A stretch of DNA of 64,000 nt, taken from Wujia chipingensis (GTDB taxonomy: Bacteria; Bacillota; Clostridia; Lachnospirales; Lachnospiraceae). The stretch is taken from positions 2,053,001-2,117,000 of the forward strand of contig NZ_CP060632.1 of NCBI RefSeq assembly GCF_014337155.1, given 5' to 3'. The position numbers were made by a program, and so were the translations under genes. Of the stretch, positions 1-64,000 are shown piece after piece; position 1 is the stretch's first letter, and every line of letters starts with the position of its first letter. The notes under the pieces are model-generated. The model was not told the DNA's origin. It was given only the letters and a program-made list of their open reading frames with translations, and searched no databases.

Positions 1-612
1 TTCTCTTTCGAATTTTGCAGTATCCGCATCTAATTGGAATAAATCATCTGTATTCTCTCTCACATACTGGCTGGCAGAAATCATGAATCCAAACGTTCCA
101 CAGGCTGGGTCATTACAGCGTTCTCCCGGCTGTGGTTTCATTAATCTTGTCATCACATCAATAAGAACTCTAGGAGTAAAATACTGACCTGCTCCGGATT
201 TCTTTTCGTTGGCATTTTTCTCCAATAATCCCTCATAAAGATTGCCCAACCCCTCTTCACGAGCTGAAAACCAATCAAGTCCATCAATCGTCGTAATAAT
301 TTTCTCGAGGTTCTTTGGCTCCTCAATATTAGTTGCGGAACCCTGATAAATTTCTCTTACGCGTCCTGTACAGTTTTCTCCCAGATGATTCAGCAATTCT
401 TTGTAAAATTTCTTTAATTCAACACCACTTTTTGATTTTAATACATCCCAACGATAACCTTCCGGTATCTGCTTCTCTGCACCGGTTTCCTTTGCCATTT
501 TAAGAAACAGAATATATGTAAGCTCAGTTACATACTGATGATAGGTAATTCCATCATCTCTTAATACATTACAGAGATTCCAAAGTTTTGATACGATTTC
601 TTGTGTTGTCAT
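1..612 (-). CDS. hsdM: Type I restriction-modification DNA methyltransferase HsdM, N-terminal part
   Basis: This open frame runs off the left edge, so only the first 204 codons are present. The protein starts MTTQEIVSKLWNLCNVLRDD, which matches the N-terminal helical domain of HsdM. Near residue 180 it carries DPACGTFGF, the AdoMet-binding motif I of type I N6-adenine methyltransferases. The catalytic NPPF motif would lie outside the window. The ATG overlaps the hsdR stop codon in an ATGA, so the two genes are translationally coupled. HsdM should methylate adenine in the host recognition site and, with HsdR and a specificity subunit HsdS, form the restriction complex. No hsdS is visible here; it is expected beyond the edge. 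Confidence 0.93.
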   Translation of the reverse strand, partial: MTTQEIVSKLWNLCNVLRDDGITYHQYVTELTYILFLKMAKETGAEKQIPEGYRWDVLKSKSGVELKKFYKELLNHLGENCTGRVREIYQGSATNIEEPKNLEKIITTIDGLDWFSAREEGLGNLYEGLLEKNANEKKSGAGQYFTPRVLIDVMTRLMKPQPGERCNDPACGTFGFMISASQYVRENTDDLFQLDADTAKFERE

Positions 613-3600
613 GCAGTTCTTCCTCCATCATCATATAGATACTCATTGAGTTCTAAAACGACACTTTCTAATTTGTCACTAAATATTTTATTTATCTTGG
701 TAAACCCACCCTGCGATTTAAAACGACTGTCCTCATCGAATACTGTAATATTCAATACCGATTCATTCAGCAAATAATCTTCCATTCTCTTAATCCAATT
801 TTGTTCCTGCATAGTAAAAGAATGTGCTTTTCGCAATCGATCCACAGCCTTTCTAATTCTTGCCTCATGGCTGATAAGCACTGAACCTATAGCATATCTG
901 CGAATCAAGCTTATAATATCTGCTGCCATTTCCTCATTTGTCAATTGTGATATTGCCGTATTTACTTGCTGTGTTGTATATCCCTCTCTATCCAACGTAA
1001 GCATCAGGGACTTCAAGCTATCCCTGGTAAGTTCACGCGGCTTTGTACAGATAATTTTTAATGCTGCAATCTCATTGATATTATTTTGAATATAGCTTGA
1101 GAATGCATCTATGTAATCTTCTGGGCGGGCATCTTTATTTCCGTAGCCCCTTCTCTCTTCGATAAAAGTATCTTGTTCATCAGAAATAACAACAGGTCGT
1201 CCACCATTTGGCTTACTTTCCTGAAGCATACGGAATAAATCGTAATATGCCAACAATCTCTTTTTAGCATCTTCCGGACTGCGCTTTTGAATATCAACTA
1301 CAAACTGTGTCGGGTCCATTCCTCCTGACATATCAATGAAATGCTCCATCGTTTTTTCATCAATATTTTTCTTTTTACGCTGTAGCTTTGCGATTACCTG
1401 ATTAATCTGATTCTTTACGTGTGCTTCATCATTCAATTCCTCTAAACCATCTAATAACTGTGTAAATGATGTGCTTGGATTTGCTACTACTGGTTTCATT
1501 GTATTGACATCCTCTAAAGCATCGTAAACACCAACAGGGTCATAAATATCAAAATGTGTCTTGTGAATCTCTTTGCACAAACGTGTAGCACGTCCCAACA
1601 TCTGCTCAAACAAAATACGAGATTTAACACGGCGCATAAACACTAACGTTGAAATCGAAGGTACATCAATACCTGTTGTCAACAAATCAACCGTGACAAC
1701 AATGGATGGATAATCTTCATTTTTGAAACGCTTTATTGCCTCTTGTATTTTCTTTTTATTTCCGTTGGCTACACTGCCAGTAATCTTCATAATTGCATCA
1801 TTATCAACACCATATTCTGTGTAAATATCCTTAAGTATTGATACAATCATATCTGCATGGTCATCATTAACAGCATAAATCAATGTTTTCCCCTGTTCCC
1901 TCGGGGATTCCGGATCTATATTTTTTGCTATTTCTTCCAAAACCGTTCTATTAAAGGATTCTACTATAACCTGCTTATTAAATGAATCTACATCAAAATC
2001 CAATTCATCCTCTATCAACTCGCTATTTTCGATTTCTCCAGTAATTGGGTCATATATTGTAACTGCATCACCTTTTTTATAATGAATACCTTCTGTATTT
2101 AATTTAGTCTTTAACTCATGAGGTGCATCATGATCTACTAAATATCCCTCAATAACAGCCTCACGATAGGTATATTTAAAAACCGGTTCTCCAAAGATTT
2201 CTGTAGTCTGTAATGCCGGTGTTGCTGTAAGTGCAATTTTCACAGCATTAAAATATTCTATAACTGACCTATACTTACTCTGATATTCTCTTTGGTCTCT
2301 ATAAAGTGCCTCATCTTCTCCCATTTCTTTGTCGAGGATGTATCCGCGGTGTGCTTCATCTATTATGAGCAAATCATAGTCTGAAACAGCAGGCATGGTT
2401 TCACCGTCATTGTACATAATTCGCTTAACCATTCCCTGAACAGTCGAAATGTGGATACGAGTCTCCTTATCAATTGTTTTGTCTTCTAAACCTTTAATAT
2501 TATAAATATCATCAAGCGTGAGGAGATCTTCCATTTTTACTTCTTCGAAAACATCCTGAGCCTGTTCTCCTAATGCTGTACGGTCTACCAAAAACAAGAT
2601 GCGACGAAATCTCTCTGTCTTAAGGAATCGGTAAATCATACCTAATACAGTTCTTGTTTTACCCGTACCGGTAGCCATTGCTAATAATGCGGTTTGCTTT
2701 CCGTTAATAACAGCCTCCTCTGCCGCCCTAATTGCGTTCAGCTGATAAGGTCTCAAATTCAGTCCGTCTTTATCTGTCAAAAGGTCATATGACATTTCCT
2801 TCAGATTCTTATTCTTACCTTCTATATCCGCAGCAAGCAATTCTTCCATTCCATCAGGACTCATCCAGCCACGCAATGGCATCGGTGAATTATCCGGTTT
2901 TCTTAAATCCAAAAACCAGATACCGGATTTTGTCTTATACTGCTTAAGGTAAGGTCTTCCATTTGTTGCAAAGGTAAATGGAACTTTAAATTCTCCCCAT
3001 GTATCTATAACGTATTTCTCATCTTCTTTTCGAATACATCTTGGATAGTCTTTTCCTTGATAATCAATAACAGAAGGGATATCCTTATGAATAGCTTTTG
3101 CTTCGATAATACCAACTAATTTCTCTCCTACAAAAAGTGCATAATCTGCATATCCCCTATTTCCCACTTTAGAATTCGTAGGATATTCAGCGATTGCGAG
3201 ATTTCTACCTTTTGTAGGACGAGTTCCCTTGGAGTAGCGCAGATTTTCGGTATCTGCATCCCATCCTACCATTCGTAATTGTTCATCAATCAAGAAACGA
3301 GTTTCCGCTTCTGTTTTTGGTCTTTGATTGGCTGCTTTATAAGCTTGCTTCTTACGCTCTGTCTGTTCAATAATCGGAGCCGCTGCTGCCATTTGTTCTG
3401 CTAACTTTGTGAGTTCTGATTCCTTTTTCTCTTCAGCCTCTTTATCAACTGTACCTGATACTGTATTTTCTTCCGGCATGACAAAATCTCTATGAGAATA
3501 ATTCCAATCTCCATAGGTCTGCATAAACCATTCACAGAGACTGTGTGCCATCGGCAAAAATATTTTGTCATCTGCTATCGAAGCATAATTTTCATGTACT

Positions 3601-3878
3601 GCTTTATTTCTTACCTTTCTAAGGCCATGCAAAATAGTAACTAAGTCACTTGTAAGTAACCCTTCTCTACTTAATGTGTCTATACGTGCAACTGCTGTGT
3701 TATCATGTGGAAATGCAATTCTATCATATGTAAACATTAAATTTACAATAGTTTCTCCAATCATCCCCAACTTCATTAAACATGAATTTGAATCAGAGTA
3801 ACAATATTTCTCAGCCATTTTTCCAAAATTTGAAAGCACCGGAAAATCTTTCTTCAAAAAATCAAAATTCGAAACCAT
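609..3878 (-). CDS. hsdR: Type I restriction endonuclease subunit HsdR
   Basis: This 1089-residue motor and nuclease subunit of a type I system translocates and cuts unmethylated DNA. Residues about 35-110 resemble the DUF4145 domain often found at the front of HsdR proteins. The nuclease core follows, with an Asp near 245 (GYADYAL) and EAK at 259-261. The superfamily 2 helicase motifs are Walker A ATGTGKT near 402-409, DEAH near 507, LTATP near 550, and GRATRL in the second RecA fold. The C-terminal third fits the EcoEI-type helical domain. The start is supported by AAGGAGG five bases upstream. All motifs are intact and there is no frameshift. hsdM follows directly, overlapping by four bases. 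Confidence 0.95.
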   Translation of the reverse strand: MVSNFDFLKKDFPVLSNFGKMAEKYCYSDSNSCLMKLGMIGETIVNLMFTYDRIAFPHDNTAVARIDTLSREGLLTSDLVTILHGLRKVRNKAVHENYASIADDKIFLPMAHSLCEWFMQTYGDWNYSHRDFVMPEENTVSGTVDKEAEEKKESELTKLAEQMAAAAPIIEQTERKKQAYKAANQRPKTEAETRFLIDEQLRMVGWDADTENLRYSKGTRPTKGRNLAIAEYPTNSKVGNRGYADYALFVGEKLVGIIEAKAIHKDIPSVIDYQGKDYPRCIRKEDEKYVIDTWGEFKVPFTFATNGRPYLKQYKTKSGIWFLDLRKPDNSPMPLRGWMSPDGMEELLAADIEGKNKNLKEMSYDLLTDKDGLNLRPYQLNAIRAAEEAVINGKQTALLAMATGTGKTRTVLGMIYRFLKTERFRRILFLVDRTALGEQAQDVFEEVKMEDLLTLDDIYNIKGLEDKTIDKETRIHISTVQGMVKRIMYNDGETMPAVSDYDLLIIDEAHRGYILDKEMGEDEALYRDQREYQSKYRSVIEYFNAVKIALTATPALQTTEIFGEPVFKYTYREAVIEGYLVDHDAPHELKTKLNTEGIHYKKGDAVTIYDPITGEIENSELIEDELDFDVDSFNKQVIVESFNRTVLEEIAKNIDPESPREQGKTLIYAVNDDHADMIVSILKDIYTEYGVDNDAIMKITGSVANGNKKKIQEAIKRFKNEDYPSIVVTVDLLTTGIDVPSISTLVFMRRVKSRILFEQMLGRATRLCKEIHKTHFDIYDPVGVYDALEDVNTMKPVVANPSTSFTQLLDGLEELNDEAHVKNQINQVIAKLQRKKKNIDEKTMEHFIDMSGGMDPTQFVVDIQKRSPEDAKKRLLAYYDLFRMLQESKPNGGRPVVISDEQDTFIEERRGYGNKDARPEDYIDAFSSYIQNNINEIAALKIICTKPRELTRDSLKSLMLTLDREGYTTQQVNTAISQLTNEEMAADIISLIRRYAIGSVLISHEARIRKAVDRLRKAHSFTMQEQNWIKRMEDYLLNESVLNITVFDEDSRFKSQGGFTKINKIFSDKLESVVLELNEYLYDDGGRTA

Positions 3879-3946
3879 CGCTACCTCCTTCTCACATCTT
3901 TAAACTTCTCATAATTTTGTATTATCGGAAGTTCTTACATAAAAAA

Positions 3947-4924
3947 TTATTCACCTATATTTATCCCATAAATATTTTCGCAATTGAATGTTTCTGTATC
4001 TGTTTTTTCAATTATTTTTTGATATTCATAATCCATTTCAATTTTGCCGTCTCTTTTATATAGCCTGGTCAAAATATAGTAATCACTATTTTCAAAAACA
4101 ATAGGGCATATTGTATAATTCATCTGCCTTGATTGATAATGAAATATATATTTACTATCTTCATCAGCTTCTTGTTCAACTAATACTATTTTATAAGAAG
4201 ACCTGTCATTTTCATATGTAATACCAAGTATGTACATAAGTAATATCTCTAAAGCAACTGTAATGAAAACTGTAAATATCATATTCTTACTATTTCTCTT
4301 ATGTTGATTCCCATCGTCAATATCTTTTTGCTTTTCTAACTTGCTTTTTAACTTCTTTTTCTTACGATCAGAAAATTTCTTCTCAATCGCAAATTCTATA
4401 CCATATATGTTTACCGCAGCACAAACAAAAGCAAGTACAATCAATAACATAACTACACTTTCTACCGTTGAATCCTTTATTAAGTTAATAATACTAACTC
4501 TTGAAGTTATGAGAACCATGATAAGCAACAGTAGCATTTCTACAATCCAAAATACTACTGATTTAAGTTTTCGTTTCCAATGATATTTTGTTTCATCCTC
4601 TGAAACCAATATTGTATAGAATAAGTAATTTATTCCAAACCACACTATAAGAACTGCCGCCAGCTGAATTATTTGTAGCAAAAAGCTCTCATCATCAGAT
4701 GTTATATAACAAGAAGCAATTCCATATACAGAAAATCTTCCTGATTGATATGCATACCACATACCTTTAATTACCCATAATCCTACAGTCATAACTGCCA
4801 CAAATAGTGCGCTAAATTTTGTAAAATCTTTCTCAGCAATTTCCTTACATTTTTTAATAACTTTATATGCTTTATCTTGCATTGTATCTTTTACATCTAA
4901 ATTTTTTTCTTCTGAATTTTCCAA
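3947..4924 (-). CDS. Unknown multi-pass membrane protein
   Basis: I do not recognise this 325-residue protein. After a charged cytoplasmic start it has about five hydrophobic segments (near residues 42-60, 85-110, 126-146, 160-180 and 222-240). A Lys-rich cytoplasmic stretch (RKKKKLKSKLEKQ) separates the fourth and fifth. The last 85 residues are polar and probably lie outside the membrane. The likely start is a TTG at 4922-4924 behind AAGGAG. It sits just upstream of hsdR on the same strand, in an accessory region of high A+T, so a phage-defence or mobile-element cargo role is possible. That is inference from position only. Confidence 0.6.
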   Translation of the reverse strand: MENSEEKNLDVKDTMQDKAYKVIKKCKEIAEKDFTKFSALFVAVMTVGLWVIKGMWYAYQSGRFSVYGIASCYITSDDESFLLQIIQLAAVLIVWFGINYLFYTILVSEDETKYHWKRKLKSVVFWIVEMLLLLIMVLITSRVSIINLIKDSTVESVVMLLIVLAFVCAAVNIYGIEFAIEKKFSDRKKKKLKSKLEKQKDIDDGNQHKRNSKNMIFTVFITVALEILLMYILGITYENDRSSYKIVLVEQEADEDSKYIFHYQSRQMNYTICPIVFENSDYYILTRLYKRDGKIEMDYEYQKIIEKTDTETFNCENIYGINIGE

Positions 4925-4951
4925 CTCCTAGTTTCTCCTTTACACAGTTTA

Positions 4952-5152
4952 TCAGGACTCTATCTTCACAATATCATCCAACTTACATCCCAAAGTCACA
5001 CAAATCTTCGCCAAAACTTCCACCCGGACATCTTCGTTTTCTCCAAGCTTTGCCATTGCATTTGTACTAATTTTTGCCGCTCTAATTAATTCTGTTTTCA
5101 TCATTCAACGTTCATTTAAAATAACCCACAACTTATCATATTTTACTGTCAT
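4952..5152 (-). pseudogene. Xre/Cro-type HTH regulator interrupted by an in-frame TGA
   Basis: Reading from the ATG at 5150-5152, with AGGAGG upstream, gives MTVKYDKLWVILNER, then TGA at 5105-5107. The same frame continues MMKTELIRAAKISTNAMAKL and ends DDIVKIES. This is the short Xre-type regulator common on Clostridia mobile elements, whose usual form reads straight through this point, often with Gly there. One base change (GGA to TGA) would explain it. Two ATG codons directly follow the stop, so a roughly 50-residue product might be made by reinitiation, but it would lack the first helix. It lies beside decayed recombinase genes. Confidence 0.75.
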
Positions 5153-5319
5153 TTCCGTCCTCCTGAAACATAGAAAGAACTATTTTTGTTAATTTTAAGT
5201 ATAACATTTCCTAAATGTTCTCTCAATGCAATTTTGCAGATTTCAATTTGCAATTCTGAATTTCTTTTACATAAAAACACCGGTCAGATTTCTCCAATCG
5301 GTATTTCTTTAAATCCTAT

Positions 5320-5565
5320 TCAATTAAACTCCACCATTGCTTCCACATATCTCTGCAATCCGCCCGGCTTCAACGCGAAACTTACATAGCTTGCAGGCTC
5401 TTCTCGTGCCAATCTTGATAAGTACGCAGCGTCTAACGGCTCCTCGTAGATTACATTTGCTTCTGCCTTGTCACATTCTATAACAAGTTCCCTGCCATCC
5501 ATATCCGTCATAATCACTGCATTTCTGTCAGCATCATAACGGTAAATTGTGTAGTTAAGTTCCAT
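5320..5565 (-). CDS. Small DUF6061-like protein
   Basis: This 81-residue protein starts MELNYTIYRYDADRNAVIMT. It has an N-terminal beta-rich half with a DGRELVIECD stretch, and a C-terminal half with AAYLSRLAREEPASYVSFAL and GLQRYVEAMVEF. That layout resembles small DUF6061-type proteins on Firmicutes conjugative elements. The resemblance is from memory and is moderate. A longer frame opens at 5607, but it overlaps the preceding frame. The ATG at 5565 sits behind AAGGGTGG and is preferred. Function unknown; probably cargo of the decayed element carrying the recombinase remnants. Confidence 0.55.
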   Translation of the reverse strand: MELNYTIYRYDADRNAVIMTDMDGRELVIECDKAEANVIYEEPLDAAYLSRLAREEPASYVSFALKPGGLQRYVEAMVEFN

Positions 5566-5575
5566 AATACCACCC

Positions 5576-6067
5576 TTATCCTTTCCCCACTCTCTCTGCC
5601 AGTCCAATCATACCGCCAACAAACAATTCCCTCTTTATCTGTCCGATTCTCTCCTCCACCAATGCCTTGTTCTCCTTTTCCGGCACCTTCGAATTCTCAC
5701 AAACGCCCTGTTTATCAGCATTTCGGCACTGTGTCAATGTTGTCAATAGCGGGTCATCACTACTGATAACATTGACAGTAAAGAGTCGTTCCGGTTTGTT
5801 GCGGATTTTTAGCGGAACGGTAGTGGACAAGGCGTCATTGATACCTGACTTGGTTGAATTATTTTGTGTATCAGGTGACTCCATATGTTTTACTATAACT
5901 TTACTGTCTTGATTAAAATTTACGATTGGATCTTTTCCTGCTTTCACTTCTGATGCAATCATTTCCATATGTTCTGAGTTATCTGTACCGATATCTGTTA
6001 TAGTACTGGCCACGTTGCCATTCGTTTCTTCAGCAACACTTAGCAGTTGTTCCCTGCCCTCTACCTG
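5576..6067 (-). pseudogene. Probable detached C-terminal tail of the serine recombinase
   Basis: This frame has no ATG near its beginning; the first usable codon is a GTG at 6013. It is exactly in phase with the recombinase fragment on its right and is separated from it by a single TAG at 6068-6070. It contains DPIVNFNQDSKV and LFTVNVISSDDPLL, which look like the poorly conserved tail after the coiled coil of Lachnospiraceae large serine recombinases. I read it as the same gene after a nonsense mutation. A separate small gene starting at the GTG is the alternative. Confidence 0.45.
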
Positions 6068-6670
6068 CTAATAGTAGAAAGTAGTTACAACACCGACTTT
6101 TAAGAGATTATCAATATCTGCTTTCAGCTTCACATGTATTCTGTCCTCAAAAACGATTATCTTGTCAATAATCAACTCTAAGTCTTTCTTATCCAGACTC
6201 TTCTTATTCAGGATATCATTGAAAATATCAATGGCCGTCTTCGCCAGTCTGTTGATTCGAATAATATCATTTCGCTTATCCACATTCAGATTCATCTGAT
6301 TTTGGAGTCCTTTGATTCTGTTAATCAATTCATCCTCAATCTCTGCGTAGGTCCCTTCAAACCTCTTTTATGGTAAGTCCCACAGGTATATGCCGGTGCA
6401 ATGTCGCTTCTGCTCATAGAAAACATCGGCGAACCGCAATCCCCACAAAACAGAAAACCAGAGTATACATTATCATATTTCTTCACACCACGGTAATGCG
6501 TTGTGGTTCTCTTTTTAAGCTGCTCCTGCGTATATGCCCATGTTTTATAATCAATAATGGCTTCATGATGATTTTCAAACACAAAATGTTCTGATTCATC
6601 CACCTTCGTATCTGCTCCGTGAATCTTCTTGCGAGTATATTTATGCTGACGAAGGGTTCCAATTAGGTAT
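6068..6670 (-). pseudogene. Large serine recombinase remnant (internally deleted, N-terminus lost)
   Basis: Two pieces in different frames belong to one recombinase. The first, 6325 to about 6670, has GTLRQHKYTRKK, the linker ESEHFVFENHHEAIIDYKTW, and the zinc-ribbon half GFLFCGDCGSPMF with YTCGTYHKRGLKG. The second, 6068-6328, has the coiled coil and LELIIDKIIVFEDRIHVKLK. The second zinc-ribbon cysteine pair and the following region are missing between them, and the frame shifts there. The catalytic N-terminal resolvase domain (active-site Ser) is entirely absent; the reading starts abruptly beside a terminator. The enzyme cannot be functional. It marks the site of an old integrative element. 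Confidence 0.8.
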
Positions 6671-6697
6671 AAAAAAGGCAAGCATAAAATGCTTGCC
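6671..6697 (-). terminator. Rho-independent terminator
   Basis: A perfect nine-base stem (GGCAAGCAT, loop of three) is followed on the minus strand by six T residues. It lies directly upstream of the recombinase remnant and downstream of the short frame at 6703-6765, so it would stop transcription entering the remnant. Confidence 0.75.
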
Positions 6698-6702
6698 ACC
6701 AC

Positions 6703-6765
6703 TCACAAAATGTAAATGGCGAGGTCGGAATCTATCCGCCTCGCCTCAGCGCAGTCCGGAAACAT
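6703..6765 (-). CDS. Possible 20-codon leader peptide before a terminator
   Basis: A short frame begins MFPDCAEARRIDSDLA, with AAGGATTGAGG before its ATG. Its coding sequence contains a hairpin (GGCGAGG paired with CCTCGCC), and a strong terminator follows six bases after its stop. A short translated leader plus hairpin plus terminator is the layout of an attenuator. The gene it would have controlled seems to have been lost, because a recombinase fragment follows. Coding status is inference from layout only. Confidence 0.3.
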   Translation of the reverse strand: MFPDCAEARRIDSDLAIYIL

Positions 6766-7198
6766 ACGCCTCAATCCTTATATATAATATACACTACCGC
6801 GCTAAAATATGCAAGTACAACACATTCGCATTCCCAATAGCACTTTTTACTCAAAAATACTATTCTTTCGTCAATTTATATTTATTATTTATTTGTCTTT
6901 TTTATCATATAAATATCTTAAAAATGAAGTTCAGTCAGGAATTTCGCATGTTCAGTCAAAAATCCCCCTTTTTTAGAATTTCTATTGTATACTACATCCA
7001 GATTTCAAAGGCACAAAAAATCACACATCCCACGAAATCAAAAAACGAAACTGACGCATATTCTCCCCTCTTCTCAAAGTTCAAATGCGGGTTCCCGCTC
7101 CACCTGTTCCCCAGGCTTCGCCGCGTGCAGTTTCGGAATTAACAACATCTATTTTGTTTCTTTCATCTATGTTACATTTCTGAATTTTCACAATACAT
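6766..7198. other. A+T-rich gap without a recognisable gene
   Basis: About 430 bases with no convincing frame on either strand. There are stretches such as TATATAATATAC near 6780 and a short direct repeat GTTCAGTCA near 6932 and 6952. It probably represents scar sequence between two imported blocks. Confidence 0.5.
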
Positions 7199-7231
7199 TG
7201 CCGCCGGCTCCAAACGGGAACCGGTGGCAAT
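7199..7231. terminator. Hairpin following the MFS gene
   Basis: Two 14-15-base arms (ATTGCCGCCGGCTCC and GGAACCGGTGGCAAT) pair with two wobble or mismatch positions around a short loop. On the plus strand a TCTTTTT run follows. On the minus strand, the direction of the MFS gene, the T run is poor. It starts six bases beyond the MFS stop and probably ends or stabilises that transcript. Confidence 0.5.
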
Positions 7232-7236
7232 TCTTT

Positions 7237-8343
7237 TTACCATACAGAAAACACAATTCCTGCAAGCGGTGACAGTGCGATCATAATCACGGAGAATGTA
7301 AAAGATTCCATTGATATCAGCGTTGCCCGCTGCTCAGACGGAAACATTTCCTGTAAGATAGCATCTGTGCGAACCTGAAGTGCATCATCACTGCATGCCG
7401 CTACAAATCCACCCAGCGTCATAAGCACCGCGATACCTGTATGTTCAATCAATACGCCACATAAAACGAGCACAGACGTTACCGCAAACACCCAGCGATA
7501 CCGTAAGTTCTTACACCACAAGATCAGCTTGGCTCCAAGGATTCCTCCCATCTCCATGATGAAAAGAGAGCTTCCTAGTGCCGAATCCGGCATACCTGTC
7601 TGCGGCAGCTTTGCCTGCAAGAAAAACAGCAATACAATATCAACCGCGCCGACAAAGGAATTACATATCATCAGAAACACTGCCCGTTTCGCCTTTTTTA
7701 GAAAGCGCAGACTCTCCACAAAACATACCCTGAGTTCCTTCCATACCGACTGTAACACCTCCTGTTTTCGATCTGTACCTGTGTGATCCAAACGAATCTC
7801 TCGTAGCGACAACAACACTCCAATCTGAATGCAAGTCACCAGGACATCCGATGCATACGCAATCTTATATCCGACAAAAAGTGCAAAGCCCGCACACAAT
7901 GTAGAAATACCATTGCAAAGCCGATACAGAATCAACTGATTGGCTGCGTAGCGCTCATATCGTGCCTCCTCACCAACCAGTTTCAGTGAATCATACGCAA
8001 GCGCATCCCCAGATCCCGAAGAAAAATTATAGCTGACTGCAAAACATGCGATTGCTGCACACACCATCGTCAGATTCTTTGAGCAAATCATGCAGATGCT
8101 TCCAATCACTCGCATAATACTGCTCACAACAAGCATCTGCTTTCGTCCAAATACATCCGCAAAAACACCAGATGGTATCTCAAACGTCAAACTGAAAATA
8201 TGAAACACCGTCTCTGCAATTCCGATTTCGACCAGACTGTATCCTCTCGCAGCAAGAATTGCGACCCACGCGCCCGTCAATGACAGATTGCCTAAAATGG
8301 ACGCCATGTACAACTTCGATATTTGTTTTTTAATTTTAAACAT
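7237..8343 (-). CDS. MFS drug-efflux transporter, Tet(40)-like, apparently short at the C-terminus
   Basis: This 368-residue major facilitator begins MFKIKKQISKLYMASILGNL. It has the A-like loop motif GVFADVFGRKQ between helices 2 and 3, typical of proton-driven drug exporters. From memory it strongly resembles the tetracycline exporter Tet(40), found in gut Clostridia and usually about 406 residues long. If so, the last helix is missing here: the frame ends after LAGIVFSVW, in what would be helix 11. The regulated leader upstream supports an inducible resistance gene. The start has AAGGAG seven bases upstream, hidden in a hairpin. Substrate and activity are inference; the truncation may have inactivated it. 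Confidence 0.75.
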   Translation of the reverse strand: MFKIKKQISKLYMASILGNLSLTGAWVAILAARGYSLVEIGIAETVFHIFSLTFEIPSGVFADVFGRKQMLVVSSIMRVIGSICMICSKNLTMVCAAIACFAVSYNFSSGSGDALAYDSLKLVGEEARYERYAANQLILYRLCNGISTLCAGFALFVGYKIAYASDVLVTCIQIGVLLSLREIRLDHTGTDRKQEVLQSVWKELRVCFVESLRFLKKAKRAVFLMICNSFVGAVDIVLLFFLQAKLPQTGMPDSALGSSLFIMEMGGILGAKLILWCKNLRYRWVFAVTSVLVLCGVLIEHTGIAVLMTLGGFVAACSDDALQVRTDAILQEMFPSEQRATLISMESFTFSVIMIALSPLAGIVFSVW

Positions 8344-8348
8344 AAAAA

Positions 8349-8382
8349 ATCTCCTTAACTTATATTTGATCGTTAAGGAGAT
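8349..8382 (-). promoter_or_regulatory. Hairpin sequestering the MFS ribosome-binding site
   Basis: Two perfect 11-base arms (ATCTCCTTAAC and GTTAAGGAGAT) flank a 12-base loop. The 3' arm in the transcript contains the AAGGAG ribosome site of the MFS gene, so the folded RNA would block initiation. This is the layout of a translational attenuator, together with the leader peptide upstream. Confidence 0.75.
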
Positions 8383-8417
8383 AATGTACCTTGATTTACA
8401 TAGAATGGTTCTGATAA

Positions 8418-8510
8418 TCAGACTTTATTCCTGAAAAAAGGCGCACTATCCCCGTAAGGAGCGAAAATGTAACCTTTTTTCAATTGCAATGTCGTCATCT
8501 TCCAGAACAT
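8418..8510 (-). CDS. 30-codon leader peptide upstream of the MFS efflux gene
   Basis: The frame starts at an ATG with AAAGGAAG upstream, begins MFWKMTTLQLKKGYIFAPYG and ends SAPFFRNKV before TGA. It lies between a good promoter and the MFS gene. A terminator-like hairpin sits inside its coding sequence, and the hairpin hiding the MFS ribosome site follows. Drug-stalled or altered translation of such a leader is known to switch on tet(M)-like, erm and ABC-F resistance genes. The peptide is predicted from sequence only. Confidence 0.6.
   Translation of the reverse strand: MFWKMTTLQLKKGYIFAPYGDSAPFFRNKV
8433..8481 (-). terminator. Attenuator-type hairpin inside the leader peptide gene
   Basis: Perfect nine-base outer arms (GAAAAAAGG and CCTTTTTTC) enclose GC-rich inner segments, and the 3' arm itself supplies six T residues on the minus strand. 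It could act as a premature terminator that a ribosome translating the leader would melt, giving drug-dependent read-through into the MFS gene. Confidence 0.55.
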
Positions 8511-8540
8511 TGATTGCTTCCTTTTTATCGTATTGGTTTT

Positions 8541-8569
8541 ATTCTATGTTACATAACAAAATCCGTCAA
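8541..8569 (-). promoter_or_regulatory. Sigma-A type promoter for the MFS leader
   Basis: On the minus strand TTGACG and TAGAAT are separated by exactly 17 bases. Transcription would begin near 8533, giving a leader of about 190 bases that contains the short peptide and both hairpins. Confidence 0.7.
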
Positions 8570-8582
8570 GGAATTTTTACAC

Positions 8583-8638
8583 CATTTCGTCTATGTATGA
8601 ACCATTTCATCTATGTATTTTTATACCATTTCATCTAT
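8583..8638. repeat. Three short tandem copies covering the 3' end of the GCAxxG gene
   Basis: The motif CCATTTCRTCTATG occurs three times, at about 20-25-base spacing. The rightmost copy encodes the last residues (IDEMV) of the neighbouring minus-strand gene, so the other two look like duplicated gene ends. Confidence 0.6.
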
Positions 8639-9007
8639 GAGCGTGATTGCCTCTTGAATCATCTTATCACAGTGTTCTTTCTTGTTGCCACCCCTCGCCG
8701 CATTTGCACGAAGCAGATCCACACAGTTCACCATGCCATCATGATTCTCCGCAATCTTCCTGCGGAATTCATTTACCTTCGCCGGATTCTCAACACCCTT
8801 GGCACCAAGCACCATCAAACCACCTGTGATTGCGCCACAGACACCGCCGCATTTCATACCACCACCGAAATTACAGCCAAGTCCTGCCGCCATTTCTTCT
8901 GAAATCCCCATATCCTCTGCGTAACAACGCATAATCGTCTGGGAACAGTTGCTTACCATTGGAGTTTCGTTTCGAAGCTCCATTGCTTTTTCTATATGTT
9001 TATTCAT
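8621..9007 (-). CDS. C_GCAxxG_C_C family protein
   Basis: This 128-residue cysteine-rich protein has a Cys in SNCSQTI, then GLGCNFGGGMKCGGVCGAITGG and a later NCVDLL. That pattern defines the C_GCAxxG_C_C family (often called GCAxxG proteins) of anaerobes. The cysteines probably bind a metal or cluster in a redox role, but no activity has been firmly assigned that I know of. GGAGG before the ATG supports the start. It stands alone between the efflux gene and a methyltransferase. Confidence 0.85.
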   Translation of the reverse strand: MNKHIEKAMELRNETPMVSNCSQTIMRCYAEDMGISEEMAAGLGCNFGGGMKCGGVCGAITGGLMVLGAKGVENPAKVNEFRRKIAENHDGMVNCVDLLRANAARGGNKKEHCDKMIQEAITLIDEMV

Positions 9008-9042
9008 CGCAAACCTCCATATTTAACACACTTGCATGTCTT

Positions 9043-10284
9043 CTATCTCTCAGCAACAACCTGAAAAATGTAAAATTTCAAATAATAACTCTCATCTGCC
9101 GCCCACAAGATCGGATGATCCGGTGCCTGCTGCCGGAATTCCACCTGACGAAGACGCTTGTGCACGCTGTTTGCAGCCTGACCGATTACCTTCGTGAACA
9201 ATTCCTGTGTCATGAAATGGGAGCAGGAGCAGGTTGCAAAATACCCGCCGTTTTTCACGAGCTGCAAGCCTTTTCGGTTGATCTCACGGTAGCCTTTGAT
9301 TGCATTCTTGGTTGCTTCGCGTGACTTGGTAAACGCCGGTGGATCTAAGATTACGACATCAAACTGCTCACCTGCTTCAGCAAGCTTTGGAAGCTCGTCC
9401 AATACATTTGCCTCTTTAAAATGTACAGTCTTCTCCAAATGATTGAGCTTCGCATTTTCTCTCGCCTGCTCCACAGCAAACTCTGAAATATCAAGTCCTA
9501 ACACATCACTCGCTCCGGCATAACCGCAATTTAATGCAAAGGTTCCCATATGTGTAAAGCAGTCAAGCACACGCAACGGTGTCTCCTGCTCTCCTCTGGT
9601 CAGACCTTTAATCAGTCTCTGCATCGCAAGCCGGTTGTATTTCTGGTCAAGGAAGAATCCTGTCTTCTGTCCATTTGCCACATCGACCTTATAATGCACG
9701 CCGTTCTCCACGATCTCGACAACCGGATCAAACTCCGCACCGATGCATCCTTTATATGGAGCAAGTCCTTCCTTCTTACGCACCTTCGCGTCACTGCGCT
9801 CATATACGCCACGGATTTTGACACCATCCTGCGCCATAATCTCTTTCAGCAAATCCACGATCTGTTCCTTATATAAATCAATACCAAGTGCGAGGGATTC
9901 CACAACCAACACATCCGAGAACCGATCAACCACAAGCCCCGGCAGGAAATCCGCTTCCCCGAAAATCACACGACAACAGGTAAGATCATCGCCCTGCATC
10001 ACAGCTTTTCTGTATTCCCATGCATTCTTCACCCGCATACGGAGAAATGCTTCGTTGATATCCTGCTCTGCATCTCGGGTCAGCATCCGAACGGTAATTT
10101 TTGATTTCCGGTTGATGAATCCGCGTCCCATCGGATATCCATCAAAATCACGTACGATGACAATATCGCCATCTTCCACACTTCCCATCACGCTCTCTAT
10201 CTCATTGTCGAAGATCCAGAGTCCACCTGCCTTGATGGTACGACCTTCTCCTTTTCGTAAATTCACGACTGCTTTCGGTTCCAC
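9043..10284 (-). CDS. rlmI: RlmI-type 23S rRNA (cytosine-C5) methyltransferase
   Basis: This 413-residue class I AdoMet-dependent RNA methyltransferase starts with a PUA-type domain (LRKGEGRTIKAGGLWIFDNE; VRDFDGYPMGRGF). A central ferredoxin-like segment and a Rossmann domain follow, with VLDCFTHMGTFAL as the AdoMet loop, DVVILDPPAFTKSR as motif IV, and ATCSCSHFM with the catalytic-type Cys. This order matches RlmI, which makes m5C1962 in E. coli 23S rRNA. The target base here is inferred. The start is a GTG eight bases after AGGAGG. Confidence 0.88.
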   Translation of the reverse strand: MEPKAVVNLRKGEGRTIKAGGLWIFDNEIESVMGSVEDGDIVIVRDFDGYPMGRGFINRKSKITVRMLTRDAEQDINEAFLRMRVKNAWEYRKAVMQGDDLTCCRVIFGEADFLPGLVVDRFSDVLVVESLALGIDLYKEQIVDLLKEIMAQDGVKIRGVYERSDAKVRKKEGLAPYKGCIGAEFDPVVEIVENGVHYKVDVANGQKTGFFLDQKYNRLAMQRLIKGLTRGEQETPLRVLDCFTHMGTFALNCGYAGASDVLGLDISEFAVEQARENAKLNHLEKTVHFKEANVLDELPKLAEAGEQFDVVILDPPAFTKSREATKNAIKGYREINRKGLQLVKNGGYFATCSCSHFMTQELFTKVIGQAANSVHKRLRQVEFRQQAPDHPILWAADESYYLKFYIFQVVAER

Positions 10285-10440
10285 TTGTATTTCCTCCTGA
10301 TTTTATTCCAAGAATTATCGATTATCGTTTTCATGTATTTCATATGTACCTTGGTTGTTTTCTTGTTTGTTTCTATTTCTTTCCTATGGTATCACAGAGT
10401 GATTTGTTTCTCAATCCATACTTTCTTTTTCTCTATCTGT

Positions 10441-10775
10441 TTCTCCATTGGAGCTTTTTTGCTTCCCTGACTCTTCCCATTGGAGCAATTTCCCGATTCC
10501 GGACTTTTTTACCCAACTAGCTTGCTTCCCTCACTCTTCCCATTGGAGTATTTTCCCGTTTCCTGACTTTTTTACCCAACTAGCTTGCTTCCCTCACTCT
10601 TCCCATTGGAGCAATTTCCCGTTTCCGGACTTTTTTACCCAACCTGCTTGCTTTTCTACCTCTTCCCATTGGAGTATTTTCCCGTTTCTAAACTTTTTTA
10701 TCCAACTAGCTTGCTTCCCTCACTCTTCCCATTGGAGTATTTTCCCAATTCTAAACTTTTTTACCCAACCAGCCA
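10441..10775. repeat. 63-bp tandem repeat, about five copies
   Basis: The segment CTTCCCATTGGAG recurs at 10473, 10536, 10599, 10662 and 10725, always 63 bases apart, with partial units at both ends. Each unit also carries TTTTTTACCCAACTAGCTTG and TTTCCCGTTTC. Copies differ by a few bases. The plus strand is pyrimidine-rich. Because 63 is divisible by three, a plus-strand frame stays open through the array, but its protein is a meaningless 21-residue repeat without a good start. The array lies upstream of the rlmI gene. Confidence 0.9.
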
Positions 10776-11025
10776 CCCACAAATGAGAAAATTTCCCAAC
10801 AGCTCAAAAATCCTGCATAAATGGTTTGTTTTGACTAACTTTTTGCGTTATAATAACCACGGCAATTAACCAAATACATAAAACATCCATCAAATCAAGC
10901 GAAAATATGCTTGACAAACCTGTATTACACGTTTATTTTATATATGAACATATATTCATATGTTTTCACGTATGAGAATAGAAAAAGGTTAATGCATTTG
11001 GGAGTTTTATATTCACTGCCTATCA

Positions 11026-11257
11026 CGTAATCGCAAAACACGAGCATTATGGTAGGTAAGAGTTGTAGATTATCACATGTTCTTAAGCAGACCATTGTAG
11101 CACATCAGCACTTAACGAACAGAGTAACAATTCGCAGAATTGGTGCTTTGTGAGTTTAGTGTCTGCTATGTGCGGAAGTGAGCGCGAGCGAGTCTGCGTA
11201 GAAATGTGATAATCTGCAACTCGCTACCATCACCTGCATTCGTGTTTTGCTTCACGA
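11026..11257 (+). repeat. Structured dispersed element, copy 3 (upstream of ABC ATPase)
   Basis: Long imperfect arms pair across about 125 bases: GAGTTGTAGATTATCACAT (11060-11078) matches ATGTGATAATCTGCAACTC (11204-11222) at 18 of 19 positions, and GCAAAACACGA pairs with TCGTGTTTTGC further out. Inside lies a core that begins CAGACCATTGTAGCAC and ends GAGCGAGTCTG. It aligns with the cores near 22.2 and 41.9 kb read from the minus strand. The element ends 28 bases before the ATG of the ABC ATPase gene and so would form its 5' leader. Confidence 0.75.
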
Positions 11258-11285
11258 TTCGCAGTCACATAAAAGGAGGAAAATC

Positions 11286-11984
11286 ATGTTCTTACAAATC
11301 AACAATCTTGAAAAGTTCTATGGTGAAAAAGACAACCGTGTACAAGTCTTAAAAGGACTTTCTACCGGTATTGAGAAAGGCGAGATCTGCGTCCTGCTCG
11401 GGCCATCCGGTTCCGGTAAGTCTACCCTGTTGAACATCATCGGTGGCATCGAAAGCTATGATAAGGGAGAGATCATCATCAACGGTGCTGCCATGTCTGC
11501 CATGAACGAAAAGCAGACGACTCTCTACCGACGTGAACACTTAGGTTACGTATTCCAGTTCTATAACCTGATTCCGAACCTGACCGTCAAGGAGAATATC
11601 GAGGTCGGCGCTTACCTCGGAAGCAACCCGCTTGATGTCGATGACCTGCTTCATACACTTGGACTTTGGGAGCATAAGGATAAGATTCCAAGCCAGCTTT
11701 CCGGCGGTCAGCAGCAGCGTACATCCATCGGTCGTGCCATCGTCAAGAATCCGGATCTGCTGCTCTGCGATGAGCCAACCGGCGCCCTTGATTACAATAC
11801 CTCCAAGGATATTCTGAAATTGATTGAAGACGTCAACCGGAAATACGGAAATACCATCATCATCGTTACGCACAACGATGCCATCAAACTCATGGCTGAC
11901 CGTGTGATCAAGCTCCGCGACGGTATGATCCGGAAAGAATATACAAACGAAACAAAGACACCGGCGATGGAATTAGATTGGTAG
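11286..11984 (+). CDS. MacB/LolD-type ABC transporter ATPase
   Basis: This 232-residue ATPase has Walker A GPSGSGKST, Q-loop YVFQFYN, signature LSGGQQQR and Walker B LLLCDEPTGALD, followed by the VTHND switch. The signature and the PTGALD sequence are typical of the MacB/LolD/YxdL group, which powers FtsX-like permeases exporting peptides or antibiotics or remodelling the envelope. The ATG follows AAAGGAGG by seven bases; an earlier in-frame ATG lacks a ribosome site. The permease gene follows after ten bases. The upstream leader contains structured element copy 3. Confidence 0.93.
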   Translation: MFLQINNLEKFYGEKDNRVQVLKGLSTGIEKGEICVLLGPSGSGKSTLLNIIGGIESYDKGEIIINGAAMSAMNEKQTTLYRREHLGYVFQFYNLIPNLTVKENIEVGAYLGSNPLDVDDLLHTLGLWEHKDKIPSQLSGGQQQRTSIGRAIVKNPDLLLCDEPTGALDYNTSKDILKLIEDVNRKYGNTIIIVTHNDAIKLMADRVIKLRDGMIRKEYTNETKTPAMELDW

Positions 11985-11994
11985 GTGAATGCAT

Positions 11995-14301
11995 ATGGCT
12001 GATAAAACAATCAAAAATCCACTGCGTAAACGCATCCTTCGGGATATCAGAAAAGAAAAAGGAAAATACATATCCATCTTTTTGTTTCTGACATTTATGA
12101 TTTCAATCGTCAGTGGTATGCTGGTTACTTCCCTGAGCATGATGCACACCTACGACGATGGTATCGAGACATATAAATTGGAGGATGGACATTTCTCTAC
12201 AAACAGTGAAATCTCTGTCGCTGACCTGCAGAAAATCGCTGACCAGACAGATTCAGGCACAGCAAAAGCAACCATCTACAAACAGTACTTCTATAATTTT
12301 GATTACACCTTTGAAGGTAACAGCAATTATTCCATCCGTCTCTACGAAAACCGTGAGGCGTTGAATACATATTCAGTCTTTGAAGGGCACGCACCGGAGA
12401 AGGACGGAGAACTTGCCATCGACCGCCTCTTTGCAGAAAACAACAATCTCAAAATCGGTGACACCCTCACCTTTGACGGAAAGGATTTAACAATCTGCGG
12501 AACAGTTGCTGTCCCGGATTATAGCTGTCTGTTCGAGAATAACTCTGATTCGATGTTCAGCGCAACGACATTTACCACGGGGTTTGTCACTGCTGATTAT
12601 TTCAAGGAATTCTCCGAAAGCAAGCTTACCTACAGCTTTGCTTATCATTTCTCGGACAGAAGTCTTGATGACCGAGCTTCTTATGACGCAAGCACAAACC
12701 TGATGAATACATTGTCCAAACAGCTCGCTCCACAGGGAAATTATCTGACTGATTTTTTGATGCGTCAGAACAATAAAGCGATCTCATTTACAAGGGAAGA
12801 TATGGATGGCGATACAAACAGCACGATCATGATGCTCTATATCATGATCGCACTACTTGCATTCATCTTCGCACTTATGACTTTCAGCACGATTGAAGCG
12901 GAAGCCGGTGCCATCGGAACCCTGCGTGCATCCGGATATACAAAAGGCGAAATCATCCGGCATTACATGGCTGCACCCACGTATGTATTCCTTGCAGCCG
13001 CAGTGATCGGAAATATCGGCGGTTACACTTGTTTTCGTAAATTCATGGAGGACATGTATTACCATTCCTACTCTCTGCCTGTATTCAAGGTTGTCTGGAA
13101 TGCAAACGCCTTTCTACTTACGACCGTGATTCCGATTGCAATCCTGTTAGTGATCAACTACCTTGCGCTTCGATCAATGCTTGGATTGTCACCGCTTAAC
13201 TTCCTGCGGCATGATCTGTCAAAACGTAAGAAAAAGCATGTGACAAAGCTTCCGAACTTCAAGTTTTTGACAAGATTCCGGATTCGTACAATCCTGCAGA
13301 ACCGCTCCAACTATATCACGATGGCGATTGGTATCCTGATGGCAAATATCCTGTTTATCTTCTCTGCCAGCATGCTTCCAATCTTAAATGACCAGACAGA
13401 CAATGTGCTTGACCACCTGATTGCAAACTATCAATATACACTCAAAGCACCGGTAGAGCTAGACGATTCATCTGCTGAAAAATACTGTCTGACTGCGCTT
13501 GCGGATGATGACGGAAAAGAAGTGCTTGTATATGGAATCGCAGATAATTCAAAGTATCTGACACAGGTTTCTATGCCTACGGAAAAAGGGGATATAATCA
13601 TCTCAAAATCGTTCATGAAACTGAACAATTATAAAGTGGGCGATACGATTAAAATAGTAGAAAAATATGGCGATAAAGAATATTCTTTCCGGATTGCCGG
13701 CAGCTTCAATTACCCGGCGGCCTTCTCCGTATTTATGAGCATTGATAATTACAATGACACATTCGGGAAGGATGCGGATTATTTCACAGGCTATTTCTCT
13801 GACAAAGCGCTGGATGATTTAGATGACAGTTTCATCTACAGTACGATGGGACCTTCGGACTATTCAAAGTTAAGTGATCAGATGAATGATTCGATGGGAC
13901 GTATGATGCCTCTGATGAAATATCTTTCCCTTATTATCTTCGTCATCGTTATCTACCTGCTCTCTAAGATTGTGTTGGAGAAAAATGCGGAATCGATTTC
14001 CCTGACGAAGATTCTCGGTTACAACAACAGAGAAATCGGAAAAATCTACATTATTTCAACCGCGATAGCTGTCCTTGTCAGTGTAGCAATCAGTCTGCCG
14101 CTTTCAACAGTCATCCTGAAGACAATGATTGTCTATCTCTTCCGGACTTTTGATATCTGGCTGGAAAATGTTCATATCGGAACATCTATCTATGTTCAGG
14201 TTGTGATCTGGGATATTGTATGTTACGGATTATTAAGTTTCCTGCAATATAAGAAGATCCGGAAGATTCCTATGGAAGAGGCACTGAAAAACCGGGAGTA
14301 A
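11995..14301 (+). CDS. FtsX-like ABC transporter permease
   Basis: About 768 residues. There is one helix near residue 30 (YISIFLFLTFMISIVSGML), a large extracellular MacB-type domain, three helices around 285-395, a second extracellular domain, and three helices near the C-terminus. This two-FtsX-domain layout fits exporters of the bacitracin/lantibiotic-resistance or lipoprotein-release class. Partner of the ATPase just upstream. Of two nearby ATGs, the second (11995) has AGGTGA at six bases and is preferred. No sensor kinase or response regulator is adjacent, unlike most BceAB loci. Confidence 0.9.
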   Translation: MADKTIKNPLRKRILRDIRKEKGKYISIFLFLTFMISIVSGMLVTSLSMMHTYDDGIETYKLEDGHFSTNSEISVADLQKIADQTDSGTAKATIYKQYFYNFDYTFEGNSNYSIRLYENREALNTYSVFEGHAPEKDGELAIDRLFAENNNLKIGDTLTFDGKDLTICGTVAVPDYSCLFENNSDSMFSATTFTTGFVTADYFKEFSESKLTYSFAYHFSDRSLDDRASYDASTNLMNTLSKQLAPQGNYLTDFLMRQNNKAISFTREDMDGDTNSTIMMLYIMIALLAFIFALMTFSTIEAEAGAIGTLRASGYTKGEIIRHYMAAPTYVFLAAAVIGNIGGYTCFRKFMEDMYYHSYSLPVFKVVWNANAFLLTTVIPIAILLVINYLALRSMLGLSPLNFLRHDLSKRKKKHVTKLPNFKFLTRFRIRTILQNRSNYITMAIGILMANILFIFSASMLPILNDQTDNVLDHLIANYQYTLKAPVELDDSSAEKYCLTALADDDGKEVLVYGIADNSKYLTQVSMPTEKGDIIISKSFMKLNNYKVGDTIKIVEKYGDKEYSFRIAGSFNYPAAFSVFMSIDNYNDTFGKDADYFTGYFSDKALDDLDDSFIYSTMGPSDYSKLSDQMNDSMGRMMPLMKYLSLIIFVIVIYLLSKIVLEKNAESISLTKILGYNNREIGKIYIISTAIAVLVSVAISLPLSTVILKTMIVYLFRTFDIWLENVHIGTSIYVQVVIWDIVCYGLLSFLQYKKIRKIPMEEALKNRE

Positions 14302-14331
14302 TGCTACTTCACGAAAAATATACAGATAAAA

Positions 14332-14368
14332 ACACCCAACTGTTTCTGTGAACAGTTGGGTGTTTTTT
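14332..14368. terminator. Bidirectional terminator between the ABC permease and atpC
   Basis: A perfect 13-base stem (ACACCCAACTGTT) with a six-base loop is flanked by T runs in both directions. It separates the convergent ABC and ATP synthase transcripts. Confidence 0.92.
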
Positions 14369-14379
14369 CATCCTTTTAT

Positions 14380-14793
14380 TTACTTCACTTCGTACCGGTC
14401 ATGTCCCTGCAGTCTCGCCATTGCTCTCGCAAGCGAAGCACGGGATACGTGGTATTCCATGATACTCTGTTTCTGCTGCATCTGCTCGATGGCACGTTCC
14501 TTCGCAGCCTGTGCACGGAACTCGTCGATTTCCTCCGGTTTTTCTGCTGAATAGACAAGTACAACAACCTCATTATTCTTTACCTTCAGAAGTCCGTCGG
14601 AACAGATTGCCACATGCTCTTCTCCATCCGGTGTCCGGAAATGCAGCTCACCGACTTCAATATTCGTCGTCATCTTCTCGTGATGTGCCAGAATTGCCAT
14701 CTGTCCATCATAGCCGGGGAATTTCAATATCTCACATGGTCCATCATAAAACACCCGGTCACAGGCTATGATCTTGAGTGAAAATGTATTCAT
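14380..14793 (-). CDS. atpC: ATP synthase F1 epsilon subunit
   Basis: This 137-residue protein has the N-terminal beta-sandwich (FSLKIIACDRVFYDGPCEIL; GYDGQMAILAHHEKMTTNIEVG) and a C-terminal two-helix region rich in Ala, Arg and Gln (RAQAAKERAIEQMQQKQ). It forms the rotor stalk with gamma and can inhibit ATP hydrolysis. It is the last gene of the operon, with a terminator just beyond it. Confidence 0.95.
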   Translation of the reverse strand: MNTFSLKIIACDRVFYDGPCEILKFPGYDGQMAILAHHEKMTTNIEVGELHFRTPDGEEHVAICSDGLLKVKNNEVVVLVYSAEKPEEIDEFRAQAAKERAIEQMQQKQSIMEYHVSRASLARAMARLQGHDRYEVK

Positions 14794-14814
14794 ACGCCGT
14801 CCCCTTTCTATCCT

Positions 14815-17165
<2,351 letters not shown>

Positions 17166-19214
17166 TTAATTCCCTCCGTTTTCGTCTTCCAGACTCCTCT
17201 GCTTATATTCATTCGCCGCCTGTATAATGGCATCCTTCACATCGTCTGCCAGATCCTTCGACGAATCCAGACGTCCGATAATATCTGCATGATTCTTTGC
17301 AAAATCATCCAGCAGCCCAAGACGGAATGCCTTGATCTTCTCAACCGGAAGATCACTGAATACATGTGCATTGGCAGCAACCAATGTGATAACCTGCTCT
17401 GCCATTGTAAAAGGACGGCCAAGCGGCTGCTTCAAAAGCTCCATCAACGCACGTCCATGTGCCAGCTGTTTCTTCGTGTTCTCATCCAAATCGGAAGAAA
17501 ACTGTGTGAACACTTCCATCTCACGATACTGTGCCAGATCGATACGGATACTTCCAGCTGCCTTCTTCATCGCCTTTGTCTGCGCCGCACCACCGACACG
17601 GGATACGGAAAGTCCGACATTGACGGCTGGACGCTGACCTGCGAAGAACAGCTCACTTTCCAGATAGATCTGTCCATCTGTGATAGAAATAACGTTTGTC
17701 GGGATGTATGCAGACACATCGCCTGCCTGTGTCTCAATGATTGGAAGTGCGGTAATACTTCCGCCGCCGGCCTCAGCTGTCACACGGGAAGAACGCTCCA
17801 GCAATCTTGAATGCAGATAGAATACATCACCCGGATATGCCTCACGTCCCGGTGAACGCTCCAGCAAAAGTGAGATTGCACGGTAGGCAACCGCATGCTT
17901 GGACAGATCATCATAGACGATCAGAACATCCTTGCCCTGATACATAAAATACTCTGCAAGTGCTGTACCTGCATATGGTGCAATATACTGCAACGGTGCC
18001 GGATCGGATGCCGTTGCTGCAACGACGATCGTATAATCCAGCGCATCATTTTTCTTCAGTGTATTCACTAGCTTCGCAATTGTCGATGCCTTCTGTCCGA
18101 TTGCCACATAGACACAGACAACATCCTTGCCCTTCTGGTTTAAGATCGTATCCATCGCGATCGATGTCTTACCGGTCTGTCTATCACCGATGATCAGCTC
18201 ACGCTGTCCACGACCGATTGGGAACATCGAATCGATTGACAGGATACCGGTCTCCATAGGAACCGATACGGATTTACGGTCTACAATACTTGGTGCAGGG
18301 TTCTCGATCGGACGGTAACCATCCTGTGCGATGTCGCCCTGTCCGTCAATCGGCGCACCAAGTGCATCTACGATTCTTCCAAGGAATGCATCTCCGACCG
18401 GGATACCGGCCATCTTACCTGTACGAACGACACGGCTGCCTTCCTTGATCTCTGTATCACGCCCAAACAGAATAACACCGATTTCATCCCGTCTTACGTC
18501 CTGTACCATACCCTTGACGCCACAATCAAAGAGAACGATTTCTCCGTAAAATGCATGGTCGATACCATCGACATTCGCGATACCATCACCAACCCAGTTT
18601 ACAACACCGATTTCCTTATCCTTTGCTGCCAGCTCAAAATCTGCGATATCGGCACGCAGGATGGAAATGATGCTCTCCTCACTGACCGTTGCCAGCTTCT
18701 TGCCGGAAAGCGACTGGTTGATATGCTTCTGCAGCTGGTCGATACGTCCCTGCTCGCTCCAGTCGTACTCTTTGTTTCCAACACGGATGATGAATCCACT
18801 CTTGATGGATGCATCCTCCTTACCGACGATCTTGATATCCGGATTGTTGCATTCCTTCGCAAGGAACAACCGGATCCGCTCCATCTGCTCCGTTGTCGGT
18901 GGTGTCACATATGTGAGTTCTGCCTGTGCCTCCACCTTCTCCGGTGTCTTCGTCAGCTCCATGTATGCCTGCTCGATCTCATCTAACAATCCGAAATCGC
19001 CATTGTCACACAACACCTTTAAGAAGTTCCGGATCTCCTTCGGGAACACCCGGTCAATCACCAGATGTTTCTTCTCTAACGACACAGTTGGATCTTCAAA
19101 CTCCACACCAATCTGTGGAACTGCTTCTAAAATATCCTTTACGCTCTGCAGATTTGACTTCGCGTTTTCAACGAGCTTCAAATCCGCTGCATAGTCCTTC
19201 GCTGCTCGAATCAC
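17166..19214 (-). CDS. atpHA: ATP synthase delta-alpha fusion protein
   Basis: One uninterrupted 682-residue frame joins two normally separate subunits. Residues 1-171 are delta/OSCP (EKKHLVIDRVFPKEIRNFL; SIKSGFIIRVGNKEYDWS). Residues from about 172 are a full alpha subunit beginning KKLATVSEESIISILRADIA, with the P-loop GDRQTGKT at 343-350. Delta normally sits on top of F1 bound to the alpha N-termini, so a covalent link is sterically sensible, but three alphas per F1 would bring three delta domains. The delta part also lacks about 20-25 N-terminal residues. The start is a GTG behind AGGTGA, and in-frame stops just upstream exclude a longer form. It overlaps atpF by four bases. Confidence 0.93.
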   Translation of the reverse strand: MIRAAKDYAADLKLVENAKSNLQSVKDILEAVPQIGVEFEDPTVSLEKKHLVIDRVFPKEIRNFLKVLCDNGDFGLLDEIEQAYMELTKTPEKVEAQAELTYVTPPTTEQMERIRLFLAKECNNPDIKIVGKEDASIKSGFIIRVGNKEYDWSEQGRIDQLQKHINQSLSGKKLATVSEESIISILRADIADFELAAKDKEIGVVNWVGDGIANVDGIDHAFYGEIVLFDCGVKGMVQDVRRDEIGVILFGRDTEIKEGSRVVRTGKMAGIPVGDAFLGRIVDALGAPIDGQGDIAQDGYRPIENPAPSIVDRKSVSVPMETGILSIDSMFPIGRGQRELIIGDRQTGKTSIAMDTILNQKGKDVVCVYVAIGQKASTIAKLVNTLKKNDALDYTIVVAATASDPAPLQYIAPYAGTALAEYFMYQGKDVLIVYDDLSKHAVAYRAISLLLERSPGREAYPGDVFYLHSRLLERSSRVTAEAGGGSITALPIIETQAGDVSAYIPTNVISITDGQIYLESELFFAGQRPAVNVGLSVSRVGGAAQTKAMKKAAGSIRIDLAQYREMEVFTQFSSDLDENTKKQLAHGRALMELLKQPLGRPFTMAEQVITLVAANAHVFSDLPVEKIKAFRLGLLDDFAKNHADIIGRLDSSKDLADDVKDAIIQAANEYKQRSLEDENGGN

Positions 19215-19696
19215 GTTTCATCACCTGCTTTATCTAAAAATTTGTCGTACAGCGCATTATCCACGTCTGCACCTTTTTTCTCTCCAACAATCTTAACTGT
19301 TGCATCGACAACCATATCGGCAATATCTTTTTCTGCTTTCTTCAGAATCTGTGCCTTCTGGTTCTCTGCATCTGTGATTGCATCTTCCTTTACCTGTTTT
19401 GCGGTCTTTTCAGCATCTGATACAATCCGCTTATATTCTGCATCTGCGGTCTGTCTTGCCTCCTGAAGCACCTGCTTCTTGGCTTCCTCCGCATTTGCAA
19501 GACTTGCTTCATACTGCTTTCTTGCTTCCTCTGCTGCCTGCTTGCTCTCGCCCGCTTCCTTGAACTGTCTGTCCGCTTCCTCCTGACGCGCTGCAATGAT
19601 CTTCTGTACAGGCTTAAACAGGAAAATCCGCATCAACACGAACAAAAGCAGCAGATTGATTATGGTAAGTAATAAATTCCAATCTACCCGGAGCAT
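19211..19696 (-). CDS. atpF: ATP synthase Fo subunit b
   Basis: This 161-residue peripheral stalk protein has one N-terminal membrane helix (LLLTIINLLLLFVLMRIFLF), then a long charged coiled coil rich in Ala, Glu, Lys and Gln. It ends ALYDKFLDKAGDET. Its stop codon overlaps the GTG start of the delta-alpha gene, so translation of the two is coupled. Confidence 0.95.
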   Translation of the reverse strand: MLRVDWNLLLTIINLLLLFVLMRIFLFKPVQKIIAARQEEADRQFKEAGESKQAAEEARKQYEASLANAEEAKKQVLQEARQTADAEYKRIVSDAEKTAKQVKEDAITDAENQKAQILKKAEKDIADMVVDATVKIVGEKKGADVDNALYDKFLDKAGDET

Positions 19697-19720
19697 GTTA
19701 CCACCCTGCCTTTCCTGTGA

Positions 19721-19945
19721 TTACTTCAACATTACTATGATCATAAGCGCGATAACGAAACCGTAAATAGCGGTTGCCTCTGCAAGTGCACAACCAAGAA
19801 TCAATGTCTTGTTGATCTTACCTTCTGCCTCCGGCTGTCTTGCGATTGCCTCTGCTGCCTTACCGGTTGCAATACCGATACCAATACCTGCGCCAAGCGC
19901 TCCTAAAACTGCAATACCTGCACCAATTGCGATTATTGTACCCAT
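19721..19945 (-). CDS. atpE: ATP synthase Fo subunit c (rotor ring)
   Basis: The 74-residue hairpin has helix 1 [21 protein letters not shown], the polar loop ARQPEA and helix 2 with the ion-binding Glu at position 56 (ALAEATAIY). Known sodium-type rings have a Gln in helix 1 and Ser or Thr right after the Glu. Here those positions are Ile (GIGIG) and Ala. The ring is therefore predicted to be proton-specific. AAAGGAG precedes the start. Confidence 0.95.
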
Positions 19946-19965
19946 ACTAATTATCTCCTTTTCGT

Positions 19966-20655
19966 TTATTGTTCAATCTCTTCACTGATATACAGTGATG
20001 TCAAAAATACAAATACATATGCCTGCAGCAATCCATCAAACAGATCAAAATACAAAGAAAAGACTGCCGGCAGAACAACCGGAACAACCATCTTGATCAG
20101 TTCCATAATTACAAATGCACCAAGCACGTTACCAAAAAGTCGCATGCACAGCGACAATGGACGTGTAAATACCTCTAAGATATTGATCGGAGTAACGATT
20201 GCAATCGGTTCTACGAACTTATGCAGCCACTTCTTCACACCCAGATGGTAAATACCTGCCGCCTCAACTAAGACGATGCTCATAACCGCAAGTGCGATCG
20301 TGACATTTAAATCTTTGGTTGGGGACTTGAATCCAAACAATCCAATGATGTTTGATACACCAATATACAGCAATACAGTTGTCAGATATGGGACATACGC
20401 TTTTCCTTCCGGTCCGATCATATCCTCCACCATACCGGTCAGCTTTGTAACAATCGTCTCTGCGATTGCCTGACGTTTGCTGATGTGATCAATCTTCATG
20501 TTTCTTGTCAGGATGATTGCCACAAGAACTAGCACTGCCATGATAATCCATGTTACGACCACAGATTCCGATACGTCGATACCACCGAAGATTGGAATCG
20601 TAAAGACGGTCTCACAGTTCAGTTCTTCCATCAGGTCTTTTGCAAGATCTTCCAA
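19966..20655 (-). CDS. atpB: ATP synthase Fo subunit a
   Basis: About 229 residues with five or six helices. The conserved Arg helix is visible as [20 protein letters not shown], and the C-terminal helix has [19 protein letters not shown]. It forms the ion half-channels against the c ring. A frame opens at an ATG at 20664, but that ATG touches its own AAGGAG. A TTG at 20655, nine bases after AAGGAG, is the more credible start. First gene of the operon; no atpI is seen upstream. Confidence 0.93.
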
Positions 20656-20742
20656 AAAAACCATCTCCTTTTCTCGTTTTATCCTTTCTACCCAAGGAAA
20701 AGTGTATACCTTTTTTTGTCGAAAGTAAAACGTATTTTTCTA

Positions 20743-20768
20743 TAAAAAAACAACCCAAACAGATTGTT
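20743..20768 (-). terminator. Weak terminator after the FadR-type regulator gene
   Basis: A seven-base stem (AACAATC with GGTTGTT, one G-U pair) is followed by seven T residues on the minus strand. It separates the regulator gene from the ATP synthase operon. Confidence 0.45.
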
Positions 20769-20789
20769 ATTTTAGCATTTTTAACATAA

Positions 20790-21464
20790 TTAAACCATCT
20801 GTTCTATCAAATCATAATGCCTGTCAATCGCCAAAAGCATGGCTGGCTCATTTTTCTGTTCGAGATTTTGGTAAATGTCCGCATGGCATTGCAGCAGCTT
20901 CACCCGCACCGATTCATCGGCAAGCTCAATCACGTAGTTAATCCAATCCCGGTATGCGTCGGTCACAGCCTCCATCAAGACTGCCCACAGATGATTTCCG
21001 GTTGCCTGAATCAGGGTATCGTGAAACTCCTTGTCCACATCGGTCAGATCTTTGCCATCGAACAATTTCATCTCTTCCAGCTTTGTCTCTAAGATTGACT
21101 CATATTCATAGGACAGTCCTTTCGCAATCAGATTCGAGCAGACTGCCTTCTCCATCACCCGCCGGAATTCAAATATTTCCTCTTTCGTAATCGTTCCGAG
21201 TGCCAGCATCACCGTAAGCGACTGACGGATAGACTCGCCGACATGCTTTGACACATAATTGCCGGAACCCTGTACCCGTTCGATCAGTCCCATGCCATGC
21301 AGGATGCTGATTGCCTCCCGGATGGAATTTCTGCCGATGCCAAGTTCCTCGGCAATCCTTCGTTCCGGTGGAAGCTTGCTGCCTAATTGCAGTGACCCTT
21401 CTTTGATCCGGTCTATGATATAGGCGATTGCTTTTTCATATTCCTGTGTTGTCTGTTTCTCCAT
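20790..21464 (-). CDS. FadR-subfamily GntR transcriptional regulator
   Basis: This 224-residue protein has an N-terminal winged helix (GSKLPPERRIAEELGIGRNSIREAISILHGMGLIERVQGSGNYV) and a helical FCD effector domain. The FCD domain shows Asp near DKEFHDTLIQATGN and the later His (CHADIYQNL), the usual metal and carboxylate ligands. FadR-type regulators such as PdhR and LldR bind TTGGTnnnACCAA-like sites and respond to pyruvate or lactate. Such a site overlaps the lrgAB promoter 2 kb away. It follows the kinase-like gene by eleven bases, so the two are probably co-transcribed. Confidence 0.88.
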   Translation of the reverse strand: MEKQTTQEYEKAIAYIIDRIKEGSLQLGSKLPPERRIAEELGIGRNSIREAISILHGMGLIERVQGSGNYVSKHVGESIRQSLTVMLALGTITKEEIFEFRRVMEKAVCSNLIAKGLSYEYESILETKLEEMKLFDGKDLTDVDKEFHDTLIQATGNHLWAVLMEAVTDAYRDWINYVIELADESVRVKLLQCHADIYQNLEQKNEPAMLLAIDRHYDLIEQMV

Positions 21465-21475
21465 TTTCTCATCAC

Positions 21476-22048
21476 CTACTCTAATCCAGTCTGTCTGATA
21501 TATTGCTCAATCATTGCGATCGTACCTGCCGTTCCAAGCTTCGAGACATTCAGGCACAGGTCATAATTTTCTGCCATGCCCCATGTCTCCCCGGTATAAT
21601 ATTTGTGGTATGCCGCCCGGCGTTCATCGGTTGCCTGTACAAGCTTCTTCGCCTGGCGCTCCGGGATTCCATGCTTCTTCGCAATCGACTCGATCCGCAT
21701 CGCATCATCCCCGGTCAGGAAGATTGCAAGCTTATCCTTCCGGTCCTTGAATACATAATTACCACATCGACCTAAAATAATACAGTTTTTTCCGTCTAAG
21801 ATTTCGGACAATGCTTTCTTCGGTGTCTCATAAAACACGTTTTCACTCTCTGTCTGGGATATCGTGTACATCAATGTATCCATCGGGGTTTCCCCATAGA
21901 AATCCGGATACCGGTCATACATTCCATATCCTTTTGCAAGCTCTGAGATGACCGACCGATCATAAAATGGAATATGATAGATCTGTTCCAACGCATGACC
22001 GATCTCGTCTCCGCAGCAGCCACATTTTCTACCAATTGTAATAATCAT
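21476..22048 (-). CDS. Cytidylate kinase-like protein
   Basis: This 190-residue protein of the AAA_26 / cytidylate-kinase-like family starts MIITIGRKCGCCGDEIGHAL, where a cysteine-containing loop takes the place of the usual Gly-rich P-loop. NCIILGRCGNYVF and RIESIAKKHGI follow. Such proteins are common in Clostridia next to transporters and regulators; the substrate is unknown. A longer start (GTG 22057) lies inside the ribosome site; AGGAGG is correctly placed for the ATG at 22048. The structured element copy 1 lies directly upstream. Confidence 0.8.
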   Translation of the reverse strand: MIITIGRKCGCCGDEIGHALEQIYHIPFYDRSVISELAKGYGMYDRYPDFYGETPMDTLMYTISQTESENVFYETPKKALSEILDGKNCIILGRCGNYVFKDRKDKLAIFLTGDDAMRIESIAKKHGIPERQAKKLVQATDERRAAYHKYYTGETWGMAENYDLCLNVSKLGTAGTIAMIEQYIRQTGLE

Positions 22049-22074
22049 AACGAACACCTCCTAATTCCTAATTG

Positions 22075-22266
22075 CATATGGTTAAATTCTACTACATTTG
22101 TATGTGACTAACATTTCAACGCAGACACGCTCTCGCTCGGTTCATCACGCAGTGGTACTAAATTCACGTCAAACAAGTTTGCCGTTCATTAAGTACCAGC
22201 GTGCTTCAACGGTCTGCTTGTGAATTGTTAGTCACATACAAATGCATATACATATTCTTAACCATG
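22075..22266 (-). repeat. Structured dispersed element, copy 1 (upstream of the kinase-like gene)
   Basis: Perfect 17-base inverted arms TTTGTATGTGACTAACA (22097-22113) and its complement (22226-22242) extend outward imperfectly to TATGGTTAA / TTAACCATG. The core (22121-22217), read on the minus strand, begins GCAGACCGTTGAAGCACGC and ends GAGCGTGTCTG. Within it CACGC..GGTACT pairs with AGTACC..GCGTG around the hairpin GGCAAAC TT GTTTGAC. It lies between lrgB and the kinase-like gene, both on the minus strand. Confidence 0.8.
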
Positions 22267-22297
22267 TCCAACTATCAATTATATCCTTTTCCCTTCC

Positions 22298-22990
22298 TTA
22301 CATGAAATTTGCGTAGACGGATGCGAGTACAACGGTCAGGATTCCGGTGACAGCGATTGCCAGACTGCTCATCGCGCCTTCCACTTCGCCCATCTCGATT
22401 GCCTTGGCTGTACCGATTGCATGGGATGAAGACCCAAGTGCAAGTCCCTTGGAGATTGGTTCCGTAATACGGAAGAGCTTACATATGAACTCGCCTAAGA
22501 TGTTGCCAATCACACCTGTTACTACGATGACGGCAACCGTGATTGTCACATAACCGCCAAGTTCTTCCGATACTCCCATACCAATAGCTGTCGTAATGGA
22601 CTTCGGAAGCATCGTGACATATTCCTGATGGGTAAGTCCCATGAGCTTCGACAGTACAAATACCGTCGTCAGACTCGTAAGTACACCTGCTGTGATTCCA
22701 AGCATCACCGCTTTGACATTCCGCTTTAGTAACTGCCACTGCTCATACAGCGGAATCGCCAGGCAGACCGTAGCCGGTGTCAGAAACCAGCTTAAGTACA
22801 CGGCACCCTTGTTGTACGTATCGTAATCAATATGCGCACATACAAGCACGATGATCGTAAGGATTATCGAGATGAGCAATGGATTGAAGATTCCAAGCTT
22901 AAACTTTTTCTTTAATAATAAACCTGCCAGATACGCAAGCAGACTGAGTGTCACACCTGCGAACATGGATGTCTGAAATAAATCTTTCAT
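22298..22990 (-). CDS. lrgB: LrgB family membrane protein
   Basis: This 230-residue multi-helix protein includes PLLISIILTI, TPATVCLAIPLYEQ, MLPKSITTAIGMGVSEELGG and LGSSSHAIGTAKAIEMGEVEGAMSSLAI, the conserved LrgB/CidB/PftB signature. With LrgA it forms a complex first linked to murein hydrolase control and later shown in Bacillus and Streptococcus mutans to move pyruvate. A longer frame begins upstream inside lrgA, but the ATG at 22990 overlaps the lrgA stop (ATGA) and has AAGGAG eight bases before it. Confidence 0.9.
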   Translation of the reverse strand: MKDLFQTSMFAGVTLSLLAYLAGLLLKKKFKLGIFNPLLISIILTIIVLVCAHIDYDTYNKGAVYLSWFLTPATVCLAIPLYEQWQLLKRNVKAVMLGITAGVLTSLTTVFVLSKLMGLTHQEYVTMLPKSITTAIGMGVSEELGGYVTITVAVIVVTGVIGNILGEFICKLFRITEPISKGLALGSSSHAIGTAKAIEMGEVEGAMSSLAIAVTGILTVVLASVYANFM

Positions 22991-23364
22991 ATCTCCTGCT
23001 CCTTTGCCTTTTCTTTTGCTTTGGATTTCTTGATCACACATTGGGATACACGTCCGGTTGCACCCATAACCGCAACGAGTGCTACAACCGTGATCACACT
23101 GACCGGTACTAACACCGGTTTCAATGTACCCCATGATGCCATCAGACCAACCCCTGCGGGGATGAACATGACCGGCATGATCTCGATCAGGAATTTCCCG
23201 ACATCCTTCACTGCATCGAGCTTAATGATTCCACTGAGCAACCCGATAAATAAAATCACCATGCCATAGATGCTTGCCGGTATCGGCAATGGCAGGAAGT
23301 ATTTTAACAACTCTCCTAAAAAGGAGATAAACAAGATTAACAGAAACTGTCGTAAGTATTTCAT
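22987..23364 (-). CDS. lrgA: LrgA / CidA holin-like membrane protein
   Basis: A 125-residue four-helix protein. It starts with the family pattern QFLLILFISFLGELLKYFLPLPIPASIYGMVILF and continues VGKFLIEIMPVMFIPAGVGLM. It ends in a Lys-rich cytoplasmic tail. It is the first gene of an lrgAB operon, with its own near-consensus promoter and palindromic operator upstream. GGGAG precedes the ATG. Confidence 0.9.
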   Translation of the reverse strand: MKYLRQFLLILFISFLGELLKYFLPLPIPASIYGMVILFIGLLSGIIKLDAVKDVGKFLIEIMPVMFIPAGVGLMASWGTLKPVLVPVSVITVVALVAVMGATGRVSQCVIKKSKAKEKAKEQEI

Positions 23365-23393
23365 AATGACTCCCTAACTCCTATAAAAAGCAA

Positions 23394-23422
23394 ATTGGTA
23401 GCACCACTTTGGTACTACCAAT
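23394..23422 (-). promoter_or_regulatory. Palindromic operator of the lrgAB promoter
   Basis: Two 12-base arms, ATTGGTAGCACC and GGTACTACCAAT, match at 11 of 12 positions around five bases. On the minus strand it contains TTGGTAGTACCAA, which fits the TTGGTnnnACCAA box of PdhR/LldR-type FadR-family regulators. It starts right after the -10 box, so a bound repressor would cover the transcription start. Confidence 0.75.
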
Positions 23423-23450
23423 ATTATACTTATACTTTTTTAATTGTCAA
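23423..23450 (-). promoter_or_regulatory. Near-consensus promoter of lrgAB
   Basis: On the minus strand a perfect TTGACA is followed after 16 bases by a perfect TATAAT. Such a strong promoter beside an overlapping operator implies tight repression in the absence of an inducer. Confidence 0.82.
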
Positions 23451-23574
23451 TTATGAATTTTGCTACATTTTTCAAAAATAGCCGCAAAAATTTCTACATT
23501 TTCAATACCCGAAACGACTTACCTACACAATATTTTTATCCATAATATTCATCCTGCCGGCATTCGCGCCTGCA

Positions 23575-24051
23575 TTATGACTGCACCCGGTTCATATACT
23601 GCTCCCACAGCATAGCCACCTGCGTTCCTGTCACATAGACCTGATATGAATCACCTACCGTCTGATCTTCCGGATCCACAAATTCGATTCCAAGCACGTA
23701 TCCATCCGCATCCCGCTTCATCTCAAAGAGATATGCCCCTTCACAGGTTTTTGGAAAATCTGTCGTTTCCGCAACAGACAGTTCATAATCCGGAACCTCG
23801 GACTGCAGCACATCATTTGCATCATAATACTTGTAGCCATCACGCACACACCGGATCAGTTTTCCATCTGTTATCCGGATCTTCGTCGTACCGGCATAGC
23901 TTTCTGTATAATTTGTATTCTGGCTGTTGTCCGCTCTCACAATCAGTGCTTCTACCATAAGCTCCACACCATTTTCTGTCACTGCAAATGTATCGATCTG
24001 ACAGTCGTCAAACCGGAAATGCTCTAATTCATCTACACTTTTATATGCCAC
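23575..24051 (-). CDS. Conserved protein of unknown function (DUF6762-like)
   Basis: This soluble protein of about 158 residues has no signal peptide and alternating strand-like segments (GVELMVEALIVRAD; GTTKIRITDGKLIRCVRDGYKYYD; AYLFEMKRDADGYVLGIEFVD). I do not recognise a fold with certainty; similar small proteins in Lachnospiraceae carry only DUF names. An ATG at 24060 sits directly on AAGG, so the GTG three codons later, nine bases after AAGG, may be the real start. It follows the solute-binding protein gene's end on the opposite side and appears to be transcribed alone. Confidence 0.55.
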   Translation of the reverse strand: MAYKSVDELEHFRFDDCQIDTFAVTENGVELMVEALIVRADNSQNTNYTESYAGTTKIRITDGKLIRCVRDGYKYYDANDVLQSEVPDYELSVAETTDFPKTCEGAYLFEMKRDADGYVLGIEFVDPEDQTVGDSYQVYVTGTQVAMLWEQYMNRVQS

Positions 24052-24122
24052 TTTGTTCATCCTTCCTTCTATGTATTCTTCTGTAATGACCTATGCAATC
24101 ACACTATATTGTTTTCCCGATA

Positions 24123-25403
24123 TCAGTAAATTGCTTCATATAATTTTTCTACAACTTCATCTTCGGAAAGCTTATCATAGATATAATAGTCCGCATTGAC
24201 CTTAAAACCATCATAGACGCTTTCGTTCTCCAATACCGGCTGCAATATCTCCAGCCGGTCTGCGTAATTTTCACGCATGTCATCTGCCTGTTTCTCATAA
24301 CCGCTGAGCTTTTGAGTTTCCTGCAGCGCTGCCTTTGCCGCGTCACTGATTGGAATACCTTTTTCGGTTCCCTGCAGCTGTGCCATATCCCTGCTATTAA
24401 GCAGAAACTCCAGAAGCTTTGCCGCTTCTTCCGGATACTCCGTTGTTGCACTGATGGCATACATCGTAGCTGGTTTTACACACCACCCGAATTTCCTCGC
24501 AGCTGCATCCTGCAGATAATCGCCTACAATAACCTCCGCACCGTTCTCTTCCAATGGTGTACAATAATTTGCTGCATCACTGATCCACGCAAGCGTTCCC
24601 GCTGCCTTTCCTGTCGAAAAAGCATTTCGATCAAAGGAGTCGATCGGCATCAGCACATCTTCATCAATCAGACGCTTATAGAAATCAAGCATAAATGCAA
24701 TATCTGCTTTTGTCAGCTGCAATGACCCATCTGCTTTCACGGACTCCTTTCCCTTTATCTGTTCAAGATATGCAACCAGCATCAGAAAGAGTTGTTTTTT
24801 TGTCGTTCCAAGCGGGTAGATTCCATCCCGGCTCATAACCTTAGCCGCTGCAAAAAGATCATCCCACGTCTTCGGGATCTCCAGGCCATACGATGCGTAA
24901 ATCGTCTTGTTATAATAAAACATTGGTGTATTAAATGAAATCGGAACGGCATACAGTTTTCCGTCCATTTCCCCATAAGCAAGCTCCTCCGGAGTGTAAT
25001 TCTCCAGATGAATGATGTCTTTCAGATCATACAAGTTATAAAAGCCATTTTCTTCGTCTGCATATTCCGACAGCCACGCATAATTAATCTGCATCACATC
25101 CGGTGCATTGTGGGAGCGCATATAAATATGCATTTTGTTCTCGTATCCGCCCCAGCTTCCATAGTTTGCCTGCACCTCTATCTGTCCCTGGTTTTGTTCT
25201 GTAAATATATCCAATGCCTGTAGTGTGTACCGATGCCGGTCATCATTTCCCCACCAGGAGTAGGAAATCTCCGTCGTGGATTCATAGACTACCGGTTTGC
25301 TATTTCCGGAACACCCGGATAAGAAAATCAGACATACAATGAGACAGATGCTGATTCCACGATATTTATTTTTCATTTTTCCCATGTACCTCATATCTGC
25401 CAA
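24123..25403 (-). CDS. Extracellular solute-binding lipoprotein (ABC family 1)
   Basis: About 417-426 residues. A lipoprotein signal (ISICLIVCLIFLSGCSG) would anchor Cys to the membrane. The mature part has family 1 solute-binding features such as YSWWGNDDRHRYTLQALDIF, NAPDVMQINYAWLSEYA, DGKLYAVPISFNTPMFYYNK and IPKTWDDLFAAAKVM, typical of carbohydrate-binding proteins. No permease or ATPase gene is adjacent. Instead the gene starts immediately after a membrane diguanylate cyclase gene. The start may be the TTG at 25403 or the ATG at 25376 (MKNKYRG), which gives the more usual signal peptide. Confidence 0.85.
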   Translation of the reverse strand: MADMRYMGKMKNKYRGISICLIVCLIFLSGCSGNSKPVVYESTTEISYSWWGNDDRHRYTLQALDIFTEQNQGQIEVQANYGSWGGYENKMHIYMRSHNAPDVMQINYAWLSEYADEENGFYNLYDLKDIIHLENYTPEELAYGEMDGKLYAVPISFNTPMFYYNKTIYASYGLEIPKTWDDLFAAAKVMSRDGIYPLGTTKKQLFLMLVAYLEQIKGKESVKADGSLQLTKADIAFMLDFYKRLIDEDVLMPIDSFDRNAFSTGKAAGTLAWISDAANYCTPLEENGAEVIVGDYLQDAAARKFGWCVKPATMYAISATTEYPEEAAKLLEFLLNSRDMAQLQGTEKGIPISDAAKAALQETQKLSGYEKQADDMRENYADRLEILQPVLENESVYDGFKVNADYYIYDKLSEDEVVEKLYEAIY

Positions 25404-26894
25404 TCAATCCTCATACCAATTGTATTGATGTTTTCCGTTTTCTTTTGATACATATAACGCACGGTCCGCCATCTGATAAGATTCCTCGAATCCAAGTTTT
25501 ATTCCATCTACCGTAATTCTCAGACAGATTCCTGCTGAAAGTGAGACTTTGCACGATTCATAGTGTGTATCAAACTGCTTATGAAATGCATCCAAAAGTG
25601 CATCCAGCCTCCGGGCAACCTCCTCCCGTATAACGGTCTCTTCCTCATGCTCAAATGGAATGTACACCGCAAACTCATCTCCGCCCATACGCCCGATGAT
25701 TGCCTGTGTTCCAAGAGTTTCCCGGAAGATTACTACGGATTTCTTAAGAAATTTATCCCCTTCCTGATGCCCATATGTATCATTTACCAGCTTAAAATTA
25801 TCCATATCCAGCATCATGCAGATATGCTTTGTTCCTTCTCCTGCATGTGCAAGCTTTGTATCTACCAGATCACGGAATGATTGCTTATTCAACACATTTG
25901 TCAGCTGATCGTAATCTGCTTTCTGCCTGATCTGCGAAAGCACGCCATCCTTTACTGCCACCTGTGAATACAGGATTCCTGCCGCCGTCATAGCAACCAC
26001 AAGCATAATAATATATACAATTATAGCAAACCGGGTGATTCCAAGCTGTTCCGCAAATAGCACGTTCTCCGGAGCCACACATATTACCTGCCAGTCGTTC
26101 TTGCAGGTTCCAACTACTACAACTTCCTTGTCGCCTATAATCCAGTAATTGCTATATCCATCCGGCAGATCGTTCCAGACTTCTTCTGCATTCCGTCCAA
26201 GTATCTCTCCTGATTCAGCATAGACAATCGAATGTGCCGAATCCACAAGATAGCTCTGCATCCCCGGCACATCCTCCATATCTGTAAAAGACTGGCTCAG
26301 TTCCCGGCTATAAAATGCTGCCACAATGATTGCATGCTCATTCAGTCTTTTTACGTAATACAGCCTGTCATAGCACCGCTCATAATCGAAAAACCAGCCG
26401 GACTCTTTCCTCTCGTCCGTAATATGCCCTTCCAGATACGCATATAGTCCACCATCCGGGAACAACTCGAGCGTCGTATTCGATATTGAACCAAGCGATG
26501 AATCATCTGCGTATACAATTCCAAAATCAGAGAAGTTCTGAAGAATATTAATATCCTGCAAACGTTTTTCAATCGCTGTCTCCTGCTGTATCTTCTCGAA
26601 TGCATCCTGCCCCTCTTTCGTTGCATCATACTCACAATAGATATCATCCGAGAACAGCAATGCTGCGGTATCTTCAATTCTTCCCAGATACTGATTGAGA
26701 TTTGATATCTGCAATTGGGTGTTTGCCTGTATCAGGTTTACAACCTTTGATTTCATTTCCTGGGAGGATTTTCTTGTCAGGATCAAAGTGATGGTTCCTG
26801 TTGCAACTGTGATGGCAAGCAAAAACACAATGACGATCCGAAATGTGAATCTTCTTATCTGAATGTCTGTCTTTGTATTATTGTTAAAAGGCAT
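25404..26894 (-). CDS. Membrane-bound diguanylate cyclase with extracellular sensor domain
   Basis: This 496-residue protein has a first helix near 18-38 (FRIVIVFLLAITVATGTITLIL), an extracellular Cache-like region of about 240 residues, a second helix near 290-310 (FAIIVYIIMLVVAMTAAGILY) and a C-terminal GGDEF domain. The catalytic loop is GRMGGDEFAVYIPF, so it should make cyclic di-GMP. The residues five places before GGDEF are not RxxD, so product inhibition at an I-site is not expected. The stop codon abuts the start of the solute-binding lipoprotein gene, suggesting that the pair senses an extracellular sugar or similar ligand. Confidence 0.92.
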   Translation of the reverse strand: MPFNNNTKTDIQIRRFTFRIVIVFLLAITVATGTITLILTRKSSQEMKSKVVNLIQANTQLQISNLNQYLGRIEDTAALLFSDDIYCEYDATKEGQDAFEKIQQETAIEKRLQDINILQNFSDFGIVYADDSSLGSISNTTLELFPDGGLYAYLEGHITDERKESGWFFDYERCYDRLYYVKRLNEHAIIVAAFYSRELSQSFTDMEDVPGMQSYLVDSAHSIVYAESGEILGRNAEEVWNDLPDGYSNYWIIGDKEVVVVGTCKNDWQVICVAPENVLFAEQLGITRFAIIVYIIMLVVAMTAAGILYSQVAVKDGVLSQIRQKADYDQLTNVLNKQSFRDLVDTKLAHAGEGTKHICMMLDMDNFKLVNDTYGHQEGDKFLKKSVVIFRETLGTQAIIGRMGGDEFAVYIPFEHEEETVIREEVARRLDALLDAFHKQFDTHYESCKVSLSAGICLRITVDGIKLGFEESYQMADRALYVSKENGKHQYNWYED

Positions 26895-27044
26895 TTCTTA
26901 CCTTACTCCTTCCAGATCTGATTTCAGCATAATAAAATATTATAATATAGGAATCCGCGATTTACAATAACCCTTTTTGGCTGCATTCTTCCGGGCAATC
27001 CGATGCTTGACTTTCGTGCCTGTCTGTACTATATTTGTTTTATT

Positions 27045-27115
27045 GCAGGTATAGTTCATTGGTAGAACACCAGCTTCCCAAGCTGGATAGGCGGGTTCGA
27101 TTCCCGTTACCTGCT
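27045..27115 (+). tRNA. tRNA-Gly (anticodon CCC)
   Basis: A 71-base cloverleaf has acceptor GCAGGTA / TACCTGC, D-arm with TTCATTGGTAGAA, anticodon stem CCAGC / GCTGG around TTCCCAA, and T-arm GCGGGTTCGATTCCCGT. The 3' CCA is not encoded, and a T run follows directly and can act as terminator. Confidence 0.95.
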
Positions 27116-27190
27116 TTTTTACGTGATAGAACTGCAAGATTTCGTGAATCAAGTTTCATTCACTTTCACAGTGAAAGAAATAGTATCGAT

Positions 27191-27230
27191 AAAAGAGGAA
27201 AGGTACCAGTTAAAGTACCTTTCCTCTTTT
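27191..27230. terminator. Bidirectional terminator downstream of flotillin gene
   Basis: Perfect 16-base arms (AAAAGAGGAAAGGTAC) surround an eight-base loop, with A and T runs at the stem base. It separates tRNA-Gly (plus strand) from the convergent flotillin gene. Confidence 0.92.
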
Positions 27231-27261
27231 ATCTTAAAAGTTTTCTGTTTTACACATTATC

Positions 27262-28773
27262 TTACTCCACAGTTGTATCTACGGAAGTTCCCGCCTCTGC
27301 AGGAGCTTCTACCTTGATTCCATCCAGGCCTGTGATGTTCACATTCTTGTTAACCTTTGCATCGTATGTATTTGCACGCATAATATCCGCGATATCGATA
27401 CCTGTTACTTCCTTCACAGACTCCATTGTCTTTGCAAGGACTTGTGGCACATACGACCCCATCGAACCGACACCGGAACCTTCGCCGTTGCCGTCGATGA
27501 TCGTAACCTTGTCGATTGTAGAGAGTGGCTCTGCGATTGCCTTTGCCATCTCCGGCAATGCCTTCACGATCATTTCCACCATCGCTGCCTGACCATACTT
27601 CTTCATCGCTTCGGCTTTCTTCTCTAAGGCTTCTGCCTCTGCAAGACCTTTGGCTTCGATTGCCTTCGCCTCTGCCTCGCCGACTGCACGGATACCTGCT
27701 GCCTCCTGCTGCTTTGCGAAAAGCTCTGCCTCTGCCTGTGCCTTCTTCGCCTCAGCTTCCTGCTGCTTCTCAAACTTATCTGCCTCGGCATTTCTCTGAC
27801 GCTTGTAAAGCTCCGCATCTGCCTGCTGCTGTCTTGCGAACTTGTCCGCCTCCGCTTTCTTACGAATATCCGCATCGAGGGACTGCTCCATAACCTCGGC
27901 TTCCTTCTTCTTCAGGTCAACTTCCTTCTCCTGACGTGCGATATCTGCCTCGGTCTTTGTAACCTCGATTGTCTTACGCTGTGCTTCCTTCTGAATCTCG
28001 TAAGCCGCATCTGCTTCCGCATTCTTCGTATCTTCGATTGTCTTTAATTCTGCCTTCTTGATAGAAAGCTCATTCTGCTTCACGGCAATTTCCGTATCGG
28101 ATAATACCTTTGCATCGTTCGCTTCTTTTCTCGCCTGTGCCTGTGCGATCGCTACATCACGGTCTGCGTTTGCCTTGGCGATACTTGCATTCTTCTGGAT
28201 TGCTGCCATGTTATCCTGACCAAGCGCGATAATCAGGTCATTCTGATCCTCTACATGCTGGATGTTGCAGGAAATAATCTCAATACCCAGACGATTCATA
28301 TCCACCTGCGCCTTCTCCTGCACCTGATCACCGAAGGACTTACGATCGTTACACAACTCCTTCAGACTGATCGTACCGATAATCTCACGCATATTACCCT
28401 GCAGAGAATCCACCAGTGCTTCCATAATCTGCGGTTCCTTCATATTCAGGAAATTCTTCATGGCAAGTTGCATACCTTCTTCATCCGTACGGATCTTAAC
28501 TTTCGCAACTGCATCAATGTTAACACCGATGAAATCCAGTGTCGGAACATAATCGTCCGTCTTGATATCGATACTGATCTGCTTGATCAACAGTTCATCC
28601 TTCCGCTCGAAGAACGGAAGCTTCAAGCCTGCTTTACCAATCAGAATCTTCGGTGTCTTTCTTAAACCGGAAATGATATACGCCTTATCCGGTGGTGATT
28701 TGACATAACTGGTAAATAAAATGACCAGCAATGCCACGATAATGATAATAATAGCAATTGTTGAACCTGACAT
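27262..28773 (-). CDS. floT: Flotillin-family membrane scaffold protein
   Basis: This 503-residue protein has one N-terminal membrane segment (TIAIIIIIVALLVILFTSYV), an SPFH domain (KAYIISGLRKTPKILIGKAG; VAKVKIRTDEEGMQLAMKNFL; NMREIIGTISLKELCNDRKSF), then a very long Ala/Glu/Lys/Gln coiled coil of about 200 residues (KKAQAEAELFAKQQEAAG). Flotillins organise membrane domains and influence fluidity and secretion in bacteria. No NfeD-type partner is adjacent, so it appears to be a single-gene unit. AGGGAGG precedes the ATG. Confidence 0.92.
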   Translation of the reverse strand: MSGSTIAIIIIIVALLVILFTSYVKSPPDKAYIISGLRKTPKILIGKAGLKLPFFERKDELLIKQISIDIKTDDYVPTLDFIGVNIDAVAKVKIRTDEEGMQLAMKNFLNMKEPQIMEALVDSLQGNMREIIGTISLKELCNDRKSFGDQVQEKAQVDMNRLGIEIISCNIQHVEDQNDLIIALGQDNMAAIQKNASIAKANADRDVAIAQAQARKEANDAKVLSDTEIAVKQNELSIKKAELKTIEDTKNAEADAAYEIQKEAQRKTIEVTKTEADIARQEKEVDLKKKEAEVMEQSLDADIRKKAEADKFARQQQADAELYKRQRNAEADKFEKQQEAEAKKAQAEAELFAKQQEAAGIRAVGEAEAKAIEAKGLAEAEALEKKAEAMKKYGQAAMVEMIVKALPEMAKAIAEPLSTIDKVTIIDGNGEGSGVGSMGSYVPQVLAKTMESVKEVTGIDIADIMRANTYDAKVNKNVNITGLDGIKVEAPAEAGTSVDTTVE

Positions 28774-28899
28774 ACAAAAACCCTCCCTAACAACAAGTTA
28801 ATTGATTGCTATGCGACTCAGATCGCATATTTTCTTTGGTGCAAAATTCACATTCCTGCATCTATTCAATATTGTACCATGTATGTGTGAAAATCACTA

Positions 28900-29196
28900 T
28901 TACATTTTTCTGCATTTTTCGTACATTTTCTGTACAATAATGCATTTTTCATTAAGGAATCGATTGTTCGAAGAAAGCAGCTGTAGCATCTTATTAAATG
29001 AATAAATCGTTGTATCTGTCGGTACATCCACCACGTCATCAAAATCATTTCCTAGCAGAATCTCCGGTTTTGTATTCAGCGCAATTCCCCGGATATCCAC
29101 ATCAGATCCTTCTTTATCTATGCCATACGCATGACTTCCACCCAATGTCAGAAGGATAATATTCTCTCCTAGGTACCATCCGAAGTCCCAACTCAT
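28900..29196 (-). pseudogene. Truncated nucleotidyltransferase (DNA polymerase beta superfamily)
   Basis: The 98-residue frame contains LTLGGSHAYGIDKEGSDVDIRGIAL, where GGSHAYG and the DxD pair are the metal and nucleotide motif of the polymerase-beta-like superfamily. It also has IYSFNKMLQLLSSNN, normally followed by an N..E.LG segment and about 200 more residues. Homology stops at that point and a stop follows 20 residues later. No clear ribosome site precedes the ATG. I read it as a decayed gene fragment. Confidence 0.7.
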
Positions 29197-29215
29197 CCTG
29201 TTCTGGCATAACTAA

Positions 29216-29262
29216 GCCCTCCCCGATATAATAAATACTATATTATATCGGGGAGGGCTTAA
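29216..29262. terminator. Long perfect hairpin terminator
   Basis: Twenty-base perfect arms (AAGCCCTCCCCGATATAATA) flank a seven-base loop. It lies between the nucleotidyltransferase remnant and the DUF3592 gene, downstream of the latter. Confidence 0.8.
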
Positions 29263-29299
29263 ATTATCTATGTATTCTTTTATTACACACAGATTCTGT

Positions 29300-30010
29300 T
29301 TATTTGTCACGCTTCTTGAATATCCTGTTATAAATCTCAATTCCCTTGTCAGGATTCTGGTTCATCCAGAATACGAGATAGCCGCCAATCAGGAACAAAG
29401 CCCCTCCTATTATAACAAGATAGACAGACATTGTCGGGATTTTCCTTCCATCCGTTATTTTGGTTGGTTTCTCCGGATCATAATATACCGTTACCTTCTG
29501 CCCTATCTGCATATCATGTCCATCACCCACATATATCTCATTATATGTTTTTCCATCTACTTCATAATCCACAAAGATGGTGCAAGTTGCATGATTTCTA
29601 TGCATACGTTTTTCTGTTACAATACCTGGTACGGTCTCAGCTTTTCTTAAAAACAGATCATTATGTACATATGCCGCAAGTCCCGCGAACAACAAAGCCA
29701 GCCCGACAAACATAACTATCATCACTTCCTTACGGACGGACTTTTTTCTTATTTCTTTGTCACCTAAATCTTCTCCAAAGATTCGTGCTTGTTTTTCCTC
29801 TGACAAAATATATGGATTTCTATCTGTTGCAGATGAAAGCTTTCCATCCGGTTGATAAACAGGCTTATCGATTGGAGTTGTCCTTTTGGATTCAATGACA
29901 TATGGATCCTGTTCTAAATCGCTGAACTCCCCCAGTGAAGGATCTTTTAATTCTTCCTGCATATCTTTCATGCGTTTTGTGGAATCTTCATCTTTTAACT
30001 TTAATGACAT
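29300..30010 (-). CDS. DUF3592 membrane protein
   Basis: This 236-residue protein has a long charged cytoplasmic N-terminus (about 95 residues, many Asp, Glu and Lys) and a helix (EVMIVMFVGLALLFAGLAAYV). An extracytoplasmic beta domain follows, of DUF3592 type (VPGIVTEKRMHRNHATCTIFVDYEVDGK; GQKVTVYYDPEKPTKITDG), then a second helix (MSVYLVIIGGALFLIGGYLV). Function unknown. GGAGGAGG precedes the start. It appears monocistronic. Confidence 0.8.
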   Translation of the reverse strand: MSLKLKDEDSTKRMKDMQEELKDPSLGEFSDLEQDPYVIESKRTTPIDKPVYQPDGKLSSATDRNPYILSEEKQARIFGEDLGDKEIRKKSVRKEVMIVMFVGLALLFAGLAAYVHNDLFLRKAETVPGIVTEKRMHRNHATCTIFVDYEVDGKTYNEIYVGDGHDMQIGQKVTVYYDPEKPTKITDGRKIPTMSVYLVIIGGALFLIGGYLVFWMNQNPDKGIEIYNRIFKKRDK

Positions 30011-30163
30011 ATTTTTCCTCCTCCCAAATATACAAAGGATTGTTGCAATATTCTTTCATTCATATTAACACTATCATACATATATGGAAATAACAATGTG
30101 TAATTTTCTTCTGTCATGGATATGATTTCAACCCTGATTTCCAGATATTTACTATATTAATTT

Positions 30164-30472
30164 CCTGTTTGGGTTTTCTTGCTTGCTTTTCTCTGCCTAC
30201 GCCCACGCCGTGGGTTTTTCTGCTTAATTTCTCTCCCTCACACCCAGTTTCATCTCCGTATCTTTCCGATCAGTTTCCGGTTTGGGTTTTTCTGCTTGCT
30301 TTTCTCCACCTACGCCCATATCGTGGGGGTTTCTGCTTAATTTCTCTCCCTCACACCCAGCTTCATCTCCGTATCTTTCCGATTAGCTTCCGGTTTGGGT
30401 TTTTCTGCTTGCTTTTCTCCGCCTACGCCCACGTCGTGGGTTTTTCCGCTTAATTTCTCTCCCGCGAGCCCA
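30164..30472. repeat. 113-bp tandem repeat, about 2.7 copies
   Basis: TTTGGGTTTT recurs at 30168, 30281 and 30394, exactly 113 bases apart, and the whole units match closely. Each unit includes TTTCTGCTTAATTTCTCTCC and a palindrome: CCCACGCCGTGGG in unit 1, CCCATATCGTGGG in unit 2, CCCACGTCGTGGG in unit 3. Plus strand strongly pyrimidine-rich. The array lies upstream of the DUF3592 gene and has no coding sense on either strand. Confidence 0.88.
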
Positions 30473-30616
30473 GATTTACATTTTGTGGAAAATAATATAC
30501 AAGATATAACCGAATCCACATACACGGCAAACGTTGTGGAATGGCTTAGAGAATACTTAGAATAAAAAATAAACAGGAAATCATTCGCCGTGCGACTTCG
30601 TTTCTGCTTCGCTCCA

Positions 30617-30753
30617 ACAATGAGCCGTGAACCGGCGCATGCTTCGCATGCACCCGGTCTCGGGCATTCGCCCTATATAAACGGATAAAAAAATGACTGG
30701 TTTCAAGCAAGCTTGACCAGCCATTTTTTTATCCGTTATGCACGGCTCATTGT
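30617..30753 (-). ncRNA. Multi-stem 3' UTR structure after the GGGtGRT gene
   Basis: Starting three bases after the stop codon, perfect 13-base arms ACAATGAGCCGTG / CACGGCTCATTGT enclose three further hairpins. These are a long one with T and A runs (30681-30736), GGGC-loop-GCCC (30662-30673) and CCGGCGCATGC-TTC-GCATGCACCCGG (30632-30657). This makes a four-way-junction-like fold. No homologous copy was found in the window. Confidence 0.55.
30681..30736 (-). terminator. Terminator hairpin of the GGGtGRT/NifU-like operon
   Basis: Arms ACGGATAAAAAAATG-CTGG and CCAG-CATTTTTTTATCCGT pair over more than 20 bases with one internal mismatch. The stem base carries a run of seven T residues. It is nested within the larger fold after the gene. 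Confidence 0.7.
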
Positions 30754-30755
30754 CT

Positions 30756-31766
30756 CTAGAACTTTCCAGCCTTTGCTGCTTCCTCAACAGAAACTGCAAC
30801 TGCAACAGTAGCACCAACCATAGGGTTGTTACCCATACCGATCAGACCCATCATCTCTACGTGAGCTGGTACAGATGAAGAACCTGCGAACTGTGCATCA
30901 CTGTGCATACGTCCCATAGTATCTGTCATACCATAAGAAGCAGGACCTGCTGCCATGTTATCTGGGTGAAGTGTACGACCTGTACCACCACCGGATGCTA
31001 CGGAGAAGTACTTCTTACCCTGCTCGATACATTCCTTCTTGTATGTACCTGCTACCGGATGCTGGAAACGTGTTGGGTTTGTTGAGTTACCTGTGATAGA
31101 TACACCAACATTCTCATGATGCATGATTGCAACACCTTCCTGAACATCGTCAGCACCATAACACTTAACAGTTGCACGAAGACCTGTTGAATATGGCTTC
31201 TCATATACTATGTTCAGCTTAGCTGCCTTGTAATCATACTTTGTCTCAACAAATGTAAATCCGTTAATACGTGAGATAATCTGAGCTGCATCCTTACCAA
31301 GACCGTTCAAGATAACACGAAGTGGCTTCTGACGTACCTTATTAGCCTTCTCTGCGATACCGATTGCACCCTCAGCAGCTGCGAATGACTCATGTCCTGC
31401 AAGGAAACAGAAACACTCTGTCTCTTCCTCAAGGAGCATCTTACCAAGGTTACCATGTCCAAGACCTACCTTACGGTGATCAGCAACTGAACCCGGGATA
31501 CAGAAAGACTGAAGTCCTTCACCGATTGCTGCTGCAGCATCTGCTGCTCTTCTGCAACCCTTCTTAATTGCGATTGCTGCACCAACTGTGTAAGCCCAGC
31601 AAGCATTCTCAAAACAAATTGGCTGAATCTTCTTAACCTGATCGTAAACATCAAGTCCAGCGTCCTTTGTAATCTTCTCAGCTTCTTCGATAGAGCTGAT
31701 ACCATAGCTGTTCAATACAGCGTTAATCTGGTCAATTCTTCTTTCATATGATTCAAATAAAGCCAT
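30756..31766 (-). CDS. GGGtGRT family protein
   Basis: This 336-residue soluble protein is named for its motif, visible as VASGGGTGRTLHPDNMAAGP. Other conserved parts are CFENACWAYTVGAAIAIKKGC, FCIPGSVADHRKVGLGHGNLG and CFCFLAGHESFAAAEGAIGIAEKA, with several cysteines. The family is widespread in anaerobic Firmicutes and almost always sits next to a NifU-like scaffold gene, as here. Its biochemical role is not established to my knowledge; an iron-sulfur or radical-linked function is inference. Codon use and a strong GAAAGGAG site suggest high expression. Confidence 0.85.
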   Translation of the reverse strand: MALFESYERRIDQINAVLNSYGISSIEEAEKITKDAGLDVYDQVKKIQPICFENACWAYTVGAAIAIKKGCRRAADAAAAIGEGLQSFCIPGSVADHRKVGLGHGNLGKMLLEEETECFCFLAGHESFAAAEGAIGIAEKANKVRQKPLRVILNGLGKDAAQIISRINGFTFVETKYDYKAAKLNIVYEKPYSTGLRATVKCYGADDVQEGVAIMHHENVGVSITGNSTNPTRFQHPVAGTYKKECIEQGKKYFSVASGGGTGRTLHPDNMAAGPASYGMTDTMGRMHSDAQFAGSSSVPAHVEMMGLIGMGNNPMVGATVAVAVSVEEAAKAGKF

Positions 31767-31785
31767 TGTCGTTTCTCCTTTCCTC

Positions 31786-32478
31786 TTATTCCTGTCTAGG
31801 ATCGATAATCTTCACTGCATCAGCAACACGGCCATACTGACCCTTTGCCTTCTCCCATGCTGTGTTAGGATCATCACCCTTCTTAATGAAGTCTGTCATC
31901 TTTCCAAGAGAAACGAACTGGTATCCGATAACTTCGTTATCTGCATCAAGTGCGATACCTGTTACATAGCCCTCAGCCATCTCAAGGTAACGAACACCCT
32001 TCTCCTTAGTTGCGTACATTGTACCAACCTGAGAACGAAGGCCCTTACCAAGATCCTCAAGACCTGCTCCAACTGCAAGACCGTCATCAGAGAAAGCACT
32101 CTGTGTACGACCATAAACAATCTGAAGGAACAGCTCTCTCATAGCTGTATTGATAGCATCACATACAAGGTCTGTGTTCAGAGCCTCAAGGATTGTCTTA
32201 CCCTGCAGAACCTCTGCTGCCATAGCTGCAGAATGTGTCATACCGGAACAACCGATTGTCTCAACCAAAGCCTCTTCAATTACGCCATTCTTAACGTTCA
32301 GTGAAAGTTTACAAGCACCCTGCTGTGGTGCGCACCAGCCAACACCATGTGTAAAACCAGAGATATCTTCAATCTTCTTTGAGTGTACCCACTTTCCTTC
32401 TTCAGGAATAGGAGCTGGCTCATGCTTTGCGCCCTTGGCTACTGGGCACATGTTTTCAACTTCCTTCGTGTAAATCAT
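31786..32478 (-). CDS. NifU-like iron-sulfur scaffold protein
   Basis: The frame is 230 residues, with the start likely at MIYTKEVENM or MCPVAKGAKHE. It contains CAPQQGACKLSLNVKNGVIEEALVETIGCSGMTHSAAMAAEVLQGK, which is the NifU/IscU-type cluster-assembly fold with Cys residues. A C-terminal extension follows (GVRYLEMAEGYVTGIALDADNEVIGYQFV) that ordinary IscU/SufU lacks. It is translated just upstream of the GGGtGRT gene (19-base gap). The pair probably works together, with this protein supplying a cluster. GAAAGGAG precedes the start. Confidence 0.85.
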   Translation of the reverse strand: MIYTKEVENMCPVAKGAKHEPAPIPEEGKWVHSKKIEDISGFTHGVGWCAPQQGACKLSLNVKNGVIEEALVETIGCSGMTHSAAMAAEVLQGKTILEALNTDLVCDAINTAMRELFLQIVYGRTQSAFSDDGLAVGAGLEDLGKGLRSQVGTMYATKEKGVRYLEMAEGYVTGIALDADNEVIGYQFVSLGKMTDFIKKGDDPNTAWEKAKGQYGRVADAVKIIDPRQE

Positions 32479-32647
32479 TGTGGAACTCCTTTCAATATTA
32501 AAATTTTATAGAGAGATGTTTCTTACATACAAAACACCATCAACTACATTTTCTCACAAAGTCATAATTTCGTCTACACCTTTTTTGTCATTTTTTGTAG
32601 AATATGCAAACATGGCTAGTATCTGCATTTCTCATAACAAATCCGGA

Positions 32648-33061
32648 TTATTCCTTTGTCTTTCCAAGCTTCTTATCTGCTTTCTTGTCTTCCTTTTTCT
32701 CTTCCTTTACAGGTGTATCCTCTTCCTCATCCTTTACGACTGCGGAACCTGCTTTTTCAATCTCAGCGATTGCGTTCTTGTGCATTGGGATACGGCAGTT
32801 CTTGTTGTTACCGAACTCTACGATAACTGTTGTATCATCTACGATATCAAGGATTGTACCATAGAAACCACCTGTGGTCATGATGTTGTCACCCGGTTCC
32901 ATTGCCTTGTGCAGATCTTCCATCTGCTTCTTCTGCTTCTTCTGTGGACGGATGATCAGTAACCACATGAATCCGACTAAGATTACAATGTAGATAACCC
33001 AGAACAATCCACTTGGCTGTTTTGCTGTTGTTGCTGTTGATTCCAGTAATGTTAATAACAT
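32648..33061 (-). CDS. yajC: Preprotein translocase subunit YajC
   Basis: This 137-residue protein has an N-terminal segment, one helix (LFWVIYIVILVGFMWLLIIRPQKKQKKQ) with the typical RPQxKxxK stop-transfer, and a YajC domain (GDNIMTTGGFYGTILDIVDDTTVIVEFG). The tail is unusually rich in Lys, Asp and Glu (KEDKKADKKLGKTKE). It associates with SecDF. It lies 19 bases after tgt, the common tgt-yajC order. AAAGGAG supports the start. Confidence 0.95.
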   Translation of the reverse strand: MLLTLLESTATTAKQPSGLFWVIYIVILVGFMWLLIIRPQKKQKKQMEDLHKAMEPGDNIMTTGGFYGTILDIVDDTTVIVEFGNNKNCRIPMHKNAIAEIEKAGSAVVKDEEEDTPVKEEKKEDKKADKKLGKTKE

Positions 33062-33080
33062 GTCTTAAAACTCCTTTTAT

Positions 33081-34214
33081 TTATTCTTGATTTTGAAAGC
33101 CTTCTAATTTCTGTCGTTTATATTCACTATAACGATGTTCCTCGATTGCCTCCCGAATCTCACTCATCATATTATTATAAAAATATAAATTATGCAAGAC
33201 ACAAAATCTCATTCCAAGCATTTCCTTTGCTTTGAGCAGATGGCGGATATAGGCTCTCGAATACTTCCTGCACGCCGGGCATCCACAGCTTTCCTCAATT
33301 GGACGCTCATCCAGTTCATATTTTGCATTGAACAGATTCAGCTTACCATGGTTTGTATAGACATGACCATGTCTGCCATTCCGGGATGGATATACACAAT
33401 CAAAGAAATCAACTCCGCGTTCTACAGCTTCCAATATATTCGCCGGTGTACCAACCCCCATCAGATAAGTTGGTTTGTTCTCCGGCAGATACGGAATGAC
33501 TGACTCGATAATCCGATACATCTCCGCATGTGTCTCTCCAACTGCCAGCCCGCCGATTGCATAACCATCTAAATCCATGTCTGCAATCCGCTTCGCATGC
33601 TCGATACGGATATCATCTATAACGCCTCCCTGATTGATACCGAAGAGCATCTGCTGCTTGTTAATCGTATCTTCGAGACTATTCAGCCTATGCATCTCCC
33701 GCTTGCACCGCTCTAACCAGCGTGTTGTACGGTCTACCGATGGCTGGATGTAGGAACGGTCTGCCTTGGCCGGTGCACATTCATCGAATGCCATTGCAAT
33801 CGTAGATGCAAGGTTTGACTGAATCTGCATACTCTCCTCCGGTCCCATAAATATGAGACGTCCATCAACATGCGAATGGAATGTTACACCCTCTTCTTTA
33901 ATCTTTCTGAGTCCTGCAAGTGAGAATACCTGAAATCCGCCGGAATCGGTCAGAATTGGCTTGTCCCATACCATAAACTTATGCAAACCGCCGAGTTTCT
34001 TTACAACCTCGTCGCCTGGTCTCACATGCAAATGATAGGTGTTTGACAATTCCACCTGCGTTCCGATCGTCTGCAGATCCTCCGTCGATACCGCACCCTT
34101 GATGGCGGCGGCTGTACCGACATTCATAAAGACCGGTGTCTGGATCACGCCATGCGGTGTCGTAAATTCGCCACGCTTGGCACTTCCATCTTTGGTAATC
34201 AATTTGTAACTCAT
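33081..34214 (-). CDS. tgt: Queuine tRNA-ribosyltransferase
   Basis: This 377-residue TIM-barrel enzyme replaces guanine at tRNA position 34 with preQ1. It has LTDSGGFQVFSL with the catalytic Asp, the binding segment MAFDECAPAK, GVGTPANILEAVERGVDFFDCVYPSRNGRHGHVYT with the second catalytic Asp, and zinc ligands CGCPACRKYSRAYIRHLLKAKE. AAAGGAG precedes the ATG. Full length and all motifs intact. Confidence 0.97.
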   Translation of the reverse strand: MSYKLITKDGSAKRGEFTTPHGVIQTPVFMNVGTAAAIKGAVSTEDLQTIGTQVELSNTYHLHVRPGDEVVKKLGGLHKFMVWDKPILTDSGGFQVFSLAGLRKIKEEGVTFHSHVDGRLIFMGPEESMQIQSNLASTIAMAFDECAPAKADRSYIQPSVDRTTRWLERCKREMHRLNSLEDTINKQQMLFGINQGGVIDDIRIEHAKRIADMDLDGYAIGGLAVGETHAEMYRIIESVIPYLPENKPTYLMGVGTPANILEAVERGVDFFDCVYPSRNGRHGHVYTNHGKLNLFNAKYELDERPIEESCGCPACRKYSRAYIRHLLKAKEMLGMRFCVLHNLYFYNNMMSEIREAIEEHRYSEYKRQKLEGFQNQE

Positions 34215-34350
34215 ATTGTTGCTCCTTTATTTTAAATCACTTGTTATCTTAACTTGTTTTTTTGTCTTATGCCCGATATAATAATTCTGTCACACCGGGC
34301 ATGATTTCATTCTCTGTGACATATTCTATACTACCAAGGCAGGTGATACT

Positions 34351-34623
34351 ATGTTTCGTATCTGGGGAAAAATAATGAAAGATAACCGTCTCGTCAAAGA
34401 CCATACCGTCTGCATCGAGGACTATACCATGACGCGTACAAAAAAGGTGTATGCCGCCCTTGACGAGCTATGCTACACCTTTGATTTAGCGAAGCCTATC
34501 TGGTTAAAATCCAACCAGCAGGATTTTATTCGTCATGCAAGAACCCGGTTCACGCAGGATAATTTCATCGAATCCATCGATTTTGATTATCTTGACTTTC
34601 AGGTCATCGAGGAGGACTACTGA
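34351..34623 (+). CDS. Small conserved hypothetical protein
   Basis: This 90-residue soluble protein begins MFRIWGKIMKDNRLVKDHTV, continues TKKVYAALDELCYTFDLAKPIWLKSN and ends FDYLDFQVIEEDY. The Trp/Phe-rich middle and acidic end suggest a compact domain; I do not recognise it beyond a general Lachnospiraceae conserved hypothetical. AGGTGA lies before the ATG. Its stop codon touches the stop codon of the convergent chemoreceptor gene, with no terminator between. Confidence 0.65.
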   Translation: MFRIWGKIMKDNRLVKDHTVCIEDYTMTRTKKVYAALDELCYTFDLAKPIWLKSNQQDFIRHARTRFTQDNFIESIDFDYLDFQVIEEDY

Positions 34624-36528
34624 TTATTCCTGATCAGAGTCCTCTTCGTCTGTATCCGCATCATATTCTGTATCATCTTCCGTTTCGGGATCTTCACTTA
34701 TCTCTTCATCTTCTTCTGCTGCTTCTTCATCCCGGTTTTCTTCTATTCCACTGTTTTCTCCGCTGTCTTCTGCATCTTCCCAGGATTCATATGCTTCATC
34801 TATCCCAGCCTGTGTATCCTCAGAATCTTCGCATGTTTCCTCCGACGCATCTTCGGTTGGATCTGTCTCCACCGGTTCTGTCTCTTCCGTTGAATCTGTC
34901 TCCGCCGGTTCTGTCTCTTCGGATTCGGACTCCTCTGCGTCATCTTCCTCTGCGGATGCACTCGCAGGAGCCTCTGCTTCCTGTCCATCATCCTCTGAAA
35001 AATAATCTGAATAATCGGTTGTGTCACGAGATACAGTCTGAACGGTTGTCTCATCTAACATCTTATTGATTTCTTCTAAATCAGCCGCACGCAGACTTCC
35101 GATAATCTTCGCAATCTCATTTAACTCATCAATGACACCATTTAATTCATTTAAGTTTGTCTCGCACAGATCTGCGGAGGACTGTGCATTTGCTGCGATT
35201 TCTTCACTGGCAGCCTGCTGATTTGCCAGACCGTCAATGATGGAATTGTTCGATGCATCCAGATTTCCAGACAGCTTATCAAGTTGCTTCATATCGCCGG
35301 ATAATTCTTCCACTGCCCCAGCAATTGTCTGGAAGCTTCCATCTGCCGCCTCGATATATTTCGCCTGTTCTGATACGGCATCAACGCTTCGGCGAACCAG
35401 ATCCGATGTATGATTGGCAAGATCCGTCACACCCTTCAACAACTGTGTAATACTGTCAATCGAACTTCTTGTATCATCCGCTAATTTACGAATTTCATCT
35501 GCAACCACGGCAAATCCACGTCCCTGCTCTCCTGCACGTGCGGCCTCAATACTTGCATTTAACGCAAGAAGGTTTGTCTGGCTGGAGATCTGATAGATGA
35601 TTTGTGTGATTTCCTCTGCGGACTGAATCTTCTCGCAGAGTTCTTCGGATACACGTGTTACATCTTCATTTGCAACATTGATATCGTCCGACTTATCCTT
35701 CAGACTTTCAATAATATCTAAACCGGACTTTACAGATTCGATTGCCCGGTGTGTCGACTGTACGGTATTGTCCTTGACGTCGATCAGGTTATCAATAATA
35801 TCCTGAATCTGCTGTGTCATCGTTGTTGACACTTCCATATTCTCTGCCGTATCGGTAACGCCGGTTGAAATGGCATCAACAGACTTCGTTACTTCTGCTG
35901 TCGCTGCCTGGAAGTTATCCAGCTTTGACTGCAGCTGCTCGATATGCGCATTTCCGTTATCAACGACCTTGACCATGTTCTCTGTGATTTCTTCCTGATA
36001 TGCAACATGGTACTCAATTTCCTGACGGTCTGTCTCCTGCTCGCGCAAAGTAATGTTACAAGCCATCAGAATTCCAAATGTGAAAATAGCTGCTAAAAGC
36101 AGAATCTCTATCCATGTAGCTGATAGTGCAAATCCATGCTTTGCGATCTGAATGATCGTCTCAACCAGAATGCCGAGTGTTGATACGCCACATGTCACAC
36201 GGATATGGAACGTATCCATATAGATGATACACATGCCCATCGCGATAAAGATCGGAAGTGCCTCCATCACCGAGCCGGATACAAATACAGACACAAGTAC
36301 CAGCACAGAAAATGCTGTGACCGATGTGAATTTCATCAGTTCACTGCGGTCATTGATCAGCTGGAACACAACATTTCCAACCGCAAACAATGCAAATAAT
36401 ACCAGCAGCGGCACAAATCCCTCCTGTGTCTTATGATTAATAATCAATACTACGATTTTCGCGATTGCAAAAGCAACCATCACCTTCATCGCCAGATCAT
36501 TTTTCTTCGCTAATCTCGTTCCATTCAT
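34624..36528 (-). CDS. Methyl-accepting chemotaxis protein with acidic C-terminal tail
   Basis: About 634 residues from the ATG at 36528 ([11 protein letters not shown]). An upstream ATG at 36594 lacks a ribosome site. Six or so N-terminal helices ([32 protein letters not shown] and others) form a membrane sensor with hardly any external domain. The signalling hairpin contains [37 protein letters not shown]. The final 130 residues are almost entirely Glu, Asp, Ser and Thr, with repeats such as [17 protein letters not shown]. Without HAMP or a periplasmic pocket, it may sense membrane energy state or an internal signal. Confidence 0.88.
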
Positions 36529-36761
36529 AATGTATGTACCCCATGTCTTTCGTTCTAACAAGTTTCCGTTGCGCATAAATATACGCCATGTCATATATGT
36601 TTAAAATTATAGCAAATTTGTAATATAAAGTCCATAGACAAAATCCACTTATCCGCGCTTTCTACTTGTATATTCTACCTAAAAATGCTATCTTAATTCA
36701 AAGAACCAAAGACTTGAACGGATGCAAAAATCGCAATCGAAAACCAATCAAAGGAGTTATT

Positions 36762-37388
36762 ATGTTTCAGATTGAACATATCTCAAAATCATACGGAAAA
36801 AAACAGGTGTTGAACGATGTGTCTTTTCCCGTCCCGGAAGGCTGTGCCATCGGGATTTTAGGCGTCAACGGCTCCGGGAAATCCACGTTGCTTTCCTGCA
36901 TTGCAAAAAAATATGCCGGAACACCAGATGTAAGAATCGGCTATGTCCCACAGGAAAATCCGCTCTATGATGAGCTAAAGCCTGTGGATAATCTGCGTAT
37001 GTGGACGAACAAACGCAAATCCGAAATCCTGCAGGCATTGCAGGCACCACCGCTCGCCCAGCTTGGAATCCAGACATTTCTGGATACTCCGGTCAAAAAT
37101 ATGTCCGGTGGTATGAAAAAGCGGCTCAGTCTCGCGTGTGCCCTGCTCGATGCACCACAGATTCTGCTGATGGATGAGCCATTTGCAGCACTGGATCTTC
37201 CAGCCAAACAGGATGCCATGCAGTTTATGCGTTATTATTTAAGTCTTGGAAATTCCATTGTGATTGCCTCCCATGAGGAAGCCGTTTTTCAGTTCTGCCA
37301 CACAGTCTATCTTCTGAAAAATGGCACACTCTTCGATGCGTCGCATCTGCCAGAGGGCACTAATTATATTGATCTGCTAAGAAATTAA
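36762..37388 (+). CDS. ABC transporter ATPase
   Basis: This 208-residue ATPase has Walker A GVNGSGKST, signature MSGGMKKRLS and Walker B ILLMDEPFAALD, followed by IVIASHEE. Its size and GGMKKR signature fit ABC-2 type exporters. AAAGGAG lies seven bases before the chosen ATG, whereas the frame's first ATG at 36666 has none. Two permease genes follow within 20 bases each. Confidence 0.92.
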   Translation: MFQIEHISKSYGKKQVLNDVSFPVPEGCAIGILGVNGSGKSTLLSCIAKKYAGTPDVRIGYVPQENPLYDELKPVDNLRMWTNKRKSEILQALQAPPLAQLGIQTFLDTPVKNMSGGMKKRLSLACALLDAPQILLMDEPFAALDLPAKQDAMQFMRYYLSLGNSIVIASHEEAVFQFCHTVYLLKNGTLFDASHLPEGTNYIDLLRN

Positions 37389-37403
37389 ATTTAAGAGGAA
37401 CTT

Positions 37404-38519
37404 ATGTCTCACATCCATATGTTTTTCAATTTCATCCGCGCCAACTGCAAACGGCTGTTACACTATCTGCCATCGATGTTTGTCTCATTGTTACTGTTGC
37501 TTCTCCTGACTGGAACCGCAGGATTTTATCTATCCAGACATCTATATAAGGAAAATGTATTTTCTGCGATTTCCATCGGATACTATCTGCCACAGGACGA
37601 CAACCTGGACCTAAACCAGCTTGGCATTGGTATGTTACAGGATTTAGAAGGAATGGAGGAAACCGTCCAGCTCGTACAGGTAAACAGCGTCGAGGAAGGC
37701 TATAACATGCTTGCTTCGCATGAAATCCTGTATCTGATCATCGTCCCGGAGCAGTTTTTCTCTGGAATTATGGACAGTACAAATGTACCGCTTGATATCG
37801 TTGTTTACGACAACAGCTCCATATCCTCTTATATCATCAACGAATTGTTCATGTCCTACGCCGGACTGCTCGGAACTGCTCAGGCTGGTATTTACAGCGG
37901 CCTTGACACGACACGTGCCCACGAATTTACACCGGAACAGATACGTGAGCTTTCCAACCGTGTGAACTTCGTATACCTAGACCGTGTCATGAACAAGACA
38001 AATTATATGAAGACGATACAGGCAGAGGATGCAGGAAGTGTGACATTCACACAGCACTATGCCGCATTTGCGATTATATTAAGTCTCTGTTTTCTTGCAT
38101 TCCTGCTGATTCCATATTTACAGGGAACCGGAAATGGCATCTGCGAATGCATGAAGCTGTATCACCTAAACCGCGGACATATACTGGCAGCAAACACGCT
38201 CCACACGTTTCTTGCTCTGTATATCCTGTTCCTGCCGTGCTATATCGGAATCTCCATCTGGATGGGGCACGCAAACCTGAACGGACTTCTGACGATCATC
38301 CCTGCACTGCTTTTGATTGCACTGCTGATCGCCGGAATCGCAACCTTTTCCAGAAGTACCTTTTCCGCAAATATCTGTCTGTTATTTGTTGTGCTGGTGC
38401 TTGCCTACTGCGGTGGCGGACTTCTACCGGATGTTCTGCTGCCAAAGGTGATACAGCAGATCCGTCCGTATCTGCCGGGAACGTATGTAATGCAGATTTT
38501 CTGCCACGCACTTTATTAA
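37404..38519 (+). CDS. ABC-2 type permease subunit 1
   Basis: This 371-residue protein has one N-terminal helix (LPSMFVSLLLLLLLTGTAGF), about 165 residues of external domain (YYLPQDDNLDLNQLGIGMLQDL; VPEQFFSGIMDSTNVPLDIVVYDNSS) and five or six C-terminal helices. This is the ABC-2 plan with a YhgE-like extracellular domain. It pairs with the next gene as a heterodimer. Substrate unknown. AGAGGAA precedes the ATG. Confidence 0.82.
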   Translation: MSHIHMFFNFIRANCKRLLHYLPSMFVSLLLLLLLTGTAGFYLSRHLYKENVFSAISIGYYLPQDDNLDLNQLGIGMLQDLEGMEETVQLVQVNSVEEGYNMLASHEILYLIIVPEQFFSGIMDSTNVPLDIVVYDNSSISSYIINELFMSYAGLLGTAQAGIYSGLDTTRAHEFTPEQIRELSNRVNFVYLDRVMNKTNYMKTIQAEDAGSVTFTQHYAAFAIILSLCFLAFLLIPYLQGTGNGICECMKLYHLNRGHILAANTLHTFLALYILFLPCYIGISIWMGHANLNGLLTIIPALLLIALLIAGIATFSRSTFSANICLLFVVLVLAYCGGGLLPDVLLPKVIQQIRPYLPGTYVMQIFCHALY

Positions 38520-38537
38520 ACATTTGGGAGTTTTGTT

Positions 38538-39470
38538 ATGAACCGACTGATTGTCGCATGGAAACGAATTTTACATCGAAAGCTATATTGGTGCATGCTG
38601 GGCGTCCTGCTCATCTTAACTGGAATCTATGCATTGCTTCCAGCGAAAAGCCAGTCCACAGAAATCCGTGTTGCCGTATATCTGGAAGATACCAGTGCGT
38701 ATACGACACAGTTCAAAGAGGAATTAGATGCCAGTGCCTCGCTCTATCAGTTTTATTATGTAGATGCGTCCACAGATGTAATCCGGGATGTACAGGCGGG
38801 TGATGCAGAATGCGGTTTTGTCCTGCCAGATGGATTTTTCTCCGGCTACATTGCAGGCTCCGGGGAACCAAAGGTTTCCTTGTATGAGACAAGTGCAAGT
38901 ACACTTTCCTCTGCCATCTGCGAGACATTCTTCCATTATATCTTCAAGGTTGCATCCCCACAGATTCTGGTTGACACGATCGACGATGCAGCGTTATCTG
39001 AAGAGTTAAAAAGCCGCATGCAGGCATATATGAACAGTGACACAATCTTCCGTATGTCCTCTGTCACAGACGGTGCCTACGATTATAAGGAAAATACCTA
39101 TCGTATCCAGCTTCCAATCTACGAATGCACCTGTCTGCTCGTCCTGTTTGCTTCTCTGTTCAGCCTGATGTTGTTCTTACAGGATCAGGAACGTGGCATC
39201 TACATCGCACTTTCTGGCAAACGCAGATATGGTATTTTATGCACGGGACTTCTGGCTGGCATCCTTCCAATCTACGGAATCGGCATGCTATGCAACGGCA
39301 TCACCTACGGAACTGCAACTCTGTTACAGGTAACACTTGTCAGTCTGCTTGCCTATCTTCTGTCGCTTGTACTTTCGGTGTTTATCAAAAAAAGCCGGAC
39401 ACTTGCCAAGTGGATCCCGGTGCTTTTACTGATTACCATCGTATATTTCTTCGTGAATTATATTCTATGA
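38538..39470 (+). CDS. ABC-2 type permease subunit 2
   Basis: This 310-residue protein has the same plan as its neighbour: helix near 20-33 (YWCMLGVLLILTGIYALL), external domain (VAVYLEDTSAYTTQF; FVLPDGFFSGYIAGSG; VSLYETSAS) and C-terminal helices ending ILLITIVYFFVNYIL. The PDGFFSG and PEQFFSG motifs in the two proteins show that they are paralogues. Ribosome site GGGAG. A bidirectional terminator follows. Confidence 0.82.
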   Translation: MNRLIVAWKRILHRKLYWCMLGVLLILTGIYALLPAKSQSTEIRVAVYLEDTSAYTTQFKEELDASASLYQFYYVDASTDVIRDVQAGDAECGFVLPDGFFSGYIAGSGEPKVSLYETSASTLSSAICETFFHYIFKVASPQILVDTIDDAALSEELKSRMQAYMNSDTIFRMSSVTDGAYDYKENTYRIQLPIYECTCLLVLFASLFSLMLFLQDQERGIYIALSGKRRYGILCTGLLAGILPIYGIGMLCNGITYGTATLLQVTLVSLLAYLLSLVLSVFIKKSRTLAKWIPVLLLITIVYFFVNYIL

Positions 39471-39510
39471 TTTCATATTTTTTAATTATTGGAACATACA
39501 TTTAATATGA

Positions 39511-39554
39511 TACAAAAACAGGACGAGATCATCCAAAGATCTCGTCCTGTTCTT
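39511..39554. terminator. Bidirectional terminator overlapping the yigZ 3' end
   Basis: Perfect 12-base arms CAGGACGAGATC / GATCTCGTCCTG with a seven-base loop and T runs on both strands. The last codons of yigZ are part of the stem. Confidence 0.88.
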
Positions 39555-40143
39555 CGATCTGCGCTCTTGCATTCGTCGCATCGGTTATCTCTTTTAAGAT
39601 TGCTTTCGCATCGCCAACCGGAATATGTACCGTAAAGACCACATCCTCTGCGAATTCCGTGTTGATGATCGCAACCTGTCTCGTATTCAGGATATATTGT
39701 ATTTTCCCCATATCCGTATAATTCGTCCGGATCAAAACAGGAAGCAACTGTTGCATTAACTTCGTCGTACACGCTTCTAGGGCTTCCTTTGTTGTCTGCG
39801 TATATGCACGGACAAGTCCGCCCGTACCAAGCAGTGTACCGCCAAAATACCGTGTCACAACCACACAGATATCATGGATTCCAGAATTCTGAATCAACTC
39901 CAGCATCGGCTTTCCTGCAGTGCCCTGTGGTTCTCCATCATCCGAGAACCGGAGCAGCGGCATCTCAGCGCCCACGGAAAATGCAAAGCAGTTATGCCGT
40001 GCATCGTAATGCTTCTTCTTAATCTTCTCGATAAATGCATACGCCTCTTCTTCTGTCTCAACCGGGGCAATCTGCGCAATAAAACGGGATTTCTTCTCGA
40101 CAATCTCGCCCTCTGCACCTTCGATCAGTTTGATATAATCCAT
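39529..40143 (-). CDS. yigZ: YigZ/IMPACT family protein
   Basis: This 204-residue protein has an N-terminal UPF0029 domain (KKSRFIAQIAPVETEEEAYAFIEKIKKKHYDARHNCFAF; DDGEPQGTAGKPML; VVVTRYFGGTLLGTGGLVRAY) and a C-terminal DUF1949 domain (IRTNYTDMGKIQYIL). Related to yeast Yih1 and human IMPACT; the bacterial role is unclear, perhaps in translation or protein turnover. AAAGGGA precedes the ATG. Confidence 0.92.
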   Translation of the reverse strand: MDYIKLIEGAEGEIVEKKSRFIAQIAPVETEEEAYAFIEKIKKKHYDARHNCFAFSVGAEMPLLRFSDDGEPQGTAGKPMLELIQNSGIHDICVVVTRYFGGTLLGTGGLVRAYTQTTKEALEACTTKLMQQLLPVLIRTNYTDMGKIQYILNTRQVAIINTEFAEDVVFTVHIPVGDAKAILKEITDATNARAQIEEQDEIFG

Positions 40144-40163
40144 AACGTCCCTTTCAGTTCCGT

Positions 40164-40619
40164 CTACTTTGTATCCAGAAGCTTCTTCAACTCACTCATA
40201 AACGTATCCGCATCCTTGAACTGACGGTAGACGGATGCGAAACGCACATATGCAACCTGATCCAGATCACGAATCTGATCCATTACAATCTCACCAATCT
40301 TCTCGCTTTCGATTTCACGCACGCCGAGATTGAAAATCTTGTTCTCGATCTCATCCACACATGCCTCGATCTGATCCACAGATACCGGACGTTTGTGACA
40401 GGAACGTACCACTCCTGACTCAATCTTGGAACGGTCATATGTCTCACGATTCTTATCCTTCTTGATTACAATCAGAGGAATCGTCTCTACCTTCTCATAC
40501 GTAGTAAAACGCTTTCCACATTCATCACACTGTCTTCTTCTACGGATTGCCTCGTTGTCATCTGCTGGTCTTGAGTCAATCACACGCGTATTATCATCTC
40601 CGCAAAATGGGCACTTCAT
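40164..40619 (-). CDS. nrdR: Transcriptional repressor NrdR
   Basis: This 151-residue protein has the zinc ribbon MKCPFCGDDNTRVIDSRPAD..RRRRQCDECGKRFTTYE and an ATP-cone domain (IVIKKDKNRETYDRSKIESGVVRSCHKRPVS). It represses ribonucleotide reductase operons depending on bound ATP or dATP. The longer frame upstream lies within the ylmC-like gene; AAAGGAA before the ATG at 40619 fixes the start. No nrd gene is in the window. Confidence 0.96.
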   Translation of the reverse strand: MKCPFCGDDNTRVIDSRPADDNEAIRRRRQCDECGKRFTTYEKVETIPLIVIKKDKNRETYDRSKIESGVVRSCHKRPVSVDQIEACVDEIENKIFNLGVREIESEKIGEIVMDQIRDLDQVAYVRFASVYRQFKDADTFMSELKKLLDTK

Positions 40620-40623
40620 ATGT

Positions 40624-40890
40624 TTATTCCTTTCCTCCCTGAATTTTCCGTATATCGCAGGCATCAATATCGACCAGAACAATGTCCGGTCCGATACGCA
40701 CAATGTTGCAATACCGGATGTAATATTCCGTTCCCGAACCAAAGCAGGAAAATAATTTTCCCGGTCCCGGTACGATGATTGCAAGTATCTTCCCTGTCTC
40801 ACAATCAAACTCGACATCGGCAACATAGCCGAGCCGCCTGCAATCTTTGCAGTTTATAACTTCTTTTTCTTTTAATTCTAAAAAGCGCAT
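40624..40890 (-). CDS. ymxH: YlmC/YmxH family PRC-barrel protein
   Basis: An 88-residue PRC-barrel protein: LKEKEVINCKDCRRLGYVADVEFDCETGKILAIIVPG, then IRYCNIVRIGPDIVLVDID. The family occurs in spore-forming Firmicutes, and many members are under sporulation sigma control. Placed four bases upstream of nrdR, a common order in Clostridia. Confidence 0.88.
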   Translation of the reverse strand: MRFLELKEKEVINCKDCRRLGYVADVEFDCETGKILAIIVPGPGKLFSCFGSGTEYYIRYCNIVRIGPDIVLVDIDACDIRKIQGGKE

Positions 40891-40929
40891 CGCATACCTT
40901 CGCTTTTTATAGTTAGTATATGCGAAAGC

Positions 40930-41805
40930 TTATCGCTTGTCACCTTCAAAAATAAGTACCATCGTTCCCGGTCCAACGTGTGCTCCGACGATTGGTCCGA
41001 CCTCGCTCATAATGATCTTATTTGGATGATACTTCTCCTCTACCTTTGCCCGGACATACTCCGCATCCTCCGGACAATCCGCGTGACAGATCAGTACTAC
41101 ATCCTGCTTGTCTGCATAGCCTCCTGTACAGATATCCATCTCTGCAAGCAGCTGGTTTAACGCTTTCTTACGTCCACGCACTTTACTCTCAGCTGCAAGT
41201 CTTCCCTCTGTATCCACATGCAGAACCGGCTTCAACTGGATCATGCCACCGATAACGGCTGCCGTCTTGGAGATACGTCCACCTCTCTGCAAATAGGTCA
41301 GATCATCCACCGTGAATTTGTGCACGATACGATGCTTCAGCTCTTCGAGTGCCTGCATGTTCTCTTTGACGGACATGCCTTTTTTCTTGTTCTCAATCGC
41401 ATGATAGATCAGCAGTCCATGTCCACCACTCGCGCAGATGGAATCAAACACACAGATTTCCGCATCCGGATATTTCTCCTGCATCTCTTCCTTACATACA
41501 AACGCGTTGTTGATCGTACTGCTGATACCGGAGGAAAGACAGGTAAATAATACGTCTTTTCCTGCGGACAGTGCCTTCTCAAACTCCTCTTCAATATCGT
41601 TGATGTTCGGCGCTGCTGTCTTTGTTCCCTGTCCCGCACGCATGCGGTCATAGAACTCTTTCTTTGTCAGTGTTTTTTCTCTTCCATCAAATACTTCATC
41701 GCCGATTTCAAAGCTGATTGGAATAATCACGACGCCCTGTTCCTCGGCATAGCCGACTGGTAAATCGTTCGATGAATCAGTGATAATAACGTAATCTCTT
41801 CCCAT
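40930..41805 (-). CDS. DegV family fatty-acid-binding protein
   Basis: A 291-residue DegV fold: MGRDYVIITDSSNDLPVGYA, FDGREKTLTKKEFYDRM, TAAPNINDIEEEFEKALSAG and FTCLSSGISSTINNAFV, with the lipid-binding Ser/Thr residues. It ends SEVGPIVGAHVGPGTMVLIFEG. Such proteins (FakB) hand fatty acids to the kinase FakA, which is not in the window. Of several in-frame ATGs, the one at 41805 has GGGAG at the right distance; earlier ones run into the structured element copy 2. Confidence 0.92.
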   Translation of the reverse strand: MGRDYVIITDSSNDLPVGYAEEQGVVIIPISFEIGDEVFDGREKTLTKKEFYDRMRAGQGTKTAAPNINDIEEEFEKALSAGKDVLFTCLSSGISSTINNAFVCKEEMQEKYPDAEICVFDSICASGGHGLLIYHAIENKKKGMSVKENMQALEELKHRIVHKFTVDDLTYLQRGGRISKTAAVIGGMIQLKPVLHVDTEGRLAAESKVRGRKKALNQLLAEMDICTGGYADKQDVVLICHADCPEDAEYVRAKVEEKYHPNKIIMSEVGPIVGAHVGPGTMVLIFEGDKR

Positions 41806-41822
41806 ACTCTCTCCCATCTTAT

Positions 41823-42013
41823 GTATTAATATCGTGATATACAAGTCGTACATAATTACGAATTCCACACAGACACGCTCTCGCTCGGTTCATCACGCAG
41901 TGGTACTAAATTCACGGCAAACAAGTTTGCCATTCATTAAGTACCAGCGTGCTTCAACGGTCTGTGTCAGAATTGTAATTATGTACAACTTGATACACTT
42001 TATTATATTAACA
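41823..42013 (-). repeat. Structured dispersed element, copy 2 (upstream of degV)
   Basis: The arms GTACATAATTACGAATTC and GAATTGTAATTATGTAC (one bulge) extend outward through CAAGT / ACTTG to TTAATAT / ATATTAA. The core (about 41870-41964), read on the minus strand, is nearly identical to copy 1. Its central hairpin is the perfect palindrome GGCAAACTTGTTTGCC. It lies between rnfB and degV, both on the minus strand, 17 bases before the degV start. Confidence 0.8.
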
Positions 42014-42021
42014 CATATCGT

Positions 42022-42807
42022 CTACTTTATTATTTTAACCGGGCATTTTTCCTTGCAGGTGCCGCAGCCGGTACATTTTGCATAGTCAACGACTGCAAGG
42101 TGATCCTTCACTGTGATTGCGCCCTGTGGACAGTTTCTCTGACACAGACCACATCCGATACAGCCTGCGCTGCAGACCGCCTTTACGTCTTTACCGAATT
42201 CCTTCGAATTACACTCGACGATTGCACCGGCATCTTCCGGTACCATCTCGATGATATGTCTCGGACAGGCAAGTACACACTGTCCGCAGGACTTACATTT
42301 GTCTTTGTCCACAACTGCCACACCATCTACGATGGAAATTGCATCAAACTGGCAGGCACGCTTACATGAACCATAACCAAGACAACCGAAGCTACAACCC
42401 TTTGGTCCGCCGCCTGGTGCATTCGCCGCAATCTGGCAATCCTCTGGTCCGACATAATCGTACGCATCCTTTGCTTTCTCGCAGGTTCCGGCACATTTCA
42501 CATGTGCTACATGTCTGACACTGTCGATCTCCCCACCGACGATCTCTACAATCTTCTTTGCTACGGCCTCGCCACCGACCGGACAGGCATCCGGCTTCGC
42601 TTCGCCTTTTGCGATTGCAGCCGCAAGACCATCACACCCCGGATATCCACAACCTCCACAGTTATTACCCGGCAATGCCTCACGTACTTTAATTTCTTTT
42701 TCGTCTACTTTGACTTTAAACTTCTCGCTCGCTACACCCAGAAGGATTCCGGCTAAAATTCCGACAATTCCAATGACCGCAGCCGCGTACAAAATCGATG
42801 CTCCCAT
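42022..42807 (-). CDS. rnfB: Rnf complex subunit B
   Basis: This 261-residue membrane-anchored ferredoxin-type protein has an N-terminal helix (ILYAAAVIGIVGILAGILLGVA). A four-Cys domain follows (LPGNNCGGCGYPGCDGLAAAI), then ferredoxin-like 4Fe-4S motifs such as CKSCGQCVLACP, CIGCGLCQRNCP and CTGCGTCKEKCP. It is the entry point for electrons from reduced ferredoxin. It has more clusters than the proteobacterial RnfB, as in clostridial Rnf. Last gene of the operon. Confidence 0.96.
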   Translation of the reverse strand: MGASILYAAAVIGIVGILAGILLGVASEKFKVKVDEKEIKVREALPGNNCGGCGYPGCDGLAAAIAKGEAKPDACPVGGEAVAKKIVEIVGGEIDSVRHVAHVKCAGTCEKAKDAYDYVGPEDCQIAANAPGGGPKGCSFGCLGYGSCKRACQFDAISIVDGVAVVDKDKCKSCGQCVLACPRHIIEMVPEDAGAIVECNSKEFGKDVKAVCSAGCIGCGLCQRNCPQGAITVKDHLAVVDYAKCTGCGTCKEKCPVKIIK

Positions 42808-42820
42808 TTCTTCGCCTCCT

Positions 42821-43393
42821 CTAAATCAATCCGTTCAATCCAAGGAAAGCGATTGCCATAAGACCGGCTGTGATCAGCACGATTGGCGCTCCTTTGAAGC
42901 TTTCCGGTATATCATTTTTATCAATCTTCTCCCGGATGCCTGCCATTACGATAATCGCAATCGCAAATCCGACTGCGGAGAACATACCGTTGATGATAGA
43001 CTCTCCAATGTTTAAATCATCCTGCACATTTTTGAGTGCGATACCAAGCACTGCACAGTTTGTTGTGATCAGTGGCAGGTACACGCCCAGCGCTTCATAC
43101 AGCGATGGAATCGTCTTCTTTAAGAACATCTCCACAAACTGTACCAGTGCCGCAATCACTAAGATAAACACAATCGTGTTCAGATAAGAAAGCTTAAGTG
43201 GCACAAGCACGAAATGATAAATCACACTTGTCACCGCCGAAGCAATCGTCATAACGAAGATAACCGCACCGCCCATACCGGCTGCTGTGCTTACCTTCTT
43301 TGATACTCCTAAAAATGGACAGATACCCATGAACTGGCTCAGGATTACATTGTTCACAAGAGCAGCGGATATCGCTAATAAAATAATGTTCAT
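42821..43393 (-). CDS. rnfA: Rnf complex subunit A
   Basis: A 190-residue six-helix membrane protein, with SAALVNNVILSQFMGICPFLGVSKKVSTAAGMG and LPLITTNCAVLGIAL carrying the paired Cys-containing half-helices. In the related Nqr/Rnf structures these cysteines hold an iron-sulfur centre with RnfE in the membrane. GGAGG precedes the ATG, thirteen bases upstream of rnfB. Confidence 0.96.
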   Translation of the reverse strand: MNIILLAISAALVNNVILSQFMGICPFLGVSKKVSTAAGMGGAVIFVMTIASAVTSVIYHFVLVPLKLSYLNTIVFILVIAALVQFVEMFLKKTIPSLYEALGVYLPLITTNCAVLGIALKNVQDDLNIGESIINGMFSAVGFAIAIIVMAGIREKIDKNDIPESFKGAPIVLITAGLMAIAFLGLNGLI

Positions 43394-43396
43394 ATC

Positions 43397-44146
43397 CTAC
43401 TCCTCCTTTCCCTTGCCTGCACACATGGCATTTGCACAGCTTGCGCAATCTGCCAGTCTGCATGTCTCTGCCTTCTCGCCCGTCTTCTTTGCCTTCTTGA
43501 TATGACGACGGTTGATAAATGCAATGATAAATGCCAGTACAAGGAATGCGCCCGGTGCCGATACAAAAATACTTGCCGGCTGGAACAGTCCCTGATCGGA
43601 CAAGATCTGGAAGACCTTCTCACTTGCATGACTCTCAGCAAAATTCTCAACAGCCTTTACAAAACTGAATCCAAAGATGCTGCCAGATCCAAGGATCTCA
43701 CGGATGATACCGATGGTAGTCAGTCCGACTGTAAATCCAAGTCCCATACCGATACCATCAAAGATGGATGGAATCACCGGATTCTTTGATGCATAGCTCT
43801 CTGCTCTACCTAAGATGATACAGTTTACAACGATCAGTGGAATGAAGATTCCCAGGCTGTCGTTCAGGCTTGGAATATATGCCTGCAGTAAAAACTGTAC
43901 GATTGTTACAAAGGAAGCGATGATTACGATGTAAGCCGGAATACGCACCTTGTCCGGAATCAGCTTCCGGAGCAGGGAGATCATAAAGTTGCTCATCGTC
44001 AGGATCACCATCGTTGTAAGTCCCATACCCAGTCCATTGATCGCGGAAGATGTAACCGCAAGTGTCGGACACATACCAAGCATCTGGACAAAGGTTGGGT
44101 TCTCTGTGATAATACCATTCTTTAAACGTTCTGCTATCTTTCCCAT
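43397..44146 (-). CDS. rnfE: Rnf complex subunit E
   Basis: About 249 residues, paralogous to RnfA: NPTFVQMLGMCPTLAVTSSAINGLGMG and FIPLIVVNCIILGRAESYAS carry the matching cysteines. The C-terminus is a Cys-rich cytoplasmic tail (CRLADCASCANAMCAGKG) that resembles an additional metal site. The first possible codon is a GTG at 44158; I choose the ATG at 44146, whose GGAGG lies in the last RnfDG codons. Confidence 0.95.
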   Translation of the reverse strand: MGKIAERLKNGIITENPTFVQMLGMCPTLAVTSSAINGLGMGLTTMVILTMSNFMISLLRKLIPDKVRIPAYIVIIASFVTIVQFLLQAYIPSLNDSLGIFIPLIVVNCIILGRAESYASKNPVIPSIFDGIGMGLGFTVGLTTIGIIREILGSGSIFGFSFVKAVENFAESHASEKVFQILSDQGLFQPASIFVSAPGAFLVLAFIIAFINRRHIKKAKKTGEKAETCRLADCASCANAMCAGKGKEE

Positions 44147-44147
44147 A

Positions 44148-45833
44148 TTAGTTCGCACCTCCTACTGTCAGGAATCGAATTGTACGAAGTGCCGCATTGA
44201 CTGCATTTGTTACTGCCGATGTGGTAATCGTCGCACCAGACAATGCATCGATCTCACTGTCCTTCGTCGAACCGGTCTTTGTATATTCAAACTTATTGAC
44301 CTGCTTGCCAATAAACTGTGACTTGAATTCATCGGTATCTGCTTCCATACCAAGACCTGCCGTTTCATTCAATGTCAGGAACGAAATACCTGTAATCTGA
44401 TACTCGGTGTTGATACCAATTGCCATCTGGATATCTCCGCCATAGCCGGCTGTACTTGTGATAAGTACCACATAGCCAACCAGCGTGTTTTTCTCATCAT
44501 CACCGCCGACACAGATATCGTCGATGTGTACATTTTCAAATCCATAAGACTCCAGCAATGGATTGATCTGCTTCACTACATCTCCGTCCTCTTCCACGCT
44601 TAGAATACGGGTTGCTTCCGGAAGTACCTCCGCATACGCATCGTTCTTTGCCTGCTCCTGTGCCTTCTCGATCGGGTCCTTTGTGACACTGTAGACACCG
44701 CCTAATGCAGCGCCCATCACAACGGTGATCACACAGATTGCAACGATTGCAACCACGATGCCCTTGACATCCATCTTGTCTTTCTTCTTTGGTTCTTTGT
44801 CATCACCTTCTGAAGCATCTTCTGTCTTTGCAGCTTTCTTTGCTTCCTTCTTTGCCTCTTTCGTTGCAAGCTTTGCCTGCTTCTTATCCTTGATCTCGGC
44901 ACCCTCGCCAAATGCCTTCGGTACGGTTGCACGCTCGATCAGAGGTACTAACAGGTTCATGATGATGATGGAATAAGAAACACCCTCGGTACTGCTTCCA
45001 AAGATACGAAGTACAAATGTTAAAAGTCCAAGTCCGATCGCGTAGATTACTTTTCCTGAGGAAGTGATCGGGCTTGTCACATAATCGGTTGCCATGAACC
45101 ATGCACCAAGCATCAGACCGCCACCACACAAATGTGCAGCCACATAAACCGGTACATTGTAATCCTTCGTTGCTGCATAGATTGCAACTGCGATTGTAAA
45201 AGTTCCAATGTAAATCAAAGGAATCTTTGGGCTGATTACCCTCTTGCAAAGCAGATAGATTGCACCGATCAACAGTGCAACCACGGATGTCTCACCAATG
45301 GTACCTGCCGTATATCCAAGGAACATGCTACGCAGGTTTACCATGCCGGTAAGCTTGAGTGTTGCAAGTGGTGTTGCAGTTGCCACACCGTCATATACGA
45401 AGTTTGTCATATAACGAGAGAACGACAGCAACAGGAAGCATCTAGCTCCAAGTGCTGGGTTCATAAAGTTCTGTCCAAGTCCACCAAAAAGCTGTTTTAC
45501 AATGATGATTGCAAATGCAGAACCAGCAATCGCCATCCAGATTGGAAGGTTTGGTGGCAGGTTCAGAGCAAGCAGCAATCCGGTTACCACGGCAGAGAAA
45601 TCTCCAACCGTCACCTTCTTGCCCATACATTTCTGATATAATGCTTCAAACCCAACACAGCTTCCGATACAAACTGCGACCAGCAATGCCGCATACCAGC
45701 CAAATATGTACAGACCGAATGCCGTTGCCGGAACTAATGCGATCACAACATCGAACATGATATCCGATGTCGTTGCCTTGCTTCTCACATGCGGGGAAGC
45801 AGAGACCTTTAATTTCAAATTTTCCTGTTCCAC
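44148..45833 (-). CDS. rnfDG: Rnf complex RnfD-RnfG fusion protein
   Basis: A 561-residue single chain. Residues 1 to about 310 are RnfD: eight to ten helices, with the covalent-FMN site region FVYDGVATATPLATLKLTG and ATDYVTSPITSSGKVIYAIG. Residues about 311-355 are a linker rich in Lys, Ala and Glu (KLATKEAKKEAKKAAKTEDAS). From about 356 it is RnfG: one helix (IVVAIVAICVITVVMGAALG) and an extracytoplasmic FMN domain with LSGATITTSAV. The start is the GTG at 45833 behind AGGAGG. The separate rnfD and rnfG of most clusters are absent, so the fusion must serve both roles. Confidence 0.93.
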   Translation of the reverse strand: MEQENLKLKVSASPHVRSKATTSDIMFDVVIALVPATAFGLYIFGWYAALLVAVCIGSCVGFEALYQKCMGKKVTVGDFSAVVTGLLLALNLPPNLPIWMAIAGSAFAIIIVKQLFGGLGQNFMNPALGARCFLLLSFSRYMTNFVYDGVATATPLATLKLTGMVNLRSMFLGYTAGTIGETSVVALLIGAIYLLCKRVISPKIPLIYIGTFTIAVAIYAATKDYNVPVYVAAHLCGGGLMLGAWFMATDYVTSPITSSGKVIYAIGLGLLTFVLRIFGSSTEGVSYSIIIMNLLVPLIERATVPKAFGEGAEIKDKKQAKLATKEAKKEAKKAAKTEDASEGDDKEPKKKDKMDVKGIVVAIVAICVITVVMGAALGGVYSVTKDPIEKAQEQAKNDAYAEVLPEATRILSVEEDGDVVKQINPLLESYGFENVHIDDICVGGDDEKNTLVGYVVLITSTAGYGGDIQMAIGINTEYQITGISFLTLNETAGLGMEADTDEFKSQFIGKQVNKFEYTKTGSTKDSEIDALSGATITTSAVTNAVNAALRTIRFLTVGGAN

Positions 45834-45846
45834 TTTCTCGCACCTC

Positions 45847-47163
45847 CTATTTCTTGCGATTCGCCAAAATGGCTTTTCTTGTGCCTGCAATCGTCTGTGT
45901 CAGATGGCGCTTCGCCGGACATACATACGAACAACAGCCACACTCACAGCATTCCATACCATTTAACTTCTGGAACTCCTCCAGATCACCCTGTTCTGCC
46001 AGTGTCGCAAGCTTGTTCGGCATCACTCTGCCCGGACAAACCTCCACACATCTGCCACAGCGGATACAGTTACTCGGCTCATACTCTGAGACCTCATCCT
46101 TCGTCATACATAGAATTGCCGATGAGGACTTCGTAACCGGAATATTCAGATCATAGATGGCTTTTCCCATCATCGGACCACCGGCAATGATCTTCTCCGG
46201 ATCCTGCAGGAATCCACCAGCTGCCTCGATCAGCTCTGCAAAGCTTGTACCTATCCGTACAAGATAGTTGCATGGTTCTGTAATCGCATCACCGGTCACA
46301 GTCACCAGTCTCTGAATCAACGGTTTGCCCTGCCGTACAGCTTCACAGATGGAATACACCGTATCTACATTATGTACGATACAGCCGGCATCTGCCGGAA
46401 GCATCTTCGAATTGATATACCGTCCGGTATTCGCATAGATGAGCTGACGTTCTGCTCCCTCCGGATACTTGGTCTTCATGGAATTGACCTTGATGTCCGG
46501 ATCATTTCCAAGCACTTCCTTCAACTTCTGGATTGCCTTTGGCTTGTTATCCTCGACCGCGATGATTCCCTTTGCTTTCGGGAAGATTGCAAGTGCAAGA
46601 CGCAAGCCCTCGATCACCTTGTCCGTCTCATCAAGCAGACGACGGTAATCCGATGTCAGATATGGCTCACACTCGGATGCATTCACGATAATGTAATCAA
46701 TCTCGTCTGCATTCTTCGGTGAGAGTTTGACATTCGTCGGGAATCCGGCGCCACCCATGCCGACAACGCCTGCGTTCTTGATTGCTTCCAAAATCTCTTC
46801 CTTTGTAAGCTCCGCAAGTGGCTTCTCATTTTTCACATATTCAATTTTCTCAAACTGATTGTCATTTTCGATCACGATCGAATTGACCTTAGAACCGGAT
46901 GCAGTCAGTCTAGGTTCCACGGCCTTGACTGTTCCGGATACAGAAGAATGAATGTTTGCAGAAACAAATCCACCGGCTTCTGCAATCAGCTGCCCTACCA
47001 AAACACGGTCACCTTTTTTGACAACCGCCTTCGCAGGTGCACCGATATGCTGACTCAGTGGATATACCATATCTCCCTTTGGGACATATTCAATTACATC
47101 CTTATCCATCGTAAGTTCTTTCCCTTCGTATGGATGGATGCCTCCTTTAAAAGTTAGTTTCAT
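45847..47163 (-). CDS. rnfC: Rnf complex subunit C
   Basis: This 438-residue peripheral subunit carries the NADH/FMN-binding domain (GVVGMGGAGFPTNVKLSP; ECEPYLTSDYRRLLD) with a biotinyl-like N-terminal lobe. Two 4Fe-4S motifs follow: CIRCGRCVEVCPG and CCECGCCSYVCPAKRHL. It transfers electrons to NAD. First gene of the Rnf operon, behind a good promoter at 47198-47226. Confidence 0.96.
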   Translation of the reverse strand: MKLTFKGGIHPYEGKELTMDKDVIEYVPKGDMVYPLSQHIGAPAKAVVKKGDRVLVGQLIAEAGGFVSANIHSSVSGTVKAVEPRLTASGSKVNSIVIENDNQFEKIEYVKNEKPLAELTKEEILEAIKNAGVVGMGGAGFPTNVKLSPKNADEIDYIIVNASECEPYLTSDYRRLLDETDKVIEGLRLALAIFPKAKGIIAVEDNKPKAIQKLKEVLGNDPDIKVNSMKTKYPEGAERQLIYANTGRYINSKMLPADAGCIVHNVDTVYSICEAVRQGKPLIQRLVTVTGDAITEPCNYLVRIGTSFAELIEAAGGFLQDPEKIIAGGPMMGKAIYDLNIPVTKSSSAILCMTKDEVSEYEPSNCIRCGRCVEVCPGRVMPNKLATLAEQGDLEEFQKLNGMECCECGCCSYVCPAKRHLTQTIAGTRKAILANRKK

Positions 47164-47197
47164 CGTACTGACCCCACTCTAAAAAATATTTACTACT

Positions 47198-47226
47198 ATT
47201 CTAATACAAGTGAGGATTTTTATCAA
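47198..47226 (-). promoter_or_regulatory. Promoter of the rnf operon
   Basis: On the minus strand TTGATA and TAGAAT are separated by exactly 17 bases, about 35-60 bases upstream of the rnfC ATG. It lies between rnfC and the Gx-transporter gene, so the rnf operon can be expressed independently of that gene. Confidence 0.75.
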
Positions 47227-47258
47227 CAAATGTGTCCTTAATTTCACAACTTTTGTGA

Positions 47259-47813
47259 CTATATTCTTATATTTTTTAACAGAAACGAAGCAAGCAATCC
47301 GATTGCTACACCAGCGACCGTTCCGGTAATCAACAGGATGAACATATAATAAAAAATACGCACGTTTTCCATCACGCAGACCGCGACCAGGATCTGCCCC
47401 AGATTGTGGAAGACTGCGCCTGCAACACTAATTCCTACAAGTCCGAATACCCGGCATTTTTTTAGTGCCGTCATGATCAGGATGCTGCATGCCGCACCGG
47501 CCAGACTGTATAGTAACACCGCCATATTTCCGAACAGAACATTCGACAGGATGATACGTCCGACCGAGATTACAACCGTCGACTTCAGATCCAGTTTCTG
47601 CAACGCGATGATCGTAACAAGATTGGCAAGACCAAGCTTCACCCCCGGTACCGCCATATGGATTGGCACCAGGCTTTCCAGATACGATAAGATCATGGCT
47701 AGTGCAATCAGCACACCGCAGAGTGCAATTTTATGGTTATTATTTAATTGTGATTGGTTATTTTTTTGTCCGTGTGCGTCCTTCACTGTGCTCTGTCTCT
47801 TTTCGTCTTCCAT
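47259..47813 (-). CDS. Gx transporter family membrane protein (HepS component I-like)
   Basis: A 184-residue protein with five or six helices: KIALCGVLIALAMILSYLESLVPIHMAVPGVKLGLANLVTI is the family signature (annotated as Gx transporter, or heptaprenyl diphosphate synthase component I). It resembles ECF-transporter S components. Genes of this type commonly flank Rnf or ApbE genes in Clostridia, together with the NusG-II protein as here. Substrate unknown. A perfect TCACAA / TTGTGA inverted repeat follows its stop. Confidence 0.85.
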   Translation of the reverse strand: MEDEKRQSTVKDAHGQKNNQSQLNNNHKIALCGVLIALAMILSYLESLVPIHMAVPGVKLGLANLVTIIALQKLDLKSTVVISVGRIILSNVLFGNMAVLLYSLAGAACSILIMTALKKCRVFGLVGISVAGAVFHNLGQILVAVCVMENVRIFYYMFILLITGTVAGVAIGLLASFLLKNIRI

Positions 47814-47830
47814 GTTTAGTCTATGTCCAT

Positions 47831-48187
47831 CTACTCTTTAATCTCCACTACAAGTTTGTGTGGCAGACAGATGATCGTCTCCCCAGTCTGGCTGATTGCC
47901 CGGTGCTTCTCACAGATCTTATCCGGACAGTCTGCATCTTGCACAGTCACACTGCCATCCTGCACAACAACCGTATTAACACCCACCTGCTGCTTTACCT
48001 CATAGCTTGCATCCTGGTCAAGTCGCAATGTCTTCACAGAATCACCATCGATCATGATATCAACGTACGCTCCGGGCGTTTCCAGCTTCTTCCACGCAAA
48101 AAGTCCTGCCACCGCCAGAATCAGAATTCCGACGATCAGCAGGATATCTGCATGGGATATCAATTTATGCTCCTGTTTTGGTTCCAT
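47831..48187 (-). CDS. NusG domain II-containing protein
   Basis: This 118-residue protein has one N-terminal helix (ADILLIVGILILAVAGLFAW) and an external NusG-II domain: VDIMIDGDSVKTLRLDQDASYEV, then VQDGSVTVQDADCPDKICEKHRAISQTGETIICLPHKLVVEI. Two Cys pairs in the CPDKIC and ICLPH positions are conserved. It is a regular neighbour of the Gx-transporter gene and of Rnf; a role in flavin or redox maturation has been supposed but not proven. Confidence 0.88.
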   Translation of the reverse strand: MEPKQEHKLISHADILLIVGILILAVAGLFAWKKLETPGAYVDIMIDGDSVKTLRLDQDASYEVKQQVGVNTVVVQDGSVTVQDADCPDKICEKHRAISQTGETIICLPHKLVVEIKE

Positions 48188-48264
48188 ATCCGATTACCTC
48201 TGATTTACCCGAAAACATGTTCCGCAATCATCTGTTTGGCTACGTTCATCATCATATTTTCTTT

Positions 48265-49641
48265 TTACATTGATATCCAGCCAAATGCATTCGCAACGGA
48301 ACTAAGCAGAATGATCAGTGCGAAGATCGGGCACAGATATTTTATCATCACGACAAATATCTTCTTCCTCCGGAACTTACTTTCTCCATGGCGGATTTCC
48401 TCTTCGATCTTATCAATTCCGACAACGCGTGATACAAGCAGGCTTGTCACAAATGCTGCAATCGGCATCATCACGGAATTTGTCAGAAAATCAAACAGAT
48501 CCAAAAACTGCATTCCGAGGATCTTCACGAATCCTAGCGGTCCATATCCAAGGCTTGATAACGTTCCGAGTCCAATCATAATCAATCCGATCACAACCGT
48601 TGATTTCTTCCGTCCCCAGCCAAGCTCATCCTCAAATGTCGCAACAGCACTTTCCGTCAGGGCAATTGAGCTTGTCAGGGCTGCAAATAACACAAGCAGG
48701 AAGAACAAAATCCCGACGCCTGTTCCAAGTCCCATATTCGCAAACACCTTCGGAATCGTGATAAACATGAGCGAAGGTCCTGCCTGCAGCGTATCCGGAT
48801 CTCCGCCGGAAAATGCAAACACCGCCGGAATAATCATAAGTCCTGCCATGATTGCAATCGCCGTATCAAACACTTCTACATTTCGCGTCGCACCCTCGAT
48901 GGATGTATCCTTCTTCATATAAGAGCCAAACGTAATCAGGATACCCATCGCAATCGACAGCGAGTAAAACATCTGTCCCATCGCAGCTACGACCGTCATC
49001 CATGAGAAATTCTTTACATTTGGTACCAAAAAATATTTCACGCCCTCGATCGCGCCCGGTCTTGTCACAGAATAGATGGCAATCACCACGGAAAGTACAA
49101 CAAGAACCGGCATCATCATCTTAGATACACGTTCGATTCCGTTTTGTACACCGGCATAAATGATTGCCAGTGTTATGAGACAGAAAATCACAAAGCAAAG
49201 CTCCGTCGATACACCATTTGATATAAATGATCCGAAATATCCGTCCTCTGCAAGCTTCGTTCCATTTCCACGGATATATTCTGCCAAGTATTTGATTACC
49301 CAGCCGCCGATGACCGAATAATACGGTACAATCAGGATTGGAATGATCGCGTTGATCCAGCCGCCGAAGGAAATCCATTTCTTCTTACCGAAGGAACGGA
49401 ATGCGCCAACCGGACTTTTCTGCGTCATACGTCCGAGTGCGGACTCCGCAACGATCATCGTGTATCCGAATGTCAGTGCCAGCAGAATATAGACGAGCAG
49501 GAAAATTCCTCCGCCGTATTTTGCTGCCAGATACGGAAATCTCCATATATTTCCAAGACCAACCGACGCGCCCGCCGCCGATAACACATAGCCAAGCTTG
49601 CCGGAAAAAGCCCCACGCTTCTCTGGATGTTTTCTATTCAT
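48265..49641 (-). CDS. Sodium-dependent transporter, NSS/SNF family
   Basis: 458 residues with about eleven or twelve helices. The first half shows the family start GKLGYVLSAAGASVGLGNIWRFPYLAAKYGGGIFLLVYI, with unwound-helix sodium-site residues. It resembles the amino-acid symporters LeuT and MhsT. The substrate is probably an amino acid such as tryptophan or tyrosine; that is inference. AGGGTAGG precedes the ATG. It implies that a sodium gradient is available to this cell. Confidence 0.93.
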   Translation of the reverse strand: MNRKHPEKRGAFSGKLGYVLSAAGASVGLGNIWRFPYLAAKYGGGIFLLVYILLALTFGYTMIVAESALGRMTQKSPVGAFRSFGKKKWISFGGWINAIIPILIVPYYSVIGGWVIKYLAEYIRGNGTKLAEDGYFGSFISNGVSTELCFVIFCLITLAIIYAGVQNGIERVSKMMMPVLVVLSVVIAIYSVTRPGAIEGVKYFLVPNVKNFSWMTVVAAMGQMFYSLSIAMGILITFGSYMKKDTSIEGATRNVEVFDTAIAIMAGLMIIPAVFAFSGGDPDTLQAGPSLMFITIPKVFANMGLGTGVGILFFLLVLFAALTSSIALTESAVATFEDELGWGRKKSTVVIGLIMIGLGTLSSLGYGPLGFVKILGMQFLDLFDFLTNSVMMPIAAFVTSLLVSRVVGIDKIEEEIRHGESKFRRKKIFVVMIKYLCPIFALIILLSSVANAFGWISM

Positions 49642-49659
49642 GTAACCTACCCTCTACCC

Positions 49660-49691
49660 TTTCCATATTTGTTTCCATATTTGTTTCCATA
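49660..49691. repeat. 12-bp tandem repeat in the NSS gene leader
   Basis: TTTCCATATTTG is repeated about 2.6 times, 19-50 bases upstream of the NSS start codon. It may have altered the spacing between the promoter and the ribosome site. Confidence 0.7.
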
Positions 49692-49847
49692 GTCGTTTTC
49701 CTTTTTGCAAATATACATGGCGGCATCGTAAATATCACGCTGCTATCGAGTCAGGCCACACAGTAAACGCAAAAGCGAACGAAATGACAGTAACATATTT
49801 TCCGTGCTTTTTCAATCGTTTTGCGTTACCTTTCCCGTTATTTCATT

Positions 49848-49883
49848 AAAAAAGCGTGGATACATTTCGTGTCCACGCTTTTT
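49848..49883. terminator. Bidirectional terminator after the FKBP gene
   Basis: AAAAGCGTGGA pairs with TCCACGCTTTT, with A and T runs at the base of the stem. It starts eight bases past the FKBP stop. Confidence 0.88.
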
Positions 49884-49890
49884 ATGATCT

Positions 49891-50316
49891 TTATTCTGCA
49901 GAAAGCAGCTCAATCTTGAAATTCAGTTCCTTACCTGCCATCTCATGGTTGGCATCAAAGGTGATAGTCTCCTTGTCTTTATCCACGACCTTCACCGGAA
50001 ACTGCTGTCCATATGGAGTTGTCAGATAAACCTGATTGCCAATCTCTAAGTTCTCAGAACCAGGCATATCTTCGAATGCAACTGTGATGATATTCGCCGG
50101 ATCCGGCATACCGTAAGCTTCTTCCGGCATCAGATGTACATCGACGATCTCGCCGATATTCATATTCTTCACTGCTTCATCGAATCCTTTGATCATCATG
50201 CCTGCACCACATACAAACTCGAGTGGCTCGCCGCGATCATAAGATGAATCAAACTTTGTTCCATCGTTGAATGTTCCTGTATAGTGCACCTTACAGCGCT
50301 TGCTTTCGTTACTCAT
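49891..50316 (-). CDS. FKBP-type peptidyl-prolyl isomerase, SlyD-like
   Basis: A 141-residue enzyme with VHYTGTFNDGTKFDSSYDRGEPLEFVCGAGMMIKGFDEAV, the FKBP fold. An insert-in-flap region (HLMPEEAYGMPDPANIITVAFEDMP...IGNQVYLTT) follows, then VKVVDKDKETITFDANHEMAGKELNF, as in SlyD. It lacks the His-rich tail of E. coli SlyD. Acts as a folding helper in the cytoplasm. GGAGGAA precedes the ATG. Confidence 0.94.
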   Translation of the reverse strand: MSNESKRCKVHYTGTFNDGTKFDSSYDRGEPLEFVCGAGMMIKGFDEAVKNMNIGEIVDVHLMPEEAYGMPDPANIITVAFEDMPGSENLEIGNQVYLTTPYGQQFPVKVVDKDKETITFDANHEMAGKELNFKIELLSAE

Positions 50317-50488
50317 ATCTATTCCTCCGATTTCATTGAATGTCTTATTCTATCACGAAACAAAAGGAATGGCTAGATGCTTCGATTATTTCTATTATAT
50401 TATTAAAATCAACGTTTGAAAGCATTCCATCTTTATGTTCTTTCATAACATAACTATCCTTTAAATATAATATTACTCATGCTTCTAC

Positions 50489-52195
50489 CTATTTATTAAA
50501 TTCAGCCACTTTGATTTCCTGTATCATATTCCGTAAATGATCTGCTTCGTCGTTCATCTCCATGCTCGCCGCAGCGCACTCTTCCGACGTTGCAGAATTA
50601 CTCTGTACAACATCATTGATCTGCTCTATTCCTTCATTGATCTGCTGTATTTCGACTGTCTGATTTGCAAGCGTATCCGCAATATCGGATACCTCTCCGG
50701 TAATAATCTTAGAGTTTTGTGCAATTATCTCCAGCTGCTGTGCAGTCTCCTCGGCAAATGAAACCCCTTTTCCAACCGCATTCACGGATGTTTTGATCAA
50801 AGCAGCCGATTCCTTTACTGCCTGTGCACTCTGATCTGCAAGCTGGTTTACCTGATTGGCAACAACCGCAAATCCTTTCCCCGCTTCTCCGGCTCTCGCT
50901 GCCTCAATAGACGCATTTAATGCAAGAAGATTTGTCTGTGATGCAATATCATTGATGGTTTCAATAATTTTTTCTATCTGTATGGATGCGTCTTTAATTT
51001 CAAGCATAGACTTTACCATCTCACGCATCTTGGCATTGTTTTCCAAAATATCGTCTCCAAGTGCCACTACCTTTGTACTTATCTTACTTGCAGCCTGTGA
51101 GTTTTGTTGAACTTGTTCCGAAACATTCTCTACCGTTGCCGTCAGTTCCTCTACCGCTGCTGCCTGGTTCGTTGCTCCATCTGCCAGCTCAGTTGCCCCG
51201 GATGACACCTGTTCTGCACCACCGGACACTTGATCCGAAACCGTCTGTATTCCCTTTACCATAGCCGCCATACTTTCTTCAAATGCCATAAAGGAATTTA
51301 GGATTCCAACAAAATCTCCCTTCCACTCCACATTCGGCTGCACATCAAAATTTCCCTCTGAAAACAGCTTCATTGCGCGGTCTATATCATCTACATAAGA
51401 GCCCAGGATCCGGATAGATTTACGCATGCTATGTGCCAATCGTCCGATTTCATCTTCCGAACGATACTCCAACATGCTGTGTAAGTTTCCTTCTGTCAGC
51501 TCCTTTGCAACATCTTCGATGGCATGCAATGGCTCCAAAATGCTCGAAAGTACTTTTTTGCTGGTTTTTCTTGAATTTATCCACGCCAGACTTATAAAGA
51601 ATATAATGAAGGCAACACCGAAAATAGCACATAATACGGTATTTCTGACTGCCTTATCGCTGGCTATGTCTGTAATATCATCTAATTTCAAAGCAATATC
51701 AACTAATTTATTCAATGCAGGGGTACATTTGGTAAGGATATCCTCTACACCTTTTTGGTTCTGTCCCTGTCGTATTTCCTCTATAATGGATGTGCTTATG
51801 TCTTCCCAATCGGATAATGCTGTAGCATATTCTGTATAATTTTCTTCTGAGACAACCCCGGTTTCTTTTATTATTTTTAGCTGGGCATCAACATCTGCAA
51901 GCAGCTTTGTTATTGTCTTTTCATAGTCATCATAAGAAGCTTCATCGTCATCCAACGCCATTTCCCTTATATTTCTTGCAGCAGCATTTACATTCACTCT
52001 GCACATTTTCACTGCTATGTCTGAAGCATTGATTTTCTGCACATAATTCAAAAGATCCGCAAGCAGTACGCCTATCGCTATTATGGAAAGCAGCCCTGAA
52101 ATAAGCATCAGCATAATTACTTTTTTGTAGCCATAGGCTATTCGTTCCTGTAATGGCATGTTTTCAATTTTCTTTTTTGCATTTTTTGTGTACAT
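50489..52195 (-). CDS. Methyl-accepting chemotaxis protein with 4-helix-bundle sensor
   Basis: 568 residues: a first helix near 30-52 ([22 protein letters not shown]), a four-helix-bundle external sensor (about 150 residues), a second helix near 190-208 ([20 protein letters not shown]), HAMP ([24 protein letters not shown]) and the signalling hairpin [37 protein letters not shown]. It lacks a CheR-tether pentapeptide. It is transcribed divergently from the AraC regulator, so a joint control region is possible. No other chemotaxis genes are in the window. Confidence 0.93.
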
Positions 52196-52261
52196 AAATC
52201 ATAGGTTCCTTTCTTATATTTTTTATCCTTCCGGATTCTATCACTATTTTTTTCGTATTTC

Positions 52262-52290
52262 TTGCACATATGTGTTCACAATAGTATAAT
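52262..52290 (+). promoter_or_regulatory. Promoter with overlapping palindromes upstream of the araC-like gene
   Basis: TTGCAC and TATAAT are spaced by exactly 17 bases. The perfect palindrome CACATATGTG (52265-52274) overlaps the -35 box, and CACAAT-6-ATTGTG (52277-52294) spans the -10 box. The positions suggest repression by a dimeric regulator, perhaps the AraC protein itself. A ribosome site AGGAGG follows. Confidence 0.7.
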
Positions 52291-52320
52291 TGTGTCCATA
52301 TTCATAAGGAGGAGCCAGCC

Positions 52321-53520
52321 ATGCAATCCATTGATCACGATTATATTGGTACAATCACCGGCAGTCTGTTCGGAATTCCGACACGTATTTATAAAAACAA
52401 TACACTTATTTTTTATCACTCCACAGTCAACCTTGTTAAAGATCCTGTGTCTATCTACCAGGCAGACATTTTAAAAATTACTGACCACGTCGGTTATTTC
52501 ATGACCGCACATTTTTGCTACTATGGCATTGTTAATTCCGATAATTATAAAATTGTAATCGGGCCGACAAGCCAGGTTCCAAACTCCACGCCAACACTAC
52601 GAGATCTCGCCATGCAATTGGACATACCGGGTGACGATATCGATGATTTTATAATCGCCATGCAGGATATCACCCACATACCATTAGAAAGCCTTATGCA
52701 GCTTCTGTGTCTTTTGAATTACATACTGAACAATGAGAAATGCTTCCTTCATGATGTTTTTATTGACGATGCCATACAAAAGCAGTTTATAGAATCAATG
52801 AACAAGCATGATGCTGACATGTTTTTCTCCGATGAGACAACTCAAAGCATAACACTCCACAACACTTATGATTTCGAACAGAATGTGATGAATATGGTTC
52901 GAAAAGGCGATTATATGGCCTTAACAGGAGTGATTGAGAAATCTACAGCTCTGAAGATTGGTACGATGTCCGACAATCAGCTTCGTCAATTAAAGGATAC
53001 CTTTATCGCTACAACTACGCTTGTTTCACGTTCGGCTATCCACGGTGGCATGAATCCCGATGATGCATTCACACTGAGTGACAGCTACATACAGAAATGC
53101 GAATCATCAAATGATTATTCAAGGATTATCAATCTTCGTTATCGTATGCTCATAGACTTTGCCAGGCGTGTAAACCAGTTACAGGAAGCAGGGGCAAAAT
53201 CACAGCTTGTTTCAGATGTAGCAAACTATATTGACCATCATATGTCAGAAACGATTACGGTGGAAGCCATGGCAAAAGAATTTTATATGAGCAGATCATA
53301 TCTCTCAAAACGATTTAAGGCAGAAAGTAATATCACGCTCACAGATTTTATACTTAACCGGAAAACAGAGGAGGCAAAACACCTCCTCCGCTACACAGAT
53401 AAACCTTTGACCGCCATCAGTCTGGATCTCGGCTTTTCTTCCCCGGGGCATTTTTCCCGTGTTTTCCGAAAATACGTCTCCATGTCGCCGAGTGACTATC
53501 GCAAAAAATATTTAAACTGA
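52321..53520 (+). CDS. AraC family transcriptional regulator
   Basis: 399 residues. The N-terminal 290 residues are a ligand or dimerisation region with no sequence motif I can name. The C-terminal 100 residues hold two helix-turn-helix units: ITVEAMAKEFYMSRSYLSKRFK and TAISLDLGFSSPGHFSRVFRKYVSMSPSDYRK. AAGGAGG precedes the ATG. The divergent chemoreceptor gene 125 bases away is the likely target, by position. Confidence 0.9.
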   Translation: MQSIDHDYIGTITGSLFGIPTRIYKNNTLIFYHSTVNLVKDPVSIYQADILKITDHVGYFMTAHFCYYGIVNSDNYKIVIGPTSQVPNSTPTLRDLAMQLDIPGDDIDDFIIAMQDITHIPLESLMQLLCLLNYILNNEKCFLHDVFIDDAIQKQFIESMNKHDADMFFSDETTQSITLHNTYDFEQNVMNMVRKGDYMALTGVIEKSTALKIGTMSDNQLRQLKDTFIATTTLVSRSAIHGGMNPDDAFTLSDSYIQKCESSNDYSRIINLRYRMLIDFARRVNQLQEAGAKSQLVSDVANYIDHHMSETITVEAMAKEFYMSRSYLSKRFKAESNITLTDFILNRKTEEAKHLLRYTDKPLTAISLDLGFSSPGHFSRVFRKYVSMSPSDYRKKYLN

Positions 53521-53635
53521 CAAACTACCTGCAACCGACAGAGTATTCACCCCGCATGGAAACAGATTCTACCTTTTTATCAAGAATAAGTCTTGGACTC
53601 CCCTGAACTCGGCAGCCTTCTTCATATCCTGAAGA

Positions 53636-54502
53636 TTAAGCTCGCCAGAGCAACAACAGCAGCGTTCCGGCAACAATCAACACTAGACCGATACCCGCCT
53701 TTGCCGTTAATTTCTCATGAAATACGACATAGGAAAATGCAATCGTAACTAAGATACTAAGCTTATCGATTGGTACAACCACGCTTGCCGGTCCGGTCTG
53801 TAATGCCCGGTAATAACAAAGCCACGAAGCACCGGTTTCAATTCCGGATAACACTAAGAATATCCAGCTTGATTTGTCGATCTGCTTTACGGTATGCTGC
53901 TTTCCGGTCACAAACACAACCACCCATGCCATGATGAGTACCACAATCGTCCGGATCGCCGTTCCAAGATTCGAGTTGACATCCTGGATTCCAACCTTTC
54001 CAAGGATCGAAGTCAGACTGGCGAATACCGCGGAACCAATCGCATAGATCAGCCATTTGCCATCCTGTTTTTTTTCTTCGGTTTCCTTCTTCTGAATCAT
54101 AAGATATGTTCCCACACCAATCGCAATCATCGCAGCCACCTTGAGTGGAGACAATGCTTCCCGTAACAGGATAAATGCCAGAAGCATCGTAAGAATCGTG
54201 CTCGATTTATCAATCGGTGTTACCTTATTCACATCACCAAGCTGCAGTGCCTTAAAATAGCAAAGCCACGAAGCGCCCGTCGACAGACCGGAGAAGATCA
54301 GGAAAAGTAACGTCTTTCCGGATATATCTGCAAGCCCTTTTTGTGCTCCTACAACGAATACCATAATCCATGAAAAGATCAGGACTATAATTGTCCGGAT
54401 CGCCGTTGCGACATTGGAATCTGTATTCTTAATTCCACATTTTGCTAAGATTGCGGTCAGTCCTGCGAACAGCGCAGAGCCGAATGCAAATGCAATCCAC
54501 AT
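53636..54502 (-). CDS. EamA-family (DMT) transporter
   Basis: A 288-residue ten-helix protein made of two homologous halves: AGLTAILAKCGIKNTDSNVATAIRT in the first repeats as ASLTSILGKVGIQDVNSNLGTAIRT in the second. The GASWLCYFKALQLGDV and GASWLCYYRALQTGP motifs also repeat. It moves metabolites across the membrane; the substrate cannot be read from the sequence. Confidence 0.9.
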   Translation of the reverse strand: MWIAFAFGSALFAGLTAILAKCGIKNTDSNVATAIRTIIVLIFSWIMVFVVGAQKGLADISGKTLLFLIFSGLSTGASWLCYFKALQLGDVNKVTPIDKSSTILTMLLAFILLREALSPLKVAAMIAIGVGTYLMIQKKETEEKKQDGKWLIYAIGSAVFASLTSILGKVGIQDVNSNLGTAIRTIVVLIMAWVVVFVTGKQHTVKQIDKSSWIFLVLSGIETGASWLCYYRALQTGPASVVVPIDKLSILVTIAFSYVVFHEKLTAKAGIGLVLIVAGTLLLLLWRA

Positions 54503-54521
54503 CGTTATTCCTTCTTTCGTT

Positions 54522-55052
54522 TTATACCTTTTGTTCTATCCAGACGGTACCGAACCAATGAGTAAGCAGTGCGACGCCAGTACCAATCAGGACTCCGCCC
54601 AGTACATCCGATGGATAATGCACACCGACATACAACCGGGATAATCCCATCAGACACGCAAAAACTAAAATCGGAATTCCAAGCTTCTTCGGCAGTTCCC
54701 GGAACATCACAACCGCCGCTGCAAAGGCACTTCCGGTATGTCCGGATGGGAATGAATAATCCTTCTGCGAACCGACCAGACTGGTGAGTCCTTCGATCAC
54801 GTCGTATGGTCTTGTCCGCGCAACGACGTTCTTCAAGATCACATTATCAATCAAAGCCGAGAAGGAAAGAGAAACTAACGCCAGCACGCCGACGCGCCTT
54901 GTCTTCTTCGGGATCAGCAATCCCACAGAGAGGACAATCCAGATCATTCCCGCATTTCCAAGTGTCGTAACAAACTTGAAAATCGGGGTCAACACATCAT
55001 TCCGTATATTATTTTGAATCCATAATAAAATATCTGCTTCCATCGCGATCAA
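54522..55052 (-). CDS. PAP2-family membrane phosphatase
   Basis: About 176 residues with five helices and the three-part phosphatase motif: KNVVARTRP, PSGHTGSAFA and SRLYVGVHYPSDVLGG. Likely substrates are phosphatidic acid or undecaprenyl pyrophosphate. The start is uncertain: TTG at 55052 is six bases after GGAG, while the ATG at 55043 lacks close spacing. It lies 19 bases before the EamA gene. Confidence 0.92.
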   Translation of the reverse strand: MIAMEADILLWIQNNIRNDVLTPIFKFVTTLGNAGMIWIVLSVGLLIPKKTRRVGVLALVSLSFSALIDNVILKNVVARTRPYDVIEGLTSLVGSQKDYSFPSGHTGSAFAAAVVMFRELPKKLGIPILVFACLMGLSRLYVGVHYPSDVLGGVLIGTGVALLTHWFGTVWIEQKV

Positions 55053-55157
55053 AAATATCTCCAATTATGATAGCTGTCATTGGTATTTGGACATAACTAT
55101 ACTATGTAATTACGTTTACATCAAGTTAAGAGAGTAACTTTTTATTTTTCCAGAATT

Positions 55158-56540
55158 TTACCCTTTTTTCTCGTCCGTTATCTCTCCAACCCTGTATTTC
55201 TTAATTCTCTTCAAAAGCACATAGCCGACCAGACACGAAAGAAACTCTGTAATCGGAAATGCCCACCAGATGAGTGACACGCCCATCTGCCCGTTACGAA
55301 CGAAGATGGAGAATACACCCGCGAGTGGAAGGATGATTACAAGCTGCCGAAGCAGCGAAATCACGAGCGACTCGATACCACCGTTTAACGCCTGATAGAT
55401 TCCCTGATACGCGACGTTGACGCCTGCGAAAAGGAAGCTGATCGAGATAATACGCATCGCATCTATAAAATATTCTCTCGACTGCCCTGCATTGAATAAT
55501 CCGGCAAATGATTCCGGGAAAAGCTCCGTAATCAAAATTCCGACAGCCATCAAAACAATTGTATACATCAGGCCATATCTGATTCCATCATTGATCCGTT
55601 TCTTATTTCCTCTTCCATAAGCAAATGCAATGATCGGTGTGATTGCGTCACGAAGCCCAAATGCCAGGAAGAGCACAAACTGCTGTACTTTGTAGAAGAG
55701 ACCATAGGCTGTCTGGGCGGCCGCGTTGAATTTTAGGATCAGGTTCATCACATACACCATAATAGACATAAGTGCCTGTGCGATGATCGCCGGAAGTCCG
55801 ATGGAATAAATCTCACGGATAATCCTGCCTTCCGGCTTCATGTAGGATACTCCTTGTTCAAATTCCTTGTTGAATTTCTTATGGAAGATGAATAATAGCA
55901 CTGCCGATGCAATCTGTCCGATCACTGTTGCATAAGCGGCACCTTCGACGCCCATTTCCGGAACCGGTCCGATACCATAGATCATGATTGGATCAAGAAT
56001 GATATTTACCACAGCACCTACGACCTGACCAATCGTGGAGTAAAGGGAACGTCCCGTTGCCTGTAGCAGCTTCTCGAACATAGAAAAGAATATAATGCCG
56101 AACGAACACACACAGCAGATACGCAGGTAGCCCGTTCCCATAGAGATTACCTGTGGATCAACCGTCTGTGACGAAATGTATGCTTTCACACCAAACACGC
56201 CGAACAACAGGCAGACTACATAGATTATCGCTCCAAGAAACAAGCTGTTTCCTGCTACCTTCGCGGCCTTCTGCGGATTCTCCTGTCCGAGCGTCCTTGC
56301 CAGAAGCGCATTCGTGCCAACACCGGTGCCGATTGCAACTGCAACCATGAGCATCTGCACCGGAAATACCAGCGTCAGCGCATTCAGCGCAGCTTCGCTA
56401 CCCACCTTCATATTTCCAACAAACGCACTATCTACAATATTATAGACTGCCTGCAATGCCATGGATAAGATCATCGGAATACCCATCCGGATCATGAGCT
56501 TATTCACCGGCATATCCCTCATCTTGTTACTTTCTGCCAT
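55158..56540 (-). CDS. MATE-family efflux transporter
   Basis: 460 residues with twelve helices: [33 protein letters not shown] and [35 protein letters not shown] are typical of the NorM/DinF type MATE proteins of Clostridia. It exports drugs or metabolites by sodium or proton antiport. AAAGGAGG precedes the ATG. Confidence 0.93.
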
Positions 56541-56649
56541 TTTTCTAAATCCTCCTTTTTCTGATGCTTCTTCCGCAAAAAAATAATGCGTAACTATCTA
56601 AGTAAGTTGGACTTACGCTGATCAGCTACACACTTTTTAATGGCATATA

Positions 56650-56697
56650 AAAATAAAAACGAGCAGCAAAACTGGATTTACGCAGATTTGCTACTCG
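56650..56697 (-). terminator. Terminator of the ECF-sigma/ABC operon
   Basis: ACGAG-AGCAAA pairs with TTTGCT-CTCGT around a 15-base loop, and TTTTTATTTTTA follows on the minus strand. It lies 137 bases beyond the ABC permease stop. The rest of 56541-56833 shows nothing else that I can support. Confidence 0.65.
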
Positions 56698-56833
56698 TTC
56701 GTTTGAATATTATATTTGCTGATTTTGAAAATGTCAAACGAAAATTTATCAATCCGCCACATCATTTATCTCCGGAAAAGCCCATGCTTATCCTCTTATC
56801 ACTTGCAATACAGAGTAATTTGATAAAAATCAA

Positions 56834-58027
56834 CTACGCTCTCCCATATCGCCGGAAACTCCGGTAAATAAGCGGCAATAGCACGATGGAAAGAACGGTA
56901 TACATCACCATTACAAGTGGAACCTGCCGGATCACATGCGTTCCAATCTGATACAACAACGGCACCCTGACGCTTGCTTCCACATTTGTAAGGATCGTCG
57001 GAATCAGGTTGAACACCTTTGTATAGCTGGACAATACCCGCCCAATAAATGGTAGTAAGCAGTACAGAAAAAATGGAATGCAGACAGCAACACTGATCGT
57101 ATGCATCTTCGCCGCTACCAGCATGGCTAAAGACGCTGCAAGCAGACTTGCAATGTAACCGCATGCTACTGTCAGTGCGTAATATTGTCCATATGTCATG
57201 ATGTAGATGCTATATGCTTCCGACATCTGGTACGGTGTATGCATGCCACTGGTTCCCATAATGCCAAAGCTGATTGCACTTAACAGGACAATTCCTGTCC
57301 AGTAGATCATCGTTGTCGCAACGACGCCTGCCAGTATCTTGTTTTTAATTGCTTTGGATCTTCCATACTTCGAAGCAAAAAATACCGCATCCGCCTTTGT
57401 CTGAAAATCGTCCGCAAATATCCCGGCACAGATAAATCCAACCAGAATCGCCAGCACAATCGAATATGTCTCCGCATACATGATCATCGTATCCCATGCA
57501 CCATAGGATTCGTATTGGAGCGGCAATATAATCTCACTGTATTTCTTCTCCAGATAATCTTTCTGTTCAGGAGTCTTTCCATACTGATCTGCCATCCATT
57601 TCATATTTCCCCGATACCACGTATAGAAATCCTGTACGGAATCCTCCGTCACCGAATCCAAAACTGTCTCATCGTATCCCGCATCCGGTGTCAGCACAGA
57701 TATCATGAAATTTAGGATATCATCGATTGGCTGATATAGTGTCCCATAATTTGCATCCTGCTCCTCTTGGGATTGTGCCATCACCGCTTTATACTGTACA
57801 ACAATCTTCGTAAGTTCTGCTTCCGTCAGAGCCCCTGCATACCCATTCTTATTTTCTACAAGCTTTCTCGTTGCCAGCATTCCTGTGCTGACCGTTCCAT
57901 GCGCATCCACATACCGGTTGCTAGTCGCAGCAAATCCACTAAACACTGCTGCCAATATCACCATCAGTCCAACGGCAAGCACATTTAACTTCTTTGAAAA
58001 AATCCGTTTCAACTCTAATTTAAGCAT
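56834..58027 (-). CDS. ABC transporter permease (ABC-2 type)
   Basis: 397 residues from the ATG at 58027 (MLKLELKRIFSKKLNVLAVG): one N-terminal helix, a 170-residue external helical domain (YVDAHGTVSTGMLATRKLVENKNG; DDILNFMISVLTPDAGYDE) and five helices at the end (YSIVLAILVGFICAGIFADDF and others). The ATG lies directly after the stop of the ATPase gene. Substrate unknown; possibly an envelope-stress or peptide-export system because of the sigma factor in the operon. Confidence 0.85.
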   Translation of the reverse strand: MLKLELKRIFSKKLNVLAVGLMVILAAVFSGFAATSNRYVDAHGTVSTGMLATRKLVENKNGYAGALTEAELTKIVVQYKAVMAQSQEEQDANYGTLYQPIDDILNFMISVLTPDAGYDETVLDSVTEDSVQDFYTWYRGNMKWMADQYGKTPEQKDYLEKKYSEIILPLQYESYGAWDTMIMYAETYSIVLAILVGFICAGIFADDFQTKADAVFFASKYGRSKAIKNKILAGVVATTMIYWTGIVLLSAISFGIMGTSGMHTPYQMSEAYSIYIMTYGQYYALTVACGYIASLLAASLAMLVAAKMHTISVAVCIPFFLYCLLPFIGRVLSSYTKVFNLIPTILTNVEASVRVPLLYQIGTHVIRQVPLVMVMYTVLSIVLLPLIYRSFRRYGRA

Positions 58028-58028
58028 C

Positions 58029-58904
58029 CTATCGTTCCTCCGATTTTTCCCCGAAATAAAGCAAAAATGCATCTTCCAGATTCTTCTCTGTCAGCACAGC
58101 TTCCGCCATCGGCTTCTCCTTCGATATGATCCGAAGCTCTGCACCATTTTCGGATGTTTTGATATTTCCGACCAGATATTTCCGCATATAGTTCTCGACC
58201 ATATTTCTCGGCACCTGACACAGCCATACACGTTCCTGCATGGATGCAAGCAACTCTTCCGCGGTTCCTGTATAGCAAAGCATTCCATCCTTCATCAGCA
58301 TGATTTCATTTGCAATATATTCAATGTCCGACACGATATGGGTAGATAACAATACAAGACGGTTCTCGGACAGCTCACTGATCAGGTTGCGGAACCGTAT
58401 CCGCTCGTTCGGATCAAGTCCTGCTGTCGGCTCATCTAACACTAAAATCTTTGGATCGTTCAACATTGCCTGCGCAATCCCCACGCGCCGGACCATTCCG
58501 CCAGACAGATGCTTCATCTTCCGTTTTCTGAACTTCCACATATCTACCTGCTCCAAAAGCTGTTTTATTCTCCTGTTGGCAAATGCTTGCTTTAGTCCCT
58601 TTATCGAAGAAATGTACATCATATAATCATACACATTCAGATCGGGATAATACCCAAACTCCTGTGGCAGATATCCAAGCACCTCCCGGTAAGCACTACC
58701 AAGCTTCCAGATTTCCTTGCCATTCCATAGAATCTCTCCTTCCGATGGCTGGATGATCGTACACAGCATCCGCATCAATGTTGTTTTCCCTGCGCCATTG
58801 ACTCCGAGCAATCCGTAGATGCCCTGTTCCATAACACAGTTTACTTCCCGGACGGCGGCTACCTCGCTATATCGTTTTGTTACATGCTTAAACTCTAATT
58901 TCAT
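58029..58904 (-). CDS. ABC transporter ATPase
   Basis: 291 residues with Walker A GVNGAGKTT, signature LSGGMVRRVG and Walker B ILVLDEPTAGLD, then STHIVSD. A C-terminal 70-residue regulatory part follows. The ATG at 58904 has GGAGG nine bases before it, and its first codons overlap the end of the preceding membrane protein gene. Works with the downstream permease. Confidence 0.92.
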   Translation of the reverse strand: MKLEFKHVTKRYSEVAAVREVNCVMEQGIYGLLGVNGAGKTTLMRMLCTIIQPSEGEILWNGKEIWKLGSAYREVLGYLPQEFGYYPDLNVYDYMMYISSIKGLKQAFANRRIKQLLEQVDMWKFRKRKMKHLSGGMVRRVGIAQAMLNDPKILVLDEPTAGLDPNERIRFRNLISELSENRLVLLSTHIVSDIEYIANEIMLMKDGMLCYTGTAEELLASMQERVWLCQVPRNMVENYMRKYLVGNIKTSENGAELRIISKEKPMAEAVLTEKNLEDAFLLYFGEKSEER

Positions 58905-59667
58905 TGGTGTAATCCTCCAACATTTTCTCATCGAAAGTCAATGACTTCCGAACACAATACACAACATATACAAATGTCAGCAACAGCATCGCTTTCCAGA
59001 CCGGAGATGCAATCCTCTGATAGACCGCATCATTTACAACAATCATCGTCCAGACTGCCACCCATAGCAGACATAGCATCACGGCAACATATTCTGACCG
59101 TTCCCATCTGCTATACAACACGCGGAAGCAGATGCAACAGGACACATTGACCGGAATTAAGAAGTTCACAACCAGATTGTTCAGGGTAAGTGCCGTTGTC
59201 CGATATGCTACCGCCAAAAATATCATGACAATCAAGAAGTCCACTGCTGCAAACAACAGGACTCTCGCCGCACAGATCCGGCGAAGCGTATAATACGATG
59301 CCTGTTCCACCTCGACGGCACCGTTTCTTCGGTTTTTCCAGACTTCCGGAACGATCAAAATCACAAACATCGTTGCGAAAATTCCCATAAGTCGCATTGT
59401 CTCTTTCATGTCGTTGGCATTGTTGCTCAGCCACAGCCATAGATACAGAAGCACTCCGCCCTGCAACACCCACCATCTTTTTTTTATGAACCGTGACTGC
59501 TCATATAAGAATTCAAAATACGATGTCTTCTTTGATTCCATCTGGAGTGCCTGTTCTGTCAGAATATCCTGACACACCTTTATCGTGCATGCCCCCGCTT
59601 CTTCCCGTATACATGTCTGCTGTACGAAATCTCTATATTCCTGTATCCGTTGTCTGTAAGCTTTCAT
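58888..59667 (-). CDS. Membrane protein co-transcribed with ECF sigma factor (possible anti-sigma factor)
   Basis: A 259-residue protein with a cytoplasmic N-terminal region of about 75 residues (charged, with two Cys) followed by six helices (WWVLQGGVLLYLWLWL; LMGIFATMFVILIV; RVLLFAAVDFLIVMIFLAVAY and others). Its ATG overlaps the ECF stop codon (ATGA), which is the usual coupling of a sigma factor with its anti-sigma factor. I see no zinc-finger anti-sigma motif, so the role is inference. Confidence 0.65.
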   Translation of the reverse strand: MKAYRQRIQEYRDFVQQTCIREEAGACTIKVCQDILTEQALQMESKKTSYFEFLYEQSRFIKKRWWVLQGGVLLYLWLWLSNNANDMKETMRLMGIFATMFVILIVPEVWKNRRNGAVEVEQASYYTLRRICAARVLLFAAVDFLIVMIFLAVAYRTTALTLNNLVVNFLIPVNVSCCICFRVLYSRWERSEYVAVMLCLLWVAVWTMIVVNDAVYQRIASPVWKAMLLLTFVYVVYCVRKSLTFDEKMLEDYTNEIRV

Positions 59668-60185
59668 TCTTCCACCTCCAATTCTTTGATCAAAAGCTCC
59701 TTCGCCCGTCCAATCCGGTATTTCACCAATGAGAGCTTAATCTGGAGCAATCCTGCGATTTCTCTTTGCTTCAGCTCCTGAAAGAACGACAAAATCGCAA
59801 CTTCCCGTAGCTCCTCCGGCAGCTTCCGCACCGCCTGTTCGATATCCAGCCGGATACCAACCGTGTCCACACGATTTTCGGATTCCGCCTCTGGCAGTTC
59901 TTCTAGCGGAATATCCTTTTTCTTCTTATAATAATTTTTCACTACATTTCCGGCGATCGTATACAGATAATTTTTTACTTTGCCATATTCCCTGTATCGT
60001 TCTAAGCTTGCAAAGGCTCTGACAAACACTTCCTGTGTCAGATCCTCTGCTTCATAGGTGTCATATATATGCAGCAAACAGTACTGATAAATGCTTGGAT
60101 AATATTTCCTGACCAGTCTCTCACATGCCTCCTCATCCCCGGCTCTCGCCCGGTGCACCAGCAGAAAATCGCTTGTAGACTCCAT
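59664..60185 (-). CDS. ECF-type RNA polymerase sigma factor
   Basis: About 173 residues. Region 2 (YCLLHIYDTYEAEDLTQEVFVRAFASLERYREYGKVKNYLYTIAGN) and region 4 (ELREVAILSFFQELKQREIAGLLQIKLSLVKYRIGRAKELL) are both clear. The GTG at 60197 lies within the ribosome site, so the ATG at 60185 is more likely. It starts an operon with a membrane protein and an ABC exporter; self-regulation is likely. Confidence 0.92.
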   Translation of the reverse strand: MESTSDFLLVHRARAGDEEACERLVRKYYPSIYQYCLLHIYDTYEAEDLTQEVFVRAFASLERYREYGKVKNYLYTIAGNVVKNYYKKKKDIPLEELPEAESENRVDTVGIRLDIEQAVRKLPEELREVAILSFFQELKQREIAGLLQIKLSLVKYRIGRAKELLIKELEVEE

Positions 60186-60249
60186 TCTCGCTCTCACCTC
60201 TTTTCTATCCCCACTTACTATAACAACATATGCGTCAGAAAAGTCAGTT

Positions 60250-60969
60250 TTATTTATATTTTATCAGATATTCTTCCAGACACAGATTTTCCTGCTTCAT
60301 CGTTCTTGCTGCATCCTTTCCCACATACCGGTAATGCCACGGTTCATTGTTGATGGATGTAATGTCTGTCTTATCTTCTGGATAGCGTTTCACAAATCCG
60401 TACTTATATGCATTTTCATCCAGCCACTGATAGACAGCATCCGATGAACATTTGGATGTATCCGCGTTGATATCCACACTGAGTCCTAACTGATGCTCGC
60501 TCGTCCCCGGAATCGCAACATACTCCTCCGCTTTCTTCTTCGCCTCTTTCTTCGAGCAGCCCTGATTTTCATATTCTTTGATTCGATCGTCCATGATCTG
60601 TTGCTGCTCCTTTGTTGTCCGATACCCTTCCCGCACAAACAGCGCAAGTCCCGCCGCTCTTGCATCATCAAACATCTGCTGTAGCTCCGGATAGATCCTT
60701 GAATCCACCTTTTCCCCATTGGATAATTCGGTCAGTTCCACCTGATAATTGGCAGGAATGTAATGATCCCGATCAACAAGAATTAGATTCCATGCGCCTG
60801 AAGTATCTGCCACCTGCTTTTCCGAATGAAATACCATGAGCAATGTGCGATCTCCACCACGGATTGAATAGTATGCGATCAGACCAGTGATCAATATTAG
60901 CAAAGTCACGAGTACACGCGCTACCGCTTTGTAGCTCTGTTTCTTTTTGTGTCTTGCCTGTTTCTTCAT
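60250..60969 (-). CDS. VanY-type D-alanyl-D-alanine carboxypeptidase
   Basis: 239 residues: an N-terminal membrane anchor (AVARVLVTLLILITGLIAYYSI) and an external zinc peptidase with FVREGYRTTKEQQQIMDDRI, the zinc ligands in TSEHQLGLSVDI and the final NEPWHYRYVG. It trims the last D-Ala from peptidoglycan stems. No vanA or vanB type ligase is near, so this looks like housekeeping wall enzymology rather than vancomycin resistance. Confidence 0.93.
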   Translation of the reverse strand: MKKQARHKKKQSYKAVARVLVTLLILITGLIAYYSIRGGDRTLLMVFHSEKQVADTSGAWNLILVDRDHYIPANYQVELTELSNGEKVDSRIYPELQQMFDDARAAGLALFVREGYRTTKEQQQIMDDRIKEYENQGCSKKEAKKKAEEYVAIPGTSEHQLGLSVDINADTSKCSSDAVYQWLDENAYKYGFVKRYPEDKTDITSINNEPWHYRYVGKDAARTMKQENLCLEEYLIKYK

Positions 60970-61052
60970 ACTGCACCTTTCCTTTCATTCCTTTGTCATT
61001 CATATATAACAACCGGGAAACCGGAAAAGTCAGTCTTATTTTCAGGGCATAA

Positions 61053-61077
61053 AAAAAGGAGCTGATCGCTCCTTTTT
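61053..61077. terminator. Terminator downstream of the tetR-like gene
   Basis: AAAAAGGAGC pairs perfectly with GCTCCTTTTT around a five-base loop, giving T runs on both strands. Confidence 0.85.
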
Positions 61078-61084
61078 CATAACT

Positions 61085-61678
61085 TTATTCCGTTCTTCCG
61101 AATATCTCATACAAGATCAGATCCCGCATGCGTTCCATCGTGACATCAAACACCGCCTGATGCAACATCTCTTTTCCTTCTGCGGCAAGCACATAGACCT
61201 TAATCAGATTCGCCACAAGCGGAATATTCACATCCGGGCGGATGCCTTCCATATGCCGAAAGAATTGAATACTTGTCTCGGTCTCTTTCTGCAGATCCGG
61301 TCTTACCTGTTCCGGAAGCATCTCCAGCAGACGCTTCTCATCCTCCGGTGTCAGACTTGGAAATACACTGTACCTCTCATCAATCATCATCTTCAGATAC
61401 GTGCGCGTCTCTGCCGGGCCAGCCTTTTCCTTGCCATTTAATGCAATCCGGATCAGCTCCGGAATCTTTCTTCTCCGGTATTGCAGAACCTCATACACAT
61501 ATTCTTCCTTCGACGCGAAGAAATTATAGAACGTACTCACACCGATGCCGGCTGCCTCCGTGATCTTAGCAACCGACATATGTGTCATTCCATACTGCTT
61601 CAACAAATCAAACCCTGCATCCAGCATTTTCTCTCTATACTCTGCCCGTTCTTCCTCCGTAAATACCCGTTTTGCCAT
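61085..61678 (-). CDS. TetR family transcriptional regulator
   Basis: 197 residues with an N-terminal helix-turn-helix (GMTHMSVAKITEAAGIGVSTFYNFFASKEEYVYEVLQYRRR) and a helical ligand-binding domain. It follows the FtsX-type permease gene on the same strand after 32 bases and likely controls that exporter. GGGAGGA precedes the ATG. Confidence 0.9.
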   Translation of the reverse strand: MAKRVFTEEERAEYREKMLDAGFDLLKQYGMTHMSVAKITEAAGIGVSTFYNFFASKEEYVYEVLQYRRRKIPELIRIALNGKEKAGPAETRTYLKMMIDERYSVFPSLTPEDEKRLLEMLPEQVRPDLQKETETSIQFFRHMEGIRPDVNIPLVANLIKVYVLAAEGKEMLHQAVFDVTMERMRDLILYEIFGRTE

Positions 61679-61710
61679 CTGTATCCTCCCAAAAAAGCTT
61701 CTGAAGAAAT

Positions 61711-63948
61711 CTACTCGTTTCTGTTATTTTCCTTCAAAGCTTCCACCATGTCAATCCTTGATATTTTTTTCTTCTGGAGAAGAAGGGAAATCTCATAGAC
61801 GACCCATGTAAGTACGAAACCAATCACCAACGTTCTGGCTGTGAGAACCGGTGACAACAGCATACCATAATTTTCGATTGTATCCGAATAACCGACCTTG
61901 ACAAACATATATGCAGCCGGGATTCCAATCAGATATCCGATGCATACCAGAATATGATTGACATTCAGTACCCGGTTGGAAATCTCTTTTTGGCTGAAGC
62001 CAAGCACCTTCATAACCGAGATATTGGTTGCAGTTTCTGCGACGATCATGTTGATGATCAGATACAGCACAAATACTCCAAGCACAACACCTACGATCTC
62101 AAATATAACCATGATCGTATGCATCGGTCCCATCATATTCTCCATCGTGTCTGCTGTGACAGTCATCGTTGTCTCGCTTGCCACGCGGTCTTTGTTGAGT
62201 GACAATACATCCTTATCTATAATGCAGTTATAGGCATCACTGTCTACACCCGCCAGCGCCGTTGCATTTTCTCTTCCTGTGTACAGATAACAATGCGTAT
62301 TGTCCGTCACGATGCCACTGATTGTTACCTTATGTTCTTTCAGATCTGCAATATTGCTGAAGGTAAGCGTATCACCTGTCTTTATACCATAGGTCTGTGC
62401 AGCCGCACTTGTCAGATAATATTTGTCCAGATCAAGCGCGTCACCACCGTCCGTCTTGTCCGGGAAATATTTCGAATCCTTGCTGATTCCCTGTGCACAA
62501 AGCTGTATGGTGTTTCCCTCTACCTCATAGTAATTCTGGAACAACGCCTCGCCCTGCTCCGGCGTGCCTTCCTCTAACGAATTCAGCCGGTACAGATATT
62601 CGTACTTGATAGAGCTTGTAAGTCCTCCATGCATCAGCGTATCCAGACTGTCTTTCATAATAAATCCGGTCAGAATACAGAATGCAGCGACAGCCACACC
62701 AAATGCCGTTACAATGCTTCTTCCCGGATGTCCGATCACGCTCCGCACCCGCATCTTTGTCTGTGTCTTTGCATGACTCTTCTTCATCACGCCAACTGTC
62801 TTCGTATCTTTTCCTGTGTTTCTTAAGAGATCGACCGGTGACTTCTTCAAGAGCTTTGCCGCCTGGATTGCGATAGCCGCACAGTAAAGGACGGTTGGTA
62901 CAACCAGTGCTATAACGATCGATGGTACATTGTAGGCCGGTGTATACGTAAGCTTTTCAAAATCATATTCGATATAGAATTTGCACAGTACCCCGGTCAA
63001 CGGAATGGACACAATCAAGCCAAGTACACTTCCAACAACTCCCGGCAGTACCCCATACCGCATATAATGTCTTATGATCTGCTTCTTGGAAAATCCGAGT
63101 GCCAGAAATGTTCCAAGCAGATACTGTTCCTGTCTGATATTTCTTCCAAGCACCATAACAACAAGCGTGATAATAATGATGAACATAACCGGTGCATACA
63201 TGGTTGCCATGTTCGTAACGGCATCTCCCTCATTGACCGGCATGGAGATTCGTGTGTTCGTGGTTGCCGCCATATAGCTTGCAATCACATAACCTTCATT
63301 TAACTTCTCACGGACTTCCTTGGAATTATCCTTGTTGTATTTGATAGAATAATAGCTTGTCTCATCTGCATCAATCTTGTCATATTCCTTGCGATCGACT
63401 ACGACAAGTGCAAATTTCTCACTATCAATATAGCCGGACAGTTTATCAAGCATATAGATATAATCTGCCTTCGTCGTGTAGGCAGATACTTTATAAGCAT
63501 ACGCCCCAAGGGAAATCGTATCTCCAACCCGGATGTCATGCATATCCGCAAAATCCTGTGTCAGAAGTGCTTCCCCGTCACCCGGTTCGTGTCCGTCCCG
63601 CACCTCACAGAGGTTCAGCTTCTCCGGCATCGGGAATACACGGATCGTAGCTCCTTTTAAATCCCCACTTTCCACATTTACATCCTTATACCGGCTGTGT
63701 TCCAGTATCACATCATATTCCTGTTCGAGCTTCTCCATATCTGCATCGGACAACGGCTGATAAGTGACAAACTCCGCATTCTCCGCCTTATAGTCCTTCA
63801 CAAAATCATCCACAACCTTTGTCAGTGTGTATCCGGTTGACACCGCGGCGACAATCACCATAGATGTCAGCATCGTAAGAATGATACTGATAATATAAAA
63901 CGCGATGTTTTTCTTTATGCTGCGCCCAGCTCTCTTATTGATCGTCAT
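61711..63948 (-). CDS. FtsX-like ABC transporter permease
   Basis: 745 residues with the two-FtsX-domain plan: helix near 15-40 (NIAFYIISIILTMLTSMVIVAAV), an external domain, three helices in 250-360, a helix near 410-430 (IVTAFGVAVAAFCILTGFIM), a second external domain and three C-terminal helices. Similar to the plus-strand permease at 12-14.3 kb but only distantly. Its ATG lies one base past the stop of the upstream ATPase frame. Export substrate unknown. Confidence 0.9.
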   Translation of the reverse strand: MTINKRAGRSIKKNIAFYIISIILTMLTSMVIVAAVSTGYTLTKVVDDFVKDYKAENAEFVTYQPLSDADMEKLEQEYDVILEHSRYKDVNVESGDLKGATIRVFPMPEKLNLCEVRDGHEPGDGEALLTQDFADMHDIRVGDTISLGAYAYKVSAYTTKADYIYMLDKLSGYIDSEKFALVVVDRKEYDKIDADETSYYSIKYNKDNSKEVREKLNEGYVIASYMAATTNTRISMPVNEGDAVTNMATMYAPVMFIIIITLVVMVLGRNIRQEQYLLGTFLALGFSKKQIIRHYMRYGVLPGVVGSVLGLIVSIPLTGVLCKFYIEYDFEKLTYTPAYNVPSIVIALVVPTVLYCAAIAIQAAKLLKKSPVDLLRNTGKDTKTVGVMKKSHAKTQTKMRVRSVIGHPGRSIVTAFGVAVAAFCILTGFIMKDSLDTLMHGGLTSSIKYEYLYRLNSLEEGTPEQGEALFQNYYEVEGNTIQLCAQGISKDSKYFPDKTDGGDALDLDKYYLTSAAAQTYGIKTGDTLTFSNIADLKEHKVTISGIVTDNTHCYLYTGRENATALAGVDSDAYNCIIDKDVLSLNKDRVASETTMTVTADTMENMMGPMHTIMVIFEIVGVVLGVFVLYLIINMIVAETATNISVMKVLGFSQKEISNRVLNVNHILVCIGYLIGIPAAYMFVKVGYSDTIENYGMLLSPVLTARTLVIGFVLTWVVYEISLLLQKKKISRIDMVEALKENNRNE

Positions 63949-63949
63949 A

Positions 63950-64000
63950 TTACAACTCCATCTCCTCTACTCGTTTCTTATCTACATTCTTCTGATTGGA
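63950..64000 (-). CDS. Possible C-terminus of the ABC ATPase partner
   Basis: The last sixteen codons of a frame running off the right edge read SNQKNVDKKRVEEMEL before TAA. The EEMEL end resembles C-termini of MacB/YxdL-type ATPases, and position directly upstream of an FtsX permease fits. Identification rests mostly on context. Confidence 0.45.
   Translation of the reverse strand, partial: SNQKNVDKKRVEEMEL

What the first reader, a model, noticed from the sequence alone, without database searches (positions are those of the whole stretch)
11026..42013. Three-copy structured element with variable but self-complementary arms, always just upstream of a gene
Copies lie at about 11026-11257 (plus), 22075-22266 (minus) and 41823-42013 (minus). 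The core CAGACC-R-TTG-W-AGCAC...GTCTG is near-identical in the two minus-strand copies and diverged in the third. The flanking arms are unrelated in sequence between copies, yet within each copy they are inverted repeats (17/17, about 16/18 and 18/19 at the inner part). Inside the core, CACGC/GCGTG and GGTACT/AGTACC in two copies become CACAT/ATGTG and AGCACT/AGTGTC in the third: compensatory changes. All three are in the sense direction, about 17-48 bases before the start of an ABC ATPase, a cytidylate-kinase-like gene and degV. A plain insertion element would conserve its ends, and a plain terminator would not conserve a core. Candidate classes are a structured 5' leader RNA, a processing or stability element, or a non-autonomous mobile hairpin. 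I do not recognise it as a named family.
Basis: seen in the sequence. Interest (0 to 1): 0.88.

Follow-up and report, generated by a model that had tools for sequence, protein, structure and literature searches.

The report
Mobile hairpin RNA of Lachnospiraceae
The three repeats are copies of an unnamed DNA hairpin, widespread in one bacterial family, that encodes a conserved RNA fold, comes and goes between genes, and can be replaced at the same spot by another, already catalogued hairpin RNA.

Summary
The three copies belong to an unnamed dispersed family with a conserved, covarying RNA-like core and long self-complementary arms. Across 44 copies 96.2% of cells pair and 34 of 37 pairs change on both sides. 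Of 41 copies, 34 have well-paired arms; 1.6% of foreign arm combinations do. No Rfam family matches the window copies. The family is in 37 of 37 genus genomes (1-51 copies) and 121 of 299 sampled family genomes. It is not a fixed leader: copy 3 is absent from G001, copy 1 from G007, and at copy 2 three relatives carry Rfam TwoAYGGAY instead. In nine related copies Rfam GA-cis sits in the element's GNRA loop. 'Sense to co-directional genes' holds in the window's clade (53 sense, 6 antisense), not elsewhere (21, 27). Best reading: a non-autonomous mobile foldback element selected as RNA, one of a set of interchangeable, nesting hairpin RNAs. The mobilising enzyme and any host role are unknown.

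The parts
11026..11257 (+).
   Evidence: Sequence and fold; G007 lacks window 10966-11269
11078..11205 (+). Copy 1, core fold (divergent CACAT/ATGTG subtype)
   Evidence: R1 match 97.5 bits
22075..22266 (-). Copy 2, foldback element; G001, G007 and G042 carry TwoAYGGAY at this site
22113..22226 (-). Copy 2, core fold
   Evidence: R1 match 119.3 bits
41823..42013 (-). Copy 3, foldback element; absent in G001, present in G007, present with a nested GA-cis in UBA5902
41861..41974 (-). Copy 3, core fold
   Evidence: R1 match 120.1 bits
42015..42021 (-). 7-base direct repeat ACGATAT, upstream copy; single in the G001 empty site
41829..41835 (-). 7-base direct repeat ACGATAT, downstream copy
10911..10939 (+). 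Promoter-like TTGACA-17-TATTTT upstream of copy 1, which would place copy 1 in a transcribed 5' leader
   Evidence: By eye; no promoter scan was run
11286..11984 (+). Gene after copy 1: ABC transporter ATPase
   Evidence: PF00005, 4.3e-36
21476..22048 (-). Gene after copy 2: cytidylate kinase-like
   Evidence: PF13189, 7.9e-46
40930..41805 (-). Gene after copy 3: DegV
   Evidence: PF02645, 3.7e-67
22298..23134 (-). Gene before copy 2: LrgB family, same strand
   Evidence: PF04172, 3e-83
42022..42807 (-). Gene before copy 3: 4Fe-4S protein, same strand; 30 nt from degV in the G001 empty site (counted by eye)

Best explanation
The three copies are members of an unnamed family of non-autonomous mobile foldback elements of the Lachnospiraceae, very roughly 180-240 bp (ends not exactly fixed). 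SHOWN: copies share a conserved, covarying branched core with a GNRA hairpin inside long arms that pair with themselves; copies are dispersed, up to 51 per genome; sites are occupied, empty or occupied by another hairpin RNA (TwoAYGGAY) in close relatives; a further RNA, GA-cis, is found inserted in the element's GNRA loop, with unfilled orthologs. SUPPORTED: selection acts on the sense-strand RNA, because loops keep to GNRA and G-U mismatches in the arms outnumber A-C overall. INFERRED: an unidentified enzyme acting in trans mobilises the element, using the core or the folded hairpin as its handle and leaving short direct repeats; the arms are held to pairing but not to sequence; element positions are hot spots where one hairpin can replace or enter another. 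Where it is transcribed in sense between genes it adds a hairpin to the mRNA (predicted -87 to -111 kcal/mol for the window copies with flanks). If that does anything for the host it is probably to shield, process or uncouple neighbouring cistrons (for instance by RNase III), as a side effect; this last step is a guess.
For: Covariation. Own versus foreign arms. GNRA in 139 of 148 copies with the 2-bp stem, six GNRA subtypes; 162 copies examined, and 10 of the 14 without the stem carry an insert there. Arm mismatches G-U:A-C 172:105 (groups 91:55, 58:29, 17:15, 6:6). Copies and spread. Empty sites: copy 3 in G001, copy 1 in G007. TwoAYGGAY at the same site at four loci: copy 2, L049/L222, L048/L217, L100/L219. 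GA-cis in nine copies (L045, L056; L054, L055, L096, L111; L109, L113, L122; L045 and L055 are orthologs) with an unfilled ortholog at three loci: L071/L054, window copy 3/L122, L070/L096. Direct repeats of 9 nt or more beside 19 of 155 copies, against 8 with one flank reversed and 7.75 shuffled.
Against: No mobilising enzyme was found; the one family tested, Y1_Tnp, is in 8 of 37 genus genomes and missing from copy-rich ones. Direct repeats are 7 nt (copy 3) and 9 nt with one mismatch (copy 1, G001 against G007), not one length; the 19 include orthologs and repeats inside the arms. Since G007 and UBA5902 have copy 3, the G001 empty site may be a deletion between direct repeats; G007 at L034 reads like a deletion scar. 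In two of four groups G-U does not exceed A-C. Of 68 one-sided arm changes between orthologs 43 broke the pair. Within the related set, 23% of foreign arm combinations still reached 14 matched bases (own: 90%). The sense bias in the clade (G001 alone 23:1) hints at more than selfish mobility, though leading-strand bias was not separated. Near-identical cores with different arms in one genome (copies 2 and 3; ten G139 cores differing by 0-3 of 106) are not explained by drift, since orthologs show arms only about 2.2 times as diverged as cores.
Confidence: 0.7

Rival explanations
1. A cis-regulatory leader RNA (riboswitch, attenuator or protein-binding leader) with a regulon.
For: All three window copies are sense and close to start codons; 53 sense against 6 antisense among co-directional gene pairs in the window's clade; conserved unpaired core bases and GNRA loops.
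Against: Three unrelated downstream genes; copies absent or replaced by TwoAYGGAY in close relatives; 1 to 51 copies among genomes of one genus; 21 sense against 27 antisense outside the clade.
Confidence: 0.1
2. A DNA-level palindromic repeat or MITE with no RNA function; arm complementarity is kept by template switching between the two arms during replication.
For: Direct repeats and inverted-pair composites with shared ends in SC0385 (by eye) and G159; template switching would also give paired changes.
Against: GNRA loops with six subtypes; overall excess of G-U over A-C in the sense strand; a branched core whose short helices covary in 34 of 37 pairs, which arm-to-arm template switching does not predict.
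Confidence: 0.14
3. Only the core is mobile and it enters the loops of existing hairpins, so that the arms belong to the target.
For: Near-identical cores with different, self-complementary arms in one genome (G139; window copies 2 and 3); GA-cis and another domain do sit in the GNRA loop.
Against: At the window's two empty sites no hairpin made of the element's arms is left (by eye); outer ends recur near a fixed distance on the left in 7 of 83 clade copies, and in one copy of another genus, L173.
Confidence: 0.1
4. REP/REPIN-type repeats moved by a Y1 (RAYT) transposase.
For: Extragenic, palindromic, many copies, sometimes in inverted pairs.
Against: Y1_Tnp found in 8 of 37 genus genomes and in none of G007, G042, G043, G044, G052, which have 32-51 copies; units are some five to ten times the 20-40 bp given for REPs in the abstract of PMC3733652 (listing).
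Confidence: 0.03

Closest known systems
TwoAYGGAY RNA (Rfam RF01731)
   Same: Occupies the same sites in relatives; many copies per genome (34 in G001, 25 in G007); also in inverted pairs. [quoted passage not shown] by eye this element has both.
   Different: Different core; the window elements do not match its model, nor do 8 related loci at E up to 10. PMC2864571 (table passage) rates it a probable RNA, probably not cis-regulatory, while Rfam types it Cis-reg. The passages that I read do not mention mobility.
GA-cis RNA (Rfam RF02987)
   Same: Same genomes, many copies (81 in G047, 47 in G042); sits in this element's GNRA loop in nine copies.
   Different: An 88-position domain, absent from the three window copies. 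It also overlaps TwoAYGGAY matches: inside one at G008 C1, and partly, with weak scores, at G042 C62 and C109.
MITEs
   Same: Short, dispersed, intergenic; direct repeats beside some copies; inverted-pair composites with shared ends.
   Different: Conserved covarying core with a GNRA loop; the outer parts are the least conserved; no transposase with matching ends found.
NEMIS/Correia and ERIC repeats (recalled, no call)
   Same: Intergenic hairpins co-transcribed with genes, by recall.
   Different: No branched core conserved across many genera, by recall.

Membership tests
Rfam TwoAYGGAY RF01731 | Covariance-model score at or above gathering | tested here: not met
   A tRNA is the only gathering-level match in the window
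Rfam GA-cis RF02987 | Covariance-model score at or above gathering | tested here: not met
   Not in the window copies; met only by the nested domain in nine related copies
Any other Rfam 15 family | Match to one of 4227 models | tested here: not met
   Gathering level on the window; E up to 10 on 8 related loci, where apart from the nested GA-cis no family overlaps the core
MITE | Short, dispersed in many copies, too short to encode a transposase | tested here: met
   unit of about 200 bp
MITE | Target-site duplication of fixed length | tested here: inconclusive
   7 and 9 nt at two sites; 19 of 155 copies with repeats of 9 or more against about 8 expected
MITE | Terminal inverted repeats shared with an autonomous transposon | tested here: inconclusive
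   Ends recur; in seven G159 stretches no transposase was recognised by reading open frames, and the one frame sent to Pfam had no match
REP/REPIN | RAYT (Y1) transposase in the genome | tested here: not met
   8 of 37 genus genomes, absent from several copy-rich ones
Riboswitch or cis-regulatory leader | Consistent class of downstream genes and conserved position | tested here: not met
   Three unrelated downstream genes (no others were annotated); polymorphic sites
Riboswitch or cis-regulatory leader | Ligand binding or expression effect | not testable with these tools
   Needs bench work

The most novel reading that the evidence does not exclude
This element, TwoAYGGAY and GA-cis are one guild of mobile RNAs that recognise structure, not sequence: they move as folded hairpins, enter the loops of other hairpins (GA-cis in the GNRA loop) and compete for the same hairpin-prone intergenic sites, so that several 'candidate regulatory RNAs' in Rfam are selfish RNA-structured elements.
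Probability: 0.3. Interest if true: 0.9.

Novelty: new variant of a known kind. Interest (0 to 1): 0.74.

Why it matters
A structured RNA found in all 37 genus genomes searched, in up to 51 copies, and in about two fifths of 299 sampled family genomes has no Rfam match. Its swaps with TwoAYGGAY and the nesting of GA-cis suggest one explanation, mobility, for two catalogued RNAs of unknown function, and give natural presence/absence pairs with which to test what a large hairpin between genes does to expression.

Tried and rejected
Arms as relics of a pre-existing target hairpin: L036 looked like an insertion in a hairpin loop with a 12-nt duplication, but the outer repeat sits near the usual terminal distance (by eye), so the duplication probably lies inside the element; dropped as an example. 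Y1/RAYT mobiliser: disfavoured. Carriage by phages or plasmids: no exact match of one pattern in viral contigs, no blastn match of the copy-2 core in plasmids or phages (limited sensitivity). Autonomous partner in G159: shared ends TAAATTAnGGTTTA in many places, no transposase recognised. The first pattern search in relatives saw many copies only in G001 and G007; the covariance model found them genus-wide. MAFFT of the arms gave no usable register.

Papers: searches are. I saw passages of PMC11701678, PMC2864571, PMC7657543 and PMC4333381; all others only as listings. That I know of no description of this family or of the swap rests on these searches of one open-access library. The 2017 paper that I recall as defining GA-cis was not among the ten listed.

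Rows dropped: five partial antisense matches and L129 (element at the record's edge); L081 (cut off) and two antisense partials. 188 records became 156 after removing identical ones; 9 more lacked a neighbour. Searches used 162 (156 plus six more of G139). Genes are longest open frames, not a trained gene finder, and frames over the core were masked. Clade counts include orthologs of one site; G001 alone gives 23:1. The 'alignable arms' cut (30%) equals the random level, so the 9.5% arm divergence may include replaced arms; 36 of 40 pairs passed it. One search used 24 of those 40 pairs, some sharing a site. The seven polymorphic sites are my count; two further rows (L036 second element/L089, L228 second element/L079) were not examined.

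One search, a filing without all fields, was turned back.

Full report
What is there. The three repeats at 11026-11257 (+), 22075-22266 (-) and 41823-42013 (-) are real. Each folds into one long hairpin with a branched tip. The window's own genome is not held.

Structure. From 31 copies of the window, G001 and G007 I built a model of the core (R1: 112 positions, 37 pairs): inner arm pairs; a stem CAGAC/GTCTG; a short stem CRTT/AA-bulge-YG in which R-Y covaries; a long stem with what by eye is a tandem G-A loop, ending in a hairpin of variable length; and a 2-bp hairpin closed by a tetraloop. On these copies 97.0% of cells pair and 19 pairs change on both sides (shuffles 10.2). On 44 copies from 39 sources, the window's three included, 96.2% of cells pair, 34 of 37 pairs change on both sides, covariation 0.634 against 0.187 (the alignment is fitted to the model, and relatedness is not removed). 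The tetraloop is GNRA in 139 of 148 copies with the stem; 162 were examined, and of the 14 without it ten carry an insert there.

Arms. Just outside the core the arms of a copy pair with each other (34 of 41 copies reach 10 of 12 pairs in the best of nine registers) and rarely with those of other copies (1.6%). In a larger, more related set matched by alignment over 40 nt, 90% of own and 23% of foreign combinations reach 14 matched bases, so the arms keep some common ancestry. Within the window's clade an outer TTGCGAAAC lies 44-46 nt left of the core model in 7 of 83 copies; on the right GTTTCGCAA is found in 7 of 83 at 37-90 nt; two of the other 72 copies have both, one (L173) in another genus, one (L147) in the same genus. 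Arm mismatches are G-U 172 and A-C 105, as expected if the sense RNA is selected; two of four groups show no difference (17:15, 6:6). Over 24 ortholog pairs, 849 paired positions had 68 one-sided changes (43 of them breaking the pair) and 10 two-sided, 7 keeping it; 2.3 two-sided are expected by independence.

Spread. R1 matches 37 of 37 genus genomes with 1 to 51 copies at E 0.01 or less (102 candidates scored per genome), 121 of 299 family genomes at 0.001 (12 candidates scored, stricter filters), and 27 of 295 order genomes at 0.0001, all 27 in the same family (the sample holds many genomes of that family).

Not fixed in place. Copy 3: G001 lacks it; the window has 179 more bases and a second ACGATAT. 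G007 has the element with similar arms; UBA5902 has it with an 83-nt insert in the GNRA loop that Rfam names GA-cis. Because two other relatives have copy 3, the G001 state may be a loss. Copy 1: G007 lacks it; G001 has an element at the same place with other arms and a core differing at 25 of 109 aligned positions. Copy 2: G001, G007 and G042 have, between flanks 89-98% identical, another long hairpin, TwoAYGGAY (the G042 copy contains masked Ns and scores 64.6 bits). Three further G001 copies have TwoAYGGAY in G007 at the same site. So of seven polymorphic sites compared, four hold TwoAYGGAY and three are empty or scarred; two more were not examined. With 25-34 TwoAYGGAY copies in a genome of nearly 3 Mb that is hard to put down to chance; I computed no probability.

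Nesting. GA-cis lies at the GNRA hairpin in nine copies (two are orthologs), with an unfilled ortholog at three loci. In L093, L319 and L332 a different domain of about 90 nt, without an Rfam match, occupies that loop. In SC0385 and G159 the element comes in inverted pairs 172-362 bp apart (for positions where listed, 29, 96), with shared ends; TwoAYGGAY is paired similarly in G048 and G020.

Context. Of 156 distinct copies, 147 have two called neighbours: 74 sense between co-directional genes, 33 antisense, 24 convergent, 16 divergent. In the window's clade 53 sense and 6 antisense; elsewhere 21 and 27; G001 alone 23 and 1. A bias toward the leading strand could contribute; I did not separate it.

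Mechanism. Shown: conserved RNA-like fold, many copies, polymorphic sites, exchange with TwoAYGGAY, host of nested RNAs. Inferred: mobilised in trans. Unexplained: nearly identical cores with different arms within a genome. Ten G139 cores differ from each other at 0-3 of 106 positions while their arms differ widely; yet between species orthologous arms are only about twice as diverged as cores (9.5% and 4.3%, with the caveat on its cut). Gene conversion restricted to the core, or arms renewed on insertion, are the candidates.

Against my reading: no enzyme; direct repeats of varied length; possible losses instead of gains; a G-U excess missing in two groups; the sense bias.

Judgement. A new RNA family by the tests made here; the same kind of thing as TwoAYGGAY and GA-cis, and MITE-like in behaviour; not a member of either Rfam family.

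Noticed in passing
L093, L319, L332 (about 90 nt in the GNRA loop of the element): A second kind of structured insert (AGGAGGGACCCA...TGGGAGGATGCC) in the loop that GA-cis also enters; no Rfam match.
   Followed up: partly
L155, downstream of the element at 1501-1655: Just 3' of the arms lies an inverted copy of the element's own 5' half, as if made by a template switch (by eye).
   Followed up: no
L177-L186 (G254): Ten near-identical copies differ mainly in four arm bases next to the core, with paired changes such as aata/tatt, acga/tcgt, cata/tatg and some imperfect ones.
   Followed up: no
L045 versus L055: Orthologous copies with the same right arm (0 of 40 changes) but a left arm differing at 16 of 40.
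   Followed up: no
G047: 81 GA-cis matches in one genome, some in tandem; the hosts of most were not examined.
   Followed up: no
window 27119-29312: About 2.2 kb that G007 lacks between aligned flanks.
   Followed up: no
window 27045-27115: tRNA, the only Rfam gathering-level match in the window.
   Followed up: no
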